This document shows, piece after piece, positions 1 through 39,625 of a DNA stretch of 39,625 nucleotides. The translations under genes were made by a program, and so were the position numbers. This DNA comes from Propionibacteriaceae bacterium. Lineage in GTDB: Bacteria; Actinomycetota; Actinomycetes; Propionibacteriales; Propionibacteriaceae. The stretch spans positions 1-39,625 of the forward strand of contig JAISUR010000034.1 in assembly GCA_031271975.1 (NCBI GenBank), written 5' to 3'. Position 1 is the stretch's first letter; each line of letters starts with the position of its first letter. The notes beneath the pieces are model-generated. The model was not told the origin of the DNA and made no database searches. It worked only from the letters and a program-made list of their open reading frames with translations.

Positions 1-882
1 GGCTACTTCCCGGTTCCCCCGCTGGACCACTTCGCGGACCTGCGCGACGTCATGGTCACGAACCTGGAGAACGCGGGCCTGACGGTCGAGCGCGCCCACC
101 ACGAGGTCGGCACCGCCGGCCAGGCCGAAATCAACTACAAGTTCAACACGATGCTGGCCGCGGCCGACGACGTGTTGAAGTTCAAGTACATCATCAAGAA
201 CACCGCTTGGGCGGCCGGCAAGACGGTCACCTTCATGCCGAAGCCCATCTTCGGCGACAACGGTTCCGGCATGCACGTGCACCAGTCGCTGTGGAAGGGC
301 GGCGCGCCGCTGTTCTACGACGAGGCCGGCTACGCGGGCCTGGCTGACGTGGCCCGCTGGTACATCGGCGGCCTGCTGCACCACGCGCCGTCGCTGCTCG
401 CCTTCACTAACCCGACGGTCAACTCGTACCACCGCTTGGTGCCGGGCTTCGAGGCGCCGACCAACCTGGTCTACTCCTCGCGCAACCGCTCCGCCTGCAT
501 CCGCATCCCGGTGACCGGTTCGAACCCGAAGGCCAAGCGCCTCGAATTCCGCTGCCCGGATCCGTCGTCCAACCCGTATCTGGCCTTCGCGGCCATGCTG
601 CTGGCCGGCCTCGACGGCATCCAGAACAAGATCGAGCCGCTGGATCCGGTCGACAAGGACCTCTACGAGCTGCCGCCGGAAGAGCACGCCAAGGTGCCGA
701 CAGTGCCGGCTTCGCTCGACGCGGTGCTCTCCAAGCTGGAGGAAGACCACGACTACCTGCTCGCAGGCGACGTGTTCACCCCAGACCTGATCGAGACGTG
801 GATCGAAATGAAGCGCAACGACATCGACGCGATTCGCTTGCGCCCGCATCCGCACGAGTTCGAGATGTACTTCGACATTTAA
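1..882 (+). CDS. glnA: Glutamine synthetase type I, C-terminal part (5' end outside window)
   Basis: The reading frame is open from the first base and ends with TAA at 880-882, so only about the last 293 residues are present. It condenses glutamate and ammonia to glutamine with ATP, in the cytoplasm as a dodecamer. Visible GS signatures are the [16 protein letters not shown] stretch, the [14 protein letters not shown] metal/ATP-binding block and the NRSACIRIP block. The tyrosine in [10 protein letters not shown] (codon 664-666) is the adenylylation site typical of the GSI-beta subtype. This fits glnE, which encodes the modifying enzyme, about 1.4 kb downstream. A hairpin follows the stop codon. 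The family is certain; the upstream half and promoter cannot be assessed. Confidence 0.98.
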
Positions 883-937
883 GGCGTCCCCCTTGCCGGC
901 GCCTATCCAGCTAGGCAATGGCTAGAGTGACAACGCC

Positions 938-975
938 AGTGGCGGGTGGTCCCCCTCAAGGGTCCACCCGCCACT
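938..975 (+). terminator. Hairpin terminator after glnA
   Basis: A perfect 12-bp inverted repeat, AGTGGCGGGTGG (938-949) and CCACCCGCCACT (964-975), encloses a 14-nt loop 56 bases after the glnA stop. The T-tract is weak (GTTGCGTTTGG follows), as is common for GC-rich actinobacterial terminators. It separates glnA from the next gene. Confidence 0.7.
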
Positions 976-1019
976 GTTGCGTTTGGGCGTGCCCAAGCGC
1001 GGAAATTGGGCAGTGCCGC

Positions 1020-1025
1020 TAGGCT
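1020..1025 (+). promoter_or_regulatory. -10 element giving a probable leaderless mRNA for the class IV aminotransferase
   Basis: TAGGCT fits the actinobacterial TANNNT -10 pattern and ends 6 nt before the GTG start at 1032. Transcription would therefore begin at or next to the start codon. No Shine-Dalgarno sequence lies upstream, which supports a leaderless transcript. Confidence 0.5.
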
Positions 1026-1031
1026 GAATCC

Positions 1032-1913
1032 GTGACTGATCCGAAGACTCCCACTTTGGTAGCGGTTATGGGACATGGAGTAGTGCCCTCCGACAGCAGA
1101 GTCCTCACCGCATTCGATTTTGGCGCCACCCGGGGCGACGGCTGTTTCGACGCCTGCCGCGTGCTCGTCACCAGCCAAGGCAAGCGCGTCGACCATTTCG
1201 ACGCCCACCTCAAGCGCTTCGGCGAATCCATGAAGGCGCTGGACCTCCCCGTCAACCTGAACGCCTGGAAAACGCTGATCATCGACGCGGTCAACGCCTG
1301 GGACCACCCCGGCGAAGCCGTCCTCAAGATGGTCATGACACGCGGCCCCGAATACGGCCACCAGCAGATCCCGGCGGGGTGGGTGACGATCGTCCCCATG
1401 CCAGACCACTCCAAGGCCCGCAACGGCATCAACGTCATCACGTTGAACCGCGGCTACCTGGCGGCGGGATTCAAGGACTCCCCCTGGCTGCTGGGCGGAG
1501 TCAAGACGACGTCTTACGCCATCAACCAGGCCGCCAAACGCGAAGCGGCCCGGCGCGGCGCCGACGACGCGGTGTTCGTCTCCGCCGAAGGCTGCCTGCT
1601 GGAAGGCCCGACTTCCGGTCTGATTTTCGCCATGAACGACCAACTCTGGACGACGCCGACCGAAAACACGGGCATCCTACGTTCGATAACGGTTGAGGCG
1701 ATCCTGAACGAAGCCGAGGCGGGCGGCGTGGCCGTGAACCGCAAGTTCATCACCGTGGACCACATCTCCCAGCAACTCCTGGAGGGCTTCTGGATGGTCT
1801 CGGCGATCCGCGGCGTGGTCCCCGTGCTGCGCGTGGACGACACCGAGATCCCCCACAATCCGGGCATCACCCAGATGCTCTCCGAAGCCGGCGGCTTCGA
1901 AAACGGCCAGTAG
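1032..1913 (+). CDS. pabC: Class IV PLP-dependent aminotransferase, probable 4-amino-4-deoxychorismate lyase
   Basis: A 293-residue fold-type IV PLP enzyme. Aminodeoxychorismate lyase makes p-aminobenzoate and pyruvate from aminodeoxychorismate for folate synthesis; the same fold also includes branched-chain and D-amino acid aminotransferases. The N-terminal RGDGCFDACRV block corresponds to the GDGVFE motif of the family. The PLP lysine is K158 in GGVKTTSYAINQ, and E191 in LLEGPTSGL matches the conserved glutamate that contacts the cofactor. The length is normal. The GTG start is chosen because a -10 element sits 6 nt upstream. The next gene is convergent. The class is certain, but the lyase assignment rests on overall resemblance to actinobacterial PabC-like proteins, so an aminotransferase role is possible. 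Confidence 0.8.
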   Translation: MTDPKTPTLVAVMGHGVVPSDSRVLTAFDFGATRGDGCFDACRVLVTSQGKRVDHFDAHLKRFGESMKALDLPVNLNAWKTLIIDAVNAWDHPGEAVLKMVMTRGPEYGHQQIPAGWVTIVPMPDHSKARNGINVITLNRGYLAAGFKDSPWLLGGVKTTSYAINQAAKREAARRGADDAVFVSAEGCLLEGPTSGLIFAMNDQLWTTPTENTGILRSITVEAILNEAEAGGVAVNRKFITVDHISQQLLEGFWMVSAIRGVVPVLRVDDTEIPHNPGITQMLSEAGGFENGQ

Positions 1914-1926
1914 TCCCCAGCGGCCG

Positions 1927-2217
1927 CTATCCCAACGGGAACCACCCGCCGATGTCAGTATGCGGGCCGCTGGCGCGCACCCGGTGGTCCGCCAACGCCG
2001 CATCCCAGGTGACACTTCCCGCGCACAATGCCAGGAACGTCTCGGCGTCCGTCTCCACCAGGTTGGGCGGGGTGCCCCGGGTGTGGGCGCCGCGCTGGGC
2101 AGAGCCAACCTGCGCCGCGGCATAGGGCGGCACGCGGAACTCCAGCGTCTTGCCGGGATGCAGCCCGGCCAGGCGCGCGACCGCTTCGCGGACCTTCGCC
2201 GCCAACGCCTTGTCCAT
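1927..2217 (-). CDS. Small bacterial sterol-carrier-like (SCP2_3-type) protein
   Basis: A 96-residue protein that resembles the actinobacterial bacterial-SCP orthologue family. Recognisable segments are EFRVPPYAAAQ, HTRGTPPNLVETDAETF and the C-terminal RVRASGPHTDI stretch; HTRGTPPNVVETD-type motifs are characteristic of the family. It is a single alpha/beta domain without signal peptide or membrane segment, so it is predicted to be cytoplasmic. Its biochemical role is unknown; a hydrophobic-ligand binding fold is inferred. It is divergent from glnE, with 43 bp between the two starts, so the promoters must overlap. ATG at 2215-2217 is the start. Confidence 0.75.
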   Translation of the reverse strand: MDKALAAKVREAVARLAGLHPGKTLEFRVPPYAAAQVGSAQRGAHTRGTPPNLVETDAETFLALCAGSVTWDAALADHRVRASGPHTDIGGWFPLG

Positions 2218-2247
2218 CTGCGGCCACCTTTCTCTCTCCCCAGACGT

Positions 2248-2253
2248 TACTAT
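2248..2253 (+). promoter_or_regulatory. -10 element for glnE, probable leaderless start
   Basis: TACTAT (TANNNT) ends 7 nt before the GTG at 2261, where the GlnE-like sequence starts. There is no purine-rich Shine-Dalgarno sequence in the intervening bases. A start about 110 bp further upstream is also in frame, but it would run through the divergent SCP-like gene. Confidence 0.45.
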
Positions 2254-2260
2254 CTTGCCT

Positions 2261-5149
2261 GTGGCTCGAATCGAATCGCAGCGCGGCCGGGTGGCCAGGC
2301 TGGGTTATCGCGACACTGACGCCGTGATCGCCGACAGCTCCAATTGGCTGGCGGACGAAGAAGCCACGCTCGCCATCCTCGAAGAACTGGCCGCTTCCGC
2401 AGATCCCGACGGCGCCTTCGCGGCGTTCGCGCGCATCGCGTCCGAACGGCCCGGCCTGCCCGCCCAGATTTCCGGCGAATGGCTGCACCGGTTGGCACGT
2501 GTGCTGGGGGCCTCGCCGGCGTTCGGCCAGCACTTGGGGGCGAATCCCGGCGAGGTGGACACGCTGCGCGCCGACGTGTCGGCCCGCACGCGCGCGGAAC
2601 TCACGGCCGAGTTGCTGGAAGCCATCGGCGCGCTGCCGGGCCAGGCCGCCGACCCAGCCCGCGGCGACGACCTGCGCCGCGCCTACCGCCACGCGCTGCT
2701 GCGCATCACCGCCCGGGACGTGACGGCGCCCGACCCCATGGCGATCCTGCCCGACGTCGCCCAGGAGTTGGCGGACCTTGCCGACGCCACCGTGGAAGCG
2801 GCCCTGGCGCTGGCCCGCGGCGAGGTGAGAGGCTGGGAAGCCTGCCGCATCGGTGTCATCGCCCTTGGCAAGGCCGGGGCGCGTGAACTCAACTACGTGT
2901 CCGACGTGGACGTGCTCTACGTCGCCGAGCCCGCCGAACAACTCGGCGTCGCCACAAAGCTGGTGGGCGCGATTTCACGCATCTGCTCCGCGCACACGCC
3001 CGCGGGCACCATCTGGCAGATCGACCCGAATCTGCGGCCCGAGGGCAAGAACGGCCCGCTGGTCCGCACCTTGGCATCCCACCGCGCCTACTACGAGAAG
3101 TGGGCGAAGAACTGGGAATTCCAGGCGATGCTCAAGGCCCGCCCGATGGCCGGCGACCCAGACCTGGCCCAAGGCTTCGTCGACATCGTGTGGCCGATGG
3201 TGTGGAAAGTGGCCGACGACGACCAGTTCGTGCCGCAGGTGCAGGCAATGCGGCAGCGGGTGATCTCGCTGCTGCCCGCGAAAGAAGCCGACTACGAAAT
3301 CAAACTCGGCGCTGGCGGCTTGCGCGACGTCGAGTTCACCGTCCAGTTGCTGCAACTCGTCCACGGCCGCGCCGATGAGCGGCTGCGGCTGCGCGGCACC
3401 TTCGAAGCTCTGGAAGCCCTCGTCAACTACGGTTACGTGGGGCGCGCGGACGGATTCGACCTGGGCACCGCCTACCGCCTGCAGCGGGTCCTGGAACACC
3501 GCATCCAGCTCTACCGGCTGCAGCGCACCCACCTGATGCCGGTCGACGACCTGTCGCAGCGCTGGCTGGCCCGCGGCCTCGGCCTGGAATCCGGAAAACT
3601 GCTGCACTTATGGCGTTCCACGACCCGGCGGGTGCTGACGCTGCACCAGCGCATGTTCTATTCGCCGCTGTTGGAAGCCGTCGCGCGCATCCCGAGCAAC
3701 CAGGTGGCGCTGACCTCGGAGGACGCTGAGGTGCGGCTGCAGGCGCTCGGCTACGGCGACCCGCGCTCTGCCCTGAAACACATCGCCGCGCTGAGCCAAG
3801 GCGTCAGCCGCCAGGCGGAGATTCAGCGCCAAATCCTCCCCGCGATGCTGACCTGGTTCACCGCCGGGCCCAATCCTGACCACGGCCTGCTGGCCTTCCG
3901 GCAAGTGTCCGAAAAGCTGGGCCGCACGCCTTGGTATCTGCGCGCGCTGCGCGACGGAGACGCCACCGCCGAACACTTCGCCAAAGTGCTGGCCTCCAGC
4001 CGTTACGCCGTGGATCTGCTGATGCGCAACCCCCAATCGGCCGCCTTGCTCAGCGACCCAGCCGGCCTGCGGCCCCGCGCGCGGGCGGAGATCTGCGACG
4101 AAATGCGGGTGTCCGCACACCGGCACGCGGACCCGGGCGAAGCCGTCAACGCGATCCGGGCGGTGCGCCGCGCCGAACTGCTGCGTCTGGCGATGGGCGA
4201 CCTGATCGGCGACCTTGATGTCGCGGCGCTCGGCTACGCCCTCTCGGACGTCACGTCCGCCACGATTGACGCGGCTTTGGAGGTGGCCTCCCGCGGAATA
4301 TCGCTGCCCGCGCTGGCGGTGGTCGCGATGGGCCGCTGGGGCGGGCACGAGCTGTCCTACGCCTCTGACGCCGACGCCATGTTCGTGCTCGACGATTCTG
4401 GTGACGCGGATGCGGTCAAGAACGCGACGACGGTGATCAGCAGGCTGCGGGCGACGCTGGCCATGCCCGGGCCCGATCCGGCTCTGTCCATCGATGCCGA
4501 CCTGCGCCCCGAAGGCCGCGGCGGCGCCATAGTCCGCACGTTGGCCAGCTACACGGCGTACTACCGCCGCTGGTCGTCCACCTGGGAGATGCAGGCGTTG
4601 CTGCGCGCCAACGTCGGGGCGGGCGACGACCAGGTGGCCGGCCACCTGCTGGAGATCATCGCGCCGGTGCGCTATCCGGAGGAGGGCCTCACCAACACGC
4701 AGGTGTCCGAAATCCGCAAATTGAAAGCGCGTATGGAGGCCGAACGCCTGCGCGGCGACCCGTCGCGGCACACCAAGCTCGGCCCCGGCGGCTTGTCCGA
4801 CGTGGAATGGGTCGTGCAACTGCTGCAACTGCAGCACGCGGGCCAACAGCCCCTGCTGCGCCAAACCACGACGCTGGGAGCGCTGCGGGCCATGGGCGAC
4901 CTGGTCACCGCCGCTGACGCGCAGGCCCTCACTGACGCATGGCTGCTGGCCAGCCGCATCCGCAATGCCATCATGCTGCTGCGCGGCCGCGCCTCCGACC
5001 TCATACCCACCGACATGCGCGAGTTCTCCGCCGTGGCCGGGATTCTCGGCTACCCGAAAGGCGAATCGTCGCTGCTGAACCAGGACTACCGGCGTGCGGC
5101 GCGTCTGGCCCGGCAGGTCATGGACCGGCTCTTCTGGGGGGTCGGCTAG
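2261..5149 (+). CDS. glnE: Bifunctional glutamine synthetase adenylyl-removase / adenylyltransferase
   Basis: A 962-residue protein, the usual length for GlnE. It attaches AMP to the tyrosine of glutamine synthetase (inactivation) and removes it by phosphorolysis, in response to nitrogen status through PII. Two nucleotidyltransferase domains are visible. The N-terminal adenylyl-removase domain has NYVSDVDVLY (D215, D217) and the C-terminal adenylyltransferase domain has SYASDADAMF (D703, D705). Each is followed by a DxxLRPEG block (IDPNLRPEGKNG; IDADLRPEGRGG) and a LGxGGLxDVEf/w block. Both acidic pairs are intact, so both activities are expected. Its proximity to glnA, whose product carries the target tyrosine, supports the role. 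GTG 2261 is preferred because translation from there matches the family and avoids the divergent gene. Confidence 0.96.
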   Translation: MARIESQRGRVARLGYRDTDAVIADSSNWLADEEATLAILEELAASADPDGAFAAFARIASERPGLPAQISGEWLHRLARVLGASPAFGQHLGANPGEVDTLRADVSARTRAELTAELLEAIGALPGQAADPARGDDLRRAYRHALLRITARDVTAPDPMAILPDVAQELADLADATVEAALALARGEVRGWEACRIGVIALGKAGARELNYVSDVDVLYVAEPAEQLGVATKLVGAISRICSAHTPAGTIWQIDPNLRPEGKNGPLVRTLASHRAYYEKWAKNWEFQAMLKARPMAGDPDLAQGFVDIVWPMVWKVADDDQFVPQVQAMRQRVISLLPAKEADYEIKLGAGGLRDVEFTVQLLQLVHGRADERLRLRGTFEALEALVNYGYVGRADGFDLGTAYRLQRVLEHRIQLYRLQRTHLMPVDDLSQRWLARGLGLESGKLLHLWRSTTRRVLTLHQRMFYSPLLEAVARIPSNQVALTSEDAEVRLQALGYGDPRSALKHIAALSQGVSRQAEIQRQILPAMLTWFTAGPNPDHGLLAFRQVSEKLGRTPWYLRALRDGDATAEHFAKVLASSRYAVDLLMRNPQSAALLSDPAGLRPRARAEICDEMRVSAHRHADPGEAVNAIRAVRRAELLRLAMGDLIGDLDVAALGYALSDVTSATIDAALEVASRGISLPALAVVAMGRWGGHELSYASDADAMFVLDDSGDADAVKNATTVISRLRATLAMPGPDPALSIDADLRPEGRGGAIVRTLASYTAYYRRWSSTWEMQALLRANVGAGDDQVAGHLLEIIAPVRYPEEGLTNTQVSEIRKLKARMEAERLRGDPSRHTKLGPGGLSDVEWVVQLLQLQHAGQQPLLRQTTTLGALRAMGDLVTAADAQALTDAWLLASRIRNAIMLLRGRASDLIPTDMREFSAVAGILGYPKGESSLLNQDYRRAARLARQVMDRLFWGVG

Positions 5150-5152
5150 CGC

Positions 5153-6277
5153 CTACGGGACGGGTGTCGGTGTCGGATACAGCCCGAGCGTCCCGTACTC
5201 GTACCAGACGAACAGAGTGCCGTCGTCCAGATACTCCCAACTCACTTCCACGGAGCCGCCCCCAGTGACGGGACACAGCACGGCCGGCTTGCTCGCCCCC
5301 TCAGCCATCGGCGCGTCCTTGGCGATCTCCACATTGCAGCCAATGGCCCGGTCAATCTCGTCCGCGAGAAAACCCACGATGCGCTGCGACAACGGCGTGG
5401 TCATCCCCTCCAGGACGCAGTCCTCCAACCCACAGCCACCTTCGCTGCCGTAAAAGACCGACGCCGAAGTGGTGGCGGAAGCCTCCGGATCCCAGTAGGG
5501 GAAGAACCAGTCAGCCAACGTGCATTCCGGACGGTCTGCCGGACACGTGTAGCTGATCGTGGCGCCGTACAGGTCGCCGTTTTCACCAGCGCGTTTGGCT
5601 TCCAGTGCCGCCGCGGCGGTTTTCATGGCCGCTTGCAGGCGCTGCTGGGTGGCGTGCACCGTCGTGGCCGCCTCCGGATAGCTGGCCGACTGCGTGATTT
5701 CGAAGTGCAGCCAGGCATCGTCGCTGCGTTCGGCCTGGATGTGCCAGCCGGCGGTCGTGTCCCAGCCCACCTTCGGCGGATACATAGACGCGTCGGACGC
5801 ATCGGCGTCCAAGATCACTCCCGTCGACTCGTTGCGCGGAATGCCCAGGGCATCCGTCGTGTCGACCAGGATCGTCGCGTACAGGCCGCCCGGCTCGTAC
5901 TCGCCGCTCCAGGCCAGAGCGCGGCCCTCGCATTCGGCGATGGCCTGCTCGGGGAGATCCGTCTCGGACTGTTCGTCCGACGGCGTCCAGCAGAACTTGT
6001 CCATGTCCAACTCGATAATCAGCTTGTCGTCTTCGATCCGGACAAACTGGGCGATGATGTCGCAGCCGTCCTCGACGCAGCGGATGCCTTCGGGCACCAG
6101 CCACGCGGAGATCCCCGGGGCAACGTCGCTGATCTCGGCGGCGGCCTCCTCGCGCAGCACGTCGAGCACGCGTGGGAACTCCACTGCCGGGTCGGGCAGT
6201 GGAGGCGTGGTCGTGGTCGGCGTGCAGCCAGCCGCCAAGGCGAGAAACAGCGTCAACCCGGCCAATCTGCGGAACAT
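5153..6277 (-). CDS. Secreted lipoprotein of unknown function
   Basis: A 374-residue predicted lipoprotein. The N-terminus MFRRLAGLTLFLALAAGC has a basic start, a hydrophobic core and a lipobox LAAGC with lipidation at Cys18. A threonine/proline-rich linker (TPTTTTPPLPDP) follows. The mature protein is acidic and contains several cysteines (for example CVEDGCD, CGLEDCV and CPADRPEC), which suggests disulphides outside the membrane. I recognise no family. ATG 6277 is chosen because GCGAGGTG precedes it and the signal peptide begins there; a longer in-frame start at 6319 would run into the repeat element. It converges on glnE, with only three bases between the stops. Confidence 0.75.
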   Translation of the reverse strand: MFRRLAGLTLFLALAAGCTPTTTTPPLPDPAVEFPRVLDVLREEAAAEISDVAPGISAWLVPEGIRCVEDGCDIIAQFVRIEDDKLIIELDMDKFCWTPSDEQSETDLPEQAIAECEGRALAWSGEYEPGGLYATILVDTTDALGIPRNESTGVILDADASDASMYPPKVGWDTTAGWHIQAERSDDAWLHFEITQSASYPEAATTVHATQQRLQAAMKTAAAALEAKRAGENGDLYGATISYTCPADRPECTLADWFFPYWDPEASATTSASVFYGSEGGCGLEDCVLEGMTTPLSQRIVGFLADEIDRAIGCNVEIAKDAPMAEGASKPAVLCPVTGGGSVEVSWEYLDDGTLFVWYEYGTLGLYPTPTPVP

Positions 6278-6313
6278 CACCTCGCCAGGATAGCGAAACG
6301 GCCAACACACCCC

Positions 6314-6452
6314 CGTCATCCCGGACTTGTTCCGGGATCTCGGACGCAGTCCGCCCCCAATTCCCCGCGCAGCCTGGGCCAGCCCACCACACCTACGTCA
6401 TCCCGGACTTGTTCCGGGATCTCGGACGCAGTCCGCCCCCAATTCCCCGCGC
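6314..6452. repeat. Two direct copies of a REP-like palindromic element
   Basis: Two identical copies of about 56 bp (6315-6370 and 6397-6452) are repeated with an 82-bp period. Each begins GTCATCCC and contains the hairpin TCCCGGA-CTTGT-TCCGGGA (7-bp stem, 5-nt loop), followed by an identical tail to CCCCGCGC. They fill the intergenic region between the divergent lipoprotein and dprE1 genes. GTCATCCCGGA-type palindromes are known as dispersed extragenic repeats in various high-GC bacteria; membership of such a family here is inferred. Confidence 0.85.
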
Positions 6453-6484
6453 GCTCTGGGGCAGCCCGGTAAGGTGGTAGCGAC

Positions 6485-7891
6485 ATGGATATTCCCACGC
6501 AAACTGAGGCTCTTTCCGGGTGGGGGCGGACGGCCTGGACAACTGCCCAAGTGTTGGCCACCCCCGACCCCGAAGCAATCGCCGCCGCGGTGCGCGCCGT
6601 AGCCGAACATAACGCCGACGCGCCGTCGCACTTGCGCCGCGGCGTCGTCGCGCGCGGGCTGGGCCGCTCCTATGGCGACGTGGCGCAGAACGCCGGCGGC
6701 CTGGTCATCGACATGACGGCGATGGACCAGATCCACTCCATCAACCCGGACACGGGCGTCGCGGACGTGGACGCGGGAGTCAGCCTGGACACGCTGATGC
6801 GGGCGGCGCTCCGCTACGGTCTGTGGGTCCCGGTCCTCCCGGGAACCCGGCAGGTCACCGTCGGCGGGGCGATCGGCTGCGACGTGCACGGCAAGAACCA
6901 CCACTCGGCTGGGTCTTTTGGCAACCACGTCCAGGAGTTGCAGCTCTTGGTGGCGGACGGGCGGGCGCTCACCCTGACCCCGGACGGCTCGCCGGACGAC
7001 CCGGACGGAAGCTTGTTCTGGGCGACGGTCGGCGGCATCGGGCTGACGGGCGTGATACTGCGCGCCAAACTCGCCATGACGCGCACCGAAACCGCCTACT
7101 TCAAGGCCGACGGCATCGTCACGCATTCGCTCGACGAGACCATCGCCGTGCACTCGGACGGGTCCGAATCCCGCTACGACTATTCCTCGGCGTGGTTCGA
7201 CGCGATCTCCCCGGCTCCCAAGCTGGGCCGGGCCGCGCTCTCCCGGGGCAATCTCGCCAAACTCGACGAATTGCCGCCGAAGCTGGCCGCCGACCCGCTC
7301 GGCTTCACCGCCAAACCCCTGTTCGAGCTTCCCGACATTTTCCCCAACGGGCTCGCCAACAAGTACACCTTCACCGCACTGGGCTCCCTGTGGTACGCCA
7401 AGTCGGGCAATTACACGGGCAAGATCCAGTCGCTGACCGGCTTCTACCACCCGTTGGACATGTTCTCCGAATGGAACCGCGCCTACGGGCCAGCCGGGTT
7501 TCTGCAATACCAGTTCGTCGTGCCGCCGAACGCCGTCGCCGAGTTCAAGCAGATCATCGCGGACATCCAGGCCAGCGGGCATTATTCGTTCCTGAACGTC
7601 TTCAAGCTGTTCGGAGCCGGAAACCGGGCGCCGCTGAGCTACCCGATGGCTGGCTGGAACGTGTGTGTGGACTTCCCGATCAAGCCCGGCCTGGAGACGT
7701 TCTTGCGCGGCATCGACGCCCGGGTCTGCGAGTTCGGCGGGCGGCTCTACACCGCCAAGGATTCGCGCACATCCGCCGCGACCTTCCACGCCATGTACCC
7801 GCGCATCGGCGAATGGATCGACGTGCGGCGCCGCATCGACCCGCACCAGGTTTTCGCCTCCGACATGGCCCGAAGATTGGAACTGCTGTGA
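6485..7891 (+). CDS. dprE1: Decaprenylphosphoryl-beta-D-ribose 2'-oxidase (FAD)
   Basis: A 468-residue FAD-binding (VAO-fold) oxidase. It oxidises decaprenylphosphoryl-ribose to the 2'-keto intermediate, the first half of the epimerisation that makes decaprenylphosphoryl-arabinose, the arabinose donor for cell-wall arabinan. Long segments match the mycobacterial enzyme almost residue for residue: [72 protein letters not shown] and [12 protein letters not shown]. Cys394 in [11 protein letters not shown] corresponds to Cys387 of Mycobacterium tuberculosis DprE1, the residue modified by benzothiazinones. AAGGTGG lies 7 nt before the ATG. The stop overlaps the dprE2 start, so the two are translationally coupled. 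Assignment is very secure. Confidence 0.97.
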
Positions 7892-8649
7892 TTGACGCCA
7901 CCGGAAACCCGAATACGATCCTGCTGCTGGGCGGCACGTCCGAAATCGGCCTGGCCATAGTGCGGGAGTATCTGGGCCAGCGCCCCGCCAAGGTGATCCT
8001 CGGCGTGCGGCCCGGCGACGAACTGCGCGACGCGGCGGTCAGCCAACTCAACGCCTTCGGCGCCCGCAGCGTGGACGTGCTGGAGTTCGACGCGACCGAC
8101 ACCGCGTCCCATCCGAAGGTCCTCGCCGACGCGTGGGCCATATCCGACGTGGACGTGGCCATCGTGGCATTCGGGGTGCTGGGCGATGCGGAGCAACTCT
8201 GGCAGGACCAAGCCGCCGCCGTGCTGGCCGCCCAGGTGAACTACACGGGCGCGGTCTCCGCGGGGGTGCTGCTCGGCCAGCAGATGAAAGCCCAAGGCTA
8301 CGGCCAGATCATCGTGATGAGTTCGGTGGCCGGCGAACTAGTCCGCCGCTCCAACTTCGTCTACGGATCCACGAAGGCGGGCCTGGACGGCTTCTACCGC
8401 CTGCTGGGCGAAGCGTTGGCCCCATTCGGCCCCAAAGTTCTGGTGGTGCGCCCGGGCCAAGTCCGCACGCGGATGAGCGCCCACGTGAAGGAAGCGCCGC
8501 TGACGGTGAACAAGGACGAGGCCGCCCGCCAGATCGTCGCCGCGGCGAAAGCCGGCAAGAAGTTGGTGTGGGTGCCGCCGCTGTTCCGCCTGGTGATGAT
8601 CGCCTTGAAGCACATCCCGGGCCCGCTGTTCAAACTGCTGCCGATCTGA
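7888..8649 (+). CDS. dprE2: Decaprenylphosphoryl-2-keto-erythropentose reductase (SDR)
   Basis: A 253-residue short-chain dehydrogenase, the same size as mycobacterial DprE2. It reduces the DprE1 product with NAD(P)H to decaprenylphosphoryl-arabinose. The nucleotide-binding motif is [13 protein letters not shown] near residue 15, and the catalytic pair is Y159/K163 in [23 protein letters not shown] and KEAPLTV are close to the mycobacterial protein. The GTG start (7888-7890) overlaps the dprE1 TGA in a GTGA arrangement. The pair indicates that this organism makes arabinan-type wall or lipoglycan polymers. Confidence 0.96.
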
Positions 8650-8656
8650 CGGGGAG

Positions 8657-8701
8657 GGTGGCGCCCGCGGTATGTCCCCCGACGTGTCACAGGGCGCCAC
8701 C
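8657..8701. terminator. Hairpin between convergent dprE2 and the dehydrogenase gene
   Basis: GGTGGCGCC (8657-8665) and GGCGCCACC (8693-8701) form a perfect 9-bp stem starting 7 bases after the dprE2 stop. It lies between convergent genes and could serve both directions. There is no clear T-tract. The rest of the gap to 8805 is unusually AT-rich for this window and holds no recognisable gene. Confidence 0.5.
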
Positions 8702-8805
8702 AAGCTATTGCAACAGGTGACTGAGTCTACCCTAACGAGCGAAACTGTGAATACCAAACGAAACAGCACTAAGTGACCCCGTGGTGTGCGGTAATTGACA
8801 CGGCG

Positions 8806-9831
8806 TCACGCGGTGAAATCCAGCAGCACTTTCAGCTTGCCGCCCTGGTCGGCGGAGAAGTCGGCGAAAGCCTGCGGCGCCTGCCGTGCGGGGTAGGTGT
8901 CGGTGACAACCTGCTTCAGATCCAAACCGCCGCCGCGCACTGCGGCAATCACCTGTTCAAAGTCGCGCCGCAGGGCGTTCCGGGAGCCGAAGATGGCCAG
9001 TTCCTTGCGCTGGATGTCGGTGAAGAAGAAGTCCGCATTTTGTTTGGACACACCGATTACCACGACGCGCCCGCCAAAGGCCACCGCCTGGATGCAGGCC
9101 AGGAAGGTCGCCGCCAGCCCGACAGCCTCGACAGTCACGTCGAACCCGTCCCCGCCAGTGGCCTGGGCAACCTGTTCGGCCATCGCCTCGGGGCTGTCGT
9201 TGCGTAGATAGCCGTCGAAACCGAAACGCTCGGCCATGCGCAGCTTCTCGGCGGACACGTCGCTGACGTAGACCCGCGCCCCCTTCGCCTTGGCGGCCAG
9301 CCCCGCAAAAACGCCGATCGTGCCCGCGCCGACGACGAGCACGCGTTCGCCGGGCTGGACGTCCGCTCGGGCAACTCCGTGCCAACTGATGCAGAACGGC
9401 TCAACAACGGCCACTTCCGCCGGATCCAGGCCCGTCGCGGGCACCAGACGCCGCGCTGGAATGGCGGTGAACTCGGAGAACGCGCCCTCACGCTGCACGC
9501 CCATCGTCTTGTTGGAGGTGCAACAGTTGACCAGCCCCCGCCGGCATGAGTAGCACTCTCCGCAGTTGAAATACGGGACGGCCGTCGCGAGCATACCCAC
9601 CTGCAATCCAGCCACGTCACCGGGAAGCGAGACCACCTCCACCGCAAACTCGTGGCCGGGCAGGCACGGGTACTTGGTGTACGCCATGGTGCCCCGATAG
9701 GTGCCCAGATCGGTGCCACAGATACCGCCGTAGAGCAGTTTGACAAGGGCTTCCCCCTCGCCGGGCTGAGGCAGGTCCAAGCCCTCGTCAACTTGCACCT
9801 GGCCGGGGGAAGCAACTGTTATGCGATACAT
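8806..9831 (-). CDS. Zinc-dependent alcohol dehydrogenase, probable L-galactonate/L-gulonate 5-dehydrogenase
   Basis: A 341-residue medium-chain dehydrogenase. Catalytic-zinc features are GGICGTDLG and PGHEF. The structural zinc cysteines are in CGECYSCRRGLVNCC, and the NAD-binding site is VLVVGAGTIGVFAG. The order PYFNCGEC, GVQREGAFSEF, EPFCISWHG and FGSRNA resembles E. coli LgoD (YjjN), which oxidises L-galactonate to D-tagaturonate. Tagaturonate reductase and altronate dehydratase genes nearby supply the next two steps, so a 5-dehydrogenase for L-galactonate or L-gulonate is the best inference; another polyol or aldonate cannot be excluded. ATG 9831 is preceded by GAGGGTG. It is divergent from the GntR regulator, with 80 bp between, and convergent to dprE2. 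Confidence 0.75.
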   Translation of the reverse strand: MYRITVASPGQVQVDEGLDLPQPGEGEALVKLLYGGICGTDLGTYRGTMAYTKYPCLPGHEFAVEVVSLPGDVAGLQVGMLATAVPYFNCGECYSCRRGLVNCCTSNKTMGVQREGAFSEFTAIPARRLVPATGLDPAEVAVVEPFCISWHGVARADVQPGERVLVVGAGTIGVFAGLAAKAKGARVYVSDVSAEKLRMAERFGFDGYLRNDSPEAMAEQVAQATGGDGFDVTVEAVGLAATFLACIQAVAFGGRVVVIGVSKQNADFFFTDIQRKELAIFGSRNALRRDFEQVIAAVRGGGLDLKQVVTDTYPARQAPQAFADFSADQGGKLKVLLDFTA

Positions 9832-9911
9832 GCGGACACCCTCGATTCTGTTGATAAAGTAAGTGGAAAGCCTGCCCGCACCGTGGGGGGCAACGTGGGG
9901 AGGGGCGGCCG

Positions 9912-10550
9912 ATGGCACCAAGTCTGCGCCAGGTCGCCTACGACGCCATCAAGGACAAAATCATCGCGTGCCATTTCGCGCCCGGCGACATCATCAGCGA
10001 AGGCATCCTGATCGACGAGATCAATGTCAGCCGCACGCCCATCCGCGAAGCGCTGCGGCAGCTCGAACAGGAGCGCTTCGTGCGCATCCTCCCGAAGAAG
10101 GGCGTGATCGTCACCGACATTTCGCTGGCCGACATCAACGCAATTTTCGAGGTGCGCAGCCTCATCGAGCCGCACATTTTGCGGGAGCATCTCGACAATA
10201 TCGACGCCGCGGCGATACGCGGCCTGCGGCGGGAGTTCGACTCGATCACCCTGGCTGACAAAGAAGTGCTCTACGGATTGGACGACGCCTTCCACCAAGC
10301 TATCTACCGCGCGTGTTCCAATCCTTACCTGGTCAGCGCCCTGGAACAGGTCTACGCGCAAAACCAGCGGCTGCGCGTCCTTTCGGGATCGGTCGCCCGC
10401 AGGCTGGAAAGCTCGAACGCCGAGCACAACCGCATCATCGACGCGATCCTGGCCGGAGACGCCGCCGGTGCGGCAGACGCCATGGTCGAGCACCTGCGCA
10501 ACTCCAAGGCTGCCAGCTTCGACCAGTTGATGAGCCGCCGTCCGGCCTGA
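9912..10550 (+). CDS. GntR-family (FadR/FCD subfamily) transcriptional regulator
   Basis: A 212-residue regulator. The N-terminal winged helix (residues 1-70) has SEGILIDEINVSRTPIREALRQLEQERFV-type sequence, whose VSRTPIREALRQLE core is diagnostic of the GntR family. The C-terminal helical FCD ligand/metal domain (about 75-205) has the conserved D/H positions in DDAFHQAI and AEHNRIIDAI. It is probably a repressor released by a sugar-acid intermediate. It lies inside the sugar-acid island on the opposite strand, divergent from the dehydrogenase and convergent to uxaA with an 8-bp gap. Two ExuR/UxuR-like half-palindromic sites in front of dctP are its likely operators. The start has GGGGCGG upstream. 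Confidence 0.9.
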   Translation: MAPSLRQVAYDAIKDKIIACHFAPGDIISEGILIDEINVSRTPIREALRQLEQERFVRILPKKGVIVTDISLADINAIFEVRSLIEPHILREHLDNIDAAAIRGLRREFDSITLADKEVLYGLDDAFHQAIYRACSNPYLVSALEQVYAQNQRLRVLSGSVARRLESSNAEHNRIIDAILAGDAAGAADAMVEHLRNSKAASFDQLMSRRPA

Positions 10551-10558
10551 GCGGGCAC

Positions 10559-12034
10559 TCACAGCGTCACGCCGGTCTTGAAGATGGCTATTTCGCGATA
10601 GCCCGCGATCTCTTGCCGAGTGCGCCGGCCCGAGGCGACATCGAGCACCAATTGGAACAGCCGGTCCCCCGTACTCTCGATCGATTCGCCCGCGGCGACC
10701 GTCCCCGCGTCGAAGTCGATCCAACCGGCCTTGCGGGCGGCCAACTCCGAGTTGGAAGCGATCTTGACTGTCGGCGCTGGCGCGCCCAACGGAGTGCCCC
10801 GGCCCGTGGTGAACAAGATGATATGCGCTCCGGCCGCCGCCAACGCCGTCGTGGAGACGATGTCGTTGCCGGGCCCGTCGAGCAGCGTCAGGCCCGGTTT
10901 GCGCAGCGGTTTGGCGTAGCCGATGACGTCAGTGATCTGGGCGTGGCCCCCCTTTTGCACACAGCCGCAGGATTTGTCCTCCAAAGTGGTGATCCCGCCG
11001 GCTTTGTTTCCCGGGCTGGGGTTCTCGTAGACGGGTTGCCCGTGGGCGATGTAATAGTCCTTGAAGCGCTCAATCATGGCGACGGCCCGCTCGAACACAC
11101 CCGCGTCGACGCAGCGATTGAACAGTATGGACTCCGCCCCGAACATTTCCGGCACTTCAGTGAGCATGACAGAGCCGCCTTGAGCGGTGAGTAGGTCGGC
11201 GACGCGGCCGACGGCGGGATTGGCGCACACGCCGGACATGCCGTCGGACCCACCGCACTTCATGCCGAGCACCAGCCGGGACGCCGGCAGCGCCTGTCTG
11301 CGGTTGGCGCTGGCCAGGCGGGCCAAGTCTTCGATGTGGCGGATGCCGTCGGCCAGTTCGTCCGCGGACTCTTGGCAGATCAAGAAACGCGTCCGCTGTT
11401 CGTCGTAATCGCCCAGGGCCTCCCGGAATTGGGCAATGGTGTTGTTCTCGCAACCCAGCCCGATCACCAGCACCCCGGCCGCGTTCGGATGCCGGCACAG
11501 CGCCGCCAACACCTCTTTGGTGTTCTCATGGTCGTCGCCCATCTGGGAGCAGCCATAGGGATGGGCAAACGGCACGACAGCGTCGATTTCGCCCACCGCG
11601 AGATGCTGGGTCGCCTGCGCGACGCGGGCGGCGACGTTGTTGACACAGCCCACCGTGGGCACGATCCAAATCTCGTTGCGCACCGCGACCCGCCCGTCCG
11701 CGCGCACATAGCCGTCGAAAGTGGCTGCGGGCACCTCAAGCTTCTCGTGGGGTACCGGCCGGTACTCATATGCGGCCGCCTCATCCAACGTGGTGCGGAC
11801 GTTGTGCGTGTGCACCCACTCCCCCGGCGCGATGTCGGCGGTTGCCTTGCCGATGACGCAGCCATACTTGACGACCGCCTCGCCCGGCTTGATGGGGGCC
11901 AGCGCCAGCTTGTGCGCTTGGGGAATGTCCGCGGCGGCGACCACTCCAACCTCGGGCAGGCGTTCCCCAGCGGTGACGGCTCGCAGCGCCACCGCGACAT
12001 TGTCGCGGGCATGGATACGGATTGCGTCAGCCAT
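10559..12034 (-). CDS. uxaA: Altronate dehydratase (UxaA family)
   Basis: A 491-residue protein, close to the usual 495. It dehydrates D-altronate to 2-keto-3-deoxy-D-gluconate with a metal centre. An N-terminal SAF domain (about 1-95) ends in GEWVHTHNV. The large C-terminal domain carries PTVGCVNNVA, FAHPYGCSQMGDDHENT, GLGCENN and LGMKCGGSDGMSG, all typical of UxaA/GarD enzymes, with cysteines probably binding metal. ATG 12034 overlaps the uxaB stop by 8 nt (ATGGCTGA), so translation is coupled. Galactarate or other aldarate dehydratases share the fold, but the adjacent uxaB favours altronate. Confidence 0.92.
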   Translation of the reverse strand: MADAIRIHARDNVAVALRAVTAGERLPEVGVVAAADIPQAHKLALAPIKPGEAVVKYGCVIGKATADIAPGEWVHTHNVRTTLDEAAAYEYRPVPHEKLEVPAATFDGYVRADGRVAVRNEIWIVPTVGCVNNVAARVAQATQHLAVGEIDAVVPFAHPYGCSQMGDDHENTKEVLAALCRHPNAAGVLVIGLGCENNTIAQFREALGDYDEQRTRFLICQESADELADGIRHIEDLARLASANRRQALPASRLVLGMKCGGSDGMSGVCANPAVGRVADLLTAQGGSVMLTEVPEMFGAESILFNRCVDAGVFERAVAMIERFKDYYIAHGQPVYENPSPGNKAGGITTLEDKSCGCVQKGGHAQITDVIGYAKPLRKPGLTLLDGPGNDIVSTTALAAAGAHIILFTTGRGTPLGAPAPTVKIASNSELAARKAGWIDFDAGTVAAGESIESTGDRLFQLVLDVASGRRTRQEIAGYREIAIFKTGVTL

Positions 12035-13460
12035 GGCCGCGTCCAGCCTGCGCCAGTGCCGCCACCGGATCGGCCTTGACCGCGGCCAGATGGCCCAAGA
12101 CCGCCGCGGCGAAACCGGGGATGTCGTTGAGGTCGCGTCCCCACAGCCGTTCGTTGGCGCACGCCGCCGCCACCAGCACACCCGGATCGTCCAGGGCATG
12201 CTCCGCGAACCAGTCGAGCACCCACTGTTCGTCGCGGCCCAATCCCGCCTGGTAGTACGCCAGTAGCGCGGCAAACGAGAAAGCCAGACAGCCCGGCGCC
12301 GCGCCGAACTTGGCCACGTATCCAGTCGCACTGGGAAGCACTCGCGCACGCCACTTGGACGTGGAATTGAGCGCGATGTCAGCCAGCTTGTGGTCGATGT
12401 GCGGATTAGCGAAGCGGTCCAGCACGGCGCCGGCAAAGCTCTCCAAATCGGCCCGGGGCAAGTCCAACGTCGGGATGATTTCGTCGAACAGCGCCCGCTT
12501 CAGGAACGCCAGACAAACCTCGTCGTGCATGCACTCGCGCACGATCGTCTTGCCCGCCAACAAGGCCCCCAGCACGAGCGATGTGTGCGCCCCGTTCAAG
12601 ATGCGCACTTTGCGCTGTTTGTAGGGAGCGATGTCGCTGGTGAGGGTAATCGGCAGCCCAGCTTGCCCGAATGGCAGTTCCGCGCCAATCGACTCGTCGC
12701 CTTCGATCACCCAGGCGCCGAAAACCTCCGCGGTGTCCAGTAGTTTGTCCACGTAGCCGTTGGCTCGGTTGAGTTCTTCGGCTTCGGCCGCCGGGTACCC
12801 GGTCACAATCCGGTCCACCAACGTCGAACAGAACGCGTTCTCGCGGCGCAGCCAGGCGCTGAAGTCCGCCCCGAGATGCCACTGCTCCGCGTGCCGTAGC
12901 ACGCATTCCCGCAGCGCCTTCCCGTTGTCGTCGATCAATTCGCAGCTGAGCACGATCACACCGCCCAGCCCCCGCGCGAATCGCTCGTGCAAGAACACGG
13001 CCAACTTCGCCGGGAACGAGGCTGGTGGCCGGTCGTCCGGCCGGCAAGCGGGGTCGTAGGCGATCCCGGCCTCCGTGGTGTTCGACACGATAAAGCGCAG
13101 CTCTGGGTTGGCGGCGCAGGCAAGGAAGGCTTCAAAGTCGGCATACGGGTTGATCCCGCGCGAAATCGCCGAAATCAGCCTGCGCCGCGTGACTGCTTGG
13201 CCGCCTTCCTGCCCACGCAAGTAAAGCGTGTACAGGCCGTCCTGGGCGTTGATGGTGTCGACCAGCCCGCTTTCGATGGGCTGGACGACGACCACTTTGG
13301 AGTCAAACCCGGCTTGCTCGTTCATGACGTCGACGAAGTAGTCGGCGAATCCACGCAGGAAATTGCCCTCGCCGAACTGGAGTACCCGCTCCGGGGCGCT
13401 GGGCAGCGTGAAGTCGTCGTTTTGGAGCGCGGCGAGCGCCGCGTAAGACAGCTGTTCCAC
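12027..13460 (-). CDS. uxaB: Tagaturonate reductase / altronate oxidoreductase (mannitol dehydrogenase family)
   Basis: A 477-residue member of the long-chain mannitol dehydrogenase family, close to E. coli UxaB (483). It interconverts D-tagaturonate and D-altronate with NAD(H). QFGEGNFLRGF near residue 28 is the UxaB-type nucleotide-binding start, and KVRILNGAHTSLVLGAL and SNTTEAGI are family motifs. The GTG start is one base downstream of the dctM stop, and the 3' end overlaps uxaA, so the gene is in one operon with the TRAP transporter. Fructuronate reductase (UxuB) is the main alternative; pairing with UxaA favours tagaturonate. Confidence 0.9.
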   Translation of the reverse strand: MEQLSYAALAALQNDDFTLPSAPERVLQFGEGNFLRGFADYFVDVMNEQAGFDSKVVVVQPIESGLVDTINAQDGLYTLYLRGQEGGQAVTRRRLISAISRGINPYADFEAFLACAANPELRFIVSNTTEAGIAYDPACRPDDRPPASFPAKLAVFLHERFARGLGGVIVLSCELIDDNGKALRECVLRHAEQWHLGADFSAWLRRENAFCSTLVDRIVTGYPAAEAEELNRANGYVDKLLDTAEVFGAWVIEGDESIGAELPFGQAGLPITLTSDIAPYKQRKVRILNGAHTSLVLGALLAGKTIVRECMHDEVCLAFLKRALFDEIIPTLDLPRADLESFAGAVLDRFANPHIDHKLADIALNSTSKWRARVLPSATGYVAKFGAAPGCLAFSFAALLAYYQAGLGRDEQWVLDWFAEHALDDPGVLVAAACANERLWGRDLNDIPGFAAAVLGHLAAVKADPVAALAQAGRGHG

Positions 13461-13461
13461 G

Positions 13462-14754
13462 TCAGGTCCAGATCAGGTTCACGATGCCCACGGTTAGTTG
13501 CGGGAAGAAGACCAGCAGCATCAGGGCCGTCAGACACAGGATGTAGAAGGGCACCGCTTCTTTGATGAAGTCGCGCAGCGAGCACTTCGTAATGGCGCAG
13601 GTGACGAACATCAGCGTGCCCATCGGCGGCGACAAGGCTCCAAGGGCCATGTTGAAGATGAAGACCATGCCGAAGTGGATCGGGTCGAAGCCGTAGGCCT
13701 CGGCGGCCGGCGCCAGCAGCGGCACCAACACGATCATGGCGGCGTTGCCCTCGATCAGCATTCCCACGATTAGCAACAGCACGTTGACCAGCAACATGAA
13801 CACCCACGGATTGGACACGTTGTCCACGAAATATTGGGTGACCGACTGTGGGATCTTCTCCTTGGTGAGCACCCACGCGTACGCGGACGCTCCGGCGATG
13901 ATCAGCATGATTCCGGCGGTGGTGCTGGCTGTCTCGACGATGGAATCCCGCAGGTCGCCCAACTTCATCTCGCGGTAGAACGCGCCCACGACGAACGCGT
14001 AGGCGATGGCGACGGCGCCAGCCTCGGTGGGCGAGAAGACGCCGATGCGGATGCCGCCGATGATGATTACCGGCAAAGCCAGCGCCACGGCCGCGGACCC
14101 GATGTTGGGGAGCACCTGGGATGTGGTGAGCTTCTCCGTGCGGGTCGGCTTGTAGCCGCGGCGGTGCGACACGAACGTGTTCATCGCCATGAGCAGGACC
14201 ATCAGCAACAATCCCGGCCCAACGCCGGCCATGAACAGCTTGCCGATGGAGATATTGGCCACCGAACCGTAGATGATCATCGCGATACCCGGCGGAATCA
14301 GCGGCGTGATCATCGCGGACGTGGCTGTGAGCACCGATGAATAGGCGTTGGTGAAGCCGCGCTTGTTCATCTCCGGAACCAGCATCTTCGACTGCATCGC
14401 GGCGTCGGCGAGGTTGGAGCCGGACATGCCGCCCATGATCGTCGCCAGCATGACGGTGACGTGGCCGAGGCCGCCCCAACGCCTACCGACGACCATTTCA
14501 CAGGCGTTCATGATCCGTTTGGTGAGCCCGGTCGCGTTCATGATGACGCCGCTGAAGACGAACAGTGGGATGGCCAACAACGCGGGCGACTCGCTGCCGG
14601 CGATGAAACGCTGCGCGAAGATCGACGTCGTCACGCCCGGTGTGAGGAAGAAATAGGTGAGGGCGGCGGCCAGCAGCGACACGAACACCGGAAAGCGCAA
14701 GAAGAGGAAGACCAGCAGGATGACCGCTGACAAAACGATGATGTCATAGTGCAT
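13462..14754 (-). CDS. dctM: TRAP transporter large permease subunit (DctM family)
   Basis: A 430-residue, strongly hydrophobic protein with about 12 membrane segments. It is the ion-coupled channel subunit of a TRAP system that takes up carboxylates or sugar acids delivered by DctP. Family-typical segments include FVFSGVIMNATGLTKRIM, GGMSGSNLADAAMQSKMLVPEM, TATSAMITPLIPPGIAMIIYG and IPFILCLT-like helices at the C-terminus. The start overlaps dctQ by 11 nt. The neighbouring catabolic genes suggest that hexuronates or aldonates are the substrates. Confidence 0.95.
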   Translation of the reverse strand: MHYDIIVLSAVILLVFLFLRFPVFVSLLAAALTYFFLTPGVTTSIFAQRFIAGSESPALLAIPLFVFSGVIMNATGLTKRIMNACEMVVGRRWGGLGHVTVMLATIMGGMSGSNLADAAMQSKMLVPEMNKRGFTNAYSSVLTATSAMITPLIPPGIAMIIYGSVANISIGKLFMAGVGPGLLLMVLLMAMNTFVSHRRGYKPTRTEKLTTSQVLPNIGSAAVALALPVIIIGGIRIGVFSPTEAGAVAIAYAFVVGAFYREMKLGDLRDSIVETASTTAGIMLIIAGASAYAWVLTKEKIPQSVTQYFVDNVSNPWVFMLLVNVLLLIVGMLIEGNAAMIVLVPLLAPAAEAYGFDPIHFGMVFIFNMALGALSPPMGTLMFVTCAITKCSLRDFIKEAVPFYILCLTALMLLVFFPQLTVGIVNLIWT

Positions 14755-15274
14755 TTTCGGCCACCTCCGCGGCGGATTCGGCCGTCGGCTTCTCGCGCAA
14801 CTGCTGGATGGTCAGGTAGACGAAGTTGCCGATCATCAGCACGATCCCGATGGGGACCGCGCTGTAGATGACGGTGAACGGGACGGAAAGGACGTTGGAC
14901 GAGCGCTCGGTGGCGGCATGCTGGGAGACCATAGCGATGGACTGCACCAGGACATACCCGAGCACGGCGACGGTGACGACGGCGACAAGGATCTTGATGA
15001 TCCGCTGCGCTTTCACCGGGAACAGTTCGACGACGATCTCAATGGAGACGTGGCTGCCAGTGCGGAACGCCCCGCCCGCGGCGAAGAAGATCGTCCACAA
15101 GAACATCCACATTTGGACTTCTTGCTGCCAGATGATCGGGGCGTTGAACAGGTACCGCATCGGCACGCCGATGAAGGTAAGGATGATCAGTACGGACAGG
15201 CAAATGCCGGCTACGACGAAATCCGCGTTGGCCAGCGCCGTCACCCATTTGGGCTGTTTAGCTGCTTCAGTCAT
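14744..15274 (-). CDS. dctQ: TRAP transporter small permease subunit (DctQ family)
   Basis: A 176-residue protein with four predicted membrane helices, matching the four-helix DctQ subunit that joins DctM in the membrane. Helix 1 is around residues 18-40 (FVVAGICLSVLIILTF). WQQEVQMWMFLWTIFFAAGGAF is a characteristic DctQ region. ATG 15274 is chosen over an upstream in-frame ATG because the longer version would include the stem-loop downstream of dctP. The 3' end overlaps dctM by 11 nt. Confidence 0.9.
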   Translation of the reverse strand: MTEAAKQPKWVTALANADFVVAGICLSVLIILTFIGVPMRYLFNAPIIWQQEVQMWMFLWTIFFAAGGAFRTGSHVSIEIVVELFPVKAQRIIKILVAVVTVAVLGYVLVQSIAMVSQHAATERSSNVLSVPFTVIYSAVPIGIVLMIGNFVYLTIQQLREKPTAESAAEVAENAL

Positions 15275-15294
15275 GTCTACACCGCCGGTTGCCA

Positions 15295-15331
15295 GTTGGC
15301 GTGCCGCGCGCTGCTTCCGCGGCACGCCAAC
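15295..15331 (-). promoter_or_regulatory. Intercistronic stem-loop between dctP and dctQ
   Basis: A perfect 14-bp inverted repeat, GTTGGCGTGCCGCG (15295-15308) and its complement (15318-15331), encloses a 9-nt loop. It starts 8 bases after the dctP stop and has no T-tract. It probably protects dctP mRNA or partly terminates, so that the binding protein is made in excess over the permease subunits. Confidence 0.75.
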
Positions 15332-15339
15332 TCAAGCAA

Positions 15340-16416
15340 CTACTTGCCCATGGCCGCTTTCACGGCCTCATACAGGCCCGGGGTCCATTCTTTGGTCACC
15401 TCGGGGTCGGAGTAGAACGCCTGCGCGGCCTCCTTGAACCCTGCCATGACCGTCGCGTCCGGCTCGAAGACCTCGACGCCCTCAGCCTTGAACAACTCGA
15501 TGGTCTCTTGCAGCGACTCCTCCTGCAGCTGGTTGTTGTAGACGCCCGCCTCGTTGCCGGTCTTCACCAGCAGTTCCTGCTGTTCCGGCGTGAGCGACTC
15601 CCAGAAGGTCTTGCCGCAGATCCATGTGGTGGCGTTCTTGACGTGCCCATCGAGGATCAGGTACTTGGCGACTTCCTGGAACTTGCCGTTGTAGAGCACG
15701 GGGAGGGGATTCTCCAAGCCGTCGATCATGCCTTGCTGCAGCGCGGTGTAGACCTCGCCGAGGGCCATCGGCGTCGGCGTGGCGCCGAGCACCTTGAAGC
15801 CCGTCACTTGGATCGTGTTGTCCGGCACGCGGATCTTCATCCCCGCCAGGTCGGACACCTGCTTGACGGGCTTCCTGGTCAGTGTGTGGCGTTCACCGTA
15901 AACCCAGTTCGCGCTGATGATCTTGATGCCCTTCGCGTAGAGTTTGTCGGACTGCTGCGTGAACCAGTCGGATTCGACCAGTTTCCAGGCGTCGTCCCAG
16001 GTGTCGAACAGGTACGGCCCGAAGACGATGCCGAAGTCCGGCACACCGAGGTCCGCGTAGAAGGCGCCGTCGGACAAGGTGCCGACCGAGTCGCCGGCGA
16101 TCATCTGGTCGACCAGATCGGACTTCGAGCCGAGCTGGCTGGACGGGTACAGCTCGATTGTGAGGGAGCCGTCGCCCTGCTGGTCGACCAGTTCCTTCCA
16201 CTTGTTCAGGGCGAGGTCGATCGGTTCGCCGGGGTTGTTCTCATAGCCGATTTGGAAGACGACCTGGCCGGCCGCCGGAGGGGCCTCGCCGCCGGCCGAT
16301 TCGCCGCCGGAAGCAGGTGAAGTGGGGGTTGGTGCGGAGCACCCGGCCAGCATGACTGCTCCCAGGGTGGCGACCGCCAGGGCGGCCGTCGTGATCCGAC
16401 GCTTTGAATTCCTCAT
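15340..16416 (-). CDS. dctP: TRAP transporter solute-binding lipoprotein (DctP family)
   Basis: A 358-residue extracytoplasmic binding protein anchored as a lipoprotein. The signal MRNSKRRITTAALAVATLG leads to the lipobox LAGC with Cys26, followed by an S/G/P-rich linker. The DctP fold starts at about residue 50 (VVFQIGYENNPGEP). It contains the carboxylate-binding arginine region KIRVPDN, with PTPMALGEVYTALQQGMIDGLENP, the most conserved DctP block. AGGAGG lies 5 nt before the ATG. It is the first gene of the operon dctPQM-uxaB-uxaA. The ligand is inferred to be a sugar acid. Confidence 0.95.
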   Translation of the reverse strand: MRNSKRRITTAALAVATLGAVMLAGCSAPTPTSPASGGESAGGEAPPAAGQVVFQIGYENNPGEPIDLALNKWKELVDQQGDGSLTIELYPSSQLGSKSDLVDQMIAGDSVGTLSDGAFYADLGVPDFGIVFGPYLFDTWDDAWKLVESDWFTQQSDKLYAKGIKIISANWVYGERHTLTRKPVKQVSDLAGMKIRVPDNTIQVTGFKVLGATPTPMALGEVYTALQQGMIDGLENPLPVLYNGKFQEVAKYLILDGHVKNATTWICGKTFWESLTPEQQELLVKTGNEAGVYNNQLQEESLQETIELFKAEGVEVFEPDATVMAGFKEAAQAFYSDPEVTKEWTPGLYEAVKAAMGK

Positions 16417-16438
16417 TGAATCCTCCTGATACGAGGGG

Positions 16439-16459
16439 TTGTATACGTGTTGGATACAA
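16439..16459. promoter_or_regulatory. Tandem ExuR/UxuR-like operator half-palindromes upstream of dctP
   Basis: TTGTATACGT (16439-16448) and TTGGATACAA (16450-16459) match the GntR/FCD hexuronate-regulator core TTGTATACAA at 8 and 9 of 10 positions. They are 11 bp apart start to start. Together they also form TTGTAT-N9-ATACAA. They lie between the predicted -10 element and the dctP start, a position suited to repression by the GntR regulator at 9912-10550. Confidence 0.55.
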
Positions 16460-16464
16460 GAGGA

Positions 16465-16495
16465 ATACTAGCAGTGCCTTGAGTGCGGCTGTCAA
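16465..16495 (-). promoter_or_regulatory. Candidate promoter of the dctP operon
   Basis: On the minus strand, TTGACA (complement of 16490-16495) is a perfect -35 element. TAGTAT (complement of 16465-16470) lies 19 bp downstream and matches the -10 consensus at 4 of 6. The spacing is one or two bases longer than ideal. The operator-like decamers follow immediately. Confidence 0.4.
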
Positions 16496-16514
16496 CGATC
16501 CACACGCATCTGCG

Positions 16515-18430
16515 TCAAAATATTTCCCCGGTTTCCATGTCTATGGCTGGAGCCGGCTGTTGCCCGGCCAGCGCGGACGCCAGGTCGGCGGCGAGCTTCG
16601 GCCCGATGCCGGGAACCTGGGCCAACTCATCCGGGCTGGCGGCGCGCAGCTTTTTCAGCGACGGGAAGTACTTCAACAGCGCTTTGCGGCGCGCATCGCC
16701 CAAGCCCGGCACCTCGTCCAACGTCGTCTCCAGCATCGACTTGGACCTGCGGCTGCGGTGGTGGGTGATGGCGAAACGGTGCGCCTCGTCGCGGATGCGC
16801 TGCAGCAGGTAAAGGCCCTCGGAGTTGCGCGGCAGGATCACCGGCCACTCCTCGCCGGGTACCCAGACCTCTTCCAGGCGTTTTGCCAGGCCGCACAGGG
16901 CCACGTCGTAGATGCCCAATTCGGCCAGGGCGCTTTGGGCCGCGGCCACTTGGGGCGCGCCGCCGTCGACGACGACCAAACCTGGGGCGTAGGCGAAACG
17001 CCTGGGCGCGCCCGTCGCCGGGTCGATGAGCAGCCCATCGTCGCCGCGATCCGCGAGCAGGCGGGTGAACCTGCGCGTGATCACCTCGCGCATCGCGCCC
17101 ACATCGTTGGATTCCTGGTTCTTCAGGACGAAGCGCCGGTAGTCCGACTTGCGGGCCAGGCCATCCTCGAATACGACCATCGAGGCGACCACGTCCGTGC
17201 CCTGCAGGTGCGAGATGTCGTAGCACTCGATCCGCAGCGGGGCCGTGGGCAGGCCCAGCGCCTCTTGTATCTCCTCCAAGGCGCGGTTTCGGGTGGACAG
17301 GTCGCTGGCCCGTTTTGTCTTGTGCAACGCCAACACCTGGGCGGCGTTCTGTGCGACCGTCTCCAGCAACGCCTTCTTGTCCCCGCGCCGCGGCACTCGC
17401 ACCCGCACCTTCGCCCCTCGCGCCTCGGCCAACAATTCGGTGAGCACCTCCACGCTGGACGGCAGCGCGCTGACCAGGATTTCGGGCGGGACATCAGCGT
17501 CCGAATAGGCCTGCAGCAGGAATGATTCCATCAATCCGTCCGCCGCCGCGTCGTCGGAACGGTCCGCAACCCAGCTTCGCTCACCCCGCACCCTGCCTCC
17601 GCGCACATGGAAGATCGCTACGGCCACTTCCAACGGGTCCTCAGCCAGCGCCACCACGTCCGCGTCCGTGCCGTCGCCGAGCACCACGGCGTTCTTCTCG
17701 GCCACCGATTGCAGCGCCTGCAAGCGATCGCGCAGCAGGGCGGCCTGCTCAAATTCCAGCGCTTCGGCGGCCTGATTCATCGCGGCCTCAAGCTGTTTTA
17801 TGAGCCCGGCGGTGCGCCCGGCCAGAAACTCGCACAAGTCCACCACCAACGCGCGGTGGTCCGCCTCCGAGATCCGCCCCACGCACGGGGCGGCGCACTT
17901 GCCGATGTGGCCCAGCAGACAGGGCCGCCCGGAACGCCGCGCGTTGGCAAACACGCCGTCGGTGCAAGAACGCATCGGAAAAACCATCAGCAGCGAATCG
18001 ATGGTCTGCCGGATGGCCCACGCCTGCGCGTATGGCCCGAAATACCTGTTACCTTTGCGTTTCGCCCCCCGGCCGACGAACACGCGCGGAAACTCCTCGC
18101 CCCAGGTGACGGCCGCCCACGGATACGACTTGTCGTCGCGATACTTGATGTTGAAACGCGGCTGGAACTGCTGGATCCAGGTGTACTCCAGTTGCAGCGC
18201 CTCCAACTCGTTCCGGACGATCGTCCACTCCACTTTCGCGGCGGTACGGACCATGGTCTGGGTGCGGAAATGCAGCGCGGCGACGTCTTGGAAATAGGAA
18301 TTCAGCCGGGAGCGCAGGTTGATCGCCTTGCCAACATAGATGACCCGGCCCTCCGCGTCCAAGAAACGGTAAACACCCGGGTTGGTGGGGATTTCGCCGG
18401 GCTTTGGGCGGTAGGCGGCCGGATCCGCCA

Positions 18431-18431
<1 letters not shown>
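16515..18431 (-). CDS. uvrC: Excinuclease ABC subunit C
   Basis: A 638-residue UvrC, which makes both incisions in nucleotide excision repair. The N-terminal GIY-YIG nuclease domain is [19 protein letters not shown]-type (residues 17-35). A UVR motif ([17 protein letters not shown], about residue 215) interacts with UvrB. The central RNase-H-like endonuclease domain has [21 protein letters not shown] and VVDGGAPQ. The C-terminal tandem helix-hairpin-helix region has [19 protein letters not shown] and VPGIGPKLA. The ATG overlaps the uvrA stop by one base, so the two are co-transcribed. All expected domains are present. Confidence 0.97.
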
Positions 18432-21322
<2,891 letters not shown>

Positions 21323-21345
21323 CGTAGAGCCTCCCCAGGACAGAA

Positions 21346-21361
21346 AAAGACGGGTGTTCAA
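21346..21361 (-). promoter_or_regulatory. Degenerate LexA-box-like site upstream of uvrA
   Basis: The minus strand reads TTGAACACCCGTCTTT. The actinobacterial SOS box is TCGAAC-N4-GTTCGA: the left half GAAC and the central GT are retained, while the right half is degraded. It lies about 25 bp before the uvrA ATG. SOS control of uvrA is plausible, but the match is weak. Confidence 0.25.
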
Positions 21362-21366
21362 GAAGG

Positions 21367-21372
21367 TAGAGT
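21367..21372 (+). promoter_or_regulatory. -10 element giving a probable leaderless mRNA for the MDMPI-fold gene
   Basis: TAGAGT (TANNNT) ends 6 nt before the ATG at 21379, and no Shine-Dalgarno sequence fits in between. The arrangement is the same as upstream of 1032. Confidence 0.45.
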
Positions 21373-21378
21373 GCTGCC

Positions 21379-22080
21379 ATGAGCTTCTCCGGCCAAGTCC
21401 CCGTCGACTCCGTGCGACGCTGGGAGGCCGACCAGACCAGCCGCTTGCTCGGCGACACGATCTCCATGAGCGAGTCCGAGTGGCACGCCCCGAGCCTGCT
21501 GCCCGGCTGGACCAGGGCACATGTCGCCACGCATCTGAGCCGCAACGCCGACGCCTGCGGCTGGGCGGCGCTCAATCCCCGCGACGGTTTCGGGCACGGC
21601 CTGAGCGCCAAGGAGCGCTTCGTCGAGTTGGAGCGCGGGGCGGACCGGCCCGGGCTGCAACTCCAAATCGACCTCGACACTTCCGCCGGAGCGCTCAACC
21701 GCTGCTGGAACGCCGTGTTGGATTGGAGCCGCCAACTGCGCATGCTGGGCGGCAGCTACCCACTTTCCATCCTGCCTTTGGCGCGGCTGCACGAGGTCTG
21801 CGTCCACCACCTGGATCTCGGCTTGGGCGCAACGCCCGACCAAATCGACCCACTCACCGCGTCGTGGCTGCTGCGCTGGGTGCTGCACCGCATGGAATCC
21901 GAGCCGATTCCCGAAGTCACCGTCTTCGCGGATTCCGGCCTGACCGCGACGATCGGCAAAGGGGGCCCGGGCCGCCACGTGAGCGGCACAGACGCCCGGC
22001 TTTGGGCTTGGCTGAGCGGCCGCGTCGGCCCCGACCAGGTGGTCGGAGCCGACGGGCTCGAATTCGATTTACTGGGCTAG
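21379..22080 (+). CDS. Maleylpyruvate-isomerase-family (MDMPI/DinB-like) mycothiol-dependent-type protein
   Basis: A 233-residue protein with the DinB-like four-helix MDMPI N-terminal fold. [20 protein letters not shown] is the family signature; its histidine, with others in [11 protein letters not shown] (about residue 140), probably binds the divalent metal. The C-terminal portion is the small MDMPI C-terminal domain (TVFADSG, WLSGR). Members use mycothiol as cofactor in actinobacteria, but the substrate here is unknown. It is divergent from uvrA, a common neighbourhood in this phylum, and convergent to the thioredoxin-PASTA gene with an 8-bp gap. Confidence 0.85.
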
Positions 22081-22088
22081 CTATGCCG

Positions 22089-23162
22089 TCAGCGACGCGG
22101 AGCGTTATCCTCCGGCCCCTTCGAGTAGAGCATGTAGATCGTCTGACCTTTTGGCGCCCAGCCTGAAGGGGAAGTGGCACCCAGCCACGTGCCCTTCGGC
22201 GCATCAGAGTCAACGTGTTCCGCGCCCACGGCGAAATCGGCCTCTATCAGTGCCTTACGGCACTGGCTGTCACTCAAACCGGTGCAACTGGGCACGGACA
22301 CCATCACGACCTCCTCGACGAAGTCCTCCTCGCTGATCACAATCTCGCCGTTCGCAGGGTCCTCACCGGCGTCCTCGGTGACCTCCGGGACGGGATCCCC
22401 CGCCAAGAGCGCGTCGAGGACCCGGCGGAGTTCCGTCGCCGAACTGCTCAGCGAGTCGGCCAGTTCTTCGTCTCCCCGGGTGGCAAACCAGGAGGGGACC
22501 GATGCCACCTCGCGTTTGTCCATGGTGGCGAAGGCTTTGTCCGTTTCGGAGGCATATTTCAGATCCCCAAAGCCTGCGATGACGTCTTCGGGCACACCCG
22601 CGTCCAAGGCAGCTTGCTCCACCGCGGCGTCGCTCAGGCCTGCTGGCCCCAGCTTGGCGACGGCAAAGTAGAAGTCTGTGAAATGCTGCGGCGACTCGTG
22701 GGCCACGGCAAACGCGGCGTTGGTCGGGCCGACAGCCGTACCACTGCCCTCGTCCACGAAAGCGACCGGATACACCGTCAGTGTGATCGCGCCCTCGTCA
22801 ACCAGGTTGGCCAGGTAGTCGCCGTTCTCTTGGGCGAAGTCGGCGCAACCCGGGCAGTTGAAGTCGAGGAATACTGCCACGCCGATCTCCCCGTCGCCGG
22901 TTTGGATGCCGCCATCGTCGAGCACGATTGCGGCAAGGGGCGGCTGGGCGGCCGGAACTGGCTCCGCCGCCGGACGCAGCGCGAAATACAGGCCGCCGAC
23001 CATGGCCAGCACCAGCACCGCGATACCTGCCCCGATAAGCGGCCGGTGACTGGCTTGGCGCCGGGACGCGCTGGCCAGCATGGAGTCCAGCGCGGGCGGA
23101 TTGTTGAGATTCGATTGCCAGGCTTGTCCGGCCTGGCGAAGTTCTTGGTCGATGTCTTTCAC
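22089..23162 (-). CDS. Membrane-anchored DsbA-like thioredoxin-fold protein with C-terminal PASTA domain
   Basis: A 357-residue protein. A cytoplasmic N-terminus (1-41) precedes one transmembrane helix (about 42-62) and a proline/alanine linker. The DsbA/thioredoxin-like domain (about 78-265) has the active-site motif CPGC at Cys103/Cys106 in FLDFNCPGCADFAQ. An acidic linker (about 265-289) leads to a PASTA-like domain (about 290-349: VPSCTGLSDSQCRKAL, then DAPKGTWLGATSPSG). The PASTA-like unit has two extra cysteines. The GTG start overlaps the sigma-factor stop by 4 nt (GTGA), the position usually taken by an anti-sigma factor. The cytoplasmic tail is short and has no zinc-anti-sigma motif, so an anti-sigma role is only inferred. 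It could be an extracytoplasmic thiol oxidase or isomerase near the cell wall. Confidence 0.85.
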   Translation of the reverse strand: MKDIDQELRQAGQAWQSNLNNPPALDSMLASASRRQASHRPLIGAGIAVLVLAMVGGLYFALRPAAEPVPAAQPPLAAIVLDDGGIQTGDGEIGVAVFLDFNCPGCADFAQENGDYLANLVDEGAITLTVYPVAFVDEGSGTAVGPTNAAFAVAHESPQHFTDFYFAVAKLGPAGLSDAAVEQAALDAGVPEDVIAGFGDLKYASETDKAFATMDKREVASVPSWFATRGDEELADSLSSSATELRRVLDALLAGDPVPEVTEDAGEDPANGEIVISEEDFVEEVVMVSVPSCTGLSDSQCRKALIEADFAVGAEHVDSDAPKGTWLGATSPSGWAPKGQTIYMLYSKGPEDNAPRR

Positions 23163-23680
23163 AGGTAGTCCCCTCCGAGGATGTCCTTCAGCTTGTTCCG
23201 GGCGTCGGCCAGGGTGGATTTCACCGTGCCGGGGGCACAGCGCATCACTTCGGCGACGTCCGCTATGCCCAACCCGAGGTAGTAGTGCAGTTCGACGGCG
23301 AGGCGCTGGCGCTTCGACAGAGCTTCCAGGGCCCGCTCCAGGTCGACACACGGATACGAATCCGAGCTCCCCGACTCGGGCACCTGTCCTGGTGTCTCGC
23401 GCCTGCCTGCCAGCGAGCGCCAGTGTTTGCGCCGCTGGTCCGCCGTCAGTGCCAACAGCCAGTTACGGGCGCTGCCACGGGCCGGGTCGAAGCGGTGCCG
23501 CTTCCGCCAGGCGACAGTGAGCGCCTCCTGCAATACGTCGTCGCTGTCCTGCCCGGCGCGGGCCGCAAGTGCGGCCATGGCGGCCCAATGCGGCTCAACC
23601 CACCGCGCGAAGCCGGCCTGTGTGGCCACTTCCGCCGATGGCGCCTGGTGGATCAACATTTCTCCTGTGGTTGTCGTCAC
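23159..23680 (-). CDS. ECF-type RNA polymerase sigma factor
   Basis: A 173-residue sigma-70-family factor with region 2 (about 25-85: DSDDVLQEALTVAWRKRHRFDP, ARNWLLALTADQRR) and region 4 (about 113-168: LEALSKRQRLAVELHYYLGLGIADVAEVM, GTVKSTLADARNKLK). Regions 1 and 3 are missing, as in the extracytoplasmic-function class. It is coupled by a 4-nt overlap to the membrane thioredoxin-PASTA gene, which suggests that the pair responds to a redox or envelope signal. The start is uncertain: GTG 23680 and an in-frame ATG seven codons later are both possible, and AGGAGA is too close to the latter. Confidence 0.92.
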   Translation of the reverse strand: MTTTTGEMLIHQAPSAEVATQAGFARWVEPHWAAMAALAARAGQDSDDVLQEALTVAWRKRHRFDPARGSARNWLLALTADQRRKHWRSLAGRRETPGQVPESGSSDSYPCVDLERALEALSKRQRLAVELHYYLGLGIADVAEVMRCAPGTVKSTLADARNKLKDILGGDYL

Positions 23681-23716
23681 ACCAATGTATAGCCGCCCGG
23701 GCGCGAATCGGTTGGG

Positions 23717-24709
23717 TCAGGTGGCCGGGCCACTTTCCGGTGGGCCCTGCTTGGAACTCTTGATCAGGCTCAGCACGGTCGTCACCGAGAGCGTCGCCAC
23801 GATGAACGCCAGCGAGAACCAGATCGGGATCTCCCCGTCAAACCCCAGCGCCGCGTCCCAGCCGTATTCGTGCATGGCGTGCAGCACGAGCTTGACGCCG
23901 ATGAACGCGAGGATGACGGAAAGGCCGACGGAAAGGTAGACGAGGCGCTGCAGCAGCCCGCCAATCAGGAAGTAAAGCTGGCGCAGCCCCATCAGGGCGA
24001 AAATGTTGGCCGTGAACACGAGATACGCCTCTTGCGTGAGGCCGTAGATCGCCGGGATGGAGTCGAGGGCGAAGAGCAGATCCGTCGATCCGAGGGCCAC
24101 GATGACCAGGAACATCGGCGTGGCCACTCGTTTGCCCGCATCCGAGCGCGTGACCAGCTTGGCGCCGTCGAACTCGTCCGTGTATGGCAGCGCCCGCTTG
24201 ACGGTCCGCATCACGATGTTGTCGGTTGGCTCAGTCTCCAAGTTGTCGTCGTGCATGTACTCGACGTAGAGCTTGATCGCCGTGTAGATCAAGAACGCCC
24301 CGAAAAGGAAGAACACCCAGCTGAACAACTCGATCAAGGCAGCGCCCAGCGCGATGAAGATGCCGCGGAAGACGAGCGCCAGCACGATGCCGAACATGAG
24401 CGCGAACTGCTGCAAATGCCTGGGCACGCGCATCGCGGCCATGATGATGACGAAGATGAAAAGGTTGTCCACGCTCAGCGCGTATTCGGTCAGCCACCCC
24501 GAATAGAACTGAATGCCGTAGTCGTGCCCGAAGAAGTACCAGATCCCGGCCCCGAACACACCCGCGAGCCCGCAGTAGATACCGATGGCCAAGCCGCATT
24601 CCTTCATGGAGGGTTCGTGCGGCCGGCGCCCGATCACCACCAGGTCGAATGCCAACACGGCGATCAACACGCCCAGAGTCGCCAGCCACATCGTAGTCGT
24701 GACATGCAT
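23717..24709 (-). CDS. TerC/Alx-family integral membrane protein
   Basis: A 330-residue membrane protein with about nine hydrophobic helices. Family motifs are LTEYALSVDNLFIFVIIM and GSTDLLFALDSIPAIYG; the conserved acidic residues inside these helices define TerC/Alx. Alx-type members export manganese, and others are linked to tellurite resistance or to metalation of exported proteins. ATG 24709 is chosen because AAGGGA lies 8 nt upstream; a TTG one codon earlier is also possible. The gene follows the sigma-54 activator on the same strand with a 70-bp gap. I see no obvious yybP-ykoY riboswitch in that gap. Confidence 0.93.
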   Translation of the reverse strand: MHVTTTMWLATLGVLIAVLAFDLVVIGRRPHEPSMKECGLAIGIYCGLAGVFGAGIWYFFGHDYGIQFYSGWLTEYALSVDNLFIFVIIMAAMRVPRHLQQFALMFGIVLALVFRGIFIALGAALIELFSWVFFLFGAFLIYTAIKLYVEYMHDDNLETEPTDNIVMRTVKRALPYTDEFDGAKLVTRSDAGKRVATPMFLVIVALGSTDLLFALDSIPAIYGLTQEAYLVFTANIFALMGLRQLYFLIGGLLQRLVYLSVGLSVILAFIGVKLVLHAMHEYGWDAALGFDGEIPIWFSLAFIVATLSVTTVLSLIKSSKQGPPESGPAT

Positions 24710-24779
24710 CAAACGTTCCCTTTTCCTTGGGGGGTTTGACTACAGCGTAGCGGTTCTGAAAAGGGGCATTTGACGCCGG

Positions 24780-26795
24780 TCAATAACCCATCTGCTGCAG
24801 CTTGCGGTACAGCGTGGCCCGCGACATGCCCAACTCTTGGGCGACCTTGGATTTGTTGCCGCGCAAGTCCAGCATGGCGCGGCGGATGCGGTCGGCTTCG
24901 AACTGCTGGAAAGTCGGCAACACCGCCGCCTCGGCCGGTGGTTGGTGTGGTTCCGCGGCGTGCTCGGGTTCCACGGGCGCCAGGCCGGGGCGGGGCATGG
25001 CGCTGGCGGCGCCCAACGAGCGCAGCACCGTCGGCGGCAGGCTGCGCAGGGTGAGTTCCGGCCCGTCGACCACATTGACGCAACGTTCCAAGATGTTGCG
25101 CAGTTCGCGCAGGTTGCCGGGCCAGTCGTAACGCCGGAACAGCGCGATCACGTCGGGGCCGACCCGCAGCACCGGCTTCTCCATCCGCTTGGCGAGGTTC
25201 ACCAGGAAATGCTCGGTCAGCAACTCGATGTCCGGTTCGCGTTGGCGCAGCGGCGGCAGTTCCAGGCGCAGGACGTTGAGGCGGAAATACAAGTCCAGCC
25301 GGAAGGCTCCTTGGTTGACCAGGTCCCACAGGTCGCGGTTGGTCGCCGCGATGATGCGGACGTCGACCTTCACGAAGCGCTTGGAACCGATCCGGGAGAC
25401 CACACCGTCCTCCAGGAAACGCAACAGGAAACTCTGCATGTCCAGCGGCATCTCGGCGATCTCGTCCAAGAAGACCGTGCCGCCGTTGGCTTGCTCGAAC
25501 TTGCCGGGAGCGCCCTCGCGGCGCGAGCCGGTGAAAGCCCCGCCTTCATAGCCGAACAGCTCGGAGCCGATGAGTTCTTTGGGGATCGCGCCGCAGTTGA
25601 TCGGGATGAACGGGGCGTCGCCGCGGGTAGACGCGTTGTGGATCGCTTGGGCGAACATCTCCTTCCCGGTACCAGATTCCCCGGTGATCAGCACGTTGCT
25701 GGAACTCGTCGCCGCCCGGAAGGCGGCCTGTTTGGCCTCGGACATGAGCGGGCACACGCCGATGAGGTCGTTGAATGTGAACGAAGCGGGCTTGCCGCCG
25801 CCGTTCTTGGGGTATTGCTGGCCCAGAATGGAGATCTTCAGCCCGGACGCTTTGGGGCCGCCCCCGATGCGCTGGCAGCGCACCGGGTAAAAGCGGTGGT
25901 CCCCGCCTTTTCCGGCGGCGTAGATCTCGCGGGGCATGACCGCCGGACCCTCCAACGCGGCCAGGAACGGCTTCAGTTCGGGCAGCACGTCTTCCAGCGG
26001 GATGCCTTTCACCAAGGGGCCGGGATCCCCGAACTCGCGCTTGAAGAAGTCGTCGACGAACACCACTTCGCCTTGGGCGTTGACCAGCAGGAAGGCGTCC
26101 GGGCCGACCTGGGCCGCCTCGACCAGCAGGCCCAATTGCTGCTGGATGACCGGATACATGAACCGGTTCCGAAAACTCAGGTCCTCGACGCCGAGGGCGA
26201 AGCAGATGGATTCGTGAGTGGCGTCGCTGTAACGCTCCAAGGGCAAGAACACCAAGTTGATCGAGGCGAACTTCGGCTCGCGCCGCACCACATACCGGGC
26301 ATAACACACGTAGTCGCAGAAGATGTCGAGGTAGTTCTCCTGGCCCACCCGGAAGATCGTCTCGAAGGGCTTCTGATGCGACAGGTTCGCCACGAACGCG
26401 CCCACGTTCGCCTCCGAGAAGATCGTCCCCACGCGCATCCCCTTGGCCTTCAACTCGGCCAAGAGCTGCTTGTCCCCGCACTTGTAATAGACGCCGTAGC
26501 CCTCGTCCAGGTAGAACAGCGCGGCGCCTTGTGCGGCCAAGAACGCCTCGCGCGCGCGGTAATACTCGCGCAGATAGTCGAGGTGGACGTGATGCCCCGG
26601 GTCGAGGTGGTCGAACAGCGACAGATCGCGGACATCTTCGCCGAACTTGCGGACGTGGCGGTCCGGGAAAAGCGCCTGGGAACGACGCCACTCCGCCGCG
26701 AGGTGCCCGTACTCCGCCGGAGCGTGAAGCGTCGGATCGGCCAACAGCCGTTTCTTGAGGTCGGCGATGCCAACCTGGTCATATTGCCCGGGCAC
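24780..26795 (-). CDS. Sigma-54 enhancer-binding transcriptional activator (AcoR-like: GAF-PAS-AAA+-Fis HTH)
   Basis: A 671-residue activator. The N-terminal half has a GAF-like sensor region (about 70-200, GTIFSEANVGAFVAN, DYVCYARYV) and a PAS-like region (about 230-330, FLLVNAQGEVVFVDDFF). The AAA+ domain (about 350-585) has Walker A GESGTGKE (372-379), the sigma-54-contacting loop GAFTGS (419-424; consensus GAFTGA), Walker B VFLDEIAEMP (D444, E445), sensor I AATNRDL and the arginine-finger region RLDLYFRLNV. The C-terminus is a Fis-type HTH (about 630-671, KSKVAQELGMSRATLYRKL). GTG 26795 is chosen because GAGGGGGG lies about 7 nt upstream. It is divergent from the fix-cai operon, whose promoter region has a -24/-12 element and a phased repeat. 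It is the probable activator of that operon, with ligand unknown. Confidence 0.93.
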   Translation of the reverse strand: MPGQYDQVGIADLKKRLLADPTLHAPAEYGHLAAEWRRSQALFPDRHVRKFGEDVRDLSLFDHLDPGHHVHLDYLREYYRAREAFLAAQGAALFYLDEGYGVYYKCGDKQLLAELKAKGMRVGTIFSEANVGAFVANLSHQKPFETIFRVGQENYLDIFCDYVCYARYVVRREPKFASINLVFLPLERYSDATHESICFALGVEDLSFRNRFMYPVIQQQLGLLVEAAQVGPDAFLLVNAQGEVVFVDDFFKREFGDPGPLVKGIPLEDVLPELKPFLAALEGPAVMPREIYAAGKGGDHRFYPVRCQRIGGGPKASGLKISILGQQYPKNGGGKPASFTFNDLIGVCPLMSEAKQAAFRAATSSSNVLITGESGTGKEMFAQAIHNASTRGDAPFIPINCGAIPKELIGSELFGYEGGAFTGSRREGAPGKFEQANGGTVFLDEIAEMPLDMQSFLLRFLEDGVVSRIGSKRFVKVDVRIIAATNRDLWDLVNQGAFRLDLYFRLNVLRLELPPLRQREPDIELLTEHFLVNLAKRMEKPVLRVGPDVIALFRRYDWPGNLRELRNILERCVNVVDGPELTLRSLPPTVLRSLGAASAMPRPGLAPVEPEHAAEPHQPPAEAAVLPTFQQFEADRIRRAMLDLRGNKSKVAQELGMSRATLYRKLQQMGY

Positions 26796-26820
26796 GCAGT
26801 TTCCCCCCTCGTCGCACACT

Positions 26821-26870
26821 TGGCGAGACACAGTTAAACACATTGAGACAATTGGCGACAAAGTGAGACA
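26821..26870. promoter_or_regulatory. Phased decamer array, candidate enhancer (UAS) for the sigma-54 activator
   Basis: Five consecutive 10-bp units end in GAGACA (26825), TAAACA (26835), GAGACA (26845), GCGACA (26855) and GAGACA (26865). On the other strand this is TGTCTC-N4 repeated. All units lie on the same face of the helix, about 110-155 bp upstream of the predicted sigma-54 transcription start and 25-75 bp upstream of the activator's own start codon. This is the usual distance for an EBP enhancer and also suggests autoregulation. The first decamer, TGGCGAGACA, recurs at 26981-26990. Confidence 0.65.
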
Positions 26871-26876
26871 ACTTCT

Positions 26877-26935
26877 CCCCCTACGCCCCTGACCCCCCAA
26901 CCGTCACCCAAGCGCCCCCCCTTACCCGGCATCCC
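26877..26935 (-). other. C-tract-rich spacer with G-quadruplex motif on the minus strand
   Basis: Seven runs of three to seven C on the plus strand lie between the decamer array and the -24/-12 element. On the minus strand the first four G-runs (from 26935 to 26907) are separated by loops of 5, 3 and 5 nt and fit G3+N1-7 four times. No gene or other element is visible in this stretch. A role in DNA looping or in insulating the two divergent promoters is only inference. Confidence 0.5.
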
Positions 26936-26950
26936 GGTCTTGGGGCGCCC

Positions 26951-26967
26951 TTGGCCACGATTTTGCA
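26951..26967 (+). promoter_or_regulatory. Sigma-54 (-24/-12) promoter of the fix-cai operon
   Basis: TTGGCCACGATTTTGCA matches the sigma-54 consensus YTGGCACGRNNNTTGCW at all positions except the central ACG. The GG (26953-26954) and GC (26965-26966) dinucleotides have the obligatory 10-bp separation. Transcription would begin near 26978. This excludes the in-frame ATG at 26980 and fixes the first start codon at 27031. It lies downstream of the decamer array and opposite the EBP gene. Confidence 0.75.
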
Positions 26968-27030
26968 TGAGTACTCCATATGGCGAGACATACGGCGACG
27001 CTGCCGGGCCATCGCCAGAAGGGAGACACC

Positions 27031-28314
27031 ATGACCTCGGCCGCCATTGCCACGATCATCCTGATCGTCGTCATGGTCCTGTTCGTCACCGAAGCCCTCC
27101 CGCTGCCGGTAACGGCCCTGGCCGGGGCGCTGGCCATGTCCACCACAGGCGTGATCAGCTACAAGCAAGCATTCGCTGGATTCGCCAATGACACCTTGAT
27201 GATGGTGGTCGGGATGCTCATCATCGGCCGGGCGCTGTTCGAGTCGGGCCTGGTTTGGATTGTCGGCAAGCGCGTCGCCGCGCTCACCTGCCTCGGATCG
27301 CGCACGGCCGTGGGCGTGTTGGGCGCCGCGGTGAGCCTGCTGTCCGGCTTCATGAGCAACACATCCGTCGTCGCCGCGAGCCTCCCCCTGGCCGACTCGC
27401 TCGACCACCACACCGGAGGGCGCACCAGCAAGAGGGCCCTCGCCATGCCCATCGGAGTGGCGGCGGTGCTGGGCGGAAACCTCACTCTCGTCGGTTCCAC
27501 ACCGCAACTCGTCGCCCAGGGAATTCTGGAAGACGCCGGGCTTCCCACCCTGGGCTTTTTCACGCTGCTGCCCGGCGGCGCCATCCTGCTCGCCACGGGT
27601 TTGGCCTACTACCTGCTCGTCGGCTCGAAGTGGCTGGACCGCGCCACGGCGGGCCGCGAAACCGCCGCCGCGCCAGCGCCCACACCCGGCGAAGACGACC
27701 CTGCCCGCGGCTCCACACGCCAAATGGCGATCTGCGGCACAGTCTTCGTCTTGTGCGTCGCCGGTTTTGTCGCCGGACTGTGGACCGTGGGCACGGTCTC
27801 GATGGTCGGGGCGCTGGTCCTCGTAGTGACCAAGTGCATCAGCCTCGACTCCATCCGCCAGCATGTGTGCTGGACGACAGTGGTGATCCTGGGCGGCTCC
27901 TTGGGCCTTTCAGCCGGGCTCGACCAATCGGGTGCGGGCCAGGCCATCGCCGACAGCATCGTCGCGCTCTGCGGCGGCGACGACTCCCAGCCGTTGCTCA
28001 TCTTCGGCGCCGTGGTGTTCATCGCGGCGGCCTTGTCCAACTGCATGAGCAACACGGCCGTGGTCGCGATGCTCGCCCCCACATCCATTCACCTCGCCCA
28101 AGCGCTCAACTTCAACGTCCTCACCATGATCATCGGATTGGTGTTCGGCGCCAGCGTGTGTTTCGCCACGCCGATCGGCACCCCACCGATGACACTGACT
28201 CTCGGCGCGGGTTACCGCTTCCGCGAATACCTCCGCATCGGCTCCCCCCTCTGCGTCCTCCTGACCGCCCTGACGGTCGTCATCGTGCCGCTCATCTACT
28301 CGGCGGCGCCATGA
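27031..28314 (+). CDS. SLC13/DASS-family anion permease (first of two in the operon)
   Basis: A 427-residue membrane protein with about 11 helices, in the divalent-anion/sodium symporter superfamily. Both SNT sodium/substrate motifs are intact: FMSNTSVVA (SNT 109-111) and NCMSNTAVVAM (SNT 340-342). They sit in two inverted halves, with GNLTLVGSTPQLVAQ and TPIGTPPMTL loops that resemble substrate sites. It probably imports an organic anion with sodium. It is the first gene of the operon; ATG 27031 has AAGGGAGA 5 nt upstream. Substrate identity is unknown, but the downstream CoA-activation genes suggest a carboxylate. Confidence 0.88.
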   Translation: MTSAAIATIILIVVMVLFVTEALPLPVTALAGALAMSTTGVISYKQAFAGFANDTLMMVVGMLIIGRALFESGLVWIVGKRVAALTCLGSRTAVGVLGAAVSLLSGFMSNTSVVAASLPLADSLDHHTGGRTSKRALAMPIGVAAVLGGNLTLVGSTPQLVAQGILEDAGLPTLGFFTLLPGGAILLATGLAYYLLVGSKWLDRATAGRETAAAPAPTPGEDDPARGSTRQMAICGTVFVLCVAGFVAGLWTVGTVSMVGALVLVVTKCISLDSIRQHVCWTTVVILGGSLGLSAGLDQSGAGQAIADSIVALCGGDDSQPLLIFGAVVFIAAALSNCMSNTAVVAMLAPTSIHLAQALNFNVLTMIIGLVFGASVCFATPIGTPPMTLTLGAGYRFREYLRIGSPLCVLLTALTVVIVPLIYSAAP

Positions 28315-28334
28315 CGTGCCGGGCACAGGAGGCA

Positions 28335-28376
28335 TTGCGGATGTCCGCAACCACATCGAAACCGGCCTCAAGCCGG
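28335..28376 (+). promoter_or_regulatory. Two small stem-loops between the transporter and fixA
   Basis: TTGCGGA-TG-TCCGCAA (28335-28350) and CCGGC-CTCAA-GCCGG (28362-28376) are perfect inverted repeats in the 79-bp gap. No T-tract follows and the fixA Shine-Dalgarno sequence lies just downstream. They may set the relative expression of transporter and fix genes by processing or attenuation. Confidence 0.45.
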
Positions 28377-28393
28377 AGTGAAGGAGAGAAACC

Positions 28394-29155
28394 ATGACCG
28401 ACGTCATTGTCGGATGCAAATGGGTGTTGGATGAGGCCGACGTGCGTGTCCAAGCCGACCAGAGCGTCGACTTCAGCCTCGCCAAGTCAAAGATCAGCGA
28501 GTACGACAAGAACGCCATCGAGGCGGCCGTGCAGTTGGCCCAGCAGTTGGGCGGCAAGGCCGTTGGTGTGACCGCCGGCCCCGCCACCGCCAAGAAGGCG
28601 CTCACCGAAGCGCTGACCCGCGGCCTCGACGAAGCCGTCCTGGTGGACACCGGCGATGCCGGCTCCAGCGCGCAGATCGCGGCGCAAGTGCTCGCCGCTG
28701 AGGCCCGCGAGCGGGGCGCCGAACTCATCGTGGTGGCCGAAGGCTCCAGCGACGACTACGCCCGCCAGACGCCGTCCCGAGCTGGGGCGATCCTGGATTG
28801 GCCGGTAGTGACGGCCGTGAGCGGTTTCGCCGCCGCGGAAGGCCAGTTGAAGGTCTCGCGCGCCGCCGACGACGCCGTCCAGGAGCTCACCGTGACGCTC
28901 CCGGCGGTCATATCTGTGCTTCCGGAGGCCTGCGACGCTCCTATCCCGAGCCTCAAGGCAGCTCTCGCCGCCAAGAAGAAGCCCGCTTCGGAGCAGTCCG
29001 GCGCCGACCTCGGCGTCACGCCAGTGGCGAACGCCACCACGACGTCCGTCACCGGCTACGCCAGCGAGCGCCAGTGCGTTCTCGTCGAAGGCGACTCGAT
29101 GGCCGAGAAGGCGGCCAAGCTCGCCGCAATCCTCAAGAAGGAAGGGGTCCTGTGA
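28394..29155 (+). CDS. fixA: Electron-transfer flavoprotein beta-type subunit FixA
   Basis: A 253-residue ETF-beta family protein, the size of E. coli FixA (256). With FixB it forms a flavin heterodimer that takes electrons from NADH and passes them to FixC/FixX. Conserved segments are VIVGCKWVLDEADVRV at the start, ISEYDKNAIEAAVQL, GLDEAVLVD and GAILDWPVVTAVSG. ATG 28394 has AAGGAGAG upstream. The stop overlaps the fixB ATG (TGATG), indicating coupling. The full fixABCX set in one operon points to the Fix branch rather than ordinary beta-oxidation ETF. Confidence 0.94.
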   Translation: MTDVIVGCKWVLDEADVRVQADQSVDFSLAKSKISEYDKNAIEAAVQLAQQLGGKAVGVTAGPATAKKALTEALTRGLDEAVLVDTGDAGSSAQIAAQVLAAEARERGAELIVVAEGSSDDYARQTPSRAGAILDWPVVTAVSGFAAAEGQLKVSRAADDAVQELTVTLPAVISVLPEACDAPIPSLKAALAAKKKPASEQSGADLGVTPVANATTTSVTGYASERQCVLVEGDSMAEKAAKLAAILKKEGVL

Positions 29156-30060
29156 TGACCAAAATCCATGTCTATGCGTCCAGCCCGGAACTCGCCGCTG
29201 AAGCCATCACGGCCGCAGCCGCCTTCGGGGCCCAGCCGGCGCTCATCCTCACCGGCAACCAGAACCCGGCTGACTTCGCCGAACTGGGCTTTTCCGAGAT
29301 CGTCCACTTGACCGGAGCCAATCCGCTGCCGGAGTGCTACGCCAAGCAGATCGCCACTGCCCTGCGCGCCGACGATTCGCAGCTCTTCCTGGTGCCCGGC
29401 GACCTGACCGGCCGCGACATCGCCGCGCGGGTCGCGGGTTACCTCGGCTGCCCGATGGTCTCCGAGGCCTTCGACTTGGCAGCTGGCCCGGACGCGATCC
29501 AAGCCAGCCGGCTCACCTACGGCGGCGCCGTGGTGCAACGCCAGCAGATCACCGGCCGGGCCGTCGTGTCCATCGCGCCGGGTGCCTTCGAGGCCGCCGC
29601 TCCCAGCGGGGCAGCCGCGCCCGTGAAGACGATCGACGGTGGTTCTGACGACCGCGTCACGCTGGTCGCCACCCATCCCAAGGAGCAGGGAGCTGTCGAC
29701 CTGACCAAGGCCGACAAGGTCGTCTGCGTCGGCATGGGCTTCTCCGCGAAAGAGGAGTTGGACACCGCTTACCGGCTCGCCAAGGCGCTGGGCGCTGAGG
29801 TGGGCTGCACCCGCCCGCTGGCCGAAACCAACCACTGGTTCCCCGGCTACATCGGGATTTCCGGCGACCAGATCGCGCCCAAGCTCTACTTCTCGCTGGG
29901 CGTCTCTGGCCAGGTCCAGCACACCGTGGGCATCCGCGGGGCCAAGCTCGTCGTAGCTTGCTCCAAAGACGCCGCCGCACCGATCTTCCAGAACTGCGAC
30001 TACGGCGTTGTCGGCGACTTGTTCGAGTTGACCGAGGCCCTTCTCCCGCAGCTCTCCTGA
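29155..30060 (+). CDS. fixB: Electron-transfer flavoprotein alpha-type subunit FixB
   Basis: A 301-residue ETF-alpha family protein (E. coli FixB is 313). The N-terminal domain leads to the conserved C-terminal FAD-binding half: KADKVVCVGMGFSAKEEL, GCTRPLAETNHWFP, GISGDQIAPKLYFSLGVSGQVQHTVGI and VVACSKDAAAPIFQNCDYGVVGDLFEL. The last of these is the classic ETF-alpha signature with the FAD-contacting serine/glutamine. ATG 29155 overlaps the fixA stop by one base. A larger upstream extension in the same frame lies wholly within fixA and is not coding. Confidence 0.95.
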   Translation: MTKIHVYASSPELAAEAITAAAAFGAQPALILTGNQNPADFAELGFSEIVHLTGANPLPECYAKQIATALRADDSQLFLVPGDLTGRDIAARVAGYLGCPMVSEAFDLAAGPDAIQASRLTYGGAVVQRQQITGRAVVSIAPGAFEAAAPSGAAAPVKTIDGGSDDRVTLVATHPKEQGAVDLTKADKVVCVGMGFSAKEELDTAYRLAKALGAEVGCTRPLAETNHWFPGYIGISGDQIAPKLYFSLGVSGQVQHTVGIRGAKLVVACSKDAAAPIFQNCDYGVVGDLFELTEALLPQLS

Positions 30061-30092
30061 GCTGCGCGACACCTGCAAACAGAAAGGCAGTA

Positions 30093-31349
30093 ATGCAAGA
30101 AAACCTGATAACTGAGCGCTTCGGACCCCTGCAGGGTGTCCGGGTGCTGCTGACCGGCGTGGCATTCGCCGGTCCCTTCGCCGCCCGGTGGCTGGGCGAC
30201 TGGGGAGCCGAGATCATCAAGGTCGAGATCCCCGAAGCCGGCGACACTTCCCGCATCGGCAAGCGCGTCGAAGGCGGCGTGGTGCCGAAGTGGATCAGCT
30301 TGGGCCGCAACATGAACAGCTTCGAGTTCTCGATGAACTTCACCAAGAACCCGGAGTCCAAAGAGGTCTTCATGGACCTCATCAAGCAGTGCGACATCTG
30401 GATCAACTCCGTGCCGAACATCGGCAAGCACGGCGCCACCGACGAGCTTTGCCTCGAACTGAACCCGAAGCTCGTCATCGTCCACATCACCGGCTATGGC
30501 CTGCCGCAGAACGGCGGGGAAGAGCGCCTGCTGGGCCGGCCGTGCGTCGACCCGGTGGCCCAGGCATTCAGCGGCCTTGCCGCCATGCAGGGCATGCCCG
30601 ACGGGCCGTACCTGACCGCCAATCCGATCGGCGCGGACATCGTGTCGGCTCACCAAGCGGCGGCCGCCGCGTTGGCGGGCTACATTTCCGCCGAGCGCAC
30701 GGGCAAGGGCCAAGTCATCGACCTGGCCATGTACGAGTCGGCGGCCTACTTCCAGAGCTACCACTGGTGCTCGCAGCTCAACGGCGAAGGCCTGTACAAG
30801 CGGACCGGCCCGTTGAACCCGACTTGGTATCCGTTCGGCTACTACGAATGCGGCGACGGCCGCTCGGTCGCCGTCGGCGTGTGGGGGCTGAACGTCTGGA
30901 AGAAGTTCACCAACCTCATGGGAGTCACGGAAGAGGACTTCCCCTACATGGCGGTCTGCGGGCAGGACGACAAGGAGAAGGTCCAGACCATGGACCTGAT
31001 CTGGAAGAAGTACCTGGCCGACCACACCGCCAAGGAAGTCGAGTCGGAGTTCTTGGAGCTGGGCATCCCGGTTTCCATGATCAACAACGCCAACGACGCT
31101 TTCGAGCATCCGCACTGGCAGGCCCGCCACGACTTCATCACCTACCAGGACGTCACGACAGGCCGTGACTTCTACGACATCGCCACGGCTCCCAAGTTCA
31201 TGGGCACGCCGTGCGACACCTACAAGGGTGGCCCGCTGCTGGGCCAAGAGACCGACCAGGTTCTCAAGGACATCTTGGGTTATGACGACGCCAAGGTGGC
31301 AGCCCTCAAACAGGCCGGCGCGGTAGCGGCGTCTTTGACGACCAAGTGA
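30093..31349 (+). CDS. caiB: Class III CoA-transferase, CaiB-like
   Basis: A 418-residue family III CoA-transferase. CaiB moves CoA between carnitine, crotonobetaine and butyrobetaine. Similarity includes FGPLQGVRVLLTG, WGAEIIKVEIPEAGDTSRI, NPKLVIVHITGYG, AQAFSGLAAMQG and GKGQVIDLAMYES. The catalytic aspartate is D182 in IGADIVSAHQ, aligned with Asp169 of E. coli CaiB. AGAAAGG precedes the ATG. Context (caiA, caiC, fixABCX) supports a CaiB-type role, but CaiD, CaiE and CaiT are missing, so carnitine itself is not assured as substrate. Confidence 0.85.
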   Translation: MQENLITERFGPLQGVRVLLTGVAFAGPFAARWLGDWGAEIIKVEIPEAGDTSRIGKRVEGGVVPKWISLGRNMNSFEFSMNFTKNPESKEVFMDLIKQCDIWINSVPNIGKHGATDELCLELNPKLVIVHITGYGLPQNGGEERLLGRPCVDPVAQAFSGLAAMQGMPDGPYLTANPIGADIVSAHQAAAAALAGYISAERTGKGQVIDLAMYESAAYFQSYHWCSQLNGEGLYKRTGPLNPTWYPFGYYECGDGRSVAVGVWGLNVWKKFTNLMGVTEEDFPYMAVCGQDDKEKVQTMDLIWKKYLADHTAKEVESEFLELGIPVSMINNANDAFEHPHWQARHDFITYQDVTTGRDFYDIATAPKFMGTPCDTYKGGPLLGQETDQVLKDILGYDDAKVAALKQAGAVAASLTTK

Positions 31350-31380
31350 TCCGGCCAACCAACAACAAGAAGGAAACAAA

Positions 31381-32517
31381 ATGCAATTGACCGAAAACCA
31401 AGAGATGTACTTGAACATCTTGAACGAGTTCATCGAGCAAGAGGTGCAGCCGCGTCTCAAGGAGCTCGACAACGTTGACGAGTATCCGAAGTGGATGCAG
31501 GAGCGGCTTGCCGAACTCGGCTTCACCCGCCTGGTCGCTCCGGAAGAGCACGGTGGCCTGGGCGAGTCGATGACAACGCTGCTGCTGCTGGTCATGCGGG
31601 CCACCGAGGTGAACAACACGCTCGGTTCGCTGCTGAACTGCTCCAACAACGCCAACAAGCTGCTCAGCTTCGCCAACGAGCAGATGATCGAGAAGTACAT
31701 TCCGCAGATCATCGAGCAGGGCCGCTTCATGGGCATGGCCTACACCGAGGCGGGCGCCGGTTCGGACTCCAAAGCCGTGCAGACCACGGCCGTCCGCGAC
31801 GGCGACGAATGGGTCATCAACGGCACCAAGATGTTCATCTCCTACCGTTCCGCGTGCTCCTGCTGGCAGGTCAGCGCCAAGACGGTTGACGAGAATGGCG
31901 TCGAGGGCGTGAGCGTCTTCCTGGTCGACGCCAACGCTCCCGGTGTGAGCTACGGCGAGCACTTCAACAAGTTCGGCTGGAACGGCTCGGACACCGGCGA
32001 GGTGTTCTTCAAGGATTGCCGCGTGCCGGCCTGGGCACTGTGCGGCGAAATCAACAAGGGCCTGCACATCTCGTTGAGCACCCTTGACGGCGCCCGCCTG
32101 CTGATCGGCGCCCGCGCTGTCGGCTACGCCCAGGGCGCTTTCGACAAGGCCTATGAGTACGCGTCGCAGCGCGAGCAGTTCGGCCGCAAGCTGACCGAGT
32201 TCCAGGTCATCCAGCACTACTTCGCCGACATGTACGCCGCCATCGAGGTTTGCCGGGGCTACGTCCTGCACCTGGCCGCCGAGTTGGACGCCGGCCGTTC
32301 GATCGGCAAGGGCGGTTCTGTCGCCAAGCTCAAGTGCACCACGATGGCCCAGGATGTCACCCAGCGCGCGATGGAGATCTGCGGCGGCATGGGCTTGCTG
32401 CGCGAGTTCGGCCTGGCCCGCTACTACGAGGACACCTGCGTGATCATCACCGGTGAGGGCACCTCCGAAATCCAGAAGAACATCATCTTCAAGTCGATCG
32501 CCAAAGAGCGCAGGTGA
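31381..32517 (+). CDS. caiA: Acyl-CoA dehydrogenase/reductase, CaiA-like
   Basis: A 378-residue flavoprotein of the acyl-CoA dehydrogenase family, near the 380 residues of E. coli CaiA (crotonobetainyl-CoA reductase). It has the FAD-binding block FMGMAYTEAGAGSDSKAVQTTA, the substrate loop INGTKMFISYRSAC, RQ-type dimer contacts (YASQREQFGRKLTEFQVIQ) and the C-terminal GGMGLLREFGLARYYED region. E359 in TGEGTSEIQ takes the position of the catalytic base in medium-chain enzymes. With FixABCX as electron partner it probably reduces an enoyl-CoA, although oxidation is also possible. AAGGAA precedes the ATG. Confidence 0.87.
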   Translation: MQLTENQEMYLNILNEFIEQEVQPRLKELDNVDEYPKWMQERLAELGFTRLVAPEEHGGLGESMTTLLLLVMRATEVNNTLGSLLNCSNNANKLLSFANEQMIEKYIPQIIEQGRFMGMAYTEAGAGSDSKAVQTTAVRDGDEWVINGTKMFISYRSACSCWQVSAKTVDENGVEGVSVFLVDANAPGVSYGEHFNKFGWNGSDTGEVFFKDCRVPAWALCGEINKGLHISLSTLDGARLLIGARAVGYAQGAFDKAYEYASQREQFGRKLTEFQVIQHYFADMYAAIEVCRGYVLHLAAELDAGRSIGKGGSVAKLKCTTMAQDVTQRAMEICGGMGLLREFGLARYYEDTCVIITGEGTSEIQKNIIFKSIAKERR

Positions 32518-32522
32518 GCACG

Positions 32523-33974
32523 ATGGCAACAACAACTCTCGAAGCGCCGGCGCCCGGAAAGACGCCCGCCGCGATTGACACCAAGAAGGTCATCTGGGGC
32601 GTGGCCGCGCTGGTTGTGGCGATCGGCCTGTCCCTGGTGCCGCCGCCTGGCGACCTGACCGATTCCAGCATGCGCGTGCTCGGCATCCTCGCCGGCGCGG
32701 TGCTGCTGTGGGCCGGCCGGGTGTTCCACGAGGCCGCGATCGCGGTCCTGATGAGCACGCTGTTCGTCGTCGCCGCCCAGGTCAAGATCACCGAGTCCTT
32801 CAGCGCCTTCTCCGGGACGACCTTCTGGCTCCTGGTGGCCGCTTTCGCCCTGGGTGCGGCGGTCAAGGAGTGCGGCCTGTTGGAGCGCATCTCGATCAAC
32901 CTGCTGCGGATGTTCCCGAAGAGCTACGCGGGCCAGATTCTCGGCCTGCTGACCGTCACCACGGTGACCTCTCCGATCATCCCCAGCAAGGCCGCCAAGT
33001 GCTCGATCCTGTCGCCGCTGGTCCGCGGCATGAGCGACGCTTCCGGCTACAAGCCGGAGAGCAAGCCGGCCACCGGGTTCTTCCTGTCCTACTATGCGGC
33101 GACGTGCTTCTCGCCGGCGATGTTCATTTCGGCATCGGTGACGACGGCAGCCCTGGTGGGCCTGTACAGCGACGACATCCAGGCCGAGTACGGCTTCCTG
33201 AAGTGGATGCTGTGCGCGCTGCCTTGGATCGTGCTGATCTTCATCGGCCACTTCTTCTACATTTCGCGGACGTACAAGCCCGCGGAGGCGACGAAGGTCG
33301 ACTCGCAGTACCTGAACCAGCGCCACGCCGAGTTGGGCCGCTGGAGCGCCAAGGAGAAGATCATGGGCGTCATCATGGTGCTCACCATCGCCATTTGGGT
33401 CTTCAAGGGCCAGTTGGGCGTCCCGGAATACGCCGCGGCGTTGTTCGCGTTGGTCGCCTCGCTCGTTTTCGGCATCCTGCCGATCAACAAGTGGCGCACC
33501 TCGGTGGCCTGGGAGACGCTGATCTTCATCGGCTGCTGCGTGTCGCTGTCCGCCGTGCTGCCCGCGGTTGGCATCACGGATTGGCTGGTGGCGACCGTCG
33601 GCCCGTACACCGAGGGCTTCTTTGGTCAGCCGTTGTTGCTCATTCCGGTGCTCGCGGTCATGACCCTCTTGGTACGATTCCTCATATTGTCGGAGATCGG
33701 CTTCTTGACGGTCTTCACCGCCTTCCTGTTCCCGTTGGCGACGGCAGCTGGGGTCAACCCGTGGGTCATCGGGTTCATCCTCAACGCCTTCGTCATCGGC
33801 TGGTTCATTCCGTACCAGAGCTCGGTCTACCTGACGGCGATCCACGCCGCCGGCGAAGGCTGGGTGACGGAGAAGGCGACAACTCGCTATTGCTACATCT
33901 ATTGCGCGATCGGGTTGGTGGCCATGTTGATCACCTACCCGATCTGGCAGGCGATGGGCATCTGGGCGGCCTAG
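32523..33974 (+). CDS. DASS/CitT-like anion transporter (second), with altered SNT motifs
   Basis: A 483-residue membrane protein with about 12-13 helices, in the CitT-like branch of the DASS superfamily. A long N-terminal cytoplasmic tail rich in A/P/T precedes helix 1. The first SNT motif position reads IIPSKAAKCSIL, with S155-K156-A157 instead of SNT, and the second region reads FIPYQSSVYLT. Replacement of a sodium-site asparagine by lysine suggests a sodium-independent exchanger; this is inference. ATG 32523, with AGGTGAG upstream and 5 nt after the caiA stop, is preferred over an in-frame GTG at 32514 that overlaps that stop. Confidence 0.85.
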   Translation: MATTTLEAPAPGKTPAAIDTKKVIWGVAALVVAIGLSLVPPPGDLTDSSMRVLGILAGAVLLWAGRVFHEAAIAVLMSTLFVVAAQVKITESFSAFSGTTFWLLVAAFALGAAVKECGLLERISINLLRMFPKSYAGQILGLLTVTTVTSPIIPSKAAKCSILSPLVRGMSDASGYKPESKPATGFFLSYYAATCFSPAMFISASVTTAALVGLYSDDIQAEYGFLKWMLCALPWIVLIFIGHFFYISRTYKPAEATKVDSQYLNQRHAELGRWSAKEKIMGVIMVLTIAIWVFKGQLGVPEYAAALFALVASLVFGILPINKWRTSVAWETLIFIGCCVSLSAVLPAVGITDWLVATVGPYTEGFFGQPLLLIPVLAVMTLLVRFLILSEIGFLTVFTAFLFPLATAAGVNPWVIGFILNAFVIGWFIPYQSSVYLTAIHAAGEGWVTEKATTRYCYIYCAIGLVAMLITYPIWQAMGIWAA

Positions 33975-34011
33975 CACCGCACTCTAGTAGGTAAGAAACG
34001 AGGTGATTTGA

Positions 34012-35586
34012 ATGTTCTCGATGAGGTCTCTCCTCATACGCAACGCCACCACGGTGCCTGATCGGTTGGCCGTAGTGGGGGCGACTGGCGCCTTGACCTG
34101 GCGCGAGTTGGACATTCGCAGCAATCGCCTCGCCAACGCCCTGATGTCGCTGGGCGTCGGACGGGGAGACCGGGTCGCGATCCTGTGGCCCAACAGCGCC
34201 GAGTGGATGGTGGTCTGGTCAGCCTGCCACAAGCTCGGAGTTGCCGCACTCCCCGTCAACGCCCGGCTCCTGCCCGCGGAGATGGCACAGTTGATGCGGC
34301 TGGCTCAGGCGACAACTCTGTTCTGCGGAGACCGCTTTGCGGAAGCCGCCGACGAGGTTGCCGCCGCCACCGACATCAAGTGGTGCGTCTCCGAATCCGG
34401 CTTGGCCGGAAGCTCGGCCGCCCGAACGATGAGCCTAGAGCAACTCATCGCGATGGGCGGCCGGGCTGAGCCGCCAGTTTCCCCTGACCCGGACGACGAA
34501 TCCACGGTGTTGTTCACCAGCGGCACGACCGGCTACTCCAAGGCGGTGGTCCGCACCCAAGCGATGACGGTCGGCCTGGCGCTGGCTCTCGCCATCGAGA
34601 ACGAGAACGCGTCCACGCCGGAAGTCCTGGTGACCGCCGCTCCGCTGTACCACACCGGCGGGCTGGTTGGCGTGCTGAAGATGTGCGCGCTGGCCGGGAC
34701 GCTGGTGTTCGCCGAACGCCTGGATCCCCCGGTCATATTGAGCCTGATTGAGCAGTACCAGGCGACGCAGATCATGCTGCTCCCCCCAGTGGCTTATTGC
34801 CGGCTGACCAAGTCGCAGCCCGGGCGGCAATTCAAGTCCGTGCGCGAGGTGTTCATTTCCGCCGGCCGTTGCTCCATGCCGCTGGCCCACTCGATATTCG
34901 ACCTTTTCCCCAACGCCAGGCTGCGCTTCACCTACGGATCCACCGAGGCCGCCTCAGTGACTGGGATCACGTTGGGCCGAGAAGAACTGCTCGCCGACCC
35001 CAGGCTGATCGAGACCGTCGGCCGGCCGATCGTCCCCGTCGAGATTCGCCTGGTGGGCGAAGACGGGCGCGACGTGGCCGTCGGCGAAGTCGGCGAAGCC
35101 TGGATCCGTTCCCCGCTGGCATTTCACGGATACTTGGGGCAAACCCACACCGACGCGCCTGCCGACAACCCCGACTGCGCCGTCATCACCGACGGCTGGT
35201 ATCACTCTGGAGATTTGCTCCGCCGCGACGAGCGGGGCTACTACTACGTCGCCGACCGCCGCCAGGACTTGATCAAGACCGGAGGCGAGAACGTCTTCTC
35301 ACAAGAGGTGGAACAGGCGCTGCTGGAGAACCCGCTGGTCCAGGCCTGCGCCGTCGTCGGCATTCCCGACCGCCGCTTTGAAGAGGCGGTGGCCGCCGCG
35401 GTGGTCCCCCACCCCGGAGCGGCGTTGACCGCCGCGGACTTGGTTGCCTGGTGCCAAGGCAATCTGGCTGGGTACAAACGCCCGCGCCACTGGGCCATCG
35501 TCGCAGAGCTCCCCGTCAACAGTGTCGGGAAAGTCCAAAAGAACGTCCTGCGGGAAAACGCGAAGACGTATTTCACCGCCATGTGA
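34012..35586 (+). CDS. caiC: AMP-dependent acyl-CoA ligase, CaiC-like
   Basis: A 524-residue adenylate-forming ligase that activates a carboxylic acid to its CoA thioester with ATP. Conserved motifs are VLFTSGTTGYSKAVVRTQ (P-loop A3), APLYHTGGL, FTYGSTEAASVTG (A5), WYHSGDLLRRDERGYYYVADRRQD (A7/A8), IKTGGENVFSQEVE and PVNSVGKVQKNVL with the catalytic lysine (A10). E. coli CaiC is 517 residues and supplies betainyl-CoA; here the acid is unknown. GAGGTGA lies upstream of the ATG. It is followed by fixC with a 33-bp gap. Confidence 0.86.
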   Translation: MFSMRSLLIRNATTVPDRLAVVGATGALTWRELDIRSNRLANALMSLGVGRGDRVAILWPNSAEWMVVWSACHKLGVAALPVNARLLPAEMAQLMRLAQATTLFCGDRFAEAADEVAAATDIKWCVSESGLAGSSAARTMSLEQLIAMGGRAEPPVSPDPDDESTVLFTSGTTGYSKAVVRTQAMTVGLALALAIENENASTPEVLVTAAPLYHTGGLVGVLKMCALAGTLVFAERLDPPVILSLIEQYQATQIMLLPPVAYCRLTKSQPGRQFKSVREVFISAGRCSMPLAHSIFDLFPNARLRFTYGSTEAASVTGITLGREELLADPRLIETVGRPIVPVEIRLVGEDGRDVAVGEVGEAWIRSPLAFHGYLGQTHTDAPADNPDCAVITDGWYHSGDLLRRDERGYYYVADRRQDLIKTGGENVFSQEVEQALLENPLVQACAVVGIPDRRFEEAVAAAVVPHPGAALTAADLVAWCQGNLAGYKRPRHWAIVAELPVNSVGKVQKNVLRENAKTYFTAM

Positions 35587-35619
35587 GCGGACGAAAGACA
35601 ACGAAGAAAGGAATATGGA

Positions 35620-36906
35620 ATGGCTGATTTCGACGCCATAGTCGTCGGATCTGGCCTGGCGGGAGCCGTTGCCGCCCACGAACTTGCCCGGGCGGGCAAG
35701 GGAGTGCTGGTGGTCGAGCGCGGCAACCAGGCTGGATCCAAGAACGTGTCCGGAGGGAGGCTTTACACGCACTCGCTCGCCGCGGTCTTCCCTGGTTATG
35801 CCAGCGAAGCGCCGTTGGAGCGCCGGATCACGCACGAGCGGATCGGCTTCTTGGCGCCGGACGCCGGTTTCACAGTCGATTTCACCTCTGACGGCCTGCG
35901 CGCGGAAGGCCGGGACTCCTACTCGGTGTTGCGGGCCCCGTTCGACCAGTGGCTGGCGAGCCAAGCGGAGGATGCCGGGGCGGAGTACATCTGCGGTATC
36001 CCGGTCGAAGACCTGCTCATGGAGGGGTCCCGGGTGACGGGAATCGTGGCCGGCGAGGATGAGATCACCGCCGACGCCGTGCTGCTCTGCGACGGCGTCA
36101 ACTCGCTGCTCACCCGGAAAGCCGTCGGCTATGCCGGGCCGACGCCAGAAGCGACTGCTGTGGGCATCAAGGAAGTCATCAAACTGGATCCGCAAGTCAT
36201 CGAGGACCGCCTCTTGGTGCCTGAAGGCGAGGGCGCCGCGTGGCTGTTCGCGGGCGACGCCACCCACGGCGTTCCCGGTGGCGGGTTCGTCTATACCAAC
36301 AAGGAATCGCTGTCGATCGGCCTGGTGGTCCCCATCGCCGATCTGCTGACAGGCGAGACCCCGATCTACCAGCTCCTCGACGACTTCAAACGCCACCAGG
36401 TGGTCGCGCCGCTGATCAAGGGCGGCGAAGTCATCGAGCATTCCGGCCACATGGTGCCCGAGGGCGGCTGGGACGCGATGCCGAAACTGGTCGGCGATGG
36501 CGTGCTGGTGGCCGGCGACGCCGCCATGATGTGCCTCAACCTGGCCTACACCGTGCGCGGCATGGATTACGCCATCGCCGCCGGGATGCACGCTGGGCGC
36601 GCCGCCGCAGAAGCTCTGACGGCTGGCGACACCTCCGCGGCCGGCCTACAGGGCTACGTCAAGGCTTTGGAGAACAGCTTCGTGCTGCAGGATCTGCGCC
36701 AATTCCGGAAGGTACCGCATTTCATCTCCGGCACGAAACGCATTTTCGACACATACCCGGCCGTCATCCGGGATTTCTTCGAGAAGCTGTTCATCGTCGA
36801 CTCAAATCCCACGGCTCCGGTCCGCAAGGCCGGATTCGCCGCCGCCAAACAAGCCGGACTGCTCAACCTGGCCCGGGACATGAAAGGAGCGCTGAGCTCA
36901 CTGTGA
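35620..36906 (+). CDS. fixC: FAD-dependent ETF-oxidoreductase-like protein FixC
   Basis: A 428-residue flavoprotein, the same length as E. coli FixC and related to ETF:quinone oxidoreductase. The N-terminal dinucleotide-binding fold is AIVVGSGLAGAVAAHELARAG with E at the end of strand 2 (VVERG). SKNVSGGRLYTHSL follows, and the FAD-contacting GVLVAGDAAMMCLNL block is near residue 295. It passes electrons from FixAB to FixX and probably to quinone. AAAGGA lies about 7 nt before the ATG. The stop overlaps the fixX GTG in a GTGA arrangement. Confidence 0.95.
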   Translation: MADFDAIVVGSGLAGAVAAHELARAGKGVLVVERGNQAGSKNVSGGRLYTHSLAAVFPGYASEAPLERRITHERIGFLAPDAGFTVDFTSDGLRAEGRDSYSVLRAPFDQWLASQAEDAGAEYICGIPVEDLLMEGSRVTGIVAGEDEITADAVLLCDGVNSLLTRKAVGYAGPTPEATAVGIKEVIKLDPQVIEDRLLVPEGEGAAWLFAGDATHGVPGGGFVYTNKESLSIGLVVPIADLLTGETPIYQLLDDFKRHQVVAPLIKGGEVIEHSGHMVPEGGWDAMPKLVGDGVLVAGDAAMMCLNLAYTVRGMDYAIAAGMHAGRAAAEALTAGDTSAAGLQGYVKALENSFVLQDLRQFRKVPHFISGTKRIFDTYPAVIRDFFEKLFIVDSNPTAPVRKAGFAAAKQAGLLNLARDMKGALSSL

Positions 36907-37202
36907 AAACAATCGCGCCCATCACCGTAAACGTCCCCAGCCTGCTGGCAGGCAACAAGTACGCGGTGGATGAAGACCACGCCCACATCGAACTGAGCCC
37001 CGGCCCGTCGGCCGACGAGTTCCGCAAGCTCGTCATGGTGTGCCCGGCGGCCCTGTATCGCCTGGACGAGCAGAACGCCCAGTCATTCGACTATGCCGGA
37101 TGCCTGGAGTGCGGCACTTGCCGCGTCGCTTGCGGCAACACGGTCATCGCCAAGTGGGAGTATCCGCGCCCCACGATGGGAGTCGAGTACCGGCAGGGCT
37201 GA
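36903..37202 (+). CDS. fixX: Ferredoxin-like protein FixX
   Basis: A 99-residue iron-sulphur protein (E. coli FixX is 95). Cysteines are Cys47 (MVCPAALY), then Cys67, Cys70, Cys73 and Cys77 in AGCLECGTCRVACGN. This CxxCxxCxxxC arrangement plus CP binds a [4Fe-4S] cluster. It completes the FixABCX complex, which in nitrogen fixers bifurcates NADH electrons between quinone and ferredoxin. The GTG start overlaps the fixC stop by 4 nt. It is the last gene of the operon and a strong terminator begins 13 bases after its stop. Confidence 0.95.
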   Translation: MKTIAPITVNVPSLLAGNKYAVDEDHAHIELSPGPSADEFRKLVMVCPAALYRLDEQNAQSFDYAGCLECGTCRVACGNTVIAKWEYPRPTMGVEYRQG

Positions 37203-37215
37203 GCCCTGATGCACT

Positions 37216-37261
37216 AAAGGGCCGCTTCTGCCCCGCTTGGTTGGGCAGCAGCGGCCCTTTT
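37216..37261 (+). terminator. Intrinsic terminator of the fix-cai operon
   Basis: AAAGGGCCGCT (37216-37226) pairs with AGCGGCCCTTT (37250-37260). The stem continues inside with CTGCCC (37228-37233) and GGGCAG (37243-37248), for about 17 pairs in total around a small loop, followed by TTTT. It is the strongest terminator in the window and separates rpoN from the operon, although both are on the same strand. Confidence 0.9.
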
Positions 37262-37297
37262 GCTTCCCCTTCTGCCGCAAGGCGCCTGTTGGCTAAC

Positions 37298-37303
37298 TAG
37301 ACT
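37298..37303 (+). promoter_or_regulatory. -10 element of rpoN, probable leaderless start
   Basis: TAGACT (TANNNT) ends 7 nt before the rpoN ATG at 37311. No Shine-Dalgarno sequence precedes the ATG, so rpoN appears to have its own housekeeping promoter and a leaderless or nearly leaderless mRNA. Confidence 0.45.
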
Positions 37304-37310
37304 CAATGTC

Positions 37311-38579
37311 ATGTCGCGGACCGTTTCGCCCACTCTGGAGCAGGTCCCGCGGCTCACCCAGGCGCTTTGGCAGGGCCAGATCCAAACGGTCACGCTGCTG
37401 GCGATGACCACGGCCGAGTTGGCCCGCCATCTGGAGCAGGCCGCGGAAGAAAACCCGGTCATCGAGGTGGTTTCGGGAGTTCGCCGGGCGACACTGGCGG
37501 CGCCACCAGAAGTTCCCGTGGCCGACAGGGCGCGGCTGGCGGACCATTTATGGGAACAGGTGCCGCACGCCAGCTTGGCCGCGAGCGACGAGCCGGTGCT
37601 CCGGTTCATCTTGGACTTGCTGGACCAAGACGGCTACCTGCGTGAATCCAGCGAAGCCATCGCGGCGCTCGCCGGGGCGACCGCGGACCAGGTCGCCCGA
37701 CTGGTGGCCTTGATCCGGACGCTCGAACCCAAGGGGGTCGGCGCACGGAACCTCCCCGAATGCCTGGAAGCGCAGTTGCTGGCTGCTGCGCCTCCGGATG
37801 AATTGGCGCTGGCGATCGTGCGAGCCCATCTGGAGGACTTGGCGGGCCGCCGGTACAACACCATCGCGCGGGCGACCGGCCAGGACGTCGCAGCTGTGCG
37901 CCGTGCCGCTGAAGCCATTCAGCAACTCGATCCGCGTCCCGGGCAGGGGTGGTCGACTGCCCCGCCCAACTACGTCAGGCCGGACCTGGAGGTCGCGCTG
38001 ACGCCCGAGGGCGTTTCCTGCCAACTGACGGCGCAGAGCGAGTTCCACATCACGGTCGACACCTCGCTGCGAAGCTTGATGAGTGCAGCCAGCCAAGCCG
38101 AGCGTGCCTGGCTCGACCACTGCCTGCAGCAGGGGCGCCAGTTGAGCGAATGCTTGCGCCAGCGCCGCACATTGCTGCTCGCGGTGGCACAAGCGGCCTG
38201 CCAGCACCAGCGGGCCTTCTTCGAGCGGGGGCCGGCGGCCCTGAAGCCGTTGACTATGACCAGCCTCGCCGCCGAACTTGGATTGTCGGTCTCCACTGTG
38301 AGCCGCGCCGTCCGCCACAAGACGCTGCACTGCCAGCAAGGCACGTTCGAACTTCGCGTGTTGTTTCCTCCCCGCGCGGGGGCGTCCCAGGCTGCGGCGC
38401 CGGCCGCCAAGTCGCTGTTGCGGCAAATCATCGCCGCCGAGCCGAAATCGGATCCTTTCAGCGACCAGGCGTTAGCGGCCCAATTGGGCAGCTATGGGGT
38501 GCGGGTCTCGCGCCGTACCGTGGCCCGCTACCGCTCCGAGTTGGGGTTGCCGGGCGCCGCGGAACGAGCTTCGGCGTGA
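37311..38579 (+). CDS. rpoN: RNA polymerase sigma-54 factor (RpoN)
   Basis: A 422-residue sigma-54. Region I (about residues 6-45, PRLTQALWQGQIQTVTLLAM then TTAELARHLEQAAEENPVIE) is the Gln/Leu-rich activator-response region. Region II is short. Region III has the core-binding domain (LDLLDQDGYLRE, LEPKGVGARNLPECL, IQQLDPRPGQG), the HTH (SLAAELGLSVSTVSRAV) and QRAFFERGPAALKPLT. The RpoN box RRTVARYR (401-408, consensus ARRTVAKYR) that reads the -24 element is intact. ATG 37311 is used because region I begins soon after it. Sigma-54 is generally regarded as absent from Actinobacteria, yet the flanking genes are actinobacterial. It probably serves the adjacent fix-cai operon. Confidence 0.95.
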   Translation: MSRTVSPTLEQVPRLTQALWQGQIQTVTLLAMTTAELARHLEQAAEENPVIEVVSGVRRATLAAPPEVPVADRARLADHLWEQVPHASLAASDEPVLRFILDLLDQDGYLRESSEAIAALAGATADQVARLVALIRTLEPKGVGARNLPECLEAQLLAAAPPDELALAIVRAHLEDLAGRRYNTIARATGQDVAAVRRAAEAIQQLDPRPGQGWSTAPPNYVRPDLEVALTPEGVSCQLTAQSEFHITVDTSLRSLMSAASQAERAWLDHCLQQGRQLSECLRQRRTLLLAVAQAACQHQRAFFERGPAALKPLTMTSLAAELGLSVSTVSRAVRHKTLHCQQGTFELRVLFPPRAGASQAAAPAAKSLLRQIIAAEPKSDPFSDQALAAQLGSYGVRVSRRTVARYRSELGLPGAAERASA

Positions 38580-38591
38580 CGCCCGGACGCG

Positions 38592-38927
38592 TCAGGCCAG
38601 TTTGAAGCCGGATCCGCCCTTCTTCTGGCGGGCGTTGTAATCGCGCATCCGCTGCGGATAGCCGACCACGCCGGCGTCGTAGCTGGGAATGGAATGCTGG
38701 GCAGCCCACTCCCTCGCCCAATCAACCGACTCGACGCTGCGGCGGGTCCACTCGCCGTCGTAGGCGATCAGCAGCAGCGTCGCCTTGGTCACTGTCGTGG
38801 GCATCTCGATGAACGCCTCGACGCCGCGCCTGGAAGTCACGAAATCCTGCAAGTGGGCAAGCGTCGCCTGTGACACGTCCGGAGTGACCGGCTGGCGCTG
38901 GCGCTTGCGCCTGGAGAACAATCCCAC
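38592..38927 (-). CDS. Small conserved actinobacterial protein of unknown function
   Basis: A 111-residue basic protein: a short Arg/Lys-rich N-terminus (GLFSRRKRQRQP), then a compact domain with FVTSRRGVEAFIEMPTTVTK, LLIAYDGEWTRR and the C-terminal YDAGVVGYPQRMRDYNARQKK. I recognise the last part as typical of an uncharacterised family found in many actinobacteria, without known activity. No signal peptide or membrane segment is seen. GTG 38927 is preceded by GATAAT at 7 nt, suggesting a leaderless mRNA. The gene is convergent with rpoN, with 12 bp between stops, which helps to show that rpoN is in native chromosomal context. Confidence 0.8.
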   Translation of the reverse strand: MGLFSRRKRQRQPVTPDVSQATLAHLQDFVTSRRGVEAFIEMPTTVTKATLLLIAYDGEWTRRSVESVDWAREWAAQHSIPSYDAGVVGYPQRMRDYNARQKKGGSGFKLA

Positions 38928-38934
38928 GCAGGCA

Positions 38935-38940
38935 ATTATC
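38935..38940 (-). promoter_or_regulatory. -10 element of the small conserved gene
   Basis: GATAAT on the minus strand (complement of 38935-38940) is a 5 of 6 match to TATAAT and ends 7 nt before the GTG start. No ribosome binding site is visible, consistent with leaderless expression. Confidence 0.45.
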
Positions 38941-38962
38941 CACCATGACCGGAGTCGGAGTG

Positions 38963-39625
38963 CTACGCAGCGGCCACTGGAGCCGTCTTCGCTGATGTCA
39001 GCGACACTGTGTTATAACCAGCCTTCGACGCGGTCACCTTCACAGAGATCTCCTTACCCGCATCAGCAGCAACCAACAGGTACGTGCTCCCAGTCGCCTT
39101 CGAAATCGCCTTCCCCGACCTGTACCACTGATACGTGAACTTATCCGGAACCGGAGTCCACACACCCGCATCAGCAGTAAGAACCTGACCCACAGTCGGC
39201 GTGCCCGAAACCAGCGGAACCGGGCTCGCCGAGAACACCGCCTTCGCGATCTTCTTCGTAGCCTTCGACGTCTTCGACACAGTGTTATAGCCTGGCTTCG
39301 TACCCGTAACCTTCACCTTCACAGTCTTACCCGCATCCGCGGCATCCAACACATACGTGGCACCCGTCGCACCAGCAATCGCCTTACTGCCGCGATACCA
39401 CTGATACGACAATGTCACCACACCCGGACCCCACACGCCCGGATCAACCGTAAGCATCTGATCCACCGTGAGCGTTCCACTGATCACTGGCACCACCGCA
39501 GGAGCAACAATCTGCGCAACAGCAATGCTGTACGTCTTCTTCTTCGACCCGGCATACACCGTGATCTTCACCTTCCCAGGCTTCAACGCTTTCACAACAC
39601 CAGCCGCATCAACCGTCGCAACCTT
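38963..39625 (-). CDS. Surface/secreted protein with Ig-like repeats, C-terminal part (5' end outside window)
   Basis: The frame is open to the window edge; 220 residues are visible up to TAG at 38963-38965. The first stretch (KVATVDAAGVVKALKPGKVK) resembles the end of a group 2 bacterial Ig-like (Big_2) domain. Two tandem repeats of about 85 residues follow, each with SGTxTVxQxLTxDxGVW, SYQWYRGSKAI or TYQWYRSGKAI, ATGxTY and DAGKxVxVKVTxxKxGYNTVS. Such repeats are common stalk modules of actinobacterial exported proteins. There is no LPXTG motif; the protein ends AKTAPVAAA. Function of the missing N-terminus is unknown. Confidence 0.85.
   Translation of the reverse strand, partial: KVATVDAAGVVKALKPGKVKITVYAGSKKKTYSIAVAQIVAPAVVPVISGTLTVDQMLTVDPGVWGPGVVTLSYQWYRGSKAIAGATGATYVLDAADAGKTVKVKVTGTKPGYNTVSKTSKATKKIAKAVFSASPVPLVSGTPTVGQVLTADAGVWTPVPDKFTYQWYRSGKAISKATGSTYLLVAADAGKEISVKVTASKAGYNTVSLTSAKTAPVAAA

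Follow-up and report, generated by a model that had tools for sequence, protein, structure and literature searches.

A candidate one-locus sigma-54 switch for a fix/cai-type gene cluster in a Propionibacteriaceae bacterium

Gene content of the sigma-54 block

The window, meaning the whole stretch of 39,625 nucleotides that was analyzed, lies on a contig of 65% GC in a 2.70 Mb genome of 49 contigs that is 99.86% complete with a contamination estimate of 0.1%. Positions 24780-38579 contain a contiguous sigma-54 block in which the gene for an activator (EBP) on the minus strand is followed on the plus strand by nine fix/cai-type genes (27031-37202) and rpoN (37311-38579). Domain matches to Pfam and NCBIfam and the order of the open reading frames bear out the contiguity of activator, fix-cai genes and rpoN proposed in the sequence-only reading. 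The nine co-directional genes are arranged in the order T1-fixA-fixB-caiB-caiA-T2-caiC-fixC-fixX, and their shared direction and short gaps suggest that they comprise one operon.

Table 1. Positions of the genes and sequence elements of the sigma-54 block.
Feature	Coordinates	Strand	Basis or remark
EBP, 671 aa from GTG 26795 (687 aa if ATG 26843)	24783..26795	-	Sigma54_activat, AAA_lid_14, HTH_8; start inferred
Enhancer-like array, three TGTCTC (minus strand): 26825-26830, 26845-26850, 26865-26870	26825..26870		motif search
Candidate -24/-12 promoter TGGCCACGATTTTGC, GG-N10-GC	26952..26966	+	weak, 8/11 consensus letters
Two more GAGACA (TGTCTC) copies, 26985-26990 and 27023-27028	26985..27028		just 3' of predicted start
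Gene 1, DASS/CitMHS-type anion transporter	27031..28314	+	CitMHS 181, Na_sulph_symp 85 bits (Pfam, scanned from 26980)
Gene 2, fixA (EtfB-like)	28394..29155	+	Pfam ETF; best NCBIfam FixA PRK03359, 150 of 219 bits
Gene 3, fixB (EtfA-like)	29155..30060	+	Pfam ETF_alpha, ETF
Gene 4, type III CoA-transferase, caiB-like	30093..31349	+	CoA_transf_3 257 bits; NCBIfam L-carnitine CoA-transferase 230 of 413
Gene 5, acyl-CoA dehydrogenase / enoyl-CoA reductase, caiA-like	31381..32517	+	Pfam; best NCBIfam acryloyl-CoA reductase 306 of 640 bits
Gene 6, DASS-family anion symporter	32514..33974	+	Na_sulph_symp 146 bits; TIGR00785 165.5 of 198.6 bits
Gene 7, acid-CoA ligase, caiC-like	34012..35586	+	Pfam AMP-binding 243 bits
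Gene 8, fixC (ETF-quinone oxidoreductase-like)	35620..36906	+	NCBIfam PRK10015 474.7 bits, cut-off 466
Gene 9, fixX ferredoxin-like	36903..37202	+	NCBIfam FixX PRK15449 95.6 of 166 bits; no Pfam match
Intrinsic terminator-like hairpin, fixX/rpoN gap	37216..37260	+	predicted folding energy; stem ends from sequence
rpoN, sigma-54 factor, 422 aa	37311..38579	+	AID, CBD, DBD all above Pfam cut-off

The start codon of gene 1 is most likely the ATG at 27031 and not 26980, since AGAAGGGAG precedes it at 27017-27025. All four subunits of FixABCX are encoded, the fixC product alone passing its NCBIfam cut-off (PRK10015); fixC also has a paralogue on contig 43 of the same genome (65%). The name carnitine (cai) operon was rejected on the basis of CaiB and CaiA scores below the cut-offs (230 of 413 and 161 of 540 bits), carriers of the DASS type, and the absence of caiD and caiE among the nine genes.

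The rpoN product scored 40.0, 139.6 and 145.0 bits against the Pfam AID, CBD and DBD domains (cut-offs of 23.8, 22.9 and 22.8) and resembled RNA polymerase sigma-54 structures in a structure match. In an alignment of 27 sequences the RpoN box reads SRRTVARYR (versus ARRTVAKYR) and the helix-turn-helix STVSR, the lysine of VAKYR being replaced with arginine in the window protein alone, and the DNA-reading parts are nearly ordinary. Judged from its sequence, the protein is almost certainly a true sigma-54 factor. A longer form of the gene, with a TTG start, would begin at 37260. The region 37203-37270 contains a hairpin with a predicted folding energy of -38.1 kcal/mol (z -5.2), a stability equaled by none of 200 shuffled sequences. 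Since this strong predicted terminator is located between fixX and rpoN, 3' of fixX, rpoN was ruled out as the final gene of the operon.

The EBP consists of an N-terminal region, an AAA+ domain with a GAFTGS loop, and a C-terminal Fis-type helix-turn-helix. Pfam scores were 220.6-224 bits for Sigma54_activat and 45.6 bits for HTH_8, with AAA_lid_14 also matched. The motifs GESGTGKE and FLDEI are present, the GAFTGS loop is one substitution from GAFTGA, and the protein matches the structures of ZraR, LuxO, FleQ, NtrC and PspF. A Pfam search with the N-terminal region at E up to 5 returned no match.

The TGTCTC array and the candidate promoter

The three TGTCTC copies between the EBP gene and the operon are spaced at 20 bp, and an additional TGTCGC at 26855-26860 produces a 10-bp register. 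The array is approximately 108-153 bp 5' of the transcription start predicted near 26978. Given how often TGTCTC occurs in the window, chance would produce a triple with 20/20 spacing about 4e-6 times per genome. A search of the 2.70-Mb genome for exact TGTCTC-N14-TGTCTC returned two mutually overlapping matches, both at 26825-26870, and four matches elsewhere when one mismatch was allowed. The probable enhancer of the sequence-only reading corresponds to an array that exceeds chance and has no second exact copy in the genome. On the sequence, the array is probably the enhancer and would be bound by the EBP. The EBP gene may start at GTG 26795, a position that would place the whole array upstream of it.

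The best sigma-54 site between the EBP gene and the operon, TGGCCACGATTTTGC, has an exact GG-N10-GC core and 8 of the 11 letters of TGGCACR-N4-TTGC, with TGGCCAC in place of TGGCACG in the -24 half. Ranked with rough weights of our own making, 19 further GG-N10-GC occurrences in the window equal or exceed it (17 of the 19 within named genes), which corresponds to about 0.04 matches as good by chance in the ~150 bp from the array to the start codon. The sigma-54 promoter of the sequence-only reading is confirmed only weakly. The letters make a promoter at 26952 somewhat probable.

The weakness of this site is what would be expected if the sigma-54 parts, intact or decaying, were passengers, with the operon driven from a sigma-70-type promoter and the array serving as an operator for the EBP gene or another regulator. 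EBP binding sites are usually dyads, and the array is composed of direct repeats in a 10-bp register positioned 30-75 bp 5' of the EBP GTG start, a normal place for autoregulation. However, the frames and motifs of RpoN and EBP are intact, and a lone rpoN that served no working target would be likely to degenerate. Furthermore, no sigma-70-type promoter was found in 24600-38800 compared with 1.7 expected, in a scan poorly suited to actinomycete promoters. Considered together, these results render the passenger explanation unlikely.

Regulatory scope and proposed mechanism

The sequence-only reading had further proposed that one sigma factor serves one operon, a claim that many other EBPs and -24/-12 promoters in the genome would refute; the genome searches, as far as they reach, did not refute it. 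The genome contains one RpoN gene and one true EBP, the four further Sigma54_activat matches (22-34 bits) covering the model only partly, and the EBP is very probably the only activator of RpoN. No exact TGGCACGN4TTGC site was found in the genome, and 50 sites with one mismatch were found versus 61 in reversed controls. All of the 30 near-consensus sites inspected are inside open frames 111 aa or longer. One of the sites (L050) was rejected as a second sigma-54 target, the site falling within a 111-aa frame on the opposite strand. The scan for other -24/-12 promoters therefore revealed no excess over the control, although it is blind to sites as weak as that of the operon (three mismatches) and hence to targets of equal quality elsewhere.

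That limit, an inspection that covered 30 of the 50 one-mismatch sites, and the presence of TGTCTC or GAGACA within 350 bp upstream of three of the 30 inspected sites leave some room for RpoN as a general factor serving more promoters, either with the EBP or with activators having no recognizable AAA+ domain. The count below the reversed control, the lack of an exact match, the location of all inspected sites in open frames, and a genome with neither a second EBP nor a second exact array make this quite improbable. The claim of one sigma factor for one operon is supported mainly by the count of parts and the unique array, and the operon is likely the target of RpoN and the EBP.

We judge it fairly probable that the locus is a one-locus sigma-54 switch for organic-anion import and enoyl-CoA reduction, the substrate class being deduced from the gene content. 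RpoN produced from its own transcription unit would form a polymerase that remains closed at the -24/-12 site preceding the operon, and the single EBP would bind the TGTCTC array. On sensing a substrate or redox cue through the N-terminal region, the EBP would assemble, spend ATP and open the promoter. The two DASS-type carriers would then bring in an organic anion, to which CoA would be attached by the CaiC-like ligase and CaiB-like transferase. The CaiA-like dehydrogenase would reduce the enoyl-CoA with electrons supplied by FixABCX. With a single rpoN, a single EBP and apparently a single target, the genome offers a natural minimal sigma-54 circuit, useful for testing whether sigma-54 functions with actinomycete RNA polymerase and how the factor can be gained as a unit.

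Distribution, origin and comparison with known systems

No rpoN was found in any of the 29 genus-mates. Among the 20 genus-mate loci examined (from 20 of the 29 genus-mates), 18 have uvrB adjoining terC, a junction that is broken in this genome, with uvrB on contig 8 together with coaE and rpsA and the module on the terC side. Since the contig stops within a repeat protein only 1 kb after rpoN, a clean insertion at the uvrB-terC junction is not demonstrable. The genome with the highest TerC identity (G408, 76%) is also without uvrB at this place and has in our reading an RND-like transporter frame instead. No mobility genes were found among the scanned frames, and the GC and GC3 of the module are not distinct from the flanks. 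Although the absence of rpoN from genus-mates, the nearby contig end and the broken junction might suggest that contamination or chimeric assembly placed a foreign locus on the contig, this is highly improbable because TerC, UvrA and UvrC on the same contig have genus-typical identity and an order common to the genus, in agreement with the composition of the module and the low contamination estimate. The four best rows for UvrA in the plasmid collection come from Nonomuraea, Streptomyces, Tsukamurella and Microbacterium (62.5-72.5%), as befits an actinomycete.

Searches of the family and of genome_contigs yielded no donor for the block and no orthologous locus in which promoter or array might be seen to be conserved. 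Scanning genome_contigs (84,980 species) for the RpoN of the window returned one locus, from Pseudovibrio (34%); the scan employed six 8-residue patterns that detect close kin only, in a collection where records of this or near-identical genomes may be absent. CaiB at E up to 1e-40 matched in 9 of 197 other family genomes, none above 37%, and the two best of these loci (L203 and L204; 9 and 12 kb examined) contained no fix, EBP or rpoN match. A tree of 27 RpoN rows placed the window protein with the FESHE group, with weak support (72/60) and long branches; none of the starred sets comprising up to half the rows included it. Patchy presence and the break in synteny make it plausible that the block is transferable, although no donor or close relative was found and neither mobility genes nor composition mark it as acquired.

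The sequence-only reading had placed the locus in a phylum otherwise lacking sigma-54, which was not borne out: RpoN above 100 bits was found in 15 of 395 other sampled genomes of the phylum, all in other classes. Matches above the cut-off were found in 2 of 197 other family genomes and 2 of 393 other genomes of the class sample. The statement that rpoN is usually unlinked to its targets is likewise not the rule here, as an EBP was found within the same 18-20 kb in 12 of 13 actinomycetotal rpoN loci extended to that length, in four of which the EBP was known before selection. Exact TGGCACGN4TTGC occurs at least once in 9 of the 13 extended loci, compared with none in reversed controls and none in 501 kb of background loci. 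Two related rpoN loci (L036 and L037) encode a ligase, acyl-CoA dehydrogenase, rpoN, EBP, fixA and fixB in a row.

Within the class Actinomycetes rpoN is rare, and the three complete cases seen are an unrelated module of similar logic. This FESHE acidic-protein module (L108, L125 and L126) resembles the window in having rpoN, a -24/-12 site (in the window a candidate), an operon and an EBP gene, here in approximately 10 kb. It differs in an RpoN with no detectable AID that is 26-29% identical to the window RpoN, and in unrelated cargo. PADLOC found nothing when run on three proteins of the FESHE module and on the RpoN of the window. In the section on distribution of a 2025 survey (PMC12316311), Actinomycetota are described as effectively without functional RpoN, and high GC is proposed to make -24/-12 promoters difficult to distinguish from background in the phylum; the degenerate RpoN mentioned there is perhaps that of the FESHE module. 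A three-domain RpoN, activator and candidate enhancer are present here on a 65%-GC actinomycete contig, and exact -24/-12 sites beside rpoN and EBP genes were found at other loci of Actinomycetota as well. The evidence is evenly balanced on whether locus-specific cartridges, each comprising rpoN, a single EBP, enhancer, promoter and one target operon, are the only form in which sigma-54 survives in the class Actinomycetes, spreading as units of at least two unrelated kinds (fix/cai and FESHE). If so, sigma-54 would be a cargo-specific regulator and not a global sigma factor.

Self-contained sigma-54 loci are already known, as in Rhizobium (rpoN2-fixABCX-nifA) and Aerococcus (EBP-PTS-rpoN). Rhizobium fixABCX is a classical target of sigma-54 and NifA, and on pRetMIM1e of R. 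etli Mim1, a replicon typed as conjugative, rpoN, fixABCX and the EBP gene nifA are within approximately 11 kb; the window likewise groups rpoN, fixABCX and an EBP gene. That cluster serves nitrogen fixation with nif genes between and has a host with other EBPs and another rpoN, whereas the window has acyl-CoA genes and the only rpoN and EBP of the genome. The mannose-PTS locus of Aerococcus tenax packs EBP, a single PTS operon and rpoN side by side into approximately 7 kb, although such Bacillota loci encode carbohydrate PTS in another phylum with an RpoN not closely related to that of the window. Lactobacillus plantarum, also with a mannose-PTS sigma-54 locus, has one EBP according to PMC3162934. 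Among plasmids, the closest CoA-transferase to CaiB (37%) lies in an Aerococcus locus that does not form a comparable operon. Plasmid pP73A of Celeribacter indicus carries rpoN beside an EBP gene with thioesterases, CoA thiolase, acyl-CoA dehydrogenase and ETF genes within 15 kb, but it is proteobacterial and its genes are in both directions, not in one operon. The caiTABCDE-fixABCX genes of E. coli, as those of the window, combine CoA-transferase, CoA ligase and acyl-CoA dehydrogenase with FixABCX. The E. coli genes are regulated by CaiF and CRP and not by sigma-54, and the nine genes of the window include two DASS carriers instead of a BCCT carrier, with neither caiD nor caiE among them.

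Gene content of the block and its sigma-54 proteins

The sequence-only reading had described an EBP (enhancer-binding protein) gene, a fix-cai operon and rpoN as contiguous, and this gene content was borne out by domain searches (Table). The host genome is 2.70 Mb with a completeness of 99.86% and contamination of 0.1%, and the window is the entire contig 47 (39,625 bp).

RpoN exceeded the Pfam cut-offs for the activator-interacting (AID, 40.0 bits), core-binding (CBD, 139.6 bits) and DNA-binding (DBD, 145.0 bits) domains and was alignable to sigma-54 of RNA polymerase structures. In an alignment of 27 sequences the protein retained the STVSR helix and the RpoN box SRRTVARYR. It is divergent, with at most 36% identity to RpoN of the loci compared. 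The EBP comprises an AAA+ interaction domain, a lid and a Fis-type HTH according to Pfam, with the loop GAFTGS versus GAFTGA; for residues 1-344 a Pfam search with E up to 5 gave no match. Judged from their sequences, both RpoN and the EBP look complete. The third place of VARYR in the RpoN box is Lys in all 26 other aligned RpoN (mostly VAKYR), and the Arg found here might pair with the odd -24 half-site TGGCCAC.

The genome was scanned for other EBP genes, as the earlier reading had proposed, and none was judged true besides that of the block. PF00158 was above cut-off at five places, with 224 bits for this EBP and 22-34 bits with partial model coverage for the other four, which are read as other AAA+ proteins. 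PF04552 and PF00309 were each found at one genomic place, the rpoN of the block.

Coordinates of features in the window and of related loci
Feature	Location	Strand	Remarks
Block	24780-38579		EBP (-), then nine genes (+), then rpoN (+); sequence and domain searches
Nine-gene operon	27031-37202	+	DASS/CitMHS carrier, fixA, fixB, CaiB-like CoA-transferase, CaiA-like acyl-CoA dehydrogenase, second DASS carrier, CaiC-like ligase, fixC, fixX
TGTCTC copies	26865, 26845, 26825	-	20 bp apart
TGTCGC	26855	-	between TGTCTC copies
Candidate promoter	26952-26966		TGGCCACGATTTTGC
Extra GAGACA	26985-26990		just downstream of predicted start; 120 bp (six 20-bp steps) from nearest upstream array copy
Extra GAGACA	27023-27028		just downstream of predicted start
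Hairpin	37216-37260		between fixX and rpoN
rpoN	37311-38579	+
VARYR of RpoN box	38520-38534
Ig-like repeat region	38963-39625		contig end falls inside it
Broken uvrB-terC junction	23717-24782; L185:9255-12255		genus-conserved order coaE-uvrB-terC-uvrA
Paralogous operon, own contig 43	L110:2137-11824		caiA, caiB, fixA, fixB, caiC, fixC, fixX
Loci in another class of the phylum	L036:6454-19975; L037:3151-13814		acid-CoA ligase, acyl-CoA dehydrogenase, rpoN, EBP, fixA, fixB in a row
Divergent rpoN pair	L033:2893-6393; L034:296-3952		EBP gene directly 3' of each rpoN
FESHE module	L108:319-11029; L125:8783-18838; L126:4267-12339		three actinomycete families

The array, the candidate promoter and transcription units

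The enhancer-like array lies ~108-153 bp upstream of the predicted start. Since TGTCGC occurs amid the 20-bp spacing of TGTCTC, the repeat is in a 10-bp register. The window has seven TGTCTC copies in all, five of which are located in 26825-27028. The two exact genomic matches to TGTCTC-N14-TGTCTC are both in the array, and four more were found in the genome at one mismatch versus one in the reversed control.

The putative promoter is the weak point of the circuit reading. It has the GG-N10-GC frame with 8 of 11 consensus letters; 19 other places in the window score at least as high by our own rough weights (17 inside named genes), and therefore a match of this kind is expected ~0.04 times at this spot. 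Of 13 other Actinomycetota rpoN loci, each covered over 18-20 kb, nine contained exact TGGCACGN4TTGC, with 13 sites in all, which are not all independent since the related L036 and L037 share theirs. There were none in the reversed control of these loci and none in 34 background loci totaling 501 kb (own contigs 43 and 8, and genus-mates). The exact site being common in rpoN loci, its absence at this operon counts against the simple picture.

The exact sequence is absent from the whole genome. A scan for further -24/-12 promoters, the other check that had been proposed, gave no excess at up to one mismatch (50 sites versus 61 in the reversed control), a threshold blind to sites as weak as that of the operon, which has three mismatches. 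Thirty of the 50 sites were fetched, and each fell within a stop-to-stop reading frame of 111 aa or more; in GC-rich DNA such a frame hints at a gene but does not prove one. TGTCTC or GAGACA occurs within 350 bp upstream of 3 of the 30.

At -38.1 kcal/mol (z -5.2) the hairpin was matched in stability by none of 200 shuffles, and it has TTTT at its end; fixX is therefore the probable last gene of the operon, with rpoN as a separate unit. The sequence reads TAGACT 7 bp upstream of the ATG of rpoN, which would be consistent with a leaderless message of this gene.

Sigma-54 across the genus, class and phylum

RpoN was absent from all 29 other genomes of the genus. Among 197 other genomes of the family two exceeded the RpoN cut-off, G544 and a contig-edge fragment in G551, whose contig contained no EBP in 8.4 kb. 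The cut-off was exceeded by 2 of 393 other genomes in the class sample (G850 and G793) and by 17 of 395 in the phylum sample, 15 of them with >100 bits and all of these outside the class. Ten of the 15 strong loci were extended, and an EBP was found within 18-20 kb in nine (L040 had none); no EBP was found within the 3.5 kb examined for the other five. Counting the three FESHE-module loci the figure is 12 of 13 extended loci, including four (L017, L018, L020 and L021) for which the EBP had been seen before the loci were chosen.

The L036 and L037 loci have an exact -24/-12 site 63 bp upstream of fixA and a second ~210 bp upstream of the dehydrogenase, within the end of the ligase frame. The rpoN of L033 and L034 are related to each other (100/100 in a tree of 27 rows) and have exact -24/-12 sites nearby; the L034 EBP frame is broken in that assembly.

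The FESHE module is a second, unrelated self-contained sigma-54 module. The divergent rpoN of G544, G850 and G793 encodes DBD and CBD with no AID match, and is followed by a near-perfect -24/-12 site (TGGCACGGAAATTGC, TGGCACGAATTGTGC or TGGCACGGCTCCTGC), after which comes a gene coding for an acidic protein of the FESHE type. Other genes are shared as well, and these and an EBP are contained in ~10 kb. In G793 one shared gene precedes rpoN and has the site TGGCACGAATCCTGC upstream, and the L108 module also contains peptidase- and aminotransferase-like enzymes. A 2025 survey reports RpoN in 4 of 173 Actinomycetota, one alone judged like true RpoN and that one misclassified, and concludes that the phylum is effectively without functional RpoN (PMC12316311). 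The other three may belong to the FESHE module.

Origin, proposed function and known systems

In 18 of 20 fetched genus-mate terC loci uvrB is directly upstream of terC with a gap of 35-613 bp. In this genome contig 8 carries uvrB, next to coaE and rpsA, and the block is on the terC side of the break; G408 (L164) likewise lacks uvrB at terC. The broken junction and patchy presence would fit acquisition at a rearranged site. The composition of the block is not distinct, no mobility gene was found among the ORFs scanned (part of the window's genes), and no donor was found by an RpoN scan of 84,980 species, reaching close kin only, or with CaiB in 197 other family genomes. The nearest plasmid-collection records to the adjacent UvrA are from four actinomycetes (62.5-72.5% identity). 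The contig ends 1 kb beyond rpoN, the assembly break probably being due to the Ig-like repeats.

The block and the contig 43 operon share 65% identity in FixC and 61% in FixX. Relatives of the contig 43 operon occur in seven genus-mates without sigma-54, where FixC is 62-65% identical; FixCX may be of local origin. CaiB, CaiA, FixA and FixB of the block are not close to that operon.

Because two DASS-type carriers accompany CoA-activating and reducing enzymes, the predicted substrate is an unsaturated carboxylate that may have two or three carboxyl groups and would serve as electron sink. A carnitine operon was ruled out by the NCBIfam models tested.

No such sigma-54 module of Propionibacteriaceae or Actinomycetota was found in the titles and abstracts of the matches listed, where retrieval was spelling-dependent (PMC12316311 has a Greek letter and no hyphen) and subscription journals were mostly uncovered. 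Lactobacillus plantarum and Chlamydia have one EBP each, as stated in PMC3162934. Contiguity of rpoN, EBP and target is already known from Rhizobium (rpoN-nif-fixABCX-nifA) and Aerococcus (EBP-PTS-rpoN), and a Celeribacter plasmid has an rpoN-EBP pair near CoA genes. The combination here is new, in that the sole RpoN, with all domains, and the sole EBP adjoin an acyl-CoA/FixABCX operon in a class said to lack sigma-54.
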